Part shown: piece by piece, positions 1 to 44,668 of the stretch
How the letters are laid out: each line of letters opens with the position of its first letter
Numbering within the stretch: position 1 is the first letter of the stretch
Source: a virus
Length of the DNA stretch: 44,668 bases
Virus record (IMG/VR): IMGVR_UViG_3300047174_000040
Location: 1 to 44,668 of that record
Reading direction: 5' to 3' (one strand)
The notes under the pieces: model-generated
The model's input: the letters and a program-made list of their open reading frames with translations, nothing else
Told to the model about the DNA's origin: nothing
Databases searched by the model: none
Position numbers and translations under genes: made by a program

Positions 1-49
1 CGCGCCATTGCCCCAAGCCGCGCCATGGGCGGCTTGGGGCAATGGCGCG
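1..49. repeat. Inverted repeat at the tape-measure repeat array
   Basis: Bases 1-21 pair with 29-49 as a perfect 21-bp inverted repeat with a 7-nt loop. The arm continues two more bases if the genome is circularised. The left arm is the last unit of the tandem 18-bp repeat; the right arm (TTGGGGCAATGGCGCGG and flanks) is that unit inverted, yet stays in the same open frame, where it encodes WAAWGNGAA. Confidence 0.8.
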
Positions 50-295
50 GCTGTGCCCGCCCTTCCGGCCGCACAAGCCACTATCGGGGCCACGCAAGCC
101 CCCATCATGGCCCAAACCCCCGCCAGCATCGCAGCGGCAGGGGCCAACACGCAGACCAATACAATTAACGTGGGGCCAACCACGATTAACGCGCCCGGCG
201 CCGATCCCAACGCTATTGCAAACGCTGTGCATTCAAATATGAATGACCATTTAACCGGCGCAATAAATCACATGGCCGATGGGGTTAGCCACTAA
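1..295 (+). CDS. Tail tape-measure protein, C-terminal end (gene continues from 42745..44668)
   Basis: This is the end of the tape-measure gene whose body is at the other edge of the window. The frame enters through the Ala-Ala-Pro-Leu-Pro-Gln repeat that also closes the window. Bases 1-11 equal the last 11 bases of the window. Collapsing that overlap keeps the frame and gives a protein of about 735 aa; plain end-to-end joining would break the frame. After the repeat come an Ala/Pro-rich stretch and an Asn/Thr-rich tail (NTINVGPTTINAPG). The stop TAA at 293-295 overlaps the next ATG by one base. The left edge is a cut, not a start codon. Confidence 0.85.
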   Translation, partial: APLPQAAPWAAWGNGAAVPALPAAQATIGATQAPIMAQTPASIAAAGANTQTNTINVGPTTINAPGADPNAIANAVHSNMNDHLTGAINHMADGVSH

Positions 296-825
296 TGAGC
301 GGCGCGCAATCCAGCCAAGTGGCAGTTTTTGACAGTGAGTTTAATTCGCTGTTTTCAACGGCTGTTTATTTGAAAGCTGACGTTGACCGCAAAATAAAGC
401 TTATGAAGCACCCCATGGAAGACGGGGCGCAATTCTCTGATTTCCGCATTATTGAGCAAGTAAAAATTAAGCTTGACGTAACGTTGAACGCGACCGATTA
501 CGTTGACGTTTACAACGCGATTGTGCAAGTTTTTACCGGGCTAAATTTGGTTAGCGTGCAAACCAAAATTGGTTTGTTTAGCAACATGGCGTTTACCGGC
601 ATTCCGCATAAGGAAGACGTTGCGCACTTCGACACAATTAAATTGACTTTTGACTTTGAGGAAGCGCAGATAGTCGCAACGTCATCGTCACCATTGCCGC
701 AAAGCGCGGTTACGAAAAGCGGCGGTAATATAAACCCGACGAACGCCACGCAAACGCAATCAAATACCGGGACAGAAACCACACAACAATCAAGCGCGCT
801 TTACAGCTTAGTTTATGGCAAATAA
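295..825 (+). CDS. Baseplate/tail-associated protein of unknown fold (176 aa)
   Basis: I do not recognise the family. The ATG shares one base with the tape-measure stop, and the gene lies between tape measure and baseplate plug. That is where contractile phages carry early baseplate or hub-binding proteins, so a baseplate role is inferred from position only. The first 130 residues look folded, with mixed hydrophobic strands. The last 45 residues are rich in Ser, Thr, Asn and Gln (QTQSNTGTETTQQSS), a probable flexible tail. No signal peptide or membrane segment is visible. Confidence 0.7.
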   Translation: MSGAQSSQVAVFDSEFNSLFSTAVYLKADVDRKIKLMKHPMEDGAQFSDFRIIEQVKIKLDVTLNATDYVDVYNAIVQVFTGLNLVSVQTKIGLFSNMAFTGIPHKEDVAHFDTIKLTFDFEEAQIVATSSSPLPQSAVTKSGGNINPTNATQTQSNTGTETTQQSSALYSLVYGK

Positions 826-828
826 CCG

Positions 829-1185
829 ATGCAGATTTTAGAAATTGCTTCTGTGCCAAACCAAACCTTTAGCACAACGCTAGGGGAAATTCGTTATGAT
901 TTTGCAATATATTCGTGTAATGGCATTATGTGCTTTGATTGCGCTATTAACGAAGTTGACGTTTGCAATGGGTTTCGCATTACTGCGGGAGAATTTCTAA
1001 TTCCGTTCTATAAACAGAACGGCGGCGGCAATTTTCTGTTGCTAACGCAAAATGGCGATCTTCCAGCGTGGCAGCAATTCGGTTTGACGCAAACTTTTGC
1101 GTATCTGACCGCCGCAGAAATACAAGCCGCTGTTAACGCCGCCGCGCCCTACGTTGCACCCTTCGCCCCGTATGCGATCGCATGA
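829..1185 (+). CDS. Baseplate plug-like protein
   Basis: A protein of 118 aa. The N-terminus (MQILEIASVPNQTFSTTLGE), the central 'GFRITAGEFLIPF' and the 'GNFLLLTQNGDLPAW' segment fit the pattern I know from phage baseplate plug proteins, which seal the central baseplate channel beneath the hub. It starts 4 bases after the upstream stop and its own stop overlaps the hub gene (GCATGA). The last 20 residues are Ala/Pro-rich. The family call comes from motif recall and gene order, not a search. Confidence 0.65.
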   Translation: MQILEIASVPNQTFSTTLGEIRYDFAIYSCNGIMCFDCAINEVDVCNGFRITAGEFLIPFYKQNGGGNFLLLTQNGDLPAWQQFGLTQTFAYLTAAEIQAAVNAAAPYVAPFAPYAIA

Positions 1186-2060
1186 GCGGCACAGCTTCAG
1201 GCAACACGCAAAGCGCGAACGATCTAACATCGTTTGACCCGCGCTTATTGAGTGTGCAAATCGAAATCAATGGGCAACTGACAACGTTTAACGAAGGCTT
1301 TTGGATTAGGTGCAAGGGCGAAAAGTTCGCGAATGCGGTGCAGAACAAATGCACGGTTGAGATTGCCAACCTTCAAGAAAGCACACGCAATTACTTGCTT
1401 ACCGAAACGTCACCTTTTAACCAATTGAAGACGCCAAAAGTTTGCAACGTGCTTGTGGGGCGCAAATCAACCGGGTTGTTTTTGCTCTATACCGGCAATA
1501 TTATGGACACGAAAATATCCCAACCGCCCGACATTACGTTGAAGCTTGAGTGCGGCACTGGCCACGCCAAAAAAGGCAGCGTTGGGCGCCGAAGCGGCGG
1601 TAAGGTGTCCAAGCTTTCGACCCTGGCCGGTGGCATCGCGTCCAATCTTGGCCTATCGCTGCGCATGGAAGCGCCCGATACAAGCGTTGCCAATTATGCC
1701 CACAGTGGCAACGCGCTGGACGAAGTGGATAAGATCGGGAAAGCTGGCAAATGCGATGCTTACGTTGACGATGCACATTTAATCCTTAAGCTTTCTAATA
1801 CGCCTTTGAGCGGTTCTGTGCTAAATTTGAGCGCACAGACCGGCATGGTTGGCGTGCCAGAAATTACCGACAAGGGCCTAAAAGTGAAATTCCTTTATGA
1901 CAGCACAGTAAAGCTCGGCGGCGGCTTGCAAATTACCAGCAAGCTTAATCCTTCGGCAAATGGGTTGTTCGTAATTTTTAAACTTCGGTTTGACGTTTCT
2001 AGCCGGGAAAATGAGTTTTATTACGAAGCTGAGTGCATTAAATCGGGGTTGGCGGCATGA
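1182..2060 (+). CDS. Baseplate hub protein
   Basis: A protein of 292 aa placed between the plug-like gene and the gp138-like spike, the usual position of the hub in this type of contractile tail. The sequence alternates beta-strand-like segments (LSVQIEINGQLTTFNEGFWI near residues 23-42, and FKLRFDVSSRENEFYYEAEC near the C-terminus) with a short basic linker around residues 130-145 (KKGSVGRRSGGKVSK). The C-terminal strand pattern resembles gpD/gp27-type hub proteins. Start and stop both sit in 4-base overlaps, so translation is probably coupled. No catalytic domain is visible. Confidence 0.65.
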   Translation: MSGTASGNTQSANDLTSFDPRLLSVQIEINGQLTTFNEGFWIRCKGEKFANAVQNKCTVEIANLQESTRNYLLTETSPFNQLKTPKVCNVLVGRKSTGLFLLYTGNIMDTKISQPPDITLKLECGTGHAKKGSVGRRSGGKVSKLSTLAGGIASNLGLSLRMEAPDTSVANYAHSGNALDEVDKIGKAGKCDAYVDDAHLILKLSNTPLSGSVLNLSAQTGMVGVPEITDKGLKVKFLYDSTVKLGGGLQITSKLNPSANGLFVIFKLRFDVSSRENEFYYEAECIKSGLAA

Positions 2061-2716
2061 CCGGGACACTTCCCCCGCCAAGCCAGGGCGAACAACCGCG
2101 CTATGAGTTCCCGAATGCGGGCGGCTTGGCCGGGCTGGTTAACCAGCTAAAAGACTATATCCACAAAAACACAGAAGACATGCTTCCGGCCGTTATCGTG
2201 GCCTATGACCGGGCAACCAATCTGGCGACCGTGCAACCGGCTATACACATGGTCACGACTTCCGGCGCCCTTGTGGGCAGATCGTCGGTTGCGAGCATTC
2301 CTGTGCTTGCCTTGGGCGGCGGCGGGTTCGTTGTGAACTTTCCCCTAGTTGCGGGTTCGCGTGGCTGGATTAAGGCTAGTGATCGTGATATTAGCCTGTA
2401 TATGCAAAGCCAAAATTTAGCCGCGCCGAATAGCGCGCGGATGCACACTTTTTCGGATGGCCTATTTATTCCAGACATTGTAGCGGGCTTTACGGTTGCG
2501 GCTGAAGACGTAAACAATATGGTAATTCAGAACTTAGCTGGCACAGTTAAGGTGACGCTTTCAACTGATACCGTGCGGCTGAAGGCTGCAAATGTTTTGC
2601 TTGACAGCGAAACCACGAATATTAACGGCACGCTAATAATTAACGGCAACCCGTATTTGGCGCATGTGCATATTGACGGCGGCGGAACTGGCGACAGTGG
2701 CCCGGTGCAAACATGA
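2057..2716 (+). CDS. Baseplate spike protein, Gp138 N-terminal-domain type
   Basis: A protein of 219 aa. Residues about 34-130 match the layout of the Gp138 N-terminal domain: 'LPAVIVAYDRATNLATVQP', then 'IPVLALGGGGFVVNFPLVAG' and 'WIKASDRDI', forming the OB-fold that docks the membrane-puncturing spike to the hub. The tail has regular beta repeats (TVRLKAANVLLDSETTNING), consistent with a beta-helix needle. It ends with 'HVHIDGGG', a histidine-containing tip of the kind that binds a metal ion in such spikes. It overlaps both neighbours by 4 bases. Confidence 0.75.
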   Translation: MTGTLPPPSQGEQPRYEFPNAGGLAGLVNQLKDYIHKNTEDMLPAVIVAYDRATNLATVQPAIHMVTTSGALVGRSSVASIPVLALGGGGFVVNFPLVAGSRGWIKASDRDISLYMQSQNLAAPNSARMHTFSDGLFIPDIVAGFTVAAEDVNNMVIQNLAGTVKVTLSTDTVRLKAANVLLDSETTNINGTLIINGNPYLAHVHIDGGGTGDSGPVQT

Positions 2717-3102
2717 CGAACATCAGCTTCGCCTTAAACGAAAATAACGATATGTATTTAGGGCCTGACGGCAATTTAGTCATGGTCACGGGCGTTGACG
2801 CTGTGCAGCAAGATTGCGAATGCGCTATGCGCGCGCAATATGGCGAAATGATTTTCCAGCCGCTTGACGGTTTGCCGAATTTAACTGACGTTTGGATTGC
2901 TCGCAATTTTGCCAAATGGGAAGCCGCCGCGCGCCGGGCGTTAATGCGCGTGCCCGGCGTTACTCAAGTTGTTTCGCTGATCTATGACATTGTGCCCGAT
3001 GGGGAAGGCGGCTATAGCTTCAGCTATGCCGCACAAATTCAAACGATTTACAGTAATGCGTTGACGATTAACGAAAGCATTAGAGGGTTGCCGCAAGCAT
3101 GA
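2713..3102 (+). CDS. Baseplate wedge protein, gp25-like
   Basis: A protein of 129 aa. The pattern 'MVTGVDAVQQDCECAM...YGEMIFQPLDGLPNL' followed by 'RRALMRVPGVTQV' is that of the gp25/gpW-type sheath-initiator and wedge proteins. In these, the 'EMIFQP..G' loop and the following Arg-rich helix are conserved. It sits directly before baseplate J, as in other contractile phages, with 4-base overlaps on both sides. It would sit at the inner baseplate and help nucleate the sheath. Confidence 0.75.
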   Translation: MTNISFALNENNDMYLGPDGNLVMVTGVDAVQQDCECAMRAQYGEMIFQPLDGLPNLTDVWIARNFAKWEAAARRALMRVPGVTQVVSLIYDIVPDGEGGYSFSYAAQIQTIYSNALTINESIRGLPQA

Positions 3103-4325
3103 GTGACACTCTATATAATTACGTTGAAGAAACCGGGCTAATTGTTCCCGACACGTCAACGCTATTGACTGAAGTGCAAGGCGAATATACCGGCGCTTTC
3201 GGCGCTGGCATGAATACCGACAGCAGCACGCCGCAAGGCATTTTGATTGCAGGCGAAACCGAAGCCCGCGCTGAAGTCGTGCAAAACAATGCGACGGTTG
3301 CAAACCAAATTAATCCGAACGTTGCGGGCGGCGTATTTCTTGACGCTATTGCGGCATTGACTGGCCTTCAGCGAACGCCCGACACGTTCACGTTAGTTGA
3401 AGACGTGTTGCTTACTGGCGCGCAAAATTCGATTGTTCCAGCCGGTGCGCAAGCCGCAACCACGGCGGGCGATCTATTTACGCTTAATGAGCAAGTCGAA
3501 TTAACCGTTTTTAACGGCACGACTTGGACAGGCACGGGCGATTTTACGGCGGTTGAACCGGGGCCGATCCCGTGCGGCGCGGCCGGGGCAGGGCTTACCA
3601 GCGTCGAAACTGACGTGTTGGGTTGGGAAACCGTCAGCAATGCCAACGCGGGCACCTTGGGCACCCTTCAGCAGCTAGACGTTCCGTTTCGCCAGTTGCG
3701 CCGCAATACCCTGGCCCTTCAGGGTGTGGCGCTTATTGAAGCGATCCTTTCCGGCATTAGCAATATTTCGGGCGTGATCGGGCGGCAGGGCCTAGAAAAT
3801 TATACAAATGCTGACGCCACCATTGAAGGCATATTTTTGCTTGCAAATTCGATTTGGGTTTGCGTTGACGGCGGCACGGCACAAGACATTGCAACCGTTC
3901 TATTGCAAAAGAAAAGCATGGGCGCCAATTGGAACGGCGCGCAATCGCTTGCTGTAATTGAACCGGCAAGCGGCCAAGCATATACCGTGCTTTGGGACGT
4001 GCCCACTCTGGTTCCGTTGCTCGCGCAAGTGACAGTTAAGCAAGGCACTTATGTTGGCAATCCGGCGCTTGACGTTAACGCCGCAGTTGTCGCGTTCGCT
4101 GCAAATCAAATTGAAGGCTTGCAAGGCTTTACGGTTGGCGAAAGTGCGTCACCATTTGAAATTGCCGCAGCAATACAGCAACAGTGTCCCGGCATTTATG
4201 TAAAAAGCGTGCAATTGGCGCTTTTCAGCGGTACCCCGACTTATGCGCCCGCTGAAATTGCCATGGCCATAAATCAGAAAGCTACGCTTAATCAAGCGGG
4301 CGTAACCGTTATTCTGGTGACGTAA
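3099..4325 (+). CDS. Baseplate J-like protein
   Basis: A protein of 408 aa, typical for the J family. N-terminal 'TPQGILIAGETEARAEV', 'QINPNVAGGVFLDAIAALTGLQR' and 'VPAGAQAATTAGDLFTLNEQV' are the hallmarks of the J fold, in which a large wedge subunit links the baseplate centre to fibre-bearing arms. A later block (GISNISGVIGRQGLENYTN) belongs to the same family. The C-terminal 100 residues carry the usual bundle that contacts gpI. The gene begins inside the gp25-like stop and its stop (TAATG) overlaps the DUF2612 gene. Confidence 0.88.
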   Translation: MSDTLYNYVEETGLIVPDTSTLLTEVQGEYTGAFGAGMNTDSSTPQGILIAGETEARAEVVQNNATVANQINPNVAGGVFLDAIAALTGLQRTPDTFTLVEDVLLTGAQNSIVPAGAQAATTAGDLFTLNEQVELTVFNGTTWTGTGDFTAVEPGPIPCGAAGAGLTSVETDVLGWETVSNANAGTLGTLQQLDVPFRQLRRNTLALQGVALIEAILSGISNISGVIGRQGLENYTNADATIEGIFLLANSIWVCVDGGTAQDIATVLLQKKSMGANWNGAQSLAVIEPASGQAYTVLWDVPTLVPLLAQVTVKQGTYVGNPALDVNAAVVAFAANQIEGLQGFTVGESASPFEIAAAIQQQCPGIYVKSVQLALFSGTPTYAPAEIAMAINQKATLNQAGVTVILVT

Positions 4326-5032
4326 TGCCCGGCATTCAAACCTTCGATTTTTCCGTTAATTTGCTAAATGCTATTCTGTGGCAGAACAACGTTGCTGTTA
4401 ACTTGCAATCGTTGCTTACGGCAAAACAGAATTGGTATAACGAAAACCAAACGGCATTTTGGGAAAACTGGATAACTGACGTATTCGACTTGCGCACGGC
4501 TAATGACTTCGGCCTTATCGTGTGGGCAATCATTCTAGGCATTCCGCTTACTTATATTGCGGGCGCTAATGATGACAATACAACGCCTTTCGGGTTTGGC
4601 CCCGATACAAATAGCGACCCGCCAAACACAAATCAGAACTTTTTTAATTCCAATTTTTCGGCATCGCAAACCGCCCAATTCACGCTAACTCAAGCGCAAA
4701 AACGGCTTATATTGCAGTTGCGTTATAGGCAGCTAATCGCGCGCGGCACAGTGCCCGAAACGAACAAAATTCTAGCCGATTTATTGGTGCCGACATACGG
4801 GCCGATGTATATGCTAGACAACCTAAATATGACCGAAAGTATTGTGTGCGTTAACGGATTGCCCGCGTTCCTTTCGTTTTTGTTTAGTGAGTTTGACTTG
4901 ATACCGCGCCCGGCAGCCGTTAAGCTAATTGTGATTGATGGCACGTTTCCGGCTTTTGGATTTGGCCCGGACGCTGGAAGCCCGCCAAATACGAACCTTA
5001 ATTTTTACAATTCCGACTTTTCGCCCATCTGA
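4325..5032 (+). CDS. DUF2612-type baseplate protein (gpI position)
   Basis: A protein of 235 aa immediately after baseplate J, where P2-like phages have gpI and related phages a DUF2612 protein. The N-terminal helix bundle with 'WENWITDVFDLRTANDFGLIVWAIILGIPL' character fits DUF2612. An internal duplication is visible: residues about 89-112 and 211-235 both read FGFGPD, then NTN, then NF, F/Y, NS and FS. Such modules may be fibre-attachment segments. No enzymatic motif is visible. Confidence 0.7.
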   Translation: MPGIQTFDFSVNLLNAILWQNNVAVNLQSLLTAKQNWYNENQTAFWENWITDVFDLRTANDFGLIVWAIILGIPLTYIAGANDDNTTPFGFGPDTNSDPPNTNQNFFNSNFSASQTAQFTLTQAQKRLILQLRYRQLIARGTVPETNKILADLLVPTYGPMYMLDNLNMTESIVCVNGLPAFLSFLFSEFDLIPRPAAVKLIVIDGTFPAFGFGPDAGSPPNTNLNFYNSDFSPI

Positions 5033-5053
5033 CTGCCCACAGGAACTTGAGCC

Positions 5054-6061
5054 ATGCAACAGAAATATTACGTTTACCCTTGGGCTGTTAATGGCGACCG
5101 CACGCCGGGCGGCATTCCTGACCCGCTAAGTTCGGGCGGTTACGTCAGTTACGATCAAGGTTGGACATTCGACTATCAACGCAATCTGACAACAGATCCC
5201 GCTGCAAAAGCAATCCAACGAACCGATATGAATACGGCGCTGTATGACGCAACGCTAAACTTGCAGAATTACCAGCAATACGGTTCGCCCGAATGGATTA
5301 CGCCAACCAATAATGGCGGCACAGCATTTCTTTACGATATTGGCGCGGTTGTTCGCTACAATGGCGGCAGCGGGCCATGGGTTCGCTATGTGTCTATTGC
5401 AACGGCCAATAATCAGGTTCCTGGAACTGGCAACAAATGGCAGGCGTTGGATAACAACGTAAATGCCCCGCAAATATTTTCAGCCAATGGCAATTTTACG
5501 ATGCCAGCCGGGCGCATTCGCGTAACTGTGGTTGGCGGCGGTTCCGGTTCGACGGGTTGCACGGCGGCGGCTTCGGCCGGTGCAAGTGGCGCGGGCGGCG
5601 GTTGGGCAATCAAAGTCTTTACGCCGGGCGACATTACGCCGGGCACGGTTGTCGCGGTCACTGTGGGCGCTGGCGGGGCCGGTTCGGCTGCGCTGGTAGC
5701 TTCGGGAGCGGGCGGCGATAGCACCTTTGGCAGCTACATACGCGGCGCTGGCGGCGATCCGGCTGGCAACTTGTCCGGCAATTACAACGGCGGTTTTGGC
5801 GGGATTGGAACTGGCGGCGATCTAAACGGGAGCGGCGGCGATGGTTCTGACGGCGCGCTTGTGGCGGCTTCGGCAACGTCGCAATGGTCCGGCGTTTCGG
5901 GCGGCTCTTACTTGGGCGGTAGCCGCCGCTCAAGTCAAAGCGGCGGCGAAGTCGGCATTGCGCCGGGCGCCGGGGCAAGCGCGCCCTATTGCGTAGGGGC
6001 CGGTGCTACGCTGTCTGGTGCAGCCGGGGCTGGCGGCATTGTTATTGTCGAATATCTTTAA
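5054..6061 (+). CDS. Tail fibre/adhesin with glycine-rich C-terminal domain
   Basis: A protein of 335 aa. Residues 1-140 form a non-repetitive attachment part. From about residue 157 the protein turns into a Gly/Ala/Ser-rich domain that opens with 'RIRVTVVGGGSGSTG' and closes with 'GAAGAGGIVIVEYL'. This frame is typical of glycine-rich phage tail-fibre tips, where polyglycine helices carry variable receptor-binding loops. The start has an AGGAACTTGAGCC ribosome-binding region. Location after the gpI-position gene makes it the main receptor-binding candidate. Its receptor cannot be read from sequence. Confidence 0.78.
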   Translation: MQQKYYVYPWAVNGDRTPGGIPDPLSSGGYVSYDQGWTFDYQRNLTTDPAAKAIQRTDMNTALYDATLNLQNYQQYGSPEWITPTNNGGTAFLYDIGAVVRYNGGSGPWVRYVSIATANNQVPGTGNKWQALDNNVNAPQIFSANGNFTMPAGRIRVTVVGGGSGSTGCTAAASAGASGAGGGWAIKVFTPGDITPGTVVAVTVGAGGAGSAALVASGAGGDSTFGSYIRGAGGDPAGNLSGNYNGGFGGIGTGGDLNGSGGDGSDGALVAASATSQWSGVSGGSYLGGSRRSSQSGGEVGIAPGAGASAPYCVGAGATLSGAAGAGGIVIVEYL

Positions 6062-6193
6062 TTGAGTTAGTTTGCCAGAATGCACGCGCGTTTCAGGCAT
6101 TACCCAAATTGTCATCATAAGCGGCGCATGAAGCTGCTAATAACTGACGCTTGCGTGCATGTTACCCCACCCCAACCACAGGAAACCGAAACC

Positions 6194-6658
6194 ATGGGCG
6201 TTGTTGCACTCTCCCCAATCACCCTCATTCTGTCCAATCCAGGCAGCAATTATACCGAAGGCGCTGTGTCGGTTGTGATCCCGATTGCGAATAGCGATGG
6301 CACCCCGCCAACCGTGCAGTATGACGAAGCGCAATCGCTTGGCCAGTTCTTCACGCCGGGCACGATTACCGGCCCGGACGCCAACGGCGCATACCTGTGG
6401 GGCGCCACGGCGCTTACGGCCGGTGGCCCTTCGGTTGTGACGTTCCTGGCCGATGGCCAGCCGGGCGCAACCCTGCCGATTACGGTTGCACAGGGCACGC
6501 CGGAAACCCTGGCCATTTCGGACGCCAACGTGACCGTGACGGCGCCGCAGCCGCCCGCCGATCCGAACGCACAGGCGCAGGTTGCCAAGGCTCCGGCAAC
6601 GCCAGTAGCGCCTGCCGCCGCCGCCCCAGCCGCCGCCCCGGCATCGCCTGCCGCTTAA
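6194..6658 (+). CDS. Small Ala/Pro-rich protein, probable tail-fibre-associated or virion protein
   Basis: A protein of 154 aa. The ATG at 6194 is chosen because AGGAAACCGAAACC precedes it; frames starting further upstream lack a good site. Residues 1-110 look like an Ig-like or beta-sandwich unit (LSPITLILSNPGSNYTEGAV..., VVIPIANSDGTPPTVQY). The last 45 residues are a low-complexity Ala/Pro tail. It is the last gene before a strong terminator and directly follows the fibre, so a fibre cap, chaperone or decoration protein is possible. I do not recognise a family. Confidence 0.6.
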   Translation: MGVVALSPITLILSNPGSNYTEGAVSVVIPIANSDGTPPTVQYDEAQSLGQFFTPGTITGPDANGAYLWGATALTAGGPSVVTFLADGQPGATLPITVAQGTPETLAISDANVTVTAPQPPADPNAQAQVAKAPATPVAPAAAAPAAAPASPAA

Positions 6659-6685
6659 GCGATCCGGCAGGGCTGCAAAAGGAAA

Positions 6686-6710
6686 GGGCGCCGGTTGGCG
6701 CCCTTTTTTT
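6686..6710 (+). terminator. Rho-independent terminator ending the baseplate/fibre operon
   Basis: A perfect 7-bp GC stem GGGCGCC/GGCGCCC (6686-6692 with 6697-6703), loop GGTT, followed by seven T residues at 6704-6710. It lies 28 bases after the stop of the preceding gene and separates the late tail genes from the accessory cassette. Confidence 0.92.
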
Positions 6711-6724
6711 AGGGAATTATATAC

Positions 6725-6753
6725 TTGACTCCCCGAACGATCCGGGGTATATA
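6725..6753 (+). promoter_or_regulatory. Sigma70-type promoter with palindromic spacer, drives accessory cassette
   Basis: TTGACT (6725-6730), exactly 17 bases, then TATATA (6748-6753). The spacer is CCCCGAACGATCCGGGG, an inverted repeat (CCCCG...CGGGG) between the -35 and -10 boxes, a likely repressor-binding site. TTGACT is followed by C, so the -35 overlaps a GACTC (GANTC) site, one of only three I found in the window. Confidence 0.75.
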
Positions 6754-6800
6754 TCTACTTGTCCGGTCGGAAACGGCCACGCAAGCAAGGAGATAAGACG

Positions 6801-6980
6801 ATGACCAAGGTGACCCTGAACAACCACGAAATCGACTTCGACGCCGCCGCCAACCTGATGGACGACGAAATCCGCGAAAGCCTGCACGGCAAGTTCTACG
6901 AAGGCCAAGAACAGGAGTTTTTGGACGCCTATGTCACGGCTCACGCGGCCAAATATGATGGCGAGGAGTTCGCGGTATGA
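6801..6980 (+). CDS. Small acidic protein of accessory cassette (59 aa)
   Basis: The start ATG at 6801 has a strong Shine-Dalgarno (AAGGAGATAAGACG). The protein is acidic, with a core 'EIDFDAAANLMDDEIRESLHG' and 'EQEFLDAYVTAHAAKY'. I recall similar small proteins of unknown function in phages and prophages but cannot name one. No membrane segment or signal peptide is visible. It is translationally coupled to the transposase gene by an ATGA overlap. Codon use (GCC, GAC, CTG, AAC) is visibly more GC-rich than in the phage genes around it, suggesting acquisition. Function is unknown; its placement as first gene of a moron-like unit fits an accessory host-interaction role. Confidence 0.8.
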   Translation: MTKVTLNNHEIDFDAAANLMDDEIRESLHGKFYEGQEQEFLDAYVTAHAAKYDGEEFAV

Positions 6981-7642
6981 GCAAGTCCACGATCTCCACC
7001 TTTGAACTGTTCCAGATGTTCCCCGACGCGGAGGCCGCGCGGGTCTACATGGAAGGCAAGCGTTGGCCGGATGGGGCGATCTGCCCCGGCTGCCATGAAC
7101 CGAAGCGGATCACGACCCGCAAGGGCGGCTTCTATCGCTGCAACGCCTGCAAGACGGACTTCACCGTCCGCACGGGAACCATCTTTGAGCGGTCGCATAT
7201 CCCCCTGCACAAGTGGGTTTACGCCATGTATCTGCTCGTCACGGCCCGCAAGGGGATCAGCAGCCTTCAACTGGCGAAGCAGATCGGCGTGACCCAGAAA
7301 TCGGCGTGGTTCATGCTGCAACGGCTCCGCGAGGCGTGCGGCAACGATCCGAGCGTGTTGAGCGGCATCGTTGAGATTGACGAGATGTATGTCGGCGGCA
7401 AGGAAGCCAACAAGCACGAGGGCAAGAAGTTGAAGGCCGGTCGCGGCGCGGTCGGCAAGACCGCCGTCCTCGGAATGCGCGAGCGCGGCGGGCGCACCAA
7501 GGCTGGCGTGGTCGCCAACACTACGGCGAACACCCTGCAACGCGCCGTCCACAACCATGTTGAAGTCGGCTCTACGCTCCACACTGACGAGCATGGGGCC
7601 TATGTTGGACTGGACGGCCTGTTCTACACCCACGAGAGCTAA
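6977..7642 (+). CDS. IS1595-family (ISXO2-like) transposase, C-terminally truncated
   Basis: A protein of 221 aa against about 300 for the family. It has an N-terminal zinc ribbon (CPGC at 36-39, CNAC at 55-58), the 'GTIFERSHIPLHKW' block, an HTH-like segment (SLQLAKQIGVTQKSAWFML) and the first two catalytic acids of the DDE core (D135 in EIDEMYVGG, D204 in HTDEHGAY). The frame stops at 'FYTHES', just before the part that would carry the third catalytic residue, so it should not be competent for transposition. GC-rich codon use matches the preceding gene. No flanking inverted repeats are obvious. It may be a remnant or a domesticated DNA-binding protein. Confidence 0.85.
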   Translation: MSKSTISTFELFQMFPDAEAARVYMEGKRWPDGAICPGCHEPKRITTRKGGFYRCNACKTDFTVRTGTIFERSHIPLHKWVYAMYLLVTARKGISSLQLAKQIGVTQKSAWFMLQRLREACGNDPSVLSGIVEIDEMYVGGKEANKHEGKKLKAGRGAVGKTAVLGMRERGGRTKAGVVANTTANTLQRAVHNHVEVGSTLHTDEHGAYVGLDGLFYTHES

Positions 7643-7686
7643 TTGCAACAGCTAAAAGCAACATGAACAAAAGTTAATGTTTGGCC

Positions 7687-7724
7687 AAAAAGAAAACCCC
7701 CTAGCGCCGGGGGACGCTAGGGGG
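7687..7724 (-). terminator. Rho-independent terminator of the minus-strand replication operon
   Basis: A perfect 10-bp stem: CCCCCTAGCG at 7697-7706 pairs with CGCTAGGGGG at 7715-7724, with an 8-nt loop. Read on the minus strand, the stem is followed by TTTTCTTTTT (7687-7696). It lies 58 bases past the last minus-strand gene, so it ends leftward transcription. Confidence 0.9.
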
Positions 7725-7781
7725 CGTGGGTGCGTGCAATCGCGGTGCTTCAAATCGCCGGGACATTACCCCCGGCAGCGA

Positions 7782-8489
7782 TCACTTTACGCGAAAGATG
7801 CGGGCGCCCGCAACATTAAATTCAGGATCGGTTTCCACAGCCATGATCTTGAACTGGCGCCCTTCCGTGCCGCCTTCAGGGGTTCCCGGCCCGAACTTTT
7901 TATTTGCCTTGTTCACGTTTCCGCCCAATTGCTTTGCCGGGTTCGTAAGGTGGCTGTTTGCCGCCACAAAGAAGCTGTCATACTGCGGCGTAACCCCGTC
8001 TTCGCCCATGACCGGCGCCTGAAGCTTGGCGAAGCCATACTTATCGCGCGGGCCGCGCTTGACTTCAGCCGCCACGGTAGCGGGCAGAGCCATGCGGAAA
8101 CCGCTGTACTCGACACGCGGCGCCGGGGTATTCGGACGCGGGCCGCGCTTGGCGCCTGCGGGCTTGCTGGCGGCTTCTGTGGTGGCTGTGGCCGGTGCAT
8201 CGGCATCATTGCCCGGCAAGCTGGCGGCGGGCGCCTGTGCCCCATCGGCCCCGGCAACGGCGCCAGATGCAGGGGCTTCGGCCGGGAACTCCCCCACAGC
8301 TTTATCCGTGCTGCGATAGGCGATGTGCGCGCCATCGGCCGGGTTAACCGTCTTCGGATCGGACACAACGTAACCCTGGCTTTCCAGCGCCTTCACGGCC
8401 GGATTTTTGGGGCTGGCCCATCCATGGCTACCGGATTTCGTCGCCTGATAAATCGGGGTAAGCGCGGCCAAAAGGTTCGGATTGAGCAT
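7782..8489 (-). CDS. Unknown protein with basic Pro/Ala-rich linker (235 aa)
   Basis: I recognise no family. Three parts are visible: residues 1-65 (TPIYQATKSGSHGWASPKNP..., possibly a winged-helix-like fold), a long Ala/Pro/Gly-rich linker (about 68-125) ending in the basic patch 'AKRGPRPNTPAPRVE', and a C-terminal domain (about 125-235). The linker resembles that of the 11465..12199 protein (RGRPRK...PQAPRVEEAD). The gene has its own promoter and terminator, so it can be expressed separately and strongly. That would suit an abundant DNA-binding or single-strand-binding protein, but this is inference. RBS GGGAG lies before the ATG. Confidence 0.7.
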   Translation of the reverse strand: MLNPNLLAALTPIYQATKSGSHGWASPKNPAVKALESQGYVVSDPKTVNPADGAHIAYRSTDKAVGEFPAEAPASGAVAGADGAQAPAASLPGNDADAPATATTEAASKPAGAKRGPRPNTPAPRVEYSGFRMALPATVAAEVKRGPRDKYGFAKLQAPVMGEDGVTPQYDSFFVAANSHLTNPAKQLGGNVNKANKKFGPGTPEGGTEGRQFKIMAVETDPEFNVAGARIFRVK

Positions 8490-8525
8490 AAAAAGTTTCT
8501 CCCGTTAGGTAAACATTGAACGTGA

Positions 8526-8556
8526 CTTATATCCGCTATCGGCAACCTTAAGTCAA
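8526..8556 (-). promoter_or_regulatory. Promoter for the 7782..8489 gene, -35 inside the polymerase stop
   Basis: On the minus strand TTGACT (8556-8551) is followed after 19 bases by TATAAG (8531-8526); GATATA at 17-base spacing is an alternative -10. The -35 hexamer is the last two codons (Leu-Thr) of the DNA polymerase gene. The start codon of the target gene lies about 40 bases downstream. Confidence 0.55.
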
Positions 8557-10431
8557 CCCCCCTAATTGCAATTGAGCGCCGCGCCGGGTTTGAAAGCCTA
8601 TATCTTCCAAAATGCCAAGGGCGGTTTCTTCATAGCGGCCGTAATCTATATCAGTTGGGAAGCTTGGCGGCAACGTCATAAGCGGTTTGCTGCCATCTGA
8701 CATAGGCACCTTGTTGCCGCTCTTGCAATAGACAATTGAGCCTAAAACATTTTTGGCATAATAGTAACGCACAGTTTTACCTAAGTAACGTCCATCTTTT
8801 TGAGCGCCCCCGGTCACTTTCTGCACTATACAGAACCGCTCTATTCTCTGGCAAGTCTGTATAGTTTCAAGCAACGGCACCCCTTTAGTTATATGCGCAA
8901 TTACTGCGTCAACGCAAATCAACTGTTGCGGGTTTTTAGACAGCGGGGAATTTAGGGCCGAACCGACTTCCGAATATACGCCCTTAACCTTCGTTTTGCC
9001 ATCCGGCTTGACAACTATGTAATTGTTCACGTCACGCGAGTAAATCGCTTGATATTCGGTTTCCTCGGTTTCAAGCTGTGTGCGCAATTCCCAAGCCGCC
9101 CATAGGCTGCAAAATTCGGCATAGCGATCTTGTGGGCATAGCGTCACGATACCGTCAGTGTTCGCGCTAACGACTTCAAACCCGTTCAATGTCAAATTTT
9201 CAATTTGCATGAGTAGCGACAACTGCCCGGTTAGCGTGGTTTGCACCATATTGCGCGGGCTATAAAGCGGGCTGAAAGGATCGGATTTCTTACCGAATGT
9301 GCCATTACTGGCAATCTTCAAGCCATCGGCTTCAGCCTTGCGTCCGGCTTTTTTGGCTGCATATCGTTTATTGACGATGGTTTGCAATGCTTCTAGTTCG
9401 CCCGGAATATCCGAAAAATTGTTTTTAAGAATTAGGTTAGGGTAATAGCCGGTAACGTCACGGTCTAACAATCGCATAGTTTCGGTTGCGCGCAATGCTT
9501 GTGACTTTTCCTGACTATGCAAGCCGCCCATGCCGATTGCATAGCGCCTGCCGCCAATGACGAACGCCCGGCCTTCAATTGTTTTAGGGCAGATAACGTG
9601 ACCGCTTGAACCTACCTCGATTTCGGCTGTACGGATTTCGTTTAGAATTTCGTCATAAGCTGGCGTAACGAACCCGATATAAGGCGGCGGCACATAACAA
9701 AACGAACTGCCCACAAGTTTGGTAAAGTCTCGGCGCTTAGGCGGCTTGCCGGTTATCCGTTCAATTTCGCCACAGATAATTTCCTGTGCAAGCTGTGCGT
9801 CCGAGCGGCTGCGCAAATCCTTGCCGAACTCCTGCGACAAAGCGGCGCGCAAATCTAGGTGCGGTTCCAACTCGCGCAATAGCAATTCGGTATTGTCCAA
9901 ATCGTTGAAATTATACGTCCGAACAATTGCGATTTCTTCGCGCGTCAATTCCTTGTCAGGATGATAAGGCAAATCCTGAATTGTGTGGCAATGCAGCCGG
10001 GCAGCATACGTCTTCAGACTGGCGGTAAGCGGCGCCACATCAAACAAATCAATGTGGTTGCAGCGTAGTGGCCACTTCAAATTATGTGCTTGTAACACGT
10101 CTTTAGGCGTGCCGTTAAATTCGATTAGTTCGGCCGTTGCTCGCTTCATATCGGCAGCGGTCACGCCACGGCACAGCGCGGCGATGGTCATAACGATCAA
10201 ATCGTAACTATTGGAATTGAAGCCGACAAGGCAGAAATTGTCTGCCATCCATTGCAACCAATCGTGCTGTATAGGATCGTTACCGACGCTTTCAAAATAA
10301 GCAAATTTACCCGTTTCAATATTCTTGAAGCCGACAAGCCAATAATTGACAAAGCTTTCAACGTCATAAACGAAACAGCCGCCTTTGAGCGCAACTAGTT
10401 CGTCAGTCGTGTAAAATTGCCGTTCGGCCAC
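8548..10431 (-). CDS. Family B DNA polymerase
   Basis: A protein of 627 aa, GTG start, overlapping the clamp-like gene stop by one base. The 3'-5' exonuclease motifs are intact: Exo I YDVES (D23, E25), Exo II FNSNSYD (D77), Exo III YNFND (Y173, D177). Polymerase motifs: A 'DVTGYYP' (D325), B 'KIASNGTFG' (K372-G380), C 'SANTDG' around 422-427. In motif C the first Asp of the usual DTD is Asn, while the second, catalytic Asp (D426) is kept. At 627 aa it is compact for the family and lacks the insertions of protein-primed enzymes that I would look for. It should copy the phage genome together with the clamp-like, helicase and primase proteins. Confidence 0.88.
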   Translation of the reverse strand: MAERQFYTTDELVALKGGCFVYDVESFVNYWLVGFKNIETGKFAYFESVGNDPIQHDWLQWMADNFCLVGFNSNSYDLIVMTIAALCRGVTAADMKRATAELIEFNGTPKDVLQAHNLKWPLRCNHIDLFDVAPLTASLKTYAARLHCHTIQDLPYHPDKELTREEIAIVRTYNFNDLDNTELLLRELEPHLDLRAALSQEFGKDLRSRSDAQLAQEIICGEIERITGKPPKRRDFTKLVGSSFCYVPPPYIGFVTPAYDEILNEIRTAEIEVGSSGHVICPKTIEGRAFVIGGRRYAIGMGGLHSQEKSQALRATETMRLLDRDVTGYYPNLILKNNFSDIPGELEALQTIVNKRYAAKKAGRKAEADGLKIASNGTFGKKSDPFSPLYSPRNMVQTTLTGQLSLLMQIENLTLNGFEVVSANTDGIVTLCPQDRYAEFCSLWAAWELRTQLETEETEYQAIYSRDVNNYIVVKPDGKTKVKGVYSEVGSALNSPLSKNPQQLICVDAVIAHITKGVPLLETIQTCQRIERFCIVQKVTGGAQKDGRYLGKTVRYYYAKNVLGSIVYCKSGNKVPMSDGSKPLMTLPPSFPTDIDYGRYEETALGILEDIGFQTRRGAQLQLGGLT

Positions 10432-11450
10432 TAATGCTTGCCCATGATAAGCCCGCGCGTGTTTTCGCTAATGAATACAGTTGCGGCGCCGGGCGCCCCG
10501 ATCTTGACCCGTTCGGCATACGGTAAGCAAATGTGCCAATAGACTTCGCTGAATTTCTGCCCGCCCGGTAAGCCGGGCACGTCATAGCTTGCGGCCGATT
10601 GCTCTATCAAGTGACCCGTGGCCAAGCGCCCTTCATGGAAATGCAACGTATCGTTTTCAGTGAATTTCTGAATAGCTTTCAGCGCCAGCGCGAAGCCGTC
10701 CCATAGCGGCACGAAATCGCCACCCATGTTTTCCTCGAATAGCTTGCCGACTTTCGGCCATTCGCCAGCGTATAGCCGGGTTTTGATAAATGAGTTGTCA
10801 TCAAAATAAAAGGTGACGCTTCGGCCTTCGCTGAAGCCAAACCCGGCAAGCGGCTTAGTCAATTTGCAAATGGTATCCACCGCCTTTTTGGGGATGCACA
10901 AGCCGGGCGGCAAGTCTATACCGTGCCAATATTCGATTGCAAAACCGCCGTTCGTGCCGATGATTGAACCAGGGCCTAACAGCACGCTTTGATTGATCGC
11001 ACGTTCGCCTTTGCCGGTGCAAGCTTTGCAGCACGCTTTGAACCCTTCCATGATCCTATCGTTAATGTCTGCAACCCAAACGTCAGGATTAGACGGCGTG
11101 ATTTGCTCGCTTGGCAAGATCGGTATGACAGCCCGAAATTTGCCTGACGTTATAGACAATTGTTCGGCCGATACTTGCACCATTTGAAAAGTCGCGCCGC
11201 ATTGTTGCAACGCCGCTTGTAGCTTTTCCGCGTGCAAACTCATATCAAGCGGGCTGTCAACCGGAACGCCTATGCAAAAGGTTTCGTTTTCGGTCATAAG
11301 CAAGCCGTCGCGTATTGTGACAAATGCCGAAAGCCCGGAATTGTCCGAACTGTCAACAGCCACGGCGGCAAATTTCAAAGCCTCTAGCAGCGCCGTTCGA
11401 GCGTTGTTAGTAGATGCAGCCTTAAGCTTTGCCGCCGCGTCAGTTGTCAC
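10431..11450 (-). CDS. DNA polymerase sliding-clamp-like protein
   Basis: A protein of 339 aa, GTG start. Features reminiscent of bacterial beta clamps are repeated domain-like blocks, the 'LSITSGKFRAVIPILPSEQ' segment near residues 108-126 (compare the 'GRSRFSLxTLPAxxFP' region of DnaN) and a C-terminal 'VFISENTRGLIMG', close to the end motif of clamps. It lies directly upstream of the family B polymerase gene with a one-base overlap, which fits a processivity factor. Residues 'CKACTG' add a possible metal site. The clamp call is inference from pattern and position. Confidence 0.55.
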   Translation of the reverse strand: MTTDAAAKLKAASTNNARTALLEALKFAAVAVDSSDNSGLSAFVTIRDGLLMTENETFCIGVPVDSPLDMSLHAEKLQAALQQCGATFQMVQVSAEQLSITSGKFRAVIPILPSEQITPSNPDVWVADINDRIMEGFKACCKACTGKGERAINQSVLLGPGSIIGTNGGFAIEYWHGIDLPPGLCIPKKAVDTICKLTKPLAGFGFSEGRSVTFYFDDNSFIKTRLYAGEWPKVGKLFEENMGGDFVPLWDGFALALKAIQKFTENDTLHFHEGRLATGHLIEQSAASYDVPGLPGGQKFSEVYWHICLPYAERVKIGAPGAATVFISENTRGLIMGKH

Positions 11451-11464
11451 AACTTAAACTTCTA

Positions 11465-12199
11465 TTAAAACGGAATGAAGTCATCGGTAAAGTCTGCGCA
11501 CATTTCCTGCGCATTGACGTTAACCTTTACCGGCACTTTCAGTTTATATTTGCCGCATTGATCGTTCGGCAAATCCATATGCGCGCATTCCAAGCACGAC
11601 ATGCGTTGCGGCGGCATGGCTGGATTTAGCAGCGGGCCGGTGGGCGCCGGGGGTGCGGGTTCCGGCATGTCTTCAATGAGGGTTTCCGCAAGCTTCGCCA
11701 GATCGGCAAGGTTTTGTGCCTGCATTTCGACAACCTTCGTCCGAAACCAGCCTAGCGCCAGTTCGGGCGTAATCACGGGTTCTGCGGCCGGTGCGGCCGG
11801 TGCGGCCCATGACGGCCCGGCGCCGGGAGTTGCGGGCGGCGATGCAGTTACGGTCTGCGTGTCTGCCCTGGGCGGCGTCCATTTGGCTTCAGCCGTGGCC
11901 ACGTCAGCTTCCTCGACACGCGGCGCCTGCGGGCCTGTGGGAGCATTCTTACGCGGTCTGCCGCGTGTGGCTGCAACTGCATCGGCACCTATACGCATTT
12001 CAAGTTCCTTTCGATATATCGCGGTAAATTCTACCGGATATGATATGGTATTTGTTGGCCCTTGCACAGTCACATTATACAATGATTTGGCTTTAACTCG
12101 CAATTCCCGCGTGACGCCGTCGGCTTCAATTGTCACCATGTCCCCAACGTTAATTTGGGACATGGCTGCAGATGCGGCTTCAATGTCAATCATTACCAT
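11465..12199 (-). CDS. Unknown replication-operon protein with AT-hook-like motif and zinc-like tail
   Basis: A protein of 244 aa. Residues 1-70 read like a small beta-barrel (VGDMVTIEADGVTRELRVKA). Residues about 79-85 contain 'RGRPRK', the core of an AT-hook. A Pro/Ala-rich linker follows, then a helical stretch (VVEMQAQNLADLAKLAETLI), and the C-terminus carries CLECAH...CGKY...C ending in 'DDFIPF'. A similar CxxCxH tail ends the nuclease encoded at 13970..14821. The start overlaps the helicase stop. DNA binding is plausible; the precise role is unknown. Confidence 0.7.
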   Translation of the reverse strand: MVMIDIEAASAAMSQINVGDMVTIEADGVTRELRVKAKSLYNVTVQGPTNTISYPVEFTAIYRKELEMRIGADAVAATRGRPRKNAPTGPQAPRVEEADVATAEAKWTPPRADTQTVTASPPATPGAGPSWAAPAAPAAEPVITPELALGWFRTKVVEMQAQNLADLAKLAETLIEDMPEPAPPAPTGPLLNPAMPPQRMSCLECAHMDLPNDQCGKYKLKVPVKVNVNAQEMCADFTDDFIPF

Positions 12200-13821
12200 A
12201 ACGCTTCTACAATGTCAGGGTATTTTTTATTGACGTGCACCTTTATGGATTTGGGCGGGCGCAATTTGTCAACGTGCGCAATTGCGTCGCTTACCGTGGT
12301 GGGCACATAGGCGTCAGGAAACCGGCGCCGCCACCATTCGCGGGCGATCTTGCCACCATAACCGGGGGCTTCAATTGCCACCCATTCAACGAACTGGCGA
12401 AGCCCGCAAACATAGGTTGCGCGGATAACCGGCTTGTCGCCCGGCAACGCATTCTTCTTAATGTGCTGCGTATAATAGACGTGTTCAACGTTGAAGGTTT
12501 CGTAAATCGGCAAGTCGCTGCGCACTAGCACGTCATCAAACACGCCTTTGGTAAACCCAATGCGAGCTTCAAATGGCTGTCCGCAGTCAATACACTCGGT
12601 TGCGCGCGCGTGGTTATACGTGCCGCAAGCCGGGCAAATCTTAACCGGCGCATCGCCTGTGCCTTTGCCTTTCATCTTGGGAATAAAAGGATCGTCAATC
12701 GTGCCCAATCGGCGGGCATTGCCGCCGTGATCGGTCACAAGGCAATTTTCTTTGTGCCAGCCGTTCAACTCATAGGGGCGGGTTCCGCGCCCAAGCATTT
12801 GCACCCATAACCCTGCCGACATGGTTGGGCGAAGCATTATGATGTGATCAATCGGCGGGTGATCTATTCCAGTTGTCGCAATGCCGTTGTTCGTCAACGT
12901 GTCGATTTCGCCACTGAAGAATTGGTTTAGAATTTCGTCACGCTCTTTTCCGGGCATTCTGGAATGAACGGCCTTGGCCTTCAGGCCAGCATAGCGCAGC
13001 ATTTCGGCGGCAATGAGCGCATGGTCAACGCCCGTGCAAAACACAAGGCGGCAATTGCGATCCGCGCCGCGCGCAAGGCTTTCTTGAATTGCGGCCCAAG
13101 TGATTTTTTCGTTGCGCGTGACTTCGTTTAATTGTTTCTCATTGAAGTCGCCCGCTTGCGTGCGCAACTCGGAAATATCGTATTCAGTCTTTACTTTTTT
13201 TGCTACGGGCGGCACTAAATGCCCGTCATCAAACAAGCGGCGAAAGCCTGGAATTGTGCAGATATTGTAAGGGATGTCGGTAAAGATTGGCCCATTAGTA
13301 AGCACGCCCATTCCGGTGCGCCAAATGGTTGCGGTAAAACCAATTACCTTCAGATAAGGATTGATCTGGCGCAATATATTGATGACGCGCATATAGTTCG
13401 CGCTATCGCTATCGCCAATCAAATGCGCCTCATCAACTATCAGGAAATCAATATGGCCGAAAGCGGCAATGATCTTGGCAACAGATTGAACTGACCCGAA
13501 CGTAATGGGGTAATGCAAATCCCGCTGATTAAGCCCGGCTGAATATATGCCAATGGGCGCATGTGCCCACACGCGATGCATTTGCAAATAGTTGTTCTTA
13601 ACCAATTCCTTCACATGCGTAAGGCATAGCACGCGCTGCCCCGGATAAAGTCGCATAACGGCTTCGATAAACGTCGCTTGAACAACGCTTTTGCCCGATC
13701 CCGTTGGCAATGCGATAAGCGGATTGCCTTTATTATTCTGGAAGTAATCAAACAAAGCCGTAATGGCTTCTTCCTGATACCATCGCAAAACGGCCGGTTG
13801 CTTGTATTTGTCTAATATCAT
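12193..13821 (-). CDS. Superfamily 2 DEAH-type helicase with C-terminal zinc finger
   Basis: A protein of 542 aa. The start is set at the ATG in ATGATATTAGAC, which overlaps the stop of the small upstream gene; a frame extension of 11 residues exists but lacks a ribosome-binding site. Visible motifs: Q-like 'LRWYQEEAI', Walker A LPTGSGKS (38-45), DEAH at 130-133, motif III TAT (163-165), and motif VI QMLGRGTR (341-348). A C4 zinc finger follows (CPAC 396-399, C410, C413). The type resembles phage UvsW-like or RecQ-like unwinding enzymes used in origin opening or recombination. Confidence 0.9.
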   Translation of the reverse strand: MILDKYKQPAVLRWYQEEAITALFDYFQNNKGNPLIALPTGSGKSVVQATFIEAVMRLYPGQRVLCLTHVKELVKNNYLQMHRVWAHAPIGIYSAGLNQRDLHYPITFGSVQSVAKIIAAFGHIDFLIVDEAHLIGDSDSANYMRVINILRQINPYLKVIGFTATIWRTGMGVLTNGPIFTDIPYNICTIPGFRRLFDDGHLVPPVAKKVKTEYDISELRTQAGDFNEKQLNEVTRNEKITWAAIQESLARGADRNCRLVFCTGVDHALIAAEMLRYAGLKAKAVHSRMPGKERDEILNQFFSGEIDTLTNNGIATTGIDHPPIDHIIMLRPTMSAGLWVQMLGRGTRPYELNGWHKENCLVTDHGGNARRLGTIDDPFIPKMKGKGTGDAPVKICPACGTYNHARATECIDCGQPFEARIGFTKGVFDDVLVRSDLPIYETFNVEHVYYTQHIKKNALPGDKPVIRATYVCGLRQFVEWVAIEAPGYGGKIAREWWRRRFPDAYVPTTVSDAIAHVDKLRPPKSIKVHVNKKYPDIVEALW

Positions 13822-13973
13822 TGTGCGGCCAATATCTGCCGAACGCGCCAGCAAGCGCGCTTAAATGTTAAAGCTGTGTCAATTCGTTTACCGTCTAAAG
13901 CTATTGACCAATAGCCGTATGGACGCCGCGAACAACGATCTAGCGTATAGCCTTTATAAAAGCGCCGCGTCAT
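13818..13973 (-). CDS. Small basic protein between nuclease and helicase (51 aa)
   Basis: An open frame of 51 codons starting MTRRFYKGYTLDRCSRRPYG and ending ILAAQ. Its ATG overlaps the nuclease stop (ATGA) and its TGA overlaps the helicase start (ATGA), so it fills the gap exactly. That is the main evidence it is real. It is strongly basic (Arg/Lys-rich), has no membrane segment and could bind nucleic acid. No family is recognised. Confidence 0.72.
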   Translation of the reverse strand: MTRRFYKGYTLDRCSRRPYGYWSIALDGKRIDTALTFKRACWRVRQILAAQ

Positions 13974-14821
13974 GCGAAAGCCTCCCATTGTGGGCACGCG
14001 GCCCGGATTGCGTCATGCGGAATAATGGCATTCCAATGATTGCAGCGCCAAGTTTTATCAGGCTGCGGCGCGCTGTGCTTGCAAGATCGGCAATTGACGT
14101 TGACAGGTTCGCCCCGGTGGCAAATGCCAGCCATGGGGCAAAACTTGCAATCCGAATAGGCGTCACTGGCGGCGATCTTGGGCGGCAGATGCACAGCGGC
14201 AATGATATGCGCGGCTTTCTGCGCAAGCTGACGGCCTAGCGTATGGTCTAACTCGACAACCTCAATATACAGTTCGTCAGTGTTTTTGTTGACGGCCATA
14301 TAAATTGCGTAATCAAACCCGAACGCTTCGCCATAAACCGACATTTGCGCAAAATGCTTCGGCTTGCTAAGCTTAACGCCGTCTTTTTTCAGCTTGTCGA
14401 ATGACCGCTGATTATGCGTTTTATATTCGCCTAGAAACTCGGGCGGCAATTCGCCATAGGCGGGCGGCAATGACAACCGTTCGTCAAGCGATCCGCCGTA
14501 AAGCCCCTTGCCTTCAATGCGCCATTGCTTGCCGCTTTCCGGCTTGTGCAATTTGGCGCCGATTAACTCTAGCATTAACTGGAAGCGACTTTCCTCAAAA
14601 TGTCCGCGCTTAAACAGCCGGTGCATTTGCCCGCTTAAATTCTCCCGGTGCATCCATCGGAAAGAATAGGTTAACCGCCGCGCGCAAGTTTCGCCTATTT
14701 CGCTTGCGCCTAAATGATCGCGCGGGCCTTCGTCAAAATGCGCAATGCAAGCGGCGTCAATATCAGCCATTAAACGCGCTGCCAGTTGCTTGCGGTCTGC
14801 CCCGCTTAATTTGATATTCAT
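13970..14821 (-). CDS. Cas4/RecB-like PD-(D/E)XK nuclease with Fe-S-type cysteines
   Basis: A protein of 283 aa. The start at 14821 (MNIKLSG) is chosen because it overlaps the previous stop (ATGA); the open frame extends further but inside the neighbouring gene. The nuclease core shows 'GGSLDERL' (Asp) then 'LGEYKTHN' (E-x-K), preceded by Cys in 'IGETCARRLTYSFRW' and followed by 'CKFCPMAGIC', the four-Cys arrangement of Cas4/AddB-like Fe-S nucleases. After this comes an extra tail 'NCRSCKHS...CNHW...CPQWEAF'. It probably processes DNA ends in recombination or replication with the helicase and the RecA-like NTPase of the same operon. Confidence 0.85.
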   Translation of the reverse strand: MNIKLSGADRKQLAARLMADIDAACIAHFDEGPRDHLGASEIGETCARRLTYSFRWMHRENLSGQMHRLFKRGHFEESRFQLMLELIGAKLHKPESGKQWRIEGKGLYGGSLDERLSLPPAYGELPPEFLGEYKTHNQRSFDKLKKDGVKLSKPKHFAQMSVYGEAFGFDYAIYMAVNKNTDELYIEVVELDHTLGRQLAQKAAHIIAAVHLPPKIAASDAYSDCKFCPMAGICHRGEPVNVNCRSCKHSAPQPDKTWRCNHWNAIIPHDAIRAACPQWEAFA

Positions 14822-15414
14822 GCGCTGGCATGTTCCGGCACCGGGGCGCGCACATAGGCAATCGCCGCGTGATCCGGGCAATATATCGCACGCTTTGACC
14901 CTGTGGGCAGGCAGCACGCTTGAAAGCCTAACCGGGCACGCTTGGCGGGCCATTCGCATTGCCCGGCTTCAGGCCAGACTACAGGGCCTTCGTGCATTGG
15001 TTCCGTGGCAACAGGGATCGGCGGCAGGCTTTCGCCAGTGGGCGACGGCTTGCGGCCTGACTGTGCGCGCGAGCCAGACCGGCGCCCAAGCGGGTTGCCT
15101 GTAGTGGTGCGTTTGACGAAACCGTTGCGCGCGCACAAGCCGTCCATGACGCGGCGATTGATGCCTAACGTTGCAAGAACGGTTGGCGTCGGCATGTCGC
15201 TTGCCCACAATTGGCGGGCGTGTTCGATAAATTCGGCCGAATAACGCGGCTGCGGTTTTTCTTTAACCTTCGCAATATTAGCCTTAATTGAGTTGTAGCA
15301 AGTCGGGCGCGGTATCGACAAAATAAATGCAATTTCTCGCACCTTTTTGCCTTCGTTTTTCAGTTCAATAATGCGCGCAACAATTTCGGGCGGAGTTTTG
15401 AAACCGGACGCCAT
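14818..15414 (-). CDS. GcrA-like transcription regulator with extra N-terminal HTH
   Basis: A protein of 198 aa from ATG 15414; a TTG 15 bases upstream is an alternative start. The C-terminal 45 residues show C-x-W-P ... F-x-x-C-C ... YCPDHAAIAY. This is the signature of the GcrA C-terminal domain, which in Caulobacter contacts sigma70, with the cysteines/histidine ordered as in that family; the usual 'GDP' after CEWP is replaced. A helix-turn-helix-like segment in the middle (ARQLWASDMPTPTVLATLGI) corresponds to the GcrA DNA-binding domain. A second HTH-like segment (KKVREIAFILSIPRPTCYNS) sits at the N-terminus. Inference: a phage factor that recruits host RNA polymerase or reads GANTC methylation. 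Confidence 0.72.
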   Translation of the reverse strand: MASGFKTPPEIVARIIELKNEGKKVREIAFILSIPRPTCYNSIKANIAKVKEKPQPRYSAEFIEHARQLWASDMPTPTVLATLGINRRVMDGLCARNGFVKRTTTGNPLGRRSGSRAQSGRKPSPTGESLPPIPVATEPMHEGPVVWPEAGQCEWPAKRARLGFQACCLPTGSKRAIYCPDHAAIAYVRAPVPEHASA

Positions 15415-15512
15415 GCAATCGACTTTCAATTAGAGGCAACGGCGGGGCCAGTTGCGGCCAGCCCCGCCCATAGCCACCCTAACCTATTGCCATAGATCGG
15501 GCGGCTATTCAG

Positions 15513-16121
15513 TCAGGATGCCCAAGGCGGCTTGCCAGCCGCAGCGCCCCCGGCAGGCTGTTGCTGCCACGACGGGCCAGCCGGTGCCGCCGCCTGCCTT
15601 GCCGGGGGGTTGCCGCCGCCCGTGGCCGCATTGCTCCATGACGGTGCCCCGCCTGCCGGTGCCGCCTGTGCTTGGGCCTGTGGCGCTGCCTGTGCGCCTG
15701 AAGGCTGCACACCCAATCGCGGCGGTTCGCCCGCCATGTCATACACGCCGGAAATTTCCGTGTATTTATCATCGCTTTTCTGCGGCGTGACTTGCACCAC
15801 AAACGGCACGTTGAACAATTCGGATGCGTTCGGGGTTTCCAAAACATGCCGCCCGGTCACATGGCAAATTGCCGACAACTGGCGCCCGGCAATTTCGGCC
15901 GCTTGCGGGTTTTTGTTCCAAAGGTTAAGGCGATATTCGCCCGTGAAACCTTTGTGTTCCCCGTCAATGACCCGCAGCGTAAAGACAAGCATTCCGCTTT
16001 CAGGATCATTTTTAGTCGATTTGCGTTCGGACGAAATCGCAACAACTGGCATCCGCCCAAGCGGCCAATTGGGCGAACCCTGTGACGGATCAACCGCCTG
16101 TGCGTTAAACCATGCTGTCAT
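15513..16121 (-). CDS. DUF669-like phage protein, probable single-strand DNA-binding
   Basis: A protein of 202 aa. Residues 1-130 (MPVVAISSERKSTKN..., 'GEYRLNLWNKNPQAAEIAGRQ', 'LFNVPFVVQVTPQKSDDKYTEI') match the arrangement of DUF669 proteins, which sit beside RecA-like NTPases and Cas4-like nucleases in phage recombination modules. The last 65 residues are Ala/Gly/Pro/Gln-rich and end with an aromatic-acid-poor tip (GKPPWAS), similar in composition to SSB linkers. It lies 6 bases after the NTPase gene. SSB function is inference. Confidence 0.65.
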   Translation of the reverse strand: MTAWFNAQAVDPSQGSPNWPLGRMPVVAISSERKSTKNDPESGMLVFTLRVIDGEHKGFTGEYRLNLWNKNPQAAEIAGRQLSAICHVTGRHVLETPNASELFNVPFVVQVTPQKSDDKYTEISGVYDMAGEPPRLGVQPSGAQAAPQAQAQAAPAGGAPSWSNAATGGGNPPARQAAAPAGPSWQQQPAGGAAAGKPPWAS

Positions 16122-16127
16122 AACTCT

Positions 16128-16811
16128 TTAAACTCCCGTTGATTTTGCAATGATATGCGTCAAGTCTGCCGGTTCCCATTCAGCCAACCGGCCGCGCCGG
16201 TTGCGTGCCAATACGCCATCCGTATTTTCCCGGCATTGCAACCATGCACTTTCAACGCCATTCGCTTCTTTACCGCGCTTCAGATAAAGCACGTTATCGA
16301 AATGATATGGCAAACTTGGCCCAAGCTTCGGCAACGCGGCGAAAGGCACGATATTCTTTAATCCCCCTACGCCTTCCGTCACTTCAGCTTTGGACGTAAT
16401 GAATATATTTTTGCCCGGAATATTCAGAAAGTCAACCACAACCCCGTTAATTTCCGCAACCGTTTCGGGCGAAAATTTACGGGCATCGTTTTTGTATTTT
16501 TTCCGGTTATCCGCAAGCGTGTCTTCAGACAGCGCGCTAATGCTATCCATGAATATGTTTTTGTATTTCTTGCATTCCGCGCTACCGACAAGCCAGGGCA
16601 GCACGGCAAGTATTTCCTTCAAATCCGGTGCCCACACGTAAGGCACTCGCGCGTCAACTAATGACGCTAAGCCGGGTTCCGTGCTGACTACAAGCACGTC
16701 TTTAAGCGTTGCAGCCAACGGCGTTTTGCCCGATCCGGCTAGGCCATAAATTAGAGCGCTAACCTTATTCGTGCGAATATCGCCAGTGTTGTAAACCGTT
16801 GGGCTGGCCAT
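16128..16811 (-). CDS. RecA/AAA-type phage nucleotide-binding protein
   Basis: A protein of 227 aa. Walker A is 'YGLAGSGKT' (residues 22-30); a Walker B-like strand is 'NIFMDSISAL'. The compact layout (VSTEPGLASL after the P-loop, GKNIFITSKAEV later) fits the phage AAA_24/RecA-like ATPases that accompany DUF669 proteins and act as recombinases or their loaders. The C-terminus has Arg/Lys-rich motifs (RNRRGRLAEWEP). The start overlaps the stop of the 47-aa membrane ORF by one base. Confidence 0.85.
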   Translation of the reverse strand: MASPTVYNTGDIRTNKVSALIYGLAGSGKTPLAATLKDVLVVSTEPGLASLVDARVPYVWAPDLKEILAVLPWLVGSAECKKYKNIFMDSISALSEDTLADNRKKYKNDARKFSPETVAEINGVVVDFLNIPGKNIFITSKAEVTEGVGGLKNIVPFAALPKLGPSLPYHFDNVLYLKRGKEANGVESAWLQCRENTDGVLARNRRGRLAEWEPADLTHIIAKSTGV

Positions 16812-16954
16812 TACGGCGCCCGCATATCAGTTACGGGTGCCGACTTCGGCGCCGCAAGCGTGATTACGGTTTCAAGATCGGTCGCGACACGATCAATCCC
16901 GCGCGTTATATCTATCAGCACGCACATAATTAAAAACAGCATAAGCGCGCGCAT
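16811..16954 (-). CDS. Small membrane protein (47 aa)
   Basis: A 47-codon frame starting MRALMLFLIMCVLIDITRG. Its ATG overlaps the previous gene stop (ATGA) and its TAA overlaps the next ATG (TAATG), so it fills the junction without a gap. One hydrophobic N-terminal helix (residues 3-16) is followed by a soluble tail ending VTDMRAP. Its place in the operon head suggests an early host-interaction function; no family is known to me. Confidence 0.65.
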   Translation of the reverse strand: MRALMLFLIMCVLIDITRGIDRVATDLETVITLAAPKSAPVTDMRAP

Positions 16955-17379
16955 CACTCATCTTCCTTCGCGTCAGCAAGCTTGAGTGTGGGCATTGCGG
17001 GTTTGATCGTCAAAACCGGGTTAATCATGGCTTGCACGGCCTTGGGCAAGCTTTCGTAAACTTTGGCGTTGATCGACGCTTTCCACTCGAAAACTTCGCT
17101 GCAATCAATGTCGGGATAGGCTTCAGCAATGGATGCCAAAACCGAAACAAGCTTGTCACCATCGGAAGAATTGTCAAGCGTGTAATTGTATTTCTTGACA
17201 ACTTTTAGCACGCCATCGGCGCTTCGGGTTGTGCCAATGTCTGCGTTAGCAAACTCGGTTTCGACAATCTTCAGCCGGTAAAATGCTTCCATGGTTTTTG
17301 CAGCGGCCAAGCGTGACGCGGCAATCATCCAATTTGTGCGAAGCTGAAGCCGTGTCATGGCCGGGTCTAGATCAATCAT
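16954..17379 (-). CDS. Unknown early protein (141 aa)
   Basis: No family recognised. It is mostly helical by composition (MIAASRLAAAKTMEAFYRLKIVETEFANAD), followed by a mixed region and an acidic end (KLADAKEDE). No cysteines except one central Cys, no signal peptide, no membrane segment. It is the first sizeable gene of the leftward operon. It overlaps the small upstream frame by 8 bases and the 47-aa gene by 3-4 bases. Being first, it may regulate or act early, but nothing in the sequence shows how. Confidence 0.72.
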   Translation of the reverse strand: MIDLDPAMTRLQLRTNWMIAASRLAAAKTMEAFYRLKIVETEFANADIGTTRSADGVLKVVKKYNYTLDNSSDGDKLVSVLASIAEAYPDIDCSEVFEWKASINAKVYESLPKAVQAMINPVLTIKPAMPTLKLADAKEDE

Positions 17380-17473
17380 CGGTCATGTCTTCGTCATGCG
17401 CGAGATTGGCAACCCAATTGATTGCAGTGACGAAAGCAAGGGCCAAAACAGCTAGCAAAATTTTATACCACAC
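17372..17473 (-). CDS. Possible membrane microprotein (33 aa)
   Basis: GTG start at 17473, sequence WYKILLAVLALAFVTAINW then an acidic end (HDEDMTDD). One clear membrane helix. The stop lies 8 bases inside the next gene. The start codon is weakly supported: a G-rich run precedes it and no clean Shine-Dalgarno is visible. It would be the first product of the leftward operon. Confidence 0.4.
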   Translation of the reverse strand: MWYKILLAVLALAFVTAINWVANLAHDEDMTDD

Positions 17474-17499
17474 AGCGGCCCCCGTTCACGTTGCCGTCA

Positions 17500-17528
17500 C
17501 CATTAGGGGCTGATTTTTACCGTGTCAA
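17500..17528 (-). promoter_or_regulatory. Promoter of the leftward replication operon
   Basis: On the minus strand TTGACA (17528-17523), 17 bases, then TAATGG (17505-17500). It is the only good -35 in the divergent gap between the leftward operon and the rightward HTH/primase pair, and lies about 30 bases before the first leftward start. Confidence 0.55.
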
Positions 17529-17591
17529 CGGTTATTTTGACTGAAAGCGCCCCTTGCATGACTGGTTAGCAAAGGGTATGCAGGCACGGAA

Positions 17592-17834
17592 ATGCGAGGC
17601 TTCATGTCCATTGGTCGCGGAACACTCTACCTTAAAACCTTGGAATTGCTGCGCAATCGTTCGCGCCAATTGACTTTTGAGACAATTGCAGCCGAATTAG
17701 ACGGCTTGTGCGATGACAAAATCACAGCGTCATGGCTAGGGGCATTTGCGGTTGATCGGTTCGCCCGGCCCCCGGTGGATAAGGTGCAATGCTTATACGA
17801 GTATTTGAGCGGCGAAAAATTGCTGTCCGAATAA
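17592..17834 (+). CDS. Small helix-turn-helix protein, probable regulator
   Basis: A protein of 80 aa; a second in-frame ATG at 17604 with GAGG upstream is an equally good start. The segment 'LTFETIAAELDGLCDDKITASWLGAFAVDR' followed by 'PPVDKVQCLYEYL' reads as a lambda-Cro-like HTH of the type seen in small phage repressors. It is the first rightward gene in the divergent region facing the leftward operon promoter, a typical place for a switch regulator. No integrase accompanies it, so a lysogeny role is not supported. Confidence 0.68.
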   Translation: MRGFMSIGRGTLYLKTLELLRNRSRQLTFETIAAELDGLCDDKITASWLGAFAVDRFARPPVDKVQCLYEYLSGEKLLSE

Positions 17835-17859
17835 CCGTATAAGCTAAGGCACCGCAACC

Positions 17860-20208
17860 GTGGCTTTTACAGATATTCCGGAAGAATTGCGCAAACTTCC
17901 ACAGTGGATAAGCTGGCGGCATGGAGTAACCGACGATGGCAAACTCACAAAGTTACCGTTATGTAGCCGTAATGGTAAGCTTGCATCTTGCACAGACCCT
18001 CGGGATTGGACGGATTTCGACACGGCGGTTAATGCTGTGTCACAGTGCGATGGCATTGGTTTTGTCTTCACAACAGGCGATCCGTTCGCGGGCATAGATT
18101 TCGACAATAAGCAAAATGACCCGGACGTGCATCGGCGCATTATGGCGCAATTGCTCGAATTTGGTTCTTATTCGGAAGTCACGCCTTCAGGCTTCGGCGC
18201 GCATTGCATTGTCATGGCGAAATTGCCCGGCAAAGGGCGGCGTCGTGGCAACGTCGAAATATATGATAACGCTCGCTTTTTCACCTTTACCGGCAATGTC
18301 ATTTCACGCGGGCCTATTATAGACCGACAACAGATGACGGCCGATTTATGGCAATCGCTTGGCGGGACAGAAACTGAGGAAACCAAAAATGTCGGGACAG
18401 AAACCGAAACCCGTAGCGACGATGAAATATGCGAAGCGGCCAAAGCGGCTGTCAATGGCGCGAAATTCGAGCGGCTGTTTTCAGGCGATTGGGAAACCGA
18501 TTACGGTGACAAATCGCAATCCGAAGCCGATTTTGCCCTTGTCAATATATTGGCATTTTATAGCCGCAACCTTACGCAAACCGTTCGGCTATTTCGCGCG
18601 TCAGGACTAGGCCAGCGCACGAAGGCGCAACGCGGCCCATACGTCAATCACATGGCCCGGCGTGCCTTTGACCGTATGCCCGCCATAGTGACCGCTCTAC
18701 CGGGCGCCCAATGGTTCGATGCCCGGCTAGTAGAACCTTGGCCCAACGCCAACCCCCCGGCCATCCTGGGGCTGCCTGTGCCCGCTGCCGTTCGCACTGA
18801 AGCCAGTGTGACCCTGCCGGCCGTATCGGCGCTACCGGCCATTCCTGGCCTTGTGGGGCAAATGATGGCGCACTGCTGGCATAGAAGCACTTACCCGGTG
18901 CCTGAAGTCGCCATAGCCTCCGCGCTGTCATCCATGGCCGTGCTAGCGGGCCGAACCTATCACTTCAACGGCCGGGGCTTGAGCCTCTATTTGCTGTTAT
19001 TGGCTAAAACGTCAGTTGGCAAATCATTTGGCTATCAAGCACAGCACGCATGGCAAAATGCTTTGCTCGCGCGCTACAATAATCCGAACGGCGGCGCGCA
19101 ATATAAGCTTCGTGCTGATTTTCTTGAAGGCATGATAACCGGCAAGATCGGCAGCGGCCCCGGCATCGCGCAACACGTTGTCAGGCATCCCAATACGCTT
19201 TGCCAATATGACGAATTTGTAAAGACAATGAAGCGCATCGGGCATACGAATGCGAATATCAATGATATTGCAATTCAAGAGGAATTGCTTTCGTTAACCG
19301 ACGCCAGCCAGCCAGGTTCTATATATCGTGAAAAACGGTATAGTGACCGGAGCGGCAAAGTTAAACTGCCTTCAGTGATTGCCCCCGCATTTTCGTTATT
19401 CGGCACGGGAACGCCTGAAGAATTTTATGACGATTTGAACAGCGGCATTCTTGAAGGCGGCTTTCTGCCGCGCTTTACGATCTTGGAATATGACGGCACA
19501 TTGCCGGAAAAAAACAAGCATGTAATTAAAGACATTGACACCGAAATGCTAAATCAAATTGCATTTCACTTCAACAAAGCGTTTGAACTTAACGAAGTTA
19601 TCAACGGTCAGATTAGCCAAATTCACAACGTAGAAGCCGATGCAGCGGCAACGCTCGCGCTATATAATTGGGAGCGGCATTGCGAAGCCAACGTGCGAAA
19701 AGCTCACAGTGAAAACGTGCCAATGGCTGGCATTTGGTCGCGGGCCATGATGCACGTTAGCCAGATTGCCGCGCTAATCGCTATTGGCGTTAACCCGCAT
19801 TTTCCTATGGTGACGCTTGAGCATGTTGGCATTGCGCGCGGGTTAGTTGAGCCGGGCATTTTGCGGCTAGGCTCAAAGCTTGGCGCCGGGGAAACGGGAA
19901 CTGGCGACAACCGGCTAGAAGCCGAAATACGCAAGCTTGTCAATCGCATTCGGCGCGAGGGTTATTTATTTGCTAAAAGCTATCCGGGCATAAATCACGA
20001 AATAATTGCAACTAAATATATACAGCAAGCTTTGCTAAAGTGGTATTGCTGCAAAATGTCGGTTTTTATCAAGCATAAATTAGGCGCTAACCGTGCCTTT
20101 GATGACACGATTAACGCCATGATTAATGCGGGCGAATTTGAGCGTAAAGGGTTTAGGTCAATCGGCACCGCTAATAAGGAAATTAAGGCGCTGTTGCCGT
20201 TGTGGTGA
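17860..20208 (+). CDS. Primase-polymerase fused to DUF3987-type helicase domain
   Basis: A protein of 782 aa, GTG start with AAGG upstream. N-terminal part: 'LPQWISWRHG' opening, 'GIDFDN' (D80, D82), 'VTPSGFGAHCIV' (H115) and 'NVEIYDNARFFTFTG'. This is the motif order of primase-polymerase domains linked to phage and plasmid helicases, with the two Asp and the His as catalytic candidates. Around residues 380-390 is a Walker A 'AKTSVGKSF' in a DUF3987-type domain. The C-terminus (about 690-782) is helical and basic. It probably primes and unwinds DNA for the family B polymerase. It is convergent with the minus-strand genes beyond 20230. Confidence 0.82.
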   Translation: MAFTDIPEELRKLPQWISWRHGVTDDGKLTKLPLCSRNGKLASCTDPRDWTDFDTAVNAVSQCDGIGFVFTTGDPFAGIDFDNKQNDPDVHRRIMAQLLEFGSYSEVTPSGFGAHCIVMAKLPGKGRRRGNVEIYDNARFFTFTGNVISRGPIIDRQQMTADLWQSLGGTETEETKNVGTETETRSDDEICEAAKAAVNGAKFERLFSGDWETDYGDKSQSEADFALVNILAFYSRNLTQTVRLFRASGLGQRTKAQRGPYVNHMARRAFDRMPAIVTALPGAQWFDARLVEPWPNANPPAILGLPVPAAVRTEASVTLPAVSALPAIPGLVGQMMAHCWHRSTYPVPEVAIASALSSMAVLAGRTYHFNGRGLSLYLLLLAKTSVGKSFGYQAQHAWQNALLARYNNPNGGAQYKLRADFLEGMITGKIGSGPGIAQHVVRHPNTLCQYDEFVKTMKRIGHTNANINDIAIQEELLSLTDASQPGSIYREKRYSDRSGKVKLPSVIAPAFSLFGTGTPEEFYDDLNSGILEGGFLPRFTILEYDGTLPEKNKHVIKDIDTEMLNQIAFHFNKAFELNEVINGQISQIHNVEADAAATLALYNWERHCEANVRKAHSENVPMAGIWSRAMMHVSQIAALIAIGVNPHFPMVTLEHVGIARGLVEPGILRLGSKLGAGETGTGDNRLEAEIRKLVNRIRREGYLFAKSYPGINHEIIATKYIQQALLKWYCCKMSVFIKHKLGANRAFDDTINAMINAGEFERKGFRSIGTANKEIKALLPLW

Positions 20209-20229
20209 TTGCGGTCTGCGATGCGTCGC

Positions 20230-20538
20230 TCATGGCTTCAACTCCAACACCTTGAACGACAACATGCAGTGCCCCTTGGCCAGCCACGGGCCGTCGTCAT
20301 CCGTGATAACGCTTGTGATTTCGGCCAACACTTCGCTGCCGGTGTAGTGCATGGCATCGGGCAGATATTCGCGGAGCCGCAGGCGATGCCGCAGGCGATG
20401 CCGCTGTTGAAAGTTGCGGTCATGCTTCCGCAGTTCCGCAGTCTTTTCGCCGTAGAACACCATGGCGAACCAGGGCGGCACAGTCTTTAATTCATAGACT
20501 TTGCCGGTGGTTTGGGGATCAGTCTGTTCGGCTGCCAT
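20230..20538 (-). CDS. DUF3850 (ASCH-like) protein with 4-residue duplication
   Basis: A protein of 102 aa. The ATG at 20538 is chosen because AGGA lies 6 bases upstream of it; two ATGs slightly upstream have poor spacing. The motifs 'KTVPPWFAMVFYGEKTAELRKHDRNFQ' through 'LREYLPDAMHYTGSEVLAEITSV' and 'GHCMLSFKVLELKP' match the DUF3850 layout (ELRKxDR, LREY, YTGR). The family is related to ASCH domains that bind RNA. A 12-bp tandem repeat (GGCATCGCCTGC) inserts Arg-His-Arg-Leu twice before LRE; with one copy the segment would have the usual length. The N-terminus overlaps the upstream gene by 20 bases. Confidence 0.78.
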   Translation of the reverse strand: MAAEQTDPQTTGKVYELKTVPPWFAMVFYGEKTAELRKHDRNFQQRHRLRHRLRLREYLPDAMHYTGSEVLAEITSVITDDDGPWLAKGHCMLSFKVLELKP

Positions 20539-20818
20539 CGTCATTCCTCGCAAGATAGTTGTGGGCGATGTCGTGTCCGTTGGCGCGAAGACGGTTTACA
20601 ATTTCTTCGCGTTCATTGGCGTACATGATCATCCAAGAGCCCCACCCGGTGGCGCTTTCAAATGCAGCATCTATTTCGGCCACGCGGGCCAAGTCTGCGG
20701 TGGTTTGCGGGACGGGTGCCACAACGCAGTCAGGCGCTTTCCCGGCGCTATGGCCGGGCGGGCACGGTTGGCCCGTGTTGCCCCCTTCCTGGCCTGTGCA
20801 ATCGCTTGTTTGCGGCAT
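20519..20818 (-). CDS. Unknown small phage protein (99 aa)
   Basis: No family recognised. The first 40 residues are Gly/Pro/Cys-containing and low in structure (TSDCTGQEGGNTGQPCPPGH). The C-terminal half looks folded (VAEIDAAFESATGWGSWMIMYANEREEIVNRLRANGHDI). It overlaps the start of the DUF3850 gene, so the two are probably translated together. No strong Shine-Dalgarno is visible before its ATG. Confidence 0.6.
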   Translation of the reverse strand: MPQTSDCTGQEGGNTGQPCPPGHSAGKAPDCVVAPVPQTTADLARVAEIDAAFESATGWGSWMIMYANEREEIVNRLRANGHDIAHNYLARNDDGSRTD

Positions 20819-20864
20819 GGTGCTTCATAGCCTTTCGTGCAGGTTGAAAGACAGCAAGCGGGGG

Positions 20865-21092
20865 TTAGGGGGTAGTGAAGAAACTTGCTTGCAGCGATGC
20901 AATGCGGGCAAGCACGTCTGTCCGCGTTTTTGCCATTGCGGGCAACCCTTCCATCATAGTTGCCATGTTCTGCAACCTTGTGATTTCCAGGCGCAGTTCG
21001 TCGTCCGCGCGCTGCACCGACGCCGCAGCGGCAGCGCGGGATTTGCGCCGCTGATTTATTGCCCACCTTTGTGCGTTTTGCGCGGCCCTCAT
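20865..21092 (-). CDS. Small helical protein (75 aa)
   Basis: The ATG is preceded by GGAAGGGCTGCCATC. The whole protein is predicted helical by eye: a basic Ala/Arg-rich start (NQRRKSRAAAAASVQRADDE), then heptad-like hydrophobics (LRLEITRLQNMATMMEGL), suggesting a coiled-coil oligomer, possibly nucleic-acid binding. No family recognised. The terminator at 21148-21205 separates it from the genes upstream, so its own promoter must lie just before 21092 or read-through occurs. Confidence 0.55.
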   Translation of the reverse strand: MRAAQNAQRWAINQRRKSRAAAAASVQRADDELRLEITRLQNMATMMEGLPAMAKTRTDVLARIASLQASFFTTP

Positions 21093-21147
21093 GATGGCAG
21101 CCCTTCCGGGGTTTCTAGACGTTGGCTAATTGCAGCTAATTGCTATC

Positions 21148-21205
21148 AAAAAGCCTGTGCAAATCCTATGCAATTCTGCAACTGCGAATAGGATTTGCAC
21201 AGGCT
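21148..21205 (-). terminator. Terminator hairpin with 18-bp perfect stem (minus strand)
   Basis: AGCCTGTGCAAATCCTAT (21152-21169) is perfectly complementary to 21188-21205, loop 18 nt. On the minus strand the stem is followed by TTTTTG. The stop codon TAG of the 37-aa gene (21204-21206) lies in the base of the stem. The arm is unusually long for an intrinsic terminator, so this could also be a stable small RNA or binding site. Confidence 0.75.
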
Positions 21206-21317
21206 ATTTAAACATTTCGTCAATTGCCATTAAAGCAATTGCATATTCAACTGCCGTTAAAGGATATTCACGTAAAAGCATGTTTACAGCATCTTCGTAA
21301 TGTTTGTTATACGGCAT
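21204..21317 (-). CDS. Small protein (37 aa)
   Basis: Frame MPYNKHYEDAVNMLLREYPL ending MAIDEMFK, with GGAG 8 bases before the ATG. It is an amphipathic helical protein without membrane segment. A good ribosome-binding site, a terminator directly on its stop and lack of a competing frame support it. Unknown function. Confidence 0.6.
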   Translation of the reverse strand: MPYNKHYEDAVNMLLREYPLTAVEYAIALMAIDEMFK

Positions 21318-21409
21318 TTAACTTACTCCGGTTTAGATAACAGCAACCTAGCGCCCACCTGTGGGCATGTCAACAATTATTTTGCCCTTAATCGACTTTT
21401 TATCGGCAA

Positions 21410-21658
21410 CTAGCCAATGGCCTTCAAATGCGCCCATGCTTCGGCGCTTAGGTGGATGGCTTCGGCTTTCGTATGCCTTACGCTAATCCGATCCGTGCGC
21501 AGTTTGGTGATGCTGAAATATAGGACAACACCGCCGTCAGGATGGCTGTAAACGGCAACATCTTGCCAATAGGCACGGTTATCGGCTTCGCCTTCTATAT
21601 GGGCTTCATTGCCACCGTTGCCCACAGTAAGGCTTTCAACTGGCGGTTTGTCGGGCAT
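21410..21658 (-). CDS. Unknown small protein (82 aa)
   Basis: The ATG is preceded by AAGGATGAAATTCC and by a promoter at 21692-21721. The N-terminal 25 residues are polar; the rest reads as a small alpha/beta fold (YWQDVAVYSHPDGGVVLYFSITKLRTDRISV) with a helical end (SAEAWAHLKAIG). No family recognised. It is the first gene of the leftward accessory group next to the repeat-rich non-coding region. Confidence 0.68.
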   Translation of the reverse strand: MPDKPPVESLTVGNGGNEAHIEGEADNRAYWQDVAVYSHPDGGVVLYFSITKLRTDRISVRHTKAEAIHLSAEAWAHLKAIG

Positions 21659-21691
21659 GGAATTTCATCCTTAAAAGCAATTATGGGCTGG

Positions 21692-21721
21692 AATATGCTC
21701 GAAAGGTGGGTAAATAGTCAA
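21692..21721 (-). promoter_or_regulatory. Promoter for leftward accessory genes
   Basis: On the minus strand TTGACT (21721-21716), 18 bases, then CATATT (21697-21692). The 5' leader of this transcript contains TTGCTTTTA (21680-21672), the same 9-mer found downstream of the rightward promoters at 22244 and 22745. Confidence 0.5.
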
Positions 21722-22216
21722 GGGTTTATTGTATGTAATTGTTTTTGCTAGGTTTTTTAAAGGGGGTGTATCGGAAAACAATACGGTTTCTCGTAAAATG
21801 AGACATTTTGGCATCGGGGTTCGATATTACCAGTGTGATTATCGGACGTTACCTACCTGTATGTCATTGAAAACAAATATATTACCTATGTTACCTATAT
21901 TACCGGACAGATTAGACAGAAAACACGTGTTTTTGGGTTAAAGGTATTGTACAGTGATTTACTGTGGAATTGTAATCGGTTTTATTAATGAGACGAAAAA
22001 TTACCGTCTATAGGTAATATAGGTAATATAGGTAATATATTATATATCAATATGTTAGTAGTAGTATGTTCATATACATTAACAGTGTTAAGTCCGGTAA
22101 GTGTGGCCCAAACCATGAGACAATCCCGTGGCATGTGATCGGCAACCGCTAACTTCAACTTGATAACATGGCTTACTAAGTTGTTTTTAAGCAGCAAATT
22201 ATTTTGAAAATATATG
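21722..22216. other. AT-rich non-coding region, candidate replication origin
   Basis: There is no convincing gene over about 570 bases between divergent promoters. It holds two mirrored arrays of a 9-bp repeat, a perfect palindrome AAAACACGTGTTTT (21920-21933), a short dyad ACAGT-N5-ACTGT (21951-21965) and a very AT-rich stretch (22033-22050) next to the right array. Iterons, a central dyad and an AT-rich melting region are the usual parts of an origin, but no initiator binding can be shown here. Confidence 0.5.
21878..22037. repeat. Mirrored 9-bp iteron arrays (27-bp inverted repeat)
   Basis: The left array at 21882-21904 has TTACCTATG, TTACCTATA, TTACC in 9-bp phase; a lone TTACCTA lies at 21849. 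The right array at 22011-22037 is TAGGTAATA three times, the reverse complement of the left. The arms 21878-21904 and 22011-22037 match over 27 positions with one mismatch, separated by 106 bases. Confidence 0.88.
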
Positions 22217-22245
22217 TTGACATTGGCTGCGGCCGGGCTTAAGTT
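22217..22245 (+). promoter_or_regulatory. Rightward early promoter 1
   Basis: TTGACA (22217-22222), 17 bases, TAAGTT (22240-22245), continuing as TAAGTTGCTTTTA. The same TTGACW-N17-TAAGTTGCTTTTA module recurs at 22718. It lies 47 bases before the ATG at 22292. Confidence 0.6.
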
Positions 22246-22291
22246 GCTTTTACCGGCAGCGATCCCGCCCCGGTTTTGGGAGTTTCCTTTT

Positions 22292-22489
22292 ATGGCCGCA
22301 AAATTCGATTTCTCGGCTGCTACTATTGCCAAGCTGGCAAGCAAGGGCATTTCGATTTTGCGGCCGACCGTCATCCCAAACCCGACTTCCGACATGCCGT
22401 TTGCTACTGGCGAACGCGGCTACAGCGTCGATGACAATGGCTGCGGCCGTATCTGGACGTTCGCGCAAGTCATGGGGGCTGCGCGCTAA
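22292..22489 (+). CDS. Small early protein (65 aa)
   Basis: The ATG at 22292 follows GGGAGTTTCCTTTT. The protein begins MAAKFDFSAATIAKLASKGI and has a mixed polar sequence with 'GERGYSVDDNGCGRIWTFAQV'. No membrane segment or known motif. First gene after the rightward promoter, so expected to be made early. The stop TAATG overlaps the next start. Family unknown. Confidence 0.7.
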   Translation: MAAKFDFSAATIAKLASKGISILRPTVIPNPTSDMPFATGERGYSVDDNGCGRIWTFAQVMGAAR

Positions 22490-22695
22490 TGTTTACCGTA
22501 ATCACGCGCAACGGTAGCAATGCCGTCGATAGCTTTGAAACGCCAAGCCTGATTAAAGCGAAGGCTTGGGGCAAAGCCCAATTGAAAAATTGGAATGTAA
22601 ACAACGCGAGCATATTTAGCGACGGTTACAATTTTAAATCGTTGCACGCATCCGTGACCAATGGCGTTGTCCGCTGGAAAGCCAGCAAAATATAA
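22489..22695 (+). CDS. Small early protein (68 aa)
   Basis: It starts in the TAATG of the previous gene. The sequence MFTVITRNGSNAVDSFETPS then 'KAKAWGKAQLKNWNVNNASI' suggests a small alpha/beta fold with a basic helix. No family recognised. Its last codons overlap a TATAAT (22691-22696) that, with TTGTCC 18 bases upstream, may be an extra promoter. Confidence 0.68.
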   Translation: MFTVITRNGSNAVDSFETPSLIKAKAWGKAQLKNWNVNNASIFSDGYNFKSLHASVTNGVVRWKASKI

Positions 22696-22717
22696 TTGTA
22701 ACAGTTGCTTTTAGCGG

Positions 22718-22746
22718 TTGACTTTAACTAGTTGCCGCTTTAAGTT
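22718..22746 (+). promoter_or_regulatory. Rightward early promoter 2
   Basis: TTGACT (22718-22723), 17 bases, TAAGTT (22741-22746), followed by GCTTTTA exactly as at 22217. Another TTGCTTTTA sits just upstream (22705-22713). The repeated architecture supports a dedicated phage promoter set. Confidence 0.6.
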
Positions 22747-22775
22747 GCTTTTATTGAAGCGAAGGAACTAGAGTG

Positions 22776-22952
22776 ATGGCGCACAAGTCAATTACGTTTT
22801 TTAACTCTGAAGCCGCAGCAATTGCAATGACAGTTAAAGGCGATATGACTGAAGCCGAAGGCTTTTACGTTGTGCCCGCAGTAGGTCGCCCCGGTTGCTT
22901 CGTGATCGAATTCCGTGATCCTGAAGACGGCTTTGTGATTGGCAACATTTAA
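22776..22952 (+). CDS. Small early protein (58 aa)
   Basis: AAGGAACTAGAGTG precedes the ATG. The protein begins MAHKSITFFNSEAAAIAMTV and ends DPEDGFVIGNI; mostly beta by appearance (EGFYVVPAVGRPGCFVIEF). No cysteine pair or membrane segment. It has its own promoter 30 bases upstream. Family unknown. Confidence 0.7.
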   Translation: MAHKSITFFNSEAAAIAMTVKGDMTEAEGFYVVPAVGRPGCFVIEFRDPEDGFVIGNI

Positions 22953-22987
22953 CCGCCTAAACTTGTGGGCATATAGGAGCAAAGCCG

Positions 22988-23107
22988 ATGATTGCCGATC
23001 TTAACCACATCGCTTACGTTCTGCTAAGGCGGTTTGTGATTGCCGTTATAGCTTGCGGCGTTGCTGGTTATGTCGCCATTGTGCTGCGCGCATTGGGAGT
23101 AGTTTAA
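22988..23107 (+). CDS. Small membrane protein (39 aa)
   Basis: AGGAGCAAAGCCG before the ATG. The frame MIADLNHIAYVLLRRFVIAV then 'IACGVAGYVAIVLRALGVV' has one long hydrophobic helix after a double Arg, typical for a single-pass inner-membrane peptide. Could be a holin-like or superinfection protein; nothing decides between these. Confidence 0.6.
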   Translation: MIADLNHIAYVLLRRFVIAVIACGVAGYVAIVLRALGVV

Positions 23108-23125
23108 GATGGCGTTAAATACGTA

Positions 23126-23218
23126 ATGTTCTTTCTCTATCTTTTGGGCGCGCTAATTGCCCATAACCATCGTATGAAACTGGCAAGGCGCCGGTTGAAA
23201 AGGAAAGCAAATGTTTAA
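23126..23218 (+). CDS. Possible microprotein with membrane segment and basic tail (30 aa)
   Basis: Frame MFFLYLLGALIAHNHRMKLA then a run of Arg/Lys. The stop lies inside the next gene start region. No clear Shine-Dalgarno; a 5-codon frame (23109) ends in TAATG on its start, which could couple translation. Weak candidate. Confidence 0.3.
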   Translation: MFFLYLLGALIAHNHRMKLARRRLKRKANV

Positions 23219-23519
23219 CATGCGCAATCGTGTGGCTGGTTGGGTTCAACCGTCCATCCTGACCGACAGGACGTTGCAGGGTGGCGATCCTCACTTGAGC
23301 GGCGCGCTTGTCACGTTCGGCCGGGCCAAGAGGCTTGACGCCGCGCCAGTGCCCGCTGCCAAGCCTCTTGGCCCGGCCGATAGCGTGCCCGGTCTGCGGG
23401 AAGCCCTGGAGCGGCAACTGGCCTATTTTGCCAACCGGGCAGCGTATGCCGACGATGCAGAATTTTTGGAATTGCGCGGATTGATGGGCGCGATTAAGTT
23501 GCTATTGGGCGAGAAATAG
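23211..23519 (+). CDS. Unknown early protein (102 aa)
   Basis: AAAAGGAAAGCAA precedes the ATG. The N-terminal half (MFNMRNRVAGWVQPSILTDR) is followed by a Pro/Ala linker and a helical C-terminus (ALERQLAYFANRAAYADDAEFLELRGLMGAIKLLL). The linker is encoded by a 20-bp perfect inverted repeat (23318-23379) and is much more GC-rich than its surroundings, suggesting an inserted palindrome that keeps the frame. Family unknown. Confidence 0.65.
   Translation: MFNMRNRVAGWVQPSILTDRTLQGGDPHLSGALVTFGRAKRLDAAPVPAAKPLGPADSVPGLREALERQLAYFANRAAYADDAEFLELRGLMGAIKLLLGEK
23318..23379. repeat. 20-bp perfect inverted repeat inside a coding region
   Basis: CGGCCGGGCCAAGAGGCTTG (23318-23337) is the exact reverse complement of 23360-23379; the loop is 22 bases. 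GC content is far above the surrounding phage sequence. It encodes GRAKRL...KPLGPA in the 102-aa protein. Confidence 0.88.
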
Positions 23520-23558
23520 CCTAAACAATAAAGGCAGATTAACCGGGGATTGCTGGCC

Positions 23559-23687
23559 ATGTTTCAAGCTATTGTAGCAGCCGGGCCGTTCGTTACGCTG
23601 TGCGTTGCAGCGGTTGGCGTATGGGCCGGTTTGGTCTGCATCGCGGACATGGTTGGAACTTGGATATTCAAACGGGGGACCAAATGA
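23559..23687 (+). CDS. Small membrane protein (42 aa)
   Basis: GGGGATTGCTGGCC before the ATG. Sequence MFQAIVAAGPFVTLCVAAVG then 'VWAGLVCIADMVGTWIFKRG'. One or two hydrophobic segments and a basic C-terminus, consistent with an inner-membrane protein, cytoplasmic tail out of the positive end. The stop overlaps the next ATG (ATGA). Holin or antiholin is possible but not shown. Confidence 0.6.
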   Translation: MFQAIVAAGPFVTLCVAAVGVWAGLVCIADMVGTWIFKRGTK

Positions 23688-23857
23688 CCGAAGCCGAACG
23701 CGCGTTGCTGTTGCAGATAGCCAAAACGTTTGTGAATATGTTGCGTCATGACCGCTACAATCGTTTTGACGATGCGTTGACGTTGCAGCGTCGCATTAGT
23801 GACGTTGAACTCGAAAACGATCCCCTTGGGCTTAAGGCTGAATTGGTTAGCCGATGA
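23684..23857 (+). CDS. Small helical protein (57 aa)
   Basis: ATGA-coupled to the membrane protein before it and to the nuclease after it (GATGACAG). The sequence is charged and helical throughout (MTEAERALLLQIAKTFVNML, RISDVELENDPLGLKAELVS). No family recognised. Tight coupling on both sides supports it as a gene. Confidence 0.65.
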   Translation: MTEAERALLLQIAKTFVNMLRHDRYNRFDDALTLQRRISDVELENDPLGLKAELVSR

Positions 23858-24342
23858 CAGCCGAATACGTCAGGCCTAATTTGCCGCCAAAGCGCCGCAA
23901 ATCAACAGCCAAGCCGGTAACGCCGGAACAACTGGCGAAGTCGGGCACGGAAGACGGCGAGCAAACGGCGCTTTTCTGCCACGCGGCCGAAGCCGCTAAG
24001 ACTGATTACCGTTGGGGCTTGCTCTACGCGATCCCCAACGGCGGCAAGCGTGGCGTGGCTACAGCCGCCCGGATGGTTGCCACAGGCACGCGCACGGGGT
24101 TTCCTGACGTTGGGTTAGCGGTGGCGCAACCGTTCGTTGCCAGCCTTGCTACGCGTTACCATGGGCTATTTATCGAATTGAAGCGGCTGGCCCATTTGGG
24201 CAAACCTGCCGGGCGTGTTGATGATGCGCAAAAATATTGGCACGAAGCCTTGCGCGGTCAGGGCTATCGTGTGGAAGTGTGCTACGGTTGGGAACATGCC
24301 CGCGACACAATTCAGGCGTATTTAGATGGCTGCAACAGTTGA
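23854..24342 (+). CDS. VRR-NUC domain nuclease
   Basis: A protein of 162 aa. Core motifs of the VRR-NUC branch of PD-(D/E)XK enzymes: E36-Q37, 'LLYAIPNGGKRGVATAARM' (58-74), 'GTRTGFPDVGL' (D85), 'HGLFIELKR' (E108, K110), and C-terminal 'QKYWHEALRGQGYRVEV'. Such stand-alone phage enzymes are structure-specific nucleases thought to act on replication or recombination intermediates. The N-terminal 30 residues are basic and disordered (PNLPPKRRKSTAKP). Linked by ATGA to the upstream gene; overlaps the next by 16 bases. Confidence 0.88.
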   Translation: MTAEYVRPNLPPKRRKSTAKPVTPEQLAKSGTEDGEQTALFCHAAEAAKTDYRWGLLYAIPNGGKRGVATAARMVATGTRTGFPDVGLAVAQPFVASLATRYHGLFIELKRLAHLGKPAGRVDDAQKYWHEALRGQGYRVEVCYGWEHARDTIQAYLDGCNS

Positions 24343-24514
24343 TTACCAATTAGCGATTGACGGCACGCCGGGCACATTCTGGTTTTACCGAGAACCGCAG
24401 CAAACATGGATTATGTCAATGGCGTTGCGTAACGGTAATTGGCTGCGCATTCGCTGCGCAGATAAAGCCGAAGCGTGGCAAGTTGCCGTTGACAAAGGAA
24501 TGAAACCAGCTTAA
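24326..24514 (+). CDS. Unknown small protein (62 aa)
   Basis: The ATG lies 16 bases inside the nuclease gene. The sequence looks like a small beta domain (YQLAIDGTPGTFWFYREPQQ, MALRNGNWLRIRCADKAEAWQ) of the sort found in many phage early regions. No family recognised. Translation coupling to the nuclease is likely. Confidence 0.62.
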   Translation: MAATVDYQLAIDGTPGTFWFYREPQQTWIMSMALRNGNWLRIRCADKAEAWQVAVDKGMKPA

Positions 24515-24545
24515 TTTGGTTGCAATAACAATTAGGGGAATTGTG

Positions 24546-24848
24546 GTGTTTAAAACCGGGGACGTGGTTAAACGGTTCGCTTGCAACGTCTGCGGCGCGG
24601 ATTGGCCAGAACATCATTTGCGCTGCCCCGATCCCGAATGCAAAGCACGGTTCGATTGCCGCGTGCCGTTTAACACGTTGTATCCTCCGGCGCCTGCTAA
24701 TGAAAGTTTGGTAGCTGAAGCGCCGAAACGTGTTCCAGTGCAATTGCTTATTGACGGGGAAGGTTTGCCGATTGCACTTGCTAATGACGGCACAATGTGG
24801 GTTATGCAATCCGGCTGGCAACAGCTTGAGAATTTGCCGCAGCCATGA
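24546..24848 (+). CDS. Small zinc-ribbon protein (100 aa)
   Basis: The GTG at 24546 is chosen from AGGGGA 6 bases upstream; an alternative GTG sits 3 bases earlier and the frame extends back to a TTG at 24516. The N-terminal zinc ribbon is 'CNVCGADWPEHHLRCPDPEC'; the C-terminal half is a small beta unit (VPVQLLIDGEGLPIALANDG, WVMQSGWQQLENL). Unknown family. A metal-bound nucleic-acid or protein adaptor is a fair guess. Confidence 0.62.
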   Translation: MFKTGDVVKRFACNVCGADWPEHHLRCPDPECKARFDCRVPFNTLYPPAPANESLVAEAPKRVPVQLLIDGEGLPIALANDGTMWVMQSGWQQLENLPQP

Positions 24849-25042
24849 AACACGAAGTGATTGCAGCTAGTGACCGGGTTACAGATGCTATCAGGCCAAT
24901 TACGCGTGGGGGAATGCGTTACAGCATTGACAGTTACAAGTTGCCGTTGCCACGCCCGGCTCGGGCGCGCGTGATCTTGTTGGAAGACAACCGGCAGAGT
25001 AATGCGGCCATACTTGCCAAGCGGCGGGGTTATCATGCCTAA
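24845..25042 (+). CDS. Unknown small basic protein (65 aa)
   Basis: Starts in an ATGA overlap with the zinc-ribbon gene. Sequence MKHEVIAASDRVTDAIRPIT then 'RPARARVILLEDNRQSNAAI' and 'KRRGYHA'. Basic overall with no membrane segment. No family recognised. It overlaps the following start by a few bases. Confidence 0.6.
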   Translation: MKHEVIAASDRVTDAIRPITRGGMRYSIDSYKLPLPRPARARVILLEDNRQSNAAILAKRRGYHA

Positions 25043-25190
25043 GCGAACTGAAGGCGCAATGCGGTTGTTTAACATTTACGTTAACCGGGCATTCTTCGCA
25101 CAGAAGGCGGCTTACACAGCCAAAACGTTGCGATTGCGCGTTAAGGCTGTAGTGCCATTAACCGCAACAATTGTAATTGAGGAAGTCTAG
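25035..25190 (+). CDS. Unknown small basic protein (51 aa)
   Basis: ATG at 25035, inside the end of the previous gene. MPKRTEGAMRLFNIYVNRAF then 'TLRLRVKAVVPLTATIVIEEV': a strongly basic half followed by two beta-strand-like segments. No membrane helix. It lies 2 bases before the lysozyme gene. Family unknown. Confidence 0.58.
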   Translation: MPKRTEGAMRLFNIYVNRAFFAQKAAYTAKTLRLRVKAVVPLTATIVIEEV

Positions 25191-25192
25191 CT

Positions 25193-25684
25193 ATGACGCC
25201 AGAAGGCAAAAAACAATTAATGGAAGACGAAGGCTGCCGCGCTTTCGTTTACGATGACGCCACAGGGCGACCAATCAAACGCGGCCCGGCCGGTGGCTAT
25301 CCGACAATCGGTTACGGCCGCAATCTGGCCACGCACGGCCTGAGCGCAGCCGAAATGGAACTGCTACTCGACAACGATCTTGCCAGCGTGTGGGCATCGC
25401 TGGTCAGCCATGACGCTTGGATTGATAAGCTTAATCCGGTTTATCAAGATGTAATTATTATGGTGCAGTATAATACCGGCGACGTTTACGCCTTTGCCGA
25501 TATGCTTGCAGCATTTGAACGCAATGCGCCGCAGAATGCAGCATTTGAATTGCTGAATAGCCATGCGGCGAAGCAATTGCCGGAACGTTACAAGCGAATG
25601 GCTGACGCGATTAAAAACGGCTATTGGGTTAAGCCGGTTGCGATTGCGGTTGCAGCGGCGCCAGTTGCAAGCACAATAAGCTAA
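25193..25684 (+). CDS. T4-type lysozyme (glycoside hydrolase family 24), endolysin
   Basis: A protein of 163 aa that would hydrolyse peptidoglycan to release progeny. The catalytic pattern is visible: E13 in 'MEDEGCRAFVYDD', Asp about residue 21-22, Thr38 in 'YPTIGYGRN', matching the E-D-T triad of T4 lysozyme; 'YNTGDVYAFADMLAAF' and 'LPERYKRM' follow as in the family. No N-terminal signal peptide, so a holin should release it. AGGAAGTCTAGCT precedes the ATG. The C-terminal 18 residues are Ala/Val-rich, an unusual short hydrophobic end. Confidence 0.88.
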   Translation: MTPEGKKQLMEDEGCRAFVYDDATGRPIKRGPAGGYPTIGYGRNLATHGLSAAEMELLLDNDLASVWASLVSHDAWIDKLNPVYQDVIIMVQYNTGDVYAFADMLAAFERNAPQNAAFELLNSHAAKQLPERYKRMADAIKNGYWVKPVAIAVAAAPVASTIS

Positions 25685-25692
25685 CTTATAAT
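25665..25692 (+). promoter_or_regulatory. Possible promoter with operator-like dyad
   Basis: TTGCAA (25665-25670), 16 bases, TATAAT (25687-25692). Just downstream TCACGA-TT-TCGTGA (25696-25709) is a perfect dyad at the expected transcription start. It would drive the gene group from 25788. Confidence 0.45.
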
Positions 25693-25724
25693 AACTCACG
25701 ATTTCGTGAATGCCTGTTGCAATG

Positions 25725-25759
25725 ACGCGCGCCCGGTGCTAGACACGCCCGGCGCGCGT
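25725..25759 (+). other. GC-rich hairpin between lysozyme and virion-protein genes
   Basis: ACGCGCGCC (25725-25733) pairs with GGCGCGCGT (25751-25759), with two more pairs across a mismatch. No T-run follows, so a leader structure or weak terminator are both possible. Confidence 0.45.
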
Positions 25760-25787
25760 TCCGTTTGCGCTATGCCAGGGGCGCTAT

Positions 25788-26288
25788 ATGCCAATTCGGT
25801 TTAAGAACTATGTCCAAATTGGCTCTTATCAACAGGGCGGCTTTGGCGCGCAAAGCCAAGCTAATCAGGGCAATTTGCCGCAAGGCGGCGTAGCGCCGCA
25901 AATTCTGCAAATGGTTGGCGACCCGGCTGTGCCCACATGGGTTTATGCCCCCGTTGACTTGACCGGCGCGTATTCCCCTGGATTGCTTACGGCCGATCAA
26001 GTTGTAATGAGTTTTACGGCAAAGCATTTACTAGGCTTTTCAGCCAACGCATTTGAAATAACCTTTGATGCGCCCGCAGCGGCAGCACAGGTTTTCCGCG
26101 TGATTGAATACCTGACCGGAACGCAGATTGGCACGCTCACGGTTGCAATGGGCGCCAAGGTGACAGCGAGCGCCTTGGGGGCATTCCAGGCCGATCCTGA
26201 AGACGTTGTTCGCATCTTGGCGCCGCATGTGCCTGACGCCACCCTGGCCGGTGCGCAAGCTTCAGCAACAGCCGTTCGGCTTTCGTAA
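25788..26288 (+). CDS. Probable virion protein (166 aa)
   Basis: No family recognised. The start 'MPIRFKNYVQIGSYQQGG' and the body (Gly/Ala-rich with beta-strand-like 'ANAFEITFDAPAAAAQVFRVI' and 'GTLTVAMGAKVTASAL') read like a phage structural protein rather than an enzyme. It opens a three-gene group ending in repeat- and Ig-like proteins, so a fibre or decoration component is inferred. No signal peptide or membrane helix. Confidence 0.6.
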   Translation: MPIRFKNYVQIGSYQQGGFGAQSQANQGNLPQGGVAPQILQMVGDPAVPTWVYAPVDLTGAYSPGLLTADQVVMSFTAKHLLGFSANAFEITFDAPAAAAQVFRVIEYLTGTQIGTLTVAMGAKVTASALGAFQADPEDVVRILAPHVPDATLAGAQASATAVRLS

Positions 26289-26302
26289 GGATCATTGCTC
26301 AA

Positions 26303-27319
26303 ATGACTATAATTTATGATGCTGCCGGGGAAGACGGCGACTTTATATATATGAACGGAAGTGTTGGCGCAAACATTGCTGTCCTAACCGCCGGAGGCTA
26401 TTTCCGGGCCGCATATGCCCGCTGCGCTATCTCGTTTGCCGCAAACCTTGGAAATCCCTTCGGTTATAGATATTGGGCCGCTGGGCCGCAGTCGGCAGGC
26501 TGGCAAGGGGCGCGTCTGTGGATGAGCAGCAACAATGGTGACGCGATAAACCCACTATTTGGATTTTTTGATGTCAGCGGAGTTCCAAGGATTTTGGTTG
26601 TTCCCGTCAGCGGCAATCCCAATCTTGGATTTAATGTTTACAAGGTCGATATCAGCGGCACCCGCACGCAGATCGGCGCGGCATCAACCTCCGGGTTTTC
26701 CGCATCACCGTCGTTTCCGGACCAATTCAGTTGTCAGTTCGATTATGCAGTCGCTGGAAGCCTAAAATTCTACATCAACAGCAGTCTTGTCTTCGTTTAC
26801 GATGGCGACATTACCACCAATGGCGTGACTGAGCTTGCGGGCGTTTACCTGGGGAATTTCCAGGCCGGCGCCGCGTGGTCCGAGGTTATCTGTTCGGACA
26901 GCGACACGCGTGATATGTCGGTTGCAACGCTTGCTGCATCCGGTGCTGGCACAGTTGACAATTGGACGGGTGCCTATACGAATGTGAACCAAATTGCCGT
27001 TAATGACGCCAATTTTGATACCACAGTAACGGCAGGCGCTGTGCAGCGTTATAAAATATCGCCGCTTGCTACCGGGCCATATGTCATTTTAGCTAAAGTC
27101 ACGTCATTGCGCGCGACAAAAGGCGGCGGAGCATTGGCCAATCTTTCTGTTGACCAATTGATAGGCGGAACGGAATATTCTTCCGCTGCGCAATTGTTTC
27201 CAACGGCCTTTGGAAATTATACGCTTGTTGAACCAATTAGCCCGGCAACAAGCGCGCCCTGGACGCAAAGTGAGATTAACGACACAGCGCGCGAAGCCGG
27301 ATATAAGGCAACTGCGTAA
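26303..27319 (+). CDS. Putative lectin-like virion surface protein (338 aa)
   Basis: Residues 1-210 look like a jelly-roll/concanavalin-like domain: 'AAYARCAISFAANLGNPFGY', 'ARLWMSSNNGDAINPLFGFF', 'LKFYINSSLVFVYDGDITTN' with regularly spaced aromatic strands. The C-terminal 120 residues (DTTVTAGAVQRYKISPLATG ... INDTAREAGYKATA) form a second beta-rich unit. This architecture is common in phage carbohydrate-binding and head-fibre proteins. No catalytic residues recognised. The stop TAATG overlaps the next ATG. Confidence 0.6.
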   Translation: MTIIYDAAGEDGDFIYMNGSVGANIAVLTAGGYFRAAYARCAISFAANLGNPFGYRYWAAGPQSAGWQGARLWMSSNNGDAINPLFGFFDVSGVPRILVVPVSGNPNLGFNVYKVDISGTRTQIGAASTSGFSASPSFPDQFSCQFDYAVAGSLKFYINSSLVFVYDGDITTNGVTELAGVYLGNFQAGAAWSEVICSDSDTRDMSVATLAASGAGTVDNWTGAYTNVNQIAVNDANFDTTVTAGAVQRYKISPLATGPYVILAKVTSLRATKGGGALANLSVDQLIGGTEYSSAAQLFPTAFGNYTLVEPISPATSAPWTQSEINDTAREAGYKATA

Positions 27320-28092
27320 TGGCCGACCCCACTTCGGCGGCAATAAGCAAACAGGCCGAATATGTTACAACCCAGCCGCAAGATGCGGTTGGGAAACAGG
27401 CCGAATATGTTACAACCCAGCCGCAAGATGCGGTTGGGAAACAGGTTGAATATATCGCCAAGGCGCCAATTCAAGCCGTCAGCAAACAAGTCGAATATAT
27501 TGTAATTGGTCCGCTACCGCCAGAAAGCTTGACAATTACAAGCGCAAGCGATGCGAACGGCACGCTTTCAATCGGCGGTGCGATCAATTATGCCGATCTT
27601 ACGGCGCTTGATATTAGCACGGATGGCGGGACAACATTTTCGCCTGCGTCAAATCTAAGCGTCACGGGAACAACTTACGCCGCCAAATTGGTTCAATATC
27701 TGACGGCTGGAAGTTATGAAATTGTTTCCGAAGACGTAACAACTAGTGTGCAATCCGACCCATTTCCGTTGACGATAGCCGAAGCGCTCACGCTTGCAAA
27801 CGCGGGCTTTAATCCGAGTAGCGGTGGCGTGTTGACGTTGCAAGGGTTCTGCAATTCGATTTCGCTTACCGACTTAAACATTAGCGTTGACGGCGAAACG
27901 CCAGTTGCCGGAACATTGACCGGCTTTAGCAACGGTATTTACACAGTCAAACTTGACGGTTCTATTTCAATTGGAACGCACACGGCTTACACTGAGGACC
28001 CCGCGACAAGTTTACAAAGCAACGTTAAAACCTTTGTTATAGCCGCACCTTCGGTAAGCACAGGATCGTTGCCAACAATGTTGCTTATGTAA
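27319..28092 (+). CDS. Repeat and Ig-like-domain virion protein (257 aa)
   Basis: Residues 11-60 are a 15-residue repeat (KQAEYVTTQPQDAVG) twice identical, then diverged as KQVEYIAKAP..., then KQVEYIVIG. After that come two or more Ig-like units (LTITSASDANGTLSIGGAIN; LTLANAGFNPSSGGVLTLQG) each ending in 'SLQSN' or 'SVQSD'. Surface Ig-like domains of this kind decorate phage heads or fibres and bind carbohydrates weakly. Coupled by TAATG to the upstream lectin-like gene. Confidence 0.65.
   Translation: MADPTSAAISKQAEYVTTQPQDAVGKQAEYVTTQPQDAVGKQVEYIAKAPIQAVSKQVEYIVIGPLPPESLTITSASDANGTLSIGGAINYADLTALDISTDGGTTFSPASNLSVTGTTYAAKLVQYLTAGSYEIVSEDVTTSVQSDPFPLTIAEALTLANAGFNPSSGGVLTLQGFCNSISLTDLNISVDGETPVAGTLTGFSNGIYTVKLDGSISIGTHTAYTEDPATSLQSNVKTFVIAAPSVSTGSLPTMLLM
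27349..27483 (+). repeat. 45-bp tandem repeat in the Ig-like protein gene
   Basis: Two perfect 45-bp copies at 27349-27393 and 27394-27438, a third diverged copy at 27439-27483 and the start of a fourth. The repeat is in frame (15 codons) and the first two copies are identical at DNA level, indicating a recent duplication. Confidence 0.9.
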
Positions 28093-28219
28093 ACGCAATA
28101 AGTTGCCTTGTTATCACAGCTTTTGTGTCCAAAAATAAAAGCTAGTCCGATCACGAAGCCTTGTGTATTCAGTAAGTTGTGCCCATGTCGGGCGCAACTG
28201 GACGTTTTCTCCCGAAACT

Positions 28220-28251
28220 CCCCGGCGCATTAAATTGCGTCGGGGCTTTTT
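28220..28251 (+). terminator. Rho-independent terminator after the virion surface genes
   Basis: CCCCGGCGCA (28220-28229) pairs with TGCGTCGGGG (28236-28245) with one G-T pair, loop 6 nt, followed by CTTTTT. It lies 128 bases after the preceding stop. The remaining bases 28093-28219 show no gene. Confidence 0.88.
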
Positions 28252-28344
28252 AGGGAAGGCAATAGCCAGGGAATTTTTAGCATGTCTTATGCAGCACACG
28301 CCAATGTCTTTAACCCGCGCTTAATAGACCGAGGCAGGAATTTG

Positions 28345-28749
28345 ATGGCTATTCTTAAAGAGACTTACGAGAACAAAATACAATTAGGCTCGCTGTTAGT
28401 TTTAGTCGGTATGGCAATTTCAGGCATTGTTTATGTGGCTAACGATCACAATAACATAACGCAAACGTCAATCAATCAAGCCGAAATTAAACAGCAAAAC
28501 GCCGTCATAATTGAAAAAGTCGATGGCGTTTTAATGGCGTTGCCGGTTGTTCAAAAGACGATTGAAATAAACGGCAGCCGCATTTCCCAATTGGAGGCAC
28601 AATATCGGGAAGTGCAGGAACAAATTGCCGTTCTGCAACAGTTTGAAGCCACAACCGAACAAACGCTAGCTGAACTGAAGCAAAACTATTCGGCAATTGT
28701 GGCTGTGTCGCAAGGCGAAGCGCCTGTTAAGCGCGCCCATCAAAGGTGA
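28345..28749 (+). CDS. Inner-membrane spanin-like protein (TM plus coiled coil)
   Basis: A protein of 134 aa from ATG 28345 (AGGA 5 bases upstream); an in-frame ATG at 28282 with AGGGA is an alternative. One N-terminal membrane helix (LGSLLVLVGMAISGIVYVA), then a long periplasmic coiled coil (residues about 50-120, VDGVLMALPVVQKTIEINGS..., EAQYREVQEQIAVLQQFEAT). This layout and the overlap with a lipoprotein gene are those of i-spanins, which disrupt the outer membrane during lysis. A holin function is the alternative. Confidence 0.6.
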   Translation: MAILKETYENKIQLGSLLVLVGMAISGIVYVANDHNNITQTSINQAEIKQQNAVIIEKVDGVLMALPVVQKTIEINGSRISQLEAQYREVQEQIAVLQQFEATTEQTLAELKQNYSAIVAVSQGEAPVKRAHQR

Positions 28750-28757
28750 AACCGCCC

Positions 28758-29039
28758 ATGACAATGCGAGCGTTGGCGTTATGCCTTGTCTTGGCCGGGT
28801 GCGGGCAGCGGCAGGTTGTGACGATCCGCAGCAATGTCCCGGTGCCCCTACCTGCCCCGCTGTCATACTGTGGGCATACTGGCGCTTATGTGCCGCCCCT
28901 GCCGCGTGTGCGAACTCCGCGCCGGTTGGCGCAATATGCGAACCAGCTTGAAGCTTCGCGAGAAAAGCTTTTAACTTCGCTGCAATTGTGCGATGAAAAG
29001 CGCGCAAAAATCATTGAACTGTGGCAGGGGGCGAAGTGA
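28758..29039 (+). CDS. Outer-membrane spanin-like lipoprotein
   Basis: A protein of 93 aa from ATG 28758, chosen over a GTG at 28746 because AAGGTGA fits its spacing. Signal peptide with lipobox LVLAGC, then a Pro-rich region (VPVPLPAPLSYCGHTGAYVP, PPLPRVRTPRR) and a helical C-terminus (NQLEASREKLLTSLQLCDEK). Proline-rich small lipoproteins next to a TM/coiled-coil protein are typical o-spanins. GTGA overlap to the next gene. Confidence 0.65.
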   Translation: MTMRALALCLVLAGCGQRQVVTIRSNVPVPLPAPLSYCGHTGAYVPPLPRVRTPRRLAQYANQLEASREKLLTSLQLCDEKRAKIIELWQGAK

Positions 29040-29458
29040 ATACAGCTACCATATTGGACGCAGCGCAGCCGTATATGCTTGCCATAATTTCGTCATGCGC
29101 GCCGATTATTGCGTATGCTCTACTTGCCAAAGTCGGTTTGCAGAAAGATGCGAACGCCAATACAGCATTAACTACGGCCATTACGCGCGGCACGGGGTTG
29201 CTTGTGGCGGCAGGCGTGAAGGCGGGCGACCCGCTTTTATTGAGCGCCGAAACCAAATCCCCGGCGATGGCGGATGCGCTGGCCTATGTGCAGACAGCAG
29301 CCGGAACTGCGGCAAATCGTTTGGGCGTTTCGCCTGACTTGATTGCAACTAAATTGGAGTCGCAATTAGCGTTGACTTTGCACACGCCGCCGTTGCAAAC
29401 TCCGGTTGTAAATATCGTGGCCCCGGCAATTGTGCCCGCCCCGAAAGCGAAGGATTAA
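29036..29458 (+). CDS. Membrane protein, possible holin (140 aa)
   Basis: GTG start in the GTGA overlap with the lipoprotein gene. One hydrophobic helix near residues 13-33 (YMLAIISSCAPIIAYALLAK), then an Ala/Thr-rich region and a C-terminal proline-rich end (PAIVPAPKAKD). Its position in a lysis-type cassette suggests a holin or related membrane protein; the single clear helix makes this uncertain. It contains GAGTC at 29357, one of only three GANTC sites found. Confidence 0.5.
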   Translation: MNTATILDAAQPYMLAIISSCAPIIAYALLAKVGLQKDANANTALTTAITRGTGLLVAAGVKAGDPLLLSAETKSPAMADALAYVQTAAGTAANRLGVSPDLIATKLESQLALTLHTPPLQTPVVNIVAPAIVPAPKAKD

Positions 29459-29460
29459 CC

Positions 29461-29874
29461 ATGAAGGCAATTATGCGATGGGGTGCGCTGGCTGTTGCCG
29501 CCGTTGCCCTGACGGCTTGCGCGGGCACCACGCAAACACAGTGGCAGAGTTACGTTGCCGCCATTCAAACCGGCGTGCCGCTTGTGGAAGCCGCGCTTGC
29601 GGCCGAAGGCATCGGGCAGACCCCGGCAATCGTCAAGGCGGAAGGCGTCCTAAATGCCGAGATTGCGACCCTTAGCACCACAAGCGCCCCGACGAACGCC
29701 GCCGCCATCCTTACCGATGTGCAGGCGCTTGTCGCCGCGTTGCCGCCCACGGCTTTGTCGCCCGCCCATCAGGCCGAAGTTTCCGCGCTATTGGCTGCGG
29801 CGAAGTTCCTGGCCGGATATTTTTCGACACAGGCGCCGGTTGCAATGTTGATGCAGCCGCATTTTGCGACCTAG
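29461..29874 (+). CDS. Lipoprotein of lysis region (137 aa)
   Basis: Starts MKAIMRWGALAVAAVALTAC: a clear signal peptide with lipobox LTAC at Cys20. The mature protein is Ala/Leu-rich and helical (VEAALAAEGIGQTPAIVKAE; TDVQALVAALPPTALSPAHQ). It might be a second o-spanin candidate, or a superinfection-exclusion lipoprotein. No family recognised. It sits just before a strong terminator. Confidence 0.62.
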   Translation: MKAIMRWGALAVAAVALTACAGTTQTQWQSYVAAIQTGVPLVEAALAAEGIGQTPAIVKAEGVLNAEIATLSTTSAPTNAAAILTDVQALVAALPPTALSPAHQAEVSALLAAAKFLAGYFSTQAPVAMLMQPHFAT

Positions 29875-29900
29875 CATTCACGCAAACGCGTATGCTATTA

Positions 29901-29933
29901 AAGGGCCAGCCGCAATGCTGGCCCTTTTCTTTT
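29901..29933 (+). terminator. Rho-independent terminator before the packaging genes
   Basis: AAGGGCCAGC (29901-29910), loop CGCAAT, GCTGGCCCTT (29917-29926), followed by TTCTTTT. The next gene starts within 10 bases of the T-run, so transcription of the packaging operon must start inside it or read through. Confidence 0.9.
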
Positions 29934-29940
29934 GAGCAAC

Positions 29941-30423
29941 ATGACGCGCATTCAAGTTCAACCCTATTGCCCTTTCGGCGGTGACGTTTCCTGGATTACA
30001 CAGGAAATGCTAGAAGGGTATATATTCGCTTGGATTAAAGGCGATCGATTTGCGAAGGCATATATTGCCAAATACGCTCAAGGCGATCCGGGGCGCATTC
30101 AAAAATTTATTGACGTGACGGTTGATGACTCTGATTTTGACGATTTGAAAGAGCAAATTTGGGCCGAATTGGAGTTGCCTGAAACGGGTTCAATCGAATA
30201 TCATATTTGGCAAATTGAGCGGCAGTTGGCTGACCCGTTATTGCCTAAAACCGAATTGGCCAAACTCTATAAAGTGCTTGGCGAATATCGCGGTTGGATT
30301 ACAAAGCCGGGCGAAGGCAAGGTGCAAGTCAATGTTGGCGCGGCGGCTACCGTTGAAAATATGAGCGTGTCGAACCCGGTTGATGCCGAACGCATGTATG
30401 CCAGCGTAATTGCAAGCATGTAA
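29941..30423 (+). CDS. Terminase small subunit (probable)
   Basis: A protein of 160 aa from ATG 29941; a TTG at 29932 lies in the terminator T-run and is unlikely. It directly precedes the large terminase. The helical middle (GYIFAWIKGDRFAKAYIAKY; FDDLKEQIWAELELPETGSI; LYKVLGEYRGWITKPGEG) and short tail fit small subunits, which select DNA for packaging. The family is not obvious from motifs, so the call rests on position. No RBS is strong; translation could be from leader sequences. It contains GACTC at 30127. Confidence 0.62.
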   Translation: MTRIQVQPYCPFGGDVSWITQEMLEGYIFAWIKGDRFAKAYIAKYAQGDPGRIQKFIDVTVDDSDFDDLKEQIWAELELPETGSIEYHIWQIERQLADPLLPKTELAKLYKVLGEYRGWITKPGEGKVQVNVGAAATVENMSVSNPVDAERMYASVIASM

Positions 30424-32067
30424 ATGCCCGTATCATTTGACTTTGATTTTTTGAAGCCTGATTATATTAAGGTTTTCAATCATCGGCTGAAGATGGCGGA
30501 ACGGCTGAAAGACGCCAATTATGTTACTGCCATGAAGACGTTTTATCGGCACAATCCAGCGCAATTCATAAACGATTGGGGTTGCACTTTCGACCCGCGC
30601 AACGCGGATATTGGCTTGCCGTCAGTAGTGCCGTTTATTCTTTTCGATAAGCAAGAGGAATGGATTGATTGGCTGTTGCAGCACTGGCGCGACCGTCAGC
30701 CGGGCATTACCGAAAAATCGCGTGACATGGGCCTATCGTGGCTTTCTGTTTCTGTTGCTTGCACGATATGCCTATTTAATCCGGGCGTAGTCATTGGGTT
30801 TGGTTCGCGCAAAGAAGAATACGTTGACAAAATCGGGGCGCCTAAGTCGCTATTTTGGAAGGCGCGCGAGTTTTTGCGCTATGTGCCCCGGCCGTTTCTG
30901 GACGGTTTCAGCCTGAAGCAACACGCGCCTCACATGCGTATAATGTTTCCGGGCACTAATTCGGTTATCACTGGCGAAAGCGGCGACGGCATTGGACGCG
31001 GCGATAGAACGTCAATTTATTTCGTTGACGAAAGCGCCTATATTGAGCGGCCAGAATTGGTAGAAGCTTCGCTTTCGCAAACCACAAATTGCCGTCAGGA
31101 TATATCAAGCGCGCACGGCATGGGAAATCCGTTTGCGCAAAAACGCTTCAGCGGCAAGATTGACGTATTCACATTTAATTGGCGTGACGATCCGCGTAAA
31201 AACCCGGCGCATAAAATACCATATAAAGGCCGCATGGTTACATGGTATGAAAAAATGCAGGAAGAATTAGACCCGGTTACGTTAGCGCAGGAAGTCGATA
31301 TAAATTACAGCGCATCGCTTGAAGGTATTGTTATACCTTCAGCCTGGGTGCAAGCCGCCATCGGGGCAGCGCGCAAGCTTGGCATTGTGCCCACAGGGGG
31401 CAAATTCGGCGCGTTGGATATTGCCGACAGAGGCAAGGATAAATGCGCGATTGCCGCGCGCCATGGAATTGAATTGTTTAGTTTGAAGTCATGGAGCGGG
31501 AAAGACAGCGACACGCTTTACAGTGTCGAAAAGGCTTTCCACTTTGTTGACGAAAACCATTTAGAAGAAATGGCCTATGATGCCGATGGCATGGGCGCTT
31601 TAGTGCGGGGTGACAGCCGCATGATTAACGAACGCCGGGCCAAGAATAGAGAGCGGTCAATTGGCGTTGTGCCGTTCCGGGGTTCGGGCGAAGTCATTGA
31701 CCCTGAAAAAGAAATGATTAAGGGCCGAAAGAATAAAGACTATTTCCAGAACCGAAAGGCGCAAGCGTGGTGGGCGCTGCGGTTGAAGTTCAATAACACT
31801 TTCCGCGCAATCGAAATGCTGCGCACTGGCGAAGTTGCCGAATATGATAAAGATGACTTGATTTCTATTTCGGAAACTTGCCCGGAATTGCAACAGCTAG
31901 TCAGCGAATTAAGCCAGCCAACCTATACGATCAATACGGCGGGCAAAATTCTAATTGACAAAGCGCCCGATAATACCCGTTCCCCTAATAACGCGGACGC
32001 GGTAATGATGGTTTATTCGCCTAAAAAGCGGCACAATGGTTTGTTTTCAGTTGTCGATAAGGGGTAG
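30424..32067 (+). CDS. terL: Terminase large subunit
   Basis: A protein of 547 aa. The ATPase part has a Walker A-like 'EKSRDMGLSW' (97-106) and Walker B 'IYFVDES' (198-204). The nuclease part has 'FGALDIADRGKD' (D331), 'YDADGMG' (D385, D387) and 'NNADAVMMVY' near residue 520, the three acidic patches of the RNase H-like packaging nuclease. It packages DNA into the prohead through the portal and cuts concatemers. It begins right after the small subunit stop (TAAATG). Confidence 0.93.
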   Translation: MPVSFDFDFLKPDYIKVFNHRLKMAERLKDANYVTAMKTFYRHNPAQFINDWGCTFDPRNADIGLPSVVPFILFDKQEEWIDWLLQHWRDRQPGITEKSRDMGLSWLSVSVACTICLFNPGVVIGFGSRKEEYVDKIGAPKSLFWKAREFLRYVPRPFLDGFSLKQHAPHMRIMFPGTNSVITGESGDGIGRGDRTSIYFVDESAYIERPELVEASLSQTTNCRQDISSAHGMGNPFAQKRFSGKIDVFTFNWRDDPRKNPAHKIPYKGRMVTWYEKMQEELDPVTLAQEVDINYSASLEGIVIPSAWVQAAIGAARKLGIVPTGGKFGALDIADRGKDKCAIAARHGIELFSLKSWSGKDSDTLYSVEKAFHFVDENHLEEMAYDADGMGALVRGDSRMINERRAKNRERSIGVVPFRGSGEVIDPEKEMIKGRKNKDYFQNRKAQAWWALRLKFNNTFRAIEMLRTGEVAEYDKDDLISISETCPELQQLVSELSQPTYTINTAGKILIDKAPDNTRSPNNADAVMMVYSPKKRHNGLFSVVDKG

Positions 32068-32072
32068 CGGTC

Positions 32073-33620
32073 ATGGGATGGTTTAGCCGTAGGAAGCCTG
32101 CCGACGCGCCCCCAGCCCGGCAACCGTTGGGCCTATTCAGCACACAGGGCGACGGCATAGCGCCAAGCGGGGAGCGCCCCTTCGCCAACGGTCTGCCGGT
32201 GCCTGAAATCCCCAAGCCAAGCGTGACCCTTGGCGGCACTGTGGGCATGGATGACTATGACGAACCGGGCGATTTGAAATATAATTTAACGCAAATAAAT
32301 GGCGTGCCTGAAGCGCAATTGGCGTGGTTTGGTTCGCAAACATTCATCGGTTATCAGCTTTGTGCAATTATTGCGCAGCATTGGCTTGTCTATAAAGCTT
32401 GCGCGATGCCGGGCCGTGACGCTGTGCGCAACGGTTATGAATTGTCATTCGATGGCGATACGATACCGGATAAGCTTTTGGCTCGCATTAAGCGCGCTGA
32501 CAAATTTATGAAAATCAAATGGCAGTTGCAAGAGTATTTGTGCAAGGGCAGAATTTTTGGCATTCGGCACGCGTATTACCGGGTTGAAAATGGCGACCCT
32601 GACTATTACGAAAAGCCGTTTAATATCGACAGCGTTACGCCGGGCAGTTACAAGGGCATCGTGCAAATTGATCCTTATTGGATTACGCCCGAAACTACGC
32701 AACGCAATTTGCGCGATCCTTCTGACCCGTCATTTTATGAACCGGATTACTGGCGCGTAAGCGGCAAGCTATTTCACAAATCCCATTTGTGCATTTACAC
32801 AACCGGCCCGGTTGGTGACATTCTCAAGCCCGCCTATCTTTACGGCGGTGTGAGCATTCCGCAGCGTATTTACGAACGTGTTTACGCAGCCGAACGCACG
32901 GCAAACGAAGCGCCGATGCTTACTATGACGAAGCGTTTAAACGTTATGAAAACGGATTTAACGGCGGCGATTGCCAACCCCGATCTATTTGCCGAACGGA
33001 TGGGATGGGCGGCGGCACAACGGGATAACTACGGCACGCGGTTCGTTGGCCCGGACGATGAAATAGAACAATTTGATTTAGGCTTAACCGATCTTGATGG
33101 CGTTATTATGACGCAATACCAGATCGTTGCGGCTGTTGCTGAAGTGCCGGGAACGAAGTTGATGGGCACACAGCCGAAAGGCTTTAACTCAACCGGCGAA
33201 TTTGAAGAAAGTTCCTATCACGAAAGCCTCGAAAGCATAGAGGAAAACGATTTAACGCCGCTGTTAGACGGCCATTATTTTCGTCTAATGGCTTCGCTTG
33301 GCGTTAGCACGATTGGCGTTGAAATATCATGGAACGAACTGGACGCTATGACTGCGCAAGAGCAAGCACAAGTCAACGCTACCAAAATTGCAACAGATGC
33401 CGCCGCGATTGCTTGCGGGGCAATTGAAAGCCAGGACAGCCGCAACCGGCTTAGGAATGACCCGGACAGCGGCTATACTGATCTTGCCCCAGACGTGCCG
33501 GCCATGCCGGATGACCCAGCCGAACCCGGCGCCCCGGCAGCAGGCACGCCAGCCGCCGCACAGGCCGTTGCTGCCACGTTGCCGCACCCTGGCAAGCCGC
33601 ACCCTGAAACCGGGGCGTAG
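32073..33620 (+). CDS. Portal protein (DUF1073 type)
   Basis: A protein of 515 aa. 'QTFIGYQLCAIIAQHWLVYKACAMPGRDAVRNGYEL' in the first quarter, 'DPYWITPE', 'TEFEESSYHES'-like segment at 'FNSTGEFEESSYHESLESIE' and 'PAYLYGGVSIPQRIYERVYA' are the hallmarks of the DUF1073 portal family. The C-terminal 60 residues are a Pro/Ala-rich tail. It would form the dodecameric DNA channel at the head vertex. The gene starts 5 bases after terL. The N-terminal 40 residues are disordered and Pro-rich. Confidence 0.85.
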   Translation: MGWFSRRKPADAPPARQPLGLFSTQGDGIAPSGERPFANGLPVPEIPKPSVTLGGTVGMDDYDEPGDLKYNLTQINGVPEAQLAWFGSQTFIGYQLCAIIAQHWLVYKACAMPGRDAVRNGYELSFDGDTIPDKLLARIKRADKFMKIKWQLQEYLCKGRIFGIRHAYYRVENGDPDYYEKPFNIDSVTPGSYKGIVQIDPYWITPETTQRNLRDPSDPSFYEPDYWRVSGKLFHKSHLCIYTTGPVGDILKPAYLYGGVSIPQRIYERVYAAERTANEAPMLTMTKRLNVMKTDLTAAIANPDLFAERMGWAAAQRDNYGTRFVGPDDEIEQFDLGLTDLDGVIMTQYQIVAAVAEVPGTKLMGTQPKGFNSTGEFEESSYHESLESIEENDLTPLLDGHYFRLMASLGVSTIGVEISWNELDAMTAQEQAQVNATKIATDAAAIACGAIESQDSRNRLRNDPDSGYTDLAPDVPAMPDDPAEPGAPAAGTPAAAQAVAATLPHPGKPHPETGA

Positions 33621-33625
33621 GGCCT

Positions 33626-34522
33626 ATGGCCAAGGGCAACGGGCCGAAGCCTAACCCCCGCGTGATCGTGCGCGGGAAGGTGCTTCGGCTATCGGCAGGC
33701 GTGCAAGAAAAATACTTGCATTCGCTAATTACGCCGCTTGAACGAATGCAGGAAGAAACCCGCAAACTATTTACACGGCTATTTAAACAAGATTTCGCGG
33801 CGGAACATTTCGCGTTCGATAGTGTGGGCATGGATGCGGCCAATATTTCTAGCCAAGCGCGCATCCTGACTAATTCGCTTAAGAAAAAATACGATCAATT
33901 ATTCGGTTCTATTGCAACGCCAGTTTCAAACAAAATGGCCGATGCAGTTAACCGCAATTCATTCGTGACTTCAAAAGCGGCGGTAATTGATTTAAAGGGC
34001 GAAAGCCAAAAGCTTACGCTTGACATGCGTTCACTGGATAAAGAAACGCTTAGTATATTGCGCGCATCGGCCGCGCGTTCGGCAAGCTTCATTCAATCAA
34101 TACCGGAACGCTATTTAAACAGCGTTGCTGATCATGTTTATAATTCAATTGCAACCGGTAACGGCTTGCAAGATTTGTTGCCATTTCTTGATAAGCACGA
34201 TAAAGGCACAAAAAATTGGGTTAATAATACTGCGATGGATCAAACGCGGAAAGCCTATAACGGCTTAAATAAAGGCAGAATGACGCGCATCGGAATTACT
34301 GAAGGCGAATGGATACATTCTGGCGGAAGTCAACATCCGCGAGAATTGCACGAAGAATTTGACGGCAAAGTTTTTAATATTGCCGAAGGCGCCCCCGTTG
34401 GCGATGATGGCGGCAATATGGTTGACCCTGGCGAAGAACCTAACTGCCGATGCACATTCGCGCCGGTAATAACTGATAAAGATGACACGCCGGAAGAAGG
34501 CGACGGGGAAGATGACGAATAG
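33626..34522 (+). CDS. Minor head protein, Mu gpF-like
   Basis: A protein of 298 aa. The C-terminal 'GGSQHPRELHEEFDGKVFNI', then 'DPGEEPNCRCTFAPV' is the classic Mu F-like signature. These proteins sit at the portal and assist head assembly or DNA ejection. The helical N-terminal 150 residues carry the portal-binding part. It follows the portal by 6 bases. The acidic end (DKDDTPEEGDGEDDE) is unusual but common in this group. Confidence 0.85.
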   Translation: MAKGNGPKPNPRVIVRGKVLRLSAGVQEKYLHSLITPLERMQEETRKLFTRLFKQDFAAEHFAFDSVGMDAANISSQARILTNSLKKKYDQLFGSIATPVSNKMADAVNRNSFVTSKAAVIDLKGESQKLTLDMRSLDKETLSILRASAARSASFIQSIPERYLNSVADHVYNSIATGNGLQDLLPFLDKHDKGTKNWVNNTAMDQTRKAYNGLNKGRMTRIGITEGEWIHSGGSQHPRELHEEFDGKVFNIAEGAPVGDDGGNMVDPGEEPNCRCTFAPVITDKDDTPEEGDGEDDE

Positions 34523-34577
34523 GCTTTGCACGGTTTCGTGACGTGTGCTAGTGCCCACACTTCAGGTTTGGCGGCAA

Positions 34578-35951
34578 ATGAGCGCAAGGGTTTTAGATCG
34601 CAACGGATGGTTTGAAGTTCCGGCAAATCCGCTTTCTAAGGCGGGCGTATTTCCGTATAAGGGTTCGTCAATTAACGCACCCGATCCGAATAAAACTTAC
34701 ATGGTTTATCGCCCGGCCGAAGAATTGGCCAACCCGGAAACTATTAACAGCTTTCGCCTTGTCCCGTTCGTAATAGATCACACAATGTTAGCCGGGCCGA
34801 ATAGCGAAAAGCCCGGTTACGTTCCTGCTGAACAAAAAGGCGTCCACGGCGTAATTGGCGATAACATTTATTTCAATGCCGAAGACAATACGCTTTACGG
34901 TAATTTGAAATGCTTTTCGACTTCAGCACCAAAGGCGATGGCGAATGGAAAAGTTGATCTTTCTCTCGGCTATCATTGCCAGTATATCTATGCGCCTGGA
35001 ATTGCGCCGGATGGCACGGCTTACGAATACGTGCAACGTAACATGCGAGGCAATCACGTTGCGCTAGTTGCGGATGGCCGGTGCGGCGATGACGTGTCGG
35101 TAATGGATGAATTAACAATTTGCTTTGACGAAAAGGATATTATTCCAATGGCAAGCCTCAAAGTGCGTAATCCGAAGGCGTATAACGCCGCAATCAAGTC
35201 AATCATTTCGGCTTACGGCACGAAGGCCAAGGCCAAATTTCCCAAGGCAAAGCTGACGGTTGCGACAATGGACGCGGCCGATGAGGAAGCCGTTGCCAGC
35301 GAACCGAGCCTTTCGGATGTTGCCGAATTGCTTGGCGATGTGCTGCCCGCGATTGCTGAAATCAATTCGACCATGGCCGATGCGATGGCGCCGCCCGATG
35401 ACGGCATGGAAGACGAAATGGAACCGGAAATGGACGCGGCGGGCGCCCCGGTTATGGACGAAGCGGGCAAGCCGAAGATGAAGCCTGTTATGGATGCCGC
35501 GACCGGCAAGCCGAAGCGCGTTGCAAAAAAGGTTCCCCCGGTTCCGGCTGCAACAGCAGACAAGGCGCCAGTTATGGACGGCAAGGCAATGGATGCGGCA
35601 ATCGACGCCGCCGTTAAGAAGGCGGTTGCGCCGCTGAATGCCAAAATTGCGGCGCTGGAAACCGGCAAAAGCGTTATGACCGAAATTGCGCAGCGCAATG
35701 CACTGGCGCTGAAGGTTTCGGAACATACCGGCACTTTCGATCATTCCGAAATGACAGTGACCGACGTTGCGAAATACGCAATTGCGAAACTAGAAATTCC
35801 GACGCAAGCCGGCCAGGAAGTGACTTCGGTTGCAGCATGGTTGCACGCGCGCGGCACGATTAAGCCGCAGATGATTGCCACGGGTGACGCGGCCATCAAC
35901 CCGAAAAGTAGCGTTTCCGCATTTCTTAACGGCGGCAAGAAAACCGCCTAA
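34578..35951 (+). CDS. DUF2213 protein: prohead protease/scaffold
   Basis: A protein of 457 aa; the ATG at 34578 is preferred over upstream non-ATG frames. The N-terminal domain ('RNGWFEVPANPLSKAGVFPY', 'LVPFVIDHTMLAGPNSEKPG', 'VDLSLGYHCQYIYAPGIAPD', 'GNHVALVADGRCGDDVSVMD') is the DUF2213 fold; residues H and S in these blocks are candidate protease residues, as in other prohead proteases. From about 245 there is a low-complexity acidic/Met/Lys scaffold-like region (about 190 aa) with a C-terminal helical part (AKYAIAKLEIPTQAGQEVTS). Protease and scaffold in one chain is usual for such phages. Confidence 0.8.
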   Translation: MSARVLDRNGWFEVPANPLSKAGVFPYKGSSINAPDPNKTYMVYRPAEELANPETINSFRLVPFVIDHTMLAGPNSEKPGYVPAEQKGVHGVIGDNIYFNAEDNTLYGNLKCFSTSAPKAMANGKVDLSLGYHCQYIYAPGIAPDGTAYEYVQRNMRGNHVALVADGRCGDDVSVMDELTICFDEKDIIPMASLKVRNPKAYNAAIKSIISAYGTKAKAKFPKAKLTVATMDAADEEAVASEPSLSDVAELLGDVLPAIAEINSTMADAMAPPDDGMEDEMEPEMDAAGAPVMDEAGKPKMKPVMDAATGKPKRVAKKVPPVPAATADKAPVMDGKAMDAAIDAAVKKAVAPLNAKIAALETGKSVMTEIAQRNALALKVSEHTGTFDHSEMTVTDVAKYAIAKLEIPTQAGQEVTSVAAWLHARGTIKPQMIATGDAAINPKSSVSAFLNGGKKTA

Positions 35952-35991
35952 TTCAAGCCGCCCCGTAGCGCATTCGTAAGGAACTTTTAAA

Positions 35992-36495
35992 ATGGGTTTT
36001 CAGCAAGGGCCAATTACGCAGACGCTTCAGGGCGCGGGCGTTCCCGGTGCAAGGGCGTATGACGGGCCAAGCCGGGTTTACCCCTGGACGCTGGTGAGCA
36101 CGCCGCAGTTGAACGTGGTTGGCGCGACGGCCTATACAGAAACCACGGAAGGCGTGGCACAGGCAGGCGGCACGGGCGTTTTTGCGGGCTTGCTTGTCGA
36201 TCCCAAGGCTTACGTGGCCTGGGGCAACGGTGCCATTGAAGGCGCCCTTGCGCCAACCATGACCCTGCCGGACGGCACCATTGGCGAGTTGGCCGTTATG
36301 GGCACGTTTTTTCTGACGCTCGCGAGCGCCGGAAACATTGGCGACAAGATCGTTTACGATACCACAACCGGCGCCCTGGATCGCATCGCGTCAACGGGTT
36401 CGCCCGCAACCGGCTATGCGCTAGTTCCGAACGCAACAATTATTTTGCGGGCTTCGGCGGCTGGCGGAATTGCAATCGTCAATATTACGAACTAA
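35992..36495 (+). CDS. Capsid decoration/cement protein (probable)
   Basis: A protein of 167 aa between protease/scaffold and major capsid protein. A beta-rich, Gly/Ala-rich sequence with 'GLLVDPKAYVAWGNGAIEGA', 'MTLPDGTIGELAVMGTFFLT' and 'GNIGDKIVYDTTTGALDRIA' resembles the head decoration proteins that follow DUF2213 proteins. AAGGAACTTTTAAA precedes the ATG. The role is inferred from this pattern and position. Confidence 0.7.
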   Translation: MGFQQGPITQTLQGAGVPGARAYDGPSRVYPWTLVSTPQLNVVGATAYTETTEGVAQAGGTGVFAGLLVDPKAYVAWGNGAIEGALAPTMTLPDGTIGELAVMGTFFLTLASAGNIGDKIVYDTTTGALDRIASTGSPATGYALVPNATIILRASAAGGIAIVNITN

Positions 36496-36535
36496 GCGCC
36501 ATTTGAACGGCACTTTTTAGAAAGGAATTATACAA

Positions 36536-37660
36536 GTGGCGCGCACTCAAGTTTCACAGGAACATTCGCACATTGGCCCGCGTGACGTGGCGCCATTTGC
36601 GACATTCGACGCGAAAGATTACCAGGAACTTTCGCGGCTTGGCATCAATATTCCCTCATCCGAATTGCGGGACATGATGCGCGCACTTGTGCCGACCGAA
36701 GGCACAGGCATGGATGCCTTGACGCCGGGCATTACCACGCCAAGCATTACGACGCCTGTGCAGTTCCTTCAGGCATGGCTTCCCGGCTTCGTGGAAATCA
36801 TGACGCGGGCACGCAAGATTGACGAACTTGTGGGCATTTCCACAATCGGCCAATGGGAAGATGAGGAAATCATCCAGCCGTTGCTTGAAATCTTGGGCGG
36901 CGCAACGCCTTACGGTGATTATACGAACGTGCCGTTTACGGATTGGAACGTCAATTTTGAGCAACGCTCAATTATTCGTTTCGAGCAAGGCATGGAAGTC
37001 GGCAAATTGGAAGACGCGCGCGCTGCGCGTATTCGCATGAATACTGCCGCAGCTAAGCGCGAAGGCGCGGCCCGTGGTCTGGAAATCGAACGCAACAACG
37101 TTGGCTTTTTCGGCTATAACGGCGGCGCCAATCTGACTTACGGGTTTCTTAATGATCCCGGTTTGCCTGCTTATGTGACGTTGCCGAACGGCGCCAACTC
37201 ATCCCCGCTGTGGTCATCTAAAACCTATCTGGAAATCACGGCGGATATTCGCACGGCAATTATTGCGCTGCGTTATTCCATGGGCGATAATTTCGACCCG
37301 AAAACTTCCGAAATGACGCTTGCCATTGCGTCAACGGTTGTCGATTTCCTTTCGGTCACGTCAGAATATGGCAACTCGGTTAACAACTGGATTACCGAAA
37401 ACTATCCGAAATTGCGGGTTGTGTCGGCGCCGGAATTGACCGCAGCCAACGGAGGCGCGAGTGTCTTCTATCTGTATGTCGAAAGTTTTAAGGATCAATC
37501 GACCGACGATGGACGCACGTTTATTCAGCCGGTGCCCACAAAGTTTATGACCATTGGCGTTCAACAGCGCATCAAAAGTTACGCTGAAGATTACGGCAAT
37601 GCACTTTCCGGCGTGTGGTGCAAGCGCCCGTTTGCGGTTGTGCGTTATTCCGGTTGCTGA
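36536..37660 (+). CDS. Major capsid protein (DUF2184 type)
   Basis: A protein of 374 aa, GTG start with AAAGGAATTATACAA before it. Segments 'FLQAWLPGFVEIMTRARKID', 'GDYTNVPFTDWNVNFEQRSI', 'GMEVGKLEDARAARIRMNTA', and the C-terminal 'VPTKFMTIGVQQRIKSYAED' match the DUF2184 major capsid family with HK97-type fold. Length and position (after decoration protein, before connector genes) fit. A hairpin lies just downstream. This should be the most abundant virion protein. Confidence 0.88.
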   Translation: MARTQVSQEHSHIGPRDVAPFATFDAKDYQELSRLGINIPSSELRDMMRALVPTEGTGMDALTPGITTPSITTPVQFLQAWLPGFVEIMTRARKIDELVGISTIGQWEDEEIIQPLLEILGGATPYGDYTNVPFTDWNVNFEQRSIIRFEQGMEVGKLEDARAARIRMNTAAAKREGAARGLEIERNNVGFFGYNGGANLTYGFLNDPGLPAYVTLPNGANSSPLWSSKTYLEITADIRTAIIALRYSMGDNFDPKTSEMTLAIASTVVDFLSVTSEYGNSVNNWITENYPKLRVVSAPELTAANGGASVFYLYVESFKDQSTDDGRTFIQPVPTKFMTIGVQQRIKSYAEDYGNALSGVWCKRPFAVVRYSGC

Positions 37661-37672
37661 TATAATGCGAAA

Positions 37673-37695
37673 ACGGCGGATATTTTATCCGCCGT
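37673..37695 (+). other. Hairpin directly after the major capsid gene
   Basis: ACGGCGGATA (37673-37682) pairs perfectly with TATCCGCCGT (37686-37695), loop TTT. No T-run follows, so it is not a classic terminator; it may protect or process the capsid mRNA end. Confidence 0.7.
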
Positions 37696-37719
37696 AATTG
37701 CACGGGGCAACGCAGAAAA

Positions 37720-38163
37720 ATGGCTTATCACGTCTATTCAACGTTGACAGCGCCGCAAGCATTTACCGAATGGAAAAAGGGCGGCGGCGATTTGCCGGTT
37801 ATGGGCCGGGTTGTCCATATCGCGGGCGGCACAGGCGTAATTAAAAAGCGCACGTTTTCGACGCCGCTAGGTGTCAAAACAGAAATCAGCGATGAAGACT
37901 ACGCGTTTCTTATGGACACGTCGCACGGCGCCGGTATGGCGTTTGCCGAGTTCATTGCAAACGGTTGGATTACCGTTACCAAAAAGCTTGCCGATCCTGA
38001 CAAGGCGGCTGCTAATATGTCGCAACGTGACGGTTCGGCGCCGATTGTCCCGAACGATTACAGTGACGAAAGCAAGCGGCCCAAGGTTTCCAGCGACCCG
38101 AAGGAAGCGCCAACCACGAAGCCGCGCACAAAGCCTGTAACCGGCCAAGGCGCTTTCCGGTAA
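37720..38163 (+). CDS. Unknown head/connector-region protein (147 aa)
   Basis: No family recognised. Residues 1-95 look folded (YSTLTAPQAFTEWKKGGGDL, RVVHIAGGTGVIKKRTFSTP, MAFAEFIANGWITVTKKLAD). The C-terminal 50 are Lys/Pro/Ser-rich and disordered (PKVSSDPKEAPTTKPRTKPV). Location between major capsid and DUF4054-type connector gene suggests a head-fibre or minor capsid protein. AATGG start after a GGGGCAACGCAGAAAA leader. Confidence 0.68.
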   Translation: MAYHVYSTLTAPQAFTEWKKGGGDLPVMGRVVHIAGGTGVIKKRTFSTPLGVKTEISDEDYAFLMDTSHGAGMAFAEFIANGWITVTKKLADPDKAAANMSQRDGSAPIVPNDYSDESKRPKVSSDPKEAPTTKPRTKPVTGQGAFR

Positions 38164-38188
38164 TTGCCACGAATAAGGAATTTCCGCT

Positions 38189-38653
38189 TTGTCTTTTGCG
38201 TCAACCTTAACTTATACTGACGCGGATTTTAGGGCGGAATTTCCTTTTTTCGCTGACACTACTGCTTACCCTGAAGCACAGTTGCAAGGTTATTTTAACC
38301 AAGGCAGCGTGTGGATTTCCACAATGAATTGGGGCGTTTTGCGCGATCAAGCGCGGCAAAATGCGCTGTATATGATGACGGCGCATCTTCAAGCCGAAGC
38401 TGACGCAAACATTGCAAATAACAATGCGCCGAATAACATTGAAGTTAGCGCATCAATTGACAAGATACGCGTTGCCGTTATGCCGCCTAAGGTTGGCAAT
38501 TTCTGGCAACAGTGGCTTGCACAAACCCCCTATGGACAGCAATTGCTTGCGTTGCTGCAAAGCCGTTCGGTTGGCGGGTTTCTGGTAGGTGGCAATCCTG
38601 AATTGGCAGCATTCCGGCGCGTTGGCGGCGGCTTCAGCCGGGGCTGGTGCTAG
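38189..38653 (+). CDS. Head-tail connector, DUF4054 type
   Basis: A protein of 154 aa, TTG start preceded by AAGGAATTTCCGCT. 'FRAEFPFFADTTAYPEAQLQ', 'RQNALYMMTAHLQAEADANI' and 'FWQQWLAQTPYGQQLLALLQ' match the DUF4054 layout, which includes short helical connector proteins below the portal. The last 15 residues are Gly/Arg-rich and end in WC. The next gene starts on the base after its stop. Confidence 0.8.
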   Translation: MSFASTLTYTDADFRAEFPFFADTTAYPEAQLQGYFNQGSVWISTMNWGVLRDQARQNALYMMTAHLQAEADANIANNNAPNNIEVSASIDKIRVAVMPPKVGNFWQQWLAQTPYGQQLLALLQSRSVGGFLVGGNPELAAFRRVGGGFSRGWC

Positions 38654-39211
38654 GTGACGCAGGTTGTTCGCACGCCGGGCGAAGGTGCTGCCCGCCTGAA
38701 AGCCGCCCTTGCCAGCCTGAAGGGCGTTTCTGGCAAGGTGGGCTGGTTCGCCAGTTCCAAATACCCTGACGGCACGCCGGTTGCTTACGTCGCGGCTATC
38801 CATGAATACGGCTATGCGCCCAAGGGCATCCCTCCGCGCATGGGGCTGCGGGCCATGATAACCGAAAAGCAAACCGAATGGGCACGGTATGCGGAACATG
38901 GCGCCAAGGCGATCCTGGCGGGCACCATGACCGCCGTGGGGGCCATGGAGTTAATCGGCGGGCGCGCATCGGGCGACATACGCAAGCAAATTAGTTCCGT
39001 GCAATCGCCTGAATTGAAAGAAAGCACGTTGCGCAATCGCGCGCATAATCTTGGCATTAAGCTTGCTGATTTGAGCGCAACCGGCAAAAAACCACTTGTT
39101 GAACCCAAAATGAAAGACGGCAAAACGCCGGGCGGTTTGCTTCAGGCAACGGCAACTTACATGGTTTTAAAAGACGGCGCGACCGTGGTTGAAGGCTCAA
39201 CTGGCAAATGA
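38654..39211 (+). CDS. Neck/tail-completion protein, HK97 gp10-like
   Basis: A protein of 185 aa, GTG start. 'DGTPVAYVAAIHEYGYAPKGIPPRMGLRAM' is the diagnostic segment of HK97 gp10-like/virion morphogenesis proteins that complete the head-tail joint. The helical C-terminal half is basic (SPELKESTLRNRAHNLGIKL). It starts directly after the DUF4054 stop and overlaps the next ATG (ATGA). Confidence 0.75.
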   Translation: MTQVVRTPGEGAARLKAALASLKGVSGKVGWFASSKYPDGTPVAYVAAIHEYGYAPKGIPPRMGLRAMITEKQTEWARYAEHGAKAILAGTMTAVGAMELIGGRASGDIRKQISSVQSPELKESTLRNRAHNLGIKLADLSATGKKPLVEPKMKDGKTPGGLLQATATYMVLKDGATVVEGSTGK

Positions 39212-39573
39212 ATATGGGCAACCTATTCTTGCGCGCGGCGCGGCTTACGGGAACTGTGCCAATTCAATGGTTCGCATCAACCGGCCGCACTACAAACGCA
39301 ATCGGTTACGATGTAAACACTTGGGCCGATCCGGTTACGGTTCGCGCTTCAGTGCAACCCGTGCCGCGCAATATAATGCAGCAAATGGGTTTGGAATTTG
39401 ATAAAGAATATGTAATGATTTACGCCGCGCAAAAAATGGACGATTTAAACCGTGATCGTTCGGGCGATCAAATCCAATATTCTGCGTATCGTTATCAGAT
39501 TATGAGCAACACGGAATGGCATCCGGTTAATGGCTGGAATGGCACGCTTGCGGTTAAAGTGCGTTCGCCATGA
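39208..39573 (+). CDS. Head-tail joining protein (unknown family)
   Basis: A protein of 121 aa, beta-rich: 'TGTVPIQWFASTGRTTNAIG', 'DPVTVRASVQPVPRNIMQQM', 'WHPVNGWNGTLAVKVRSP'. It lies between the gp10-like and tail-terminator-type genes with ATGA overlaps on both sides, where other myophages encode a neck or tail-completion protein. Family not recognised with certainty. Confidence 0.65.
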   Translation: MNMGNLFLRAARLTGTVPIQWFASTGRTTNAIGYDVNTWADPVTVRASVQPVPRNIMQQMGLEFDKEYVMIYAAQKMDDLNRDRSGDQIQYSAYRYQIMSNTEWHPVNGWNGTLAVKVRSP

Positions 39574-40124
39574 CCGATAACCAGCTAATTGCCGTTTTGT
39601 TTCAAGTCATAACGGCCGGGCTGGCTGCGCAAGCGATCACTGTGGGCACTGGCGCCGGGCAAGTCGCGCTGAAGCAAAGTTACCAGCCGCGCCAGCAAGG
39701 CGCGCCGCTGCAACCCTGTGTATATTTGCACAAGCTATCTGATAAAGATTATGGCTTTCCGATGCGGTCTGACGTATTTGTGAGCGCGGGCAACACAACG
39801 CACACAGAGACACAGAACGTTTTGACTTCGTATCAGGTTAACGCTACGGCAATCCAAAACCCGGCCGATACGAACGCATTAACGGCTTCTGATTATGTCA
39901 ATGCGGTGCAATTGGCGTTGTCATTTGAAGGCGGCATTACAGCGTTGAAGACGGCAGGAATAGGCATCTTCCGAATTACAGCAATTACAAATACGCAATG
40001 GCGCGATGAGCAAGAGCGTTTTGAAAGTGACCCTTCGTTTGATTTTATCGTAAGCCATAAGCGGCAAATTGTTGTTACCATTCCAAGCACGGCGGCGATT
40101 ATTCCCGTGTTTAATCCGATCTAA
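39570..40124 (+). CDS. Tail terminator-like protein (LIC_12616 type)
   Basis: A protein of 184 aa. 'YQPRQQGAPLQPCVYLHKLS', 'NVLTSYQVNATAIQNPADTN' and 'IGIFRITAITNTQWRDEQER' match a family found in the tail-terminator position. Such proteins cap the tail tube and join it to the neck. The C-terminal 'FIVSHKRQIVVTIPSTAAII' fits. It is followed at 40145 by the sheath gene. Confidence 0.65.
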   Translation: MTDNQLIAVLFQVITAGLAAQAITVGTGAGQVALKQSYQPRQQGAPLQPCVYLHKLSDKDYGFPMRSDVFVSAGNTTHTETQNVLTSYQVNATAIQNPADTNALTASDYVNAVQLALSFEGGITALKTAGIGIFRITAITNTQWRDEQERFESDPSFDFIVSHKRQIVVTIPSTAAIIPVFNPI

Positions 40125-40144
40125 CGCCAACCGGAGTTAAGCTA

Positions 40145-41677
40145 GTGTCAATTTCTTTTACGAATTATGTCGAAATCACTTCTGGCGTTTCTGGCGCGGG
40201 GCAGGTTCGTGACCGCGAATTGATTACGCGCGTGTTTTCAATCAATCCGCTTATTCCGGCAAATTCGTTTGCCGAATTTGAAAACGCCGCTGACGTTGGC
40301 ACGTATTTTGGCACGACTTCGGAAGAATATAAGCGCGCCGCTTATTACTTCGGTTTTATCAGCAAACAAAATTTGCAGCCGCAGAAAATCAGTTTTGCGT
40401 CATGGGTTGAAGCGGCCCGCGCGCCCTTCGTCATTGGCGACGGCGGGCAGACCGAAACGCTTGCGCAGTTGAAGGCGATTACAACCGGGTATCTAAACCT
40501 GACGCTTGGGGCTGCAACTGCGCAGATTGGGCCGCTTAACCTTTCGACGGCAACCACGCTTGCCGGAGTTGCCGCACTTATTCAAACTGCTGTGCAAGCT
40601 GGCAATGCCGACCCGCAATGGGCCGGGGCGCTGGTGACGTATAACGCAACCGGCCCGTTGGGCGCCAATTTTGAACTTCAGGGCGCCGTTGCCGGGGCCG
40701 GGGCCTTGGCCATCCTGCCGGTAACAGGCGGCGGGGCTGACATTGGCGCAGCCTTGGGTTGGGAAAGTGCCCTTGCTGTAGTGTCGCAAGGTTCGGCCGC
40801 AATGACCCTAACGCAGACCATGAACGCCAGTGTTGCCGGTTCCAATAACTTCGCTTCGTTCTGCTACATTCCGACGCTTGACGAAGCACAGATTTTGGAA
40901 TTGCAGACTTGGCAGGGCGGCTACAATCTGGATTTCATAGGCGAATATGCCGTGACAGCCGATATTGCCACGGAAGTTAGCGCGGCGATTATTGCTACGC
41001 CGGGCGGCGCCATGACGTTGACGGTTCCGGGCAATACAGATTACCCGGAAATGATGCCCGGCATGATTATGGCCGCGACCGACTACACGAAGCCGGGTGC
41101 TTCACAAAATTATATGTTTCAGCAAACGGCCGGGCAGATTGCCACGGTTACCGATGACGCAGACCAAAAAGCCTATGACAATTTGCGCGTCAATTACTTC
41201 GGCCAAACGCAGCAAGCCGGGGCGCAAATCGTATTCTATCAGCGCGGCGTTTTGACTGGAAACGCGCAATCGCCCTCAGACATGAACGTTTACGCCAATG
41301 AAATTTGGTTTAAAGGCGTTATGGGCGATGCCTTCATGTCGGTATTGCTTGCCGATAGCGAAATCTCCGCGAACCAATCCGGCCGGGCAACCGTGCTTGC
41401 GATCATTGACAGCGTAATTGCGCAGGGTATTGACGCGGGCGTTATCAGCGTTGCCAATCTTCCGGCGCTTACGCAGGCGCAAATCGTAGCAATTACGAAC
41501 CTTTCCGGTTCGGCTACGGCATGGCGGCAGGTTGCGGCCCTTGGCTACTGGCGCACGATGCAATTTAATACCATTGTGACGGAAGACGGTCGCACCGAAT
41601 ATCAGGCCGTTTACACGCTGATTTACACGAAAAATAATGCAATCCGCAAAGTTATCGGAACGCACAACCTGATTTAA
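40145..41677 (+). CDS. Tail sheath protein, DUF3383 type
   Basis: A protein of 510 aa, GTG start. DUF3383 hallmarks: an early 'FAEFENAADVGTYFGTTSEEYKRAAYYFGF', 'ATTLAGVAALIQTAVQAGN' and a late 'TVLAIIDSVIAQGIDAGVIS'. In related contractile phages this protein forms the tail sheath. The middle (residues about 150-230) is an Ala/Gly-rich insert of a beta domain. Size, position before tube and baseplate genes and the presence of gp25 and J support contraction. No GANTC in the gene. Confidence 0.78.
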   Translation: MSISFTNYVEITSGVSGAGQVRDRELITRVFSINPLIPANSFAEFENAADVGTYFGTTSEEYKRAAYYFGFISKQNLQPQKISFASWVEAARAPFVIGDGGQTETLAQLKAITTGYLNLTLGAATAQIGPLNLSTATTLAGVAALIQTAVQAGNADPQWAGALVTYNATGPLGANFELQGAVAGAGALAILPVTGGGADIGAALGWESALAVVSQGSAAMTLTQTMNASVAGSNNFASFCYIPTLDEAQILELQTWQGGYNLDFIGEYAVTADIATEVSAAIIATPGGAMTLTVPGNTDYPEMMPGMIMAATDYTKPGASQNYMFQQTAGQIATVTDDADQKAYDNLRVNYFGQTQQAGAQIVFYQRGVLTGNAQSPSDMNVYANEIWFKGVMGDAFMSVLLADSEISANQSGRATVLAIIDSVIAQGIDAGVISVANLPALTQAQIVAITNLSGSATAWRQVAALGYWRTMQFNTIVTEDGRTEYQAVYTLIYTKNNAIRKVIGTHNLI

Positions 41678-41743
41678 TCCGCGTAACTTTGTGGGCATTT
41701 GTCCGCAGGGGTTTCTTTTATCGCATTTGTAAAGGTTCGCAAA

Positions 41744-42193
41744 ATGCAAGATGTTTCAGGTTTTGGCTTTGTTCTGCGGTTGATTGCAAGCAACACATTT
41801 CCAACCGGCTTTACGATCACAGAGTTTTCGGATGACGCCGATCCTATGGACGTGCCCGAAAAGACAATTAAAGATACGGCAATGGGGCTGAATGGCGATC
41901 TGATTACGTGGTCGAAAGCTTCGGCAACCATGGCTAAAATCGCCGTTATTGACGGTTCGCCATCGGACGTGAATTTGCAAATTTTGTTTCAAGCCAATCA
42001 AGTTGGCAAGGGGCAGCAATCGGCAAATGACGTAATCACGCTTGTTGCGGTTTACCCTTCCGGCAACGAATTTTCCTATAACCAGGGCGTGCCGACGAAA
42101 TTTATGCCCACAAGTTCCGTGGCATCTTCCGGTCGCATTAAGACAAAAACTTATGAGTTTTCGTTTGAAAGCACTTCCGGCGTAGCTGGCTAA
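41744..42193 (+). CDS. Tail tube protein, DUF3277 type
   Basis: A protein of 149 aa. The ATG at 41744 (AAAGGTTCGCAAA upstream) is preferred over a frame start at 41699. The sequence 'GLNGDLITWSKASATMAKIAVIDGSPSDVN' and 'TSSVASSGRIKTKTYEFSFE' matches DUF3277-type tube proteins, as expected after a DUF3383 sheath. It should polymerise into the inner tube. Confidence 0.78.
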   Translation: MQDVSGFGFVLRLIASNTFPTGFTITEFSDDADPMDVPEKTIKDTAMGLNGDLITWSKASATMAKIAVIDGSPSDVNLQILFQANQVGKGQQSANDVITLVAVYPSGNEFSYNQGVPTKFMPTSSVASSGRIKTKTYEFSFESTSGVAG

Positions 42194-42194
42194 C

Positions 42195-42638
42195 ATGGCC
42201 GACTTTCTGAAGGCAAAAGAAGTCACGGTTACTTCGCGTGACGGGGAAGAATTGGTTTATACGATTTCGCGCTTTCCGGCTGTGGCCGGGCGCGAAATTG
42301 TTGCCAATTACCCTTTAACGGCGATCCCGAAAGCTTCAGATTACGGTGCAAATGAAGCCATCATGCTGAAGCTTATGTGCTACGTTGGAAAGCAAATTGG
42401 CGACAACGTTGTGCCGTTGAAAACGAAGGCGCTAGTTGACAATCATGTGCCCGATTTTGAAACTTTGGTTAAGCTTGAAATCGAAATGATGCGGTATAAT
42501 ACAAGTTTTTTTCAGGACGGGGTAGCCTCGACTTTCTTAAGCGGTATCGTTCGGAAAGCCCTAGCGTCAGCTACCCCACAATTGACTATTTTATTGCAGC
42601 CATTATTGGAGCGGATAAAGCAACGCTCTACGAATTGA
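42195..42638 (+). CDS. Tail assembly chaperone, unshifted form
   Basis: A protein of 147 aa one base after the tube gene. Residues 1-105 are common to both forms (MADFLKAKEVTVTSRDGEEL ... MMRYNTSFF). At TTT-TTT (42507-42512) a -1 slip leads into the second frame. Without the slip the protein continues QDGVASTFLSGIVRKALASA to the TGA at 42636. Position between tube and tape measure and the overlapping second frame are those of lambda G/GT-type chaperones. Confidence 0.82.
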   Translation: MADFLKAKEVTVTSRDGEELVYTISRFPAVAGREIVANYPLTAIPKASDYGANEAIMLKLMCYVGKQIGDNVVPLKTKALVDNHVPDFETLVKLEIEMMRYNTSFFQDGVASTFLSGIVRKALASATPQLTILLQPLLERIKQRSTN

Positions 42639-42748
42639 AAACCGTTTACGATCTTGAAGACGCGTTTGATTTATTTGAAGTTATTGCAACTAATCGCTTC
42701 AATGAATATCTAGCTATTGAACATGCCAAAAAGAAGGGCGGCAAGTGA
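42195..42748 (+). CDS. Tail assembly chaperone, -1 frameshift fusion form (184 aa)
   Basis: After 106 codons the -1 frame reads SGRGSLDFLKRYRSESPSVS, then a helical part (TLYELKTVYDLEDAFDLFEV; TNRFNEYLAIEHAKKKGGK) to TGA at 42746. The second frame has no usable start of its own in its upstream part and is open from the slip site on. This matches the GT protein of lambda-type tails. The stop overlaps the tape-measure GTG. Confidence 0.75.
42506..42577 (+). promoter_or_regulatory. Programmed -1 ribosomal frameshift signal
   Basis: Slippery heptamer T TTT TTT at 42506-42512 in the right phase for the 0 frame (codons 42507 and 42510). Six bases later GGGGTAGC (42519-42526) pairs perfectly with GCTACCCC (42570-42577), an 8-bp GC-rich stem closing a 43-nt loop. 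The loop can form an inner CTTTC/GAAAG pairing (42532-42536, 42554-42558). Confidence 0.85.
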
Positions 42749-44668
42749 GCATTCTTGACACCTTCACAATTCTTTTCGATAGCAATGCCGACAAGGTTAG
42801 AAAGGGCGTTGACGAAGCTGACGCCGCAAGCAAAAAGCTTGTTACTGATTTAGACGCAACCGGCAATGCCGGGGCTGCGGCGGCAGAACATATTGAACAT
42901 GCCAATAGCAAGCTTGCCGAAAGCTTTGACGTAATTAAAGAACACGCCGGGGAAATGGCTTCCCGGCTTATTGAACATGCGTTGGAAGTTGCGGCAGCGT
43001 TTCAAGCGTTGTTTGCAGTTGAGCGGCTAGTTGATAACTTTTTTGAAACTGCCGAACAATCCGACCAATTGGGCGAACGCGCAAAAGAATTAGGCGTTCA
43101 AACCGAACAACTAGACGCCTGGGGTAACGCTGCAAAACGGGTTGGCGGGTCTGCCGAAGGGTTCGGGCAAAGCCTGCTAAACGTCAACCGCCAAATGGCG
43201 CGAATGGAGGCAACCGGCAAAAGCCGCATTCTGCCGTTCTTTAAAGAACTTGGCGTATCTATGACCGATACGCACGGCAAAATCGTTCCGCTAATGGATT
43301 TGCTGCCCAAGCTGGCGGCGGCAACCGAAGGCAAGAGCAAGCAAGAAACTGCGGGCGCCCTTCGCGGCATCGGCTTTGATGAAGGCACCATACGGCTGTT
43401 ACAGCGCGGCGGTGCAGAAGTCGATAAGCTTATTGCCCGGCAAAAACAACTCGGTCTAGTGACCGCTGAAGACGCGGAAACAGCCGAAAAATTCAATATC
43501 GAATGGGATGACGTTAAGCAAGTTTTCCACTCGGTCACAGTGGAACTTGACACCTATTTTTTGCCGATACTTGAAGACGTATTGGACGCGGTAGAAACGC
43601 TAATTGAATTTTTGCGCGACCACAAAGATTTGGTTGTGGGGTTCTTTATCGCGGCAGGCGCGGCGGCGCTATGGGCGGCGGATGCGTTCGGTTTGCTCGA
43701 CATTGTGCTTGCGATCTTAACCAGTCCAATTACGTTGCTAGTTGCCGCTGTGGCTGGCGTGATTGCCGTTTTTGCGTTGCTATACGATGATATTATGGCC
43801 TTTTCAAAAGGCAATAAGTCAGTTATTGGCGAACTGGCAAAATCTTGGCCCATCGTTGGCGAGATTGTGCGCGGCATTATTACCGTGTTTGCAGATCTTA
43901 AAGAGGCCGCAATTGAAACGTTTGTTGCAATTCTAAATTGGATTAAGAAAATTCCGCAAGGGTTCGCGGAATGGGAAGAAATCTTTACCTATATCAGCGG
44001 CGTAATATCGGCTTTCGCGAAACACGTTGCGGCTGTGCTTGAAGAATGGGTACCCGGCATCGGCGCTGTAATGGACGATATTGCTGCTGTATTTAAAGCC
44101 TCGGTGCCCGTGTGGGCAGCGATTTTTACCGGCCAATTTGAAATTATAAAAGGCATATTTATTGCATTTTTTGATTTTACTAAGGCTGTCTTTGTGTTGC
44201 TCGCTGAAATTGTAGTTGATCCGATCCATGCTTTTCAGCATTTCGGCGCGGCTGTCATGGCAATCATTCAACAGTTAATTGGCGCATTTCCGCATGTGAC
44301 CGATGCTTTTAAAGACGTTGGCACGGCATTCGCTGCAATCGGCCAAAACATAATTAAGCTATGGCAAGATATTGAAAATACAGTGCTTGGCGTCGTGAAC
44401 AAAGTCACGGGAGCCATAAGCACGGTTAAGGGGTTCGTGGGCGGCGCCTGGACAGCCGTAGTCAACCGAATTGAACATAACGTTACCGCCAACGTGCCCG
44501 ATCCTACGCAACAGCCTGGGGGTGTTGGCGTGACGCCTGGAAGCCCGGTTGCAAGGCAGGTTGAAGCTGACCAAAAGGCGACAGCCGCGCCATTGCCCCA
44601 AGCCGCGCCATTGCCCCAAGCCGCGCCATTGCCCCAAGCCGCGCCATTGCCCCAAGCCGCGCCATTGC
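42745..44668 (+). CDS. Tail tape-measure protein (continues at 1..295)
   Basis: GTG start in the GTGA overlap with the frameshift product. The open frame runs off the window and continues at base 1. Residues 1-130 are helical coiled coil (FDSNADKVRKGVDEADAASK...). About 130-270 form a lambda-like tape-measure block (GVQTEQLDAWGNAAKRVGGS; LVTAEDAETAEKFNIEWDDV). Then come hydrophobic segments (LVVGFFIAAGAAALWAADAF, LVAAVAGVIAVFALLY) and long amphipathic helices. The C-terminus is a Pro/Ala repeat. Total length about 735 aa, short for the family, implying a short tail of roughly 110 nm if 1.5 angstrom per residue applies. Confidence 0.9.
   Translation, partial: MSILDTFTILFDSNADKVRKGVDEADAASKKLVTDLDATGNAGAAAAEHIEHANSKLAESFDVIKEHAGEMASRLIEHALEVAAAFQALFAVERLVDNFFETAEQSDQLGERAKELGVQTEQLDAWGNAAKRVGGSAEGFGQSLLNVNRQMARMEATGKSRILPFFKELGVSMTDTHGKIVPLMDLLPKLAAATEGKSKQETAGALRGIGFDEGTIRLLQRGGAEVDKLIARQKQLGLVTAEDAETAEKFNIEWDDVKQVFHSVTVELDTYFLPILEDVLDAVETLIEFLRDHKDLVVGFFIAAGAAALWAADAFGLLDIVLAILTSPITLLVAAVAGVIAVFALLYDDIMAFSKGNKSVIGELAKSWPIVGEIVRGIITVFADLKEAAIETFVAILNWIKKIPQGFAEWEEIFTYISGVISAFAKHVAAVLEEWVPGIGAVMDDIAAVFKASVPVWAAIFTGQFEIIKGIFIAFFDFTKAVFVLLAEIVVDPIHAFQHFGAAVMAIIQQLIGAFPHVTDAFKDVGTAFAAIGQNIIKLWQDIENTVLGVVNKVTGAISTVKGFVGGAWTAVVNRIEHNVTANVPDPTQQPGGVGVTPGSPVARQVEADQKATAAPLPQAAPLPQAAPLPQAAPLPQAAPL
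44584..44668 (+). repeat. 18-bp tandem repeat at the contig end (AAPLPQ)n
   Basis: The 18-bp unit GCCGCGCCATTGCCCCAA starts at 44584, 44602, 44620 and 44638, with a 13-base partial fifth copy at 44656 that joins the copy at base 1. It is in frame with the tape-measure gene (six codons per unit). A contig break inside identical repeats means copy number is uncertain. Confidence 0.9.

Follow-up and report, generated by a model that had tools for sequence, protein, structure and literature searches.

Why does a phage genome contain almost no GANTC? The window analysed here is the entire virus record of 44,668 b, and GANTC, the type II recognition palindrome of HinfI (PMC7139368), occurs in it three times. 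The initial annotation had placed these sites at 6727, 29357 and 30127, and the count and every coordinate proved exact. The surviving sites are as follows:

6727–6731, plus strand: GACTC, overlapping the −35-like TTGACT of the AcrIC5 cassette promoter
29357–29361, plus strand: GAGTC, inside the ORF at 29021–29458
30127–30131, plus strand: GACTC, inside the ORF at 29932–30423, upstream of the putative large terminase gene

Base composition alone predicts 174 sites, in line with the roughly 170 first proposed, whereas the context-corrected expectation is 101 under a second-order and about 82 under a third-order Markov model. The deficit holds against the latter, and it also holds when the codons in 38 kb of coding DNA are shuffled synonymously, which gave 74.9 ± 6.1 sites versus 2 observed. 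In a stricter shuffle, which kept the first base of each codon and the junction, the expectation was 24.5 ± 3.6 versus 2. The observed/expected ratio of GANTC (0.04) is the lowest among all 256 XYNZW patterns, the next lowest being 0.53, so no other such word is equally depleted. As the initial annotation had said, neighbouring words and GATC are common: none of the 12 one-substitution neighbours is clearly depleted (lowest ratio, approximately 0.85), and GATC occurs 136 times versus 116 expected. The bias is also visible in synonymous choice. After Asp or Glu, where TCN would create GANTC, serine is encoded by AGY 53 times and by TCN twice, compared with 268 and 438 times elsewhere in the window (P=5e-19).

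That the deficit merely follows from base composition, mutation bias or an overall shortage of palindromes would fit the partly compositional nature of the raw deficit (174 falling to 82) and the low level of 6-base palindromes (0.64 of expectation). However, all other 4-bp-specified palindromes apart from GTAC lie far above GANTC, whose one-base neighbours are normal, and many related phages have normal GANTC. As a sole cause, this explanation is refuted by the codon shuffles, the 256-pattern ranking and the serine codon bias, and we consider it hardly credible. Collectively, these results support selection against the site, specific to GANTC.

A second word, overlooked initially, is purged from the window as well. 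GTAC, the type II recognition palindrome of RsaI (PMC6256690), was counted 6 times versus 56 expected:

4231–4234, plus strand: surviving GTAC
8106, 9629, 20621, 21949 and 44050: the other surviving GTAC sites

Other type II sites are also low (CCGCGG, 0/20; GCCGGC, 4/46; RGATCY, 2/17). GTAC is missing from the same genomes that lost GANTC, and across phages the raw counts give an odds ratio of 12 (P=3e-5); as independent evidence this association was set aside, having no significance on phylogenetically independent pairs.

The surviving site at 6727 lies next to a small cassette:

6725–6753, plus strand: promoter-like element, TTGACT and TATATA separated by a 17-nt spacer (CCCCGAACGATCCGGGG), a consensus match only
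6801–6980, plus strand: 59-aa ORF, anti-CRISPR AcrIC5 homologue (PDB 7yhr, Pfam PF22147)
6977–7642, plus strand: 221-aa ORF, IS1595-type (ISXO2-like) transposase by homologue comparison

One survivor had been assigned to the −35 of an acquired cassette promoter. The site does overlap TTGACT at 6725–6730, but the promoter is a consensus match that the automatic promoter scan did not list. The cassette encodes a homologue of the anti-CRISPR AcrIC5, a putative inhibitor of type I-C CRISPR interference, matching 7yhr over its full length (residues 1–59; E=1.3e-20) and PF22147 above the cut-off (E=1.5e-17). A functional role for GANTC in this promoter is unsupported, because the sequences upstream of other AcrIC5 homologues do not conserve the site. 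The transposase is apparently shortened at its C-terminus, since its homologues are mostly 300 aa or more, and no homologue of it was found in the relative R1. Its relatives occur in 59 of 385 alphaproteobacterial and 17 of 369 gammaproteobacterial genomes, a weak signal; with relatives in both classes, the best at 68% (partial) and 60%, they are not decisive as a host call, and tracing the host through the transposase gave no plasmid match.

The gene content bears on lifestyle, ancestry and possible causes:

8548–10431, minus strand: DNA polymerase (phrog_1252), the gene used for the clade tree
12193–13854, minus strand: Superfamily II DNA helicase, not a restriction subunit
13970–14959, minus strand: Cas4-domain exonuclease
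17860–20208, plus strand: DNA primase/polymerase
23854–24342, plus strand: VRR-NUC/Holliday junction resolvase-like nuclease
30424–32067, plus strand: putative large terminase, a 547-aa ORF adjoining the portal gene, assigned by gene order
32073–33620, plus strand: portal protein (Phage_portal_3), by Pfam
40145–41677, plus strand: tail-sheath-like protein, with tblastn matches to annotated tail sheath

The tail-sheath-like gene implies a contractile tail. The putative terminase had no match in the Pfam scan, and no integrase was matched among the scanned window proteins; the phage is apparently lytic (non-temperate). Pfam scans of the window found no methylase family, and N6_N4 methylase had no match in the window, the 17 IMG/VR relatives scanned or the named avoiders scanned. 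A trade-off between avoiding and methylating the site was also considered and dropped: only two scanned alphaproteobacterial phages carry N6_N4 methylase, the non-avoiders RcWhiteOak and Y60, too few for a claim.

The purge might also protect the phage from a nuclease of its own, directed at GANTC and GTAC in the DNA of the host. The closest group has lost the two words together, and the VRR-NUC gene is common to the window, R1, L009, Birtae and VCLv21. Against this, no restriction endonuclease family was matched among the window proteins and many GANTC-low relatives retain GTAC. Moreover, Loki has a VRR-NUC gene and normal GANTC and GTAC, so the VRR-NUC protein is not a likely cause of the loss, and self-immunity appears very improbable.

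No DNA-level relatives of the window were found in the phage collection. Comparison with related phages upheld the depletion: the closest relative has zero GANTC and zero GTAC in 44.8 kb, and 13 of the 15 members of the polymerase clade (98% support) are GANTC-low. Approximately 8 changes are needed over the whole polymerase tree. GANTC depletion marks an old polymerase clade, and GTAC loss is confined to a narrower group. No polymerase relatives were found in 385 alphaproteobacterial genomes, in a search without a positive control. The terminase gene was discarded as a host clue; among named genomes, its relatives lie mostly in prophages of beta- and gammaproteobacteria whose GANTC content is normal.

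Phages of known hosts show how patchy the avoidance is. Known-host avoiders grow on Sphingomonas, Paracoccus, Sinorhizobium, Pelagibacter and also the betaproteobacterium Variovorax, and five named alphaproteobacterial phages are among them. Both words are missing from Birtae and Kimi (Sphingomonas) and vB_PmaS-R3 (Paracoccus). However, general avoidance by phages of CcrM hosts fails: Carli, RcWhiteOak, RHph_Y60, phiCbK, 16-3, 7-7-1, DSS3phi2 and HTVC010P, all with alphaproteobacterial hosts, keep about 0.63–0.96 of the expected GANTC, and SIO1, also on an alphaproteobacterium, keeps 0.45. In particular, Carli has 56 GANTC of 89 expected on Sphingomonas LR55, the same strain as the avoiders Birtae and Kimi, and GTAC is missing from all three.

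These contrasts bear on whether the phage escapes the CcrM/GcrA cell-cycle system itself. Late or partial CcrM methylation, with binding of GcrA or a methylation-sensitive protein, would interfere with the transcription or replication of the phage; alternatively, its DNA would become a target once marked by CcrM. CcrM is conserved in most alphaproteobacteria, and such pressure would therefore be constant. Additionally, RHph_X2_24, annotated with a GcrA-like protein, and the phage G008 (UViG_3300037602_000058) purge GANTC and not GTAC; G008 retains almost every other type II site tested, and the depleted pelagiphages live on hosts with no known R-M system. In contrast, the eight phages that keep GANTC, the loss of GTAC and the growth of VCLv21 on a betaproteobacterium are left unexplained. 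Because Carli keeps GANTC on the strain that Birtae and Kimi infect, and GTAC is absent from each of these phages, CcrM or GcrA is insufficient by itself; we regard this explanation as possible but rather unlikely.

The Variovorax phage VCLv21 has zero GANTC in 45 kb, also lacks GTAC and has 6-base palindromes at 0.35. VCLv11, from the same strain, lacks GATC instead. Together with the beta- and gammaproteobacterial prophages among the terminase relatives, these phages suggest pressure from movement among species with differing R-M systems, in which GANTC and GTAC would be two common short targets and the alphaproteobacteria may not include the main host. However, the other named phages tested from beta- and gammaproteobacterial hosts retain GANTC. 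At the DNA level, VCLv21 has only one other relative in the collection, a Sphingomonas phage in which both words are low, and this also weakens the view of the clade as betaproteobacterial on the strength of VCLv21. This origin of the pressure is improbable, and an alphaproteobacterial host remains likely for the window.

Selection against GANTC stands, and among the causes offered initially a restriction enzyme fits best: the same genomes have been purged of a second type II word, and 6-base palindromes are scarce too. We propose, with a probability of about 0.6, that a methylase-free and presumably lytic phage of probably alphaproteobacterial hosts evades type II restriction by site loss. 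Hosts in its range would carry type II enzymes cutting unmethylated GANTC and GTAC. The likely hosts would be alphaproteobacteria, in which CcrM methylates chromosomal GANTC, some strains having an RsaI-type GTAC system. Long selection on the lineage would have removed GANTC, and GTAC in a narrower group, and a phage with no recognisable DNA methylase would escape because almost nothing is left to cut. The loss itself is site-specific, synonymous-level and clade-wide, a second word is affected, and no methylase family matches. Against the restriction reading, a GANTC-cutting enzyme was identified in no candidate host, the avoider VCLv21 was isolated on Variovorax, and general restriction pressure does not predict the GANTC-only loss of G008. 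SAR11, which has no known R-M system (PMC9516812), is host to depleted pelagiphages, the GANTC–GTAC association is not independent of phylogeny, and the prophages related by terminase have normal GANTC.

It is typically in non-temperate phages that orthodox type II sites are lost almost completely (PMC6286503). Similar to those dsDNA phages, the window is nearly devoid of an orthodox type II palindrome, the loss concerns the exact word, and there is no recognisable methylase; it differs in that we infer the cognate host enzyme, and neither GANTC nor GTAC appears in the main text of that paper. GANTC depletion has been published for pelagiphages, Autographivirinae (PMC9516812), which share with the window the purged word, the patchiness by phage clade and a host with no known restriction enzyme. 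They are a different phage type, and unlike the window, pelagiphage HTVC019P (GANTC, 1/50) lacks GATC and has near normal GTAC (85/103). Birtae, Kimi, vB_PmaS-R3 and VCLv21 miss the same word pair on hosts that are known. Birtae and VCLv21 both carry genes homologous to the replication genes of the window, but the window is matched neither by the polymerase of Birtae nor by the head and tail genes of VCLv21. Rhodobacter blasticus 28/5, the source of RsaI, methylates GANTC (M.RsaII) and GTAC (M.RsaI) (PMC6256690), the very pair missing from the window; this bacterium also methylates two further motifs.

The window exemplifies, very cleanly, an evasion strategy that was already known and, at GANTC, published for pelagiphages. 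It adds phage groups beyond these that have lost the CcrM word almost totally, paired with loss of the RsaI word. A tentative and rather unlikely extension is that GANTC would be purged due to a CcrM-coupled defence, in which lone GANTC endonucleases or another effector act with host CcrM methylation as the antidote. If true, an essential cell-cycle methylase would also serve as the protecting partner in a restriction system, and phages like G008, with no GANTC and nearly all other tested type II sites kept, would be its signature. The natural contrasts seen here, Carli against Birtae and Kimi within a single Sphingomonas strain and G008 with its loss of GANTC only, make the use of CcrM sites for alphaproteobacterial defence directly testable. 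More broadly, missing words may help to guess the hosts of uncultured phages.

The window is an entire virus record, 44,668 b long, in which exactly three GANTC sites occur; they lie at 6727, 29357 and 30127, precisely where the initial annotation had placed them. Its expectation of about 170 sites holds for base composition alone (174), whereas context models give lower values (82 for a third-order and 101 for a second-order Markov model). Synonymous codon shuffling within the 38 kb of genes yields 74.9±6.1 sites against 2 observed, and a stricter shuffle that keeps the codon first base and the junction yields 24.5±3.6. Moreover, among all 256 XYNZW patterns GANTC ranks lowest, with a ratio of 0.04 (the next is 0.53), and its one-substitution neighbors show no clear depletion. 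Checked against Markov models, codon shuffles and other 5-mers, the deficit is real and word-specific, and chance and composition are excluded as its source. Selection against GANTC is readable at the level of single codons: serine after Asp or Glu is encoded by AGY 53 times and by TCN twice, compared with 268:438 where another residue precedes (P=5e-19). NTC codons (Ile, Leu, Val, Phe) after codons ending in GA number 0/30 (P=0.006). The Asp/Glu-Ser pair itself is somewhat scarce (55 vs 75).

GTAC has likewise been purged from the window (6 vs 56 expected; 3 observed vs 71±7 after codon shuffling), while GATC, previously described as common, is indeed not purged. Several classic type II sites are near zero (observed/expected, as in all fractions of sites below): CCGCGG 0/20, GTCGAC 0/7, GCCGGC 4/46 and RGATCY 2/17. 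Pooled six-base palindromes reach 0.64 of expectation; this avoidance is not special to the window, because in a comparison set of 194 sequences the median ratio is 0.76 and other members equal or exceed the avoidance seen here. Across 143 phage sequences, 10 have lost both GTAC and GANTC, 18 and 5 only one of them, and 110 neither (P=3e-5); phylogenetically independent pairs gave no confirmation of this association. Loss of GATC, GGCC or CGCG shows no association with GANTC loss in the same sequences. Acinetobacter phage Loki (L097) has GGCC 0/146 and CGCG 0/180 in 39 kb.

The gene content, with E217-like structural families and a tail-sheath-like protein, indicates a contractile-tailed phage. 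The replication module comprises a DNA polymerase, processivity factor, SF2 helicase, Cas4-type exonuclease, single-strand binding protein, Sak4-like protein and primase. Among the window's genes, none matched an integrase or a methylase family. Nothing in the phage collection matches the window at the DNA level. The closest relative, UViG_3300047495_000021, has homologues of most window genes, many at 45–80% protein identity, and over its full 44.8 kb contains neither GANTC nor GTAC. GANTC is normal in most of the remaining portal or polymerase relatives. Of 85 phages placed in a tree by their polymerase, 20 are GANTC-low, a distribution that takes 8 changes overall; in the window's clade (98% support), 13/15 members are GANTC-low. 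A further sequence, UViG_3300017412_000002 (L187), avoids three words together (GANTC 3/29, GTAC 1/26, GATC 1/27).

GANTC in full records of relatives
UViG_3300029910_000049: 2/69
UViG_3300047172_000008: 22/96
UViG_3300017408_000004: 4/108
UViG_3300017446_000003: 2/121
UViG_3300037602_000058 (G008): 0/74

Word counts in phages with named hosts (several non-avoiders read only in part, 30–40 kb)
Sphingomonas phage Birtae: GANTC 8/116, GTAC 0/37
Sphingomonas phage Kimi: GANTC 1/99, GTAC 0/68
Paracoccus phage vB_PmaS-R3: GANTC 0/54, GTAC 2/129
Variovorax phage VCLv21: GANTC 0/91, GTAC 0/82
Sinorhizobium phage RHph_X2_24: GANTC 3/148
Pelagibacter phage HTVC019P: GANTC 1/50
SIO1 (intermediate, alphaproteobacterial host): GANTC 35/78
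Non-avoiders on alphaproteobacteria, GANTC: Carli 56/89, RcWhiteOak 90/99, RHph_Y60 144/160, phiCbK 48/63, HTVC010P 60/63, 16-3 57/89, 7-7-1 83/126, DSS3phi2 160/166

All named-host avoiders infect alphaproteobacteria except VCLv21, whose only other DNA-level relative in the phage collection is Birtae. Carli, Birtae and Kimi share the Sphingomonas host strain LR55; GTAC is missing from all three, whereas only Birtae and Kimi avoid GANTC. In the sequence read of these phages (L255, L261, L262) GTAC is wholly missing, and a GTAC restriction system is therefore predicted in or near LR55. The phages of Variovorax CL14 also differ, VCLv21 lacking GANTC and GTAC and VCLv11 lacking GATC. In the stretches read, GATC is 0/71 in VCLv11 and 0/55 in BAPIC_0004, likewise a Variovorax phage (L092, L093).

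The initial annotation had proposed CcrM methylation, GcrA binding or a restriction enzyme as the cause. The window pattern (an exact palindrome lost almost entirely, at least two type II words affected, no methylase match, an apparently lytic phage) fits the last of these and is most readily read as restriction avoidance of the kind reported in non-temperate phages (PMC6286503). CcrM or GcrA alone is insufficient, because phages rich in GANTC sites also infect alphaproteobacteria. Nevertheless, the data leave room for CcrM-linked pressure as a driver of GANTC loss: G008 purged GANTC completely and kept GTAC and the tested six-base type II sites near expectation, and no R-M system is known in the hosts of the depleted pelagiphages (PMC9516812). 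CTNAG is also low in G008 (8/25), and RHph_X2_24 carries an annotated GcrA-like cell cycle regulator gene (L256, 47441–47950). Among 31 records scanned, the N6_N4 methylase family matched only RcWhiteOak, RHph_Y60 and BAPIC_0004, all non-avoiders, and no avoider; none matched the RAMA domain, which the Caulobacter control has. A missing family match is not proof of absence, because some phages encode GANTC methylases that are not related to CcrM (PMC7139368). The window's host is probably an alphaproteobacterium, and hosts in the phage's range would carry a GANTC-cutting enzyme. Hosts from the orders of Rhodobacter blasticus and Sphingomonas are plausible, because R. blasticus 28/5, the RsaI source, methylates both GANTC and GTAC (PMC6256690) and Sphingomonas AAP5 methylates GANTC (PMC8067484).

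Two of the three surviving sites lie in coding sequence. The remaining one, at 6727, earlier assigned to the −35 of an acquired cassette promoter, does overlap a −35-like TTGACT there.

Features of the cassette
6725–7642: cassette (promoter-like element, AcrIC5 homologue, transposase gene)
Upstream in the insert: promoter-like element, TTGACT-17-TATATA
6801–6980: AcrIC5 anti-CRISPR homologue, 59 aa, first gene of the insert (PDB 7yhr, E=1.3e-20)
6977–7642: IS1595-type transposase gene, apparently shortened, after the AcrIC5 homologue

No homologue of the insert was found in the closest relative, and no inverted repeats within 6600–7800. The simplest reading is a single site tolerated in a recently gained cassette, because other AcrIC5 homologues lack it in their upstream regions. 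AcrIC5-like proteins (46–73% identity) occur in at least 34 viral contigs (L297–L330), and matches in the phage collection include gut-sample Microviridae records, a wider spread than expected for an anti-CRISPR.

Restriction-site avoidance by phages has long been known. GANTC depletion has already been published for pelagiphages (PMC9516812), and the window is a very clean case of this known type. In the open-access literature subset, no report was found of the GANTC and GTAC pair (two alphaproteobacterial orders and the window's uncultured group) or of the contrast among LR55 phages. Because phages of the same strain, LR55 or CL14, differ in their missing words, these words seem to record the host history of a lineage and not merely its isolation host.

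Follow-up and report, generated by a model that had tools for sequence, protein, structure and literature searches.

The window, by which we mean the whole 44,668-nucleotide stretch of viral DNA analyzed (IMG/VR record IMGVR_UViG_3300047174_000040), carries on its minus strand a group of replication genes, among which lies a gene related to gcrA. The features of this region are as follows.

8548–10431, minus strand: DNA polymerase.
10431–11450, minus strand: DNA polymerase processivity factor (clamp).
12193–13854, minus strand: DNA helicase.
13970–14821, minus strand: Cas4-type exonuclease (phrog_1990, E 4e-89), whose ATG overlaps the stop codon of the GcrA-like gene (ATGA).
14818–15414, minus strand: GcrA-related gene (198 aa, ATG start), recognized by a profile match over residues 59–190, by the structure model and by the PDB rows.
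14845–14970, minus strand: GcrA sigma-interacting-type domain (residues 149–190), with C153, W155, P156, F164, C167, Y178, C179 and H182.
14971–15117, minus strand: low-confidence linker (residues 100–148), with pLDDT mostly 54–69 and secondary structure absent.
15118–15243, minus strand: DNA-binding domain at the GcrA position (residues 58–99), placed by the model on 5yiu and colinear in the profile match.
15265–15390, minus strand: extra N-terminal helix-turn-helix (HTH) of non-GcrA type (residues ~9–50), with an HTH_23 match, three model helices and no score against the GcrA DNA-binding domain.
15441–15468, minus strand: hairpin between the SSB and GcrA-like genes, with 8-bp perfect arms and no U-tract.
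15470–15508, minus strand: second hairpin, directly after the SSB stop codon.
15513–16121, minus strand: single-strand DNA-binding protein (SSB).
16128–16811, minus strand: Sak4-like recombinase.

The GcrA-like gene is thus preceded by the genes for SSB and the Sak4-like recombinase and followed by those for the Cas4-type exonuclease, helicase, clamp, and DNA polymerase; as to the exonuclease start, the closest relatives align from residue 47 of the longer open reading frame. Relatives of the capsid protein and helicase of the window are found in phages of Xanthomonas, Serratia, Rhodobacter, and others. At the two ends of the window, an 18-bp unit, AGCCGCGCCATTGCCCCA, forms tandem repeats (44583–44665) and recurs at position 1 (1–49), where a 21-bp inverted repeat is formed by it as well, probably reflecting either an assembly that ends in a tandem repeat or a terminal redundancy.

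GcrA, a host protein, directs RNA polymerase in the course of the cell cycle, acting as an essential cofactor. Methylated promoters are read through its residues 1–45, and domain 2 of the sigma factor is bound through residues 108–173 (review, PMC7403470). The kinship to GcrA claimed in the original prediction is borne out, the 198-residue minus-strand protein being a real, although remote, GcrA homologue. Against a profile of GcrAs from bacterial genomes and phages, reduced to 43 sequences and excluding the window protein, it reached 30.9 bits (E 8e-8), ranking first among 3,486 targets that included 2,000 shuffles, the other open reading frames of the window and those of 17 related loci, with a runner-up of 8.5. 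Since the match aligns residues 59–190 with HMM positions 4–147 of 167, the protein is colinear with the whole of GcrA, and a significant match across the DNA-binding domain, linker, and sigma-interacting domain establishes GcrA homology in the wide sense; an hhalign comparison with four GcrAs gave a probability of 93.5% (E 2.4e-7). The significance comes mainly from the C-terminal domain, which, scored apart, reached 22.3 bits, above all 1,000 shuffles (best, 16.5), whereas the HTH at the GcrA position scored apart gave 7.2 bits against 7.8 for the best shuffle and is not significant by sequence. Scores for the curated models, 14.7 bits (E 0.04) for Pfam GcrA (PF07750) and 11.6 bits for the NCBIfam GcrA equivalog (NF050816), fall under the respective cut-offs of 26.9 and 280 bits, so that standard annotation would overlook the protein. 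Because these cut-offs are not reached and two invariant glycines are missing, the protein is not classed as a GcrA equivalog. Annotated phages, IMG/VR, and GTDB genomes yielded no near relative of the protein as a whole, and a DNA-pattern search for its unusual CEWPAKR loop returned matches in unrelated frames only.

The AlphaFold model, which was built with a GcrA alignment and is thereby biased in favor of the GcrA fold, comprises three-helix domains at residues 9–50 and 60–97, then a linker of poor order, and finally a C-terminal domain that is ordered. Residues 52–99 of the model align with the GcrA DNA-binding domain (5yiu) at an rmsd of 1.6 Å over 48 residues (Z 6.7), having the fold of that domain, and the top PDB rows of the second alignment were 5yiu and 7ye1_G (GcrA in the RNA polymerase complex). 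The 7ye1_G row, in which the sigma-interacting domain is aligned only within the whole model, covers residues 56–197 at an rmsd of 12.3 Å, a high value that is probably due to the flexible linker. In BFVD, five rows had E <1e-3; of these, four were named phage GcrAs and one bore no name. AlphaFold prediction from the single sequence yielded helices only, with low confidence (pLDDT 40). As such Z values are common among HTH proteins and the model used the GcrA alignment, the predicted fold supports GcrA homology but is insufficient as stand-alone proof.

Judging from the profile match and the model, the domain order is a non-GcrA HTH, a GcrA-like HTH, the linker, and the CxWP...YCxxH domain. 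All three parts of the CxWP / FxxCC / YCxxHxxIAY pattern first noticed in the protein are present (CEWP, residues 153–156; FQACC, 164–168; YCPDHAAIAY, 178–187), and the GDP reported as missing after the first motif is indeed replaced, with AKRA standing for the IGDP of the GcrA family. The protein was also said to add an N-terminal HTH of its own; the extra HTH was found, but the HTH-like domains number two, not one. The first of these matches HTH_23 with E 7e-4, under the HTH_23 cut-off, and its origin as a duplicated GcrA DNA-binding domain found no support (1.6 bits against that domain, no GcrA signal). In the sigma-interacting-type domain, the C/C/C/H residues (C153, C167, C179, and H182) are kept together with W155, P156, and Y178, letters by which the set of 43 GcrAs was partly chosen. 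G123 (after WP(I)) and G134 (in the CG pair), invariant in the 43 GcrAs and unused in choosing them, are both replaced, by K158 and C168, respectively, and D124, P125, and F132 (GcrA numbering) are also lost. N34, K39, and H41 of the recognition helix, which are 84–91% conserved in the set, have become R88, L93, and A95 (N34R, K39L, and H41A); R33, G38, R42, and G44 of GcrA are retained, leaving only R33 and R42 of the recognition residues R33/N34/K39/H41/R42. In view of the extra DNA-binding domain and the altered key residues, other DNA sites are probably read, and, because two invariant glycines are lost, the contact with the sigma factor may be lost as well.

The description of the gene as embedded in the replication operon holds in part: the replication neighbors are confirmed, but the gene is not conserved at this place, occupies a variable slot and is separated from the SSB gene by strong hairpins. 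The 98 bp between the two genes contain two adjacent strong hairpins (z -4.3). Hairpins after the SSB gene are strong (z < -3) in 9 of the 12 related loci folded, a U-run following some of them, and, given this recurrence, the post-SSB hairpin probably serves as a conserved terminator or attenuator. The space from the hairpin to the exonuclease gene holds differing small genes, or none, in the relatives; owing to this varying content, the GcrA-like gene is cargo occupying a variable slot and does not belong to the replication core. The 11 related records searched gave no GcrA match and the 17 related loci no motif, many of the records and loci being fragmentary, and the gene was rejected on this absence as a conserved member of the replication module. 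The sequence ahead of the gene has no consensus match to a sigma70 promoter.

The window is, as originally stated, almost free of GANTC, with 3 sites as compared with an average of 96.9 over 100 shuffles; GANTC is the most avoided palindrome tested, followed by GTAC (6 vs 81). GTAC, GCATGC, CCGCGG, and GCCGGC also fall far short of the first-order expectation, a pattern that would suit the avoidance of several restriction systems. GANTC occurs at 0.03–0.42 of expectation in GcrA-carrying phage stretches, at 0.00–0.08 in relatives without detectable GcrA (L002, L003, L004, L005, L007, L009, and L011), and near expectation (0.75–0.91) in L006, L008, L010, and L017; several replication-module relatives without detectable GcrA have 0–3 sites, with 11–40 expected. 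The scarcity probably tracks host methylation or restriction. Because related phages without detectable GcrA are equally depleted, it does not point to a GcrA mechanism in the way first suggested, and its use as support for a diversion of the host polymerase was rejected. CtrA sites in the phage (3 vs 1.2 expected) are not significantly enriched, and a search of the phage for a target site of the window protein found none.

The idea that a phage-borne GcrA had been previously undescribed does not stand. GcrA homologues in phiCbK-like phages were described in 2012 by Gill et al., who proposed that they raise the replication capacity of the host (PMC3556154), a proposal cited in two later papers (PMC7987155, PMC9437464), and annotated GcrAs occur in Synechococcus, Rhizobium, and Brevundimonas phage records; no experimental test of the role of a phage GcrA was found in the literature searched. 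The novelty of the window protein lies in its extra HTH and in how far it has diverged. It shares with Caulobacter crescentus GcrA (PF07750; 5yiu, 5yix, and 7ye1) the domain order, the HTH fold, and the CxWP, F, C, YC, H, A, and Y positions, but has an extra N-terminal HTH, lacks GDP, G134, and the recognition-helix N, K, and H, and ends in a short C-terminus without the RSLRRY tail. The phiCbK gp222 protein and the annotated GcrAs of Caulobacter, Synechococcus, and Brevundimonas phages are likewise GcrA homologues on phage genomes; the GcrAs of phiCbK and Ssp-JY42, however, score 89 and 123 Pfam bits, far over the cut-off, and have one DNA-binding domain, the window protein being far more divergent. 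The GcrA-like QWY83191.1 of Rhizobium phage RHph_X2_24 is 28% identical over residues 61–182 and also has a divergent recognition helix, but, unlike the window protein, retains G-D in its GDP loop, has no extra HTH and reaches 60.6 Pfam bits.

Other domain rearrangements of GcrA, more surprising than the one in the window, were observed in phages. In IMGVR_UViG_3300023194_000048 (L128:4933-5754:+), tandem GcrA-type DNA-binding domains are followed by a sigma-interacting-type domain; this protein resembles the window protein in having two HTH domains before the latter, but there both HTHs belong to the GcrA type and the IGE loop remains, whereas the first HTH of the window protein is of non-GcrA type. 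In IMGVR_UViG_3300035703_000164 (L129:4054-4710:-), a 218-aa protein carries DnaA domain IV (PF08299, 47.8 bits, above the cut-off) and then a GcrA-like DNA-binding domain (20.3 bits, below the cut-off); its gene shares 4 bp with an adjacent canonical GcrA gene, with a third gene resembling the GcrA DNA-binding domain nearby (7718–7978). In IMGVR_UViG_3300049982_000337 (L130:5071-6519:+), a 482-aa protein encoded directly 3' of a canonical GcrA gene has a C-terminal GcrA sigma-interacting domain (PF07750, 35.1 bits), its N-terminal regions being unassigned. It is conceivable, albeit rather doubtful, that alphaproteobacterial phages use GcrA domains as portable parts, combining the sigma-interacting domain with swapped DNA-binding domains into methylation-independent sigma70 activators for phage promoters, of which the window protein, the tandem-domain GcrA, the 482-aa protein, and the DnaA-domain-IV fusion would be designs.

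We propose, with a probability of about 0.45, that the window protein, a divergent phage GcrA homologue, acts as a sigma70 cofactor with changed targeting, its likeliest role. This reading fits best because the sigma-side domain is conserved and the DNA side rebuilt and extended in a phage without methylated GcrA sites. Domain 2 of sigma70 would still be the docking site of the C-terminal domain, and the pair of HTHs would guide the sigma70 polymerase to sites without methylation, which are probably promoters of the phage given that the phage genome has almost no GANTC; judging from its position, the protein may be co-produced with the products of the Cas4-exonuclease-to-polymerase genes via the overlapping stop and start codons. 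Variation on the DNA-binding side of GcrA in other phages speaks for such a cofactor, whereas the sub-cut-off scores, the GcrA alignment behind the model, the low confidence of the single-sequence model, the lost glycines, the GcrA-position HTH not significant by itself, and the lack of both a target site and a close relative speak against it. The losses in the sigma-interacting domain (G123, D124, P125, F132, and G134), together with the replication setting and the generic HTH matches, would suit a DNA-binding regulator or replication accessory that has lost sigma70 contact, whose HTHs would bind an operator or origin of the phage and whose C-terminal domain would be no more than a metal-stabilized remnant; as this is the best conserved domain and keeps C/C/C/H and most aromatics, which is odd for a remnant, we find such a protein somewhat unlikely.

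Retention of the sigma-interacting-type domain alongside loss of the DNA-reading residues of GcrA could also indicate a sigma70 decoy, the first option raised in the original prediction, which would occupy the GcrA site on sigma70, starve the GcrA-dependent promoters of the host, and shut down its program, the phage itself having little GANTC to lose. For this purpose, however, two HTH domains would be needless, the loop of the sigma domain is changed too, and GANTC is scarce also in related phages without detectable GcrA, making a decoy unlikely. A functional GcrA mimic of the kind suggested for phiCbK gp222 (PMC3556154), acting at promoters with methylated GANTC to turn on replication genes of the host, would accord with the replication neighborhood but hardly with the change of all of N34, K39, and H41, and is more improbable still. 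Least probable by far, and already disfavored, is that an unrelated HTH protein, having a Cys/His cluster at its C-terminus, resembles GcrA by chance: although the Pfam score lies under the cut-off and one shuffle of the C-terminal domain comes to 16.5 bits, the full-length colinear match is far above the 2,000 shuffles and hhalign agrees. Returning to the sigma70 cofactor with changed targeting, if sigma70 is bound without the reading of methylation, the two halves of GcrA action would have been separated, the way in which a phage takes over an essential cell-cycle cofactor of its host would be shown, and the presence of GcrA in phages almost devoid of GANTC sites would be accounted for.
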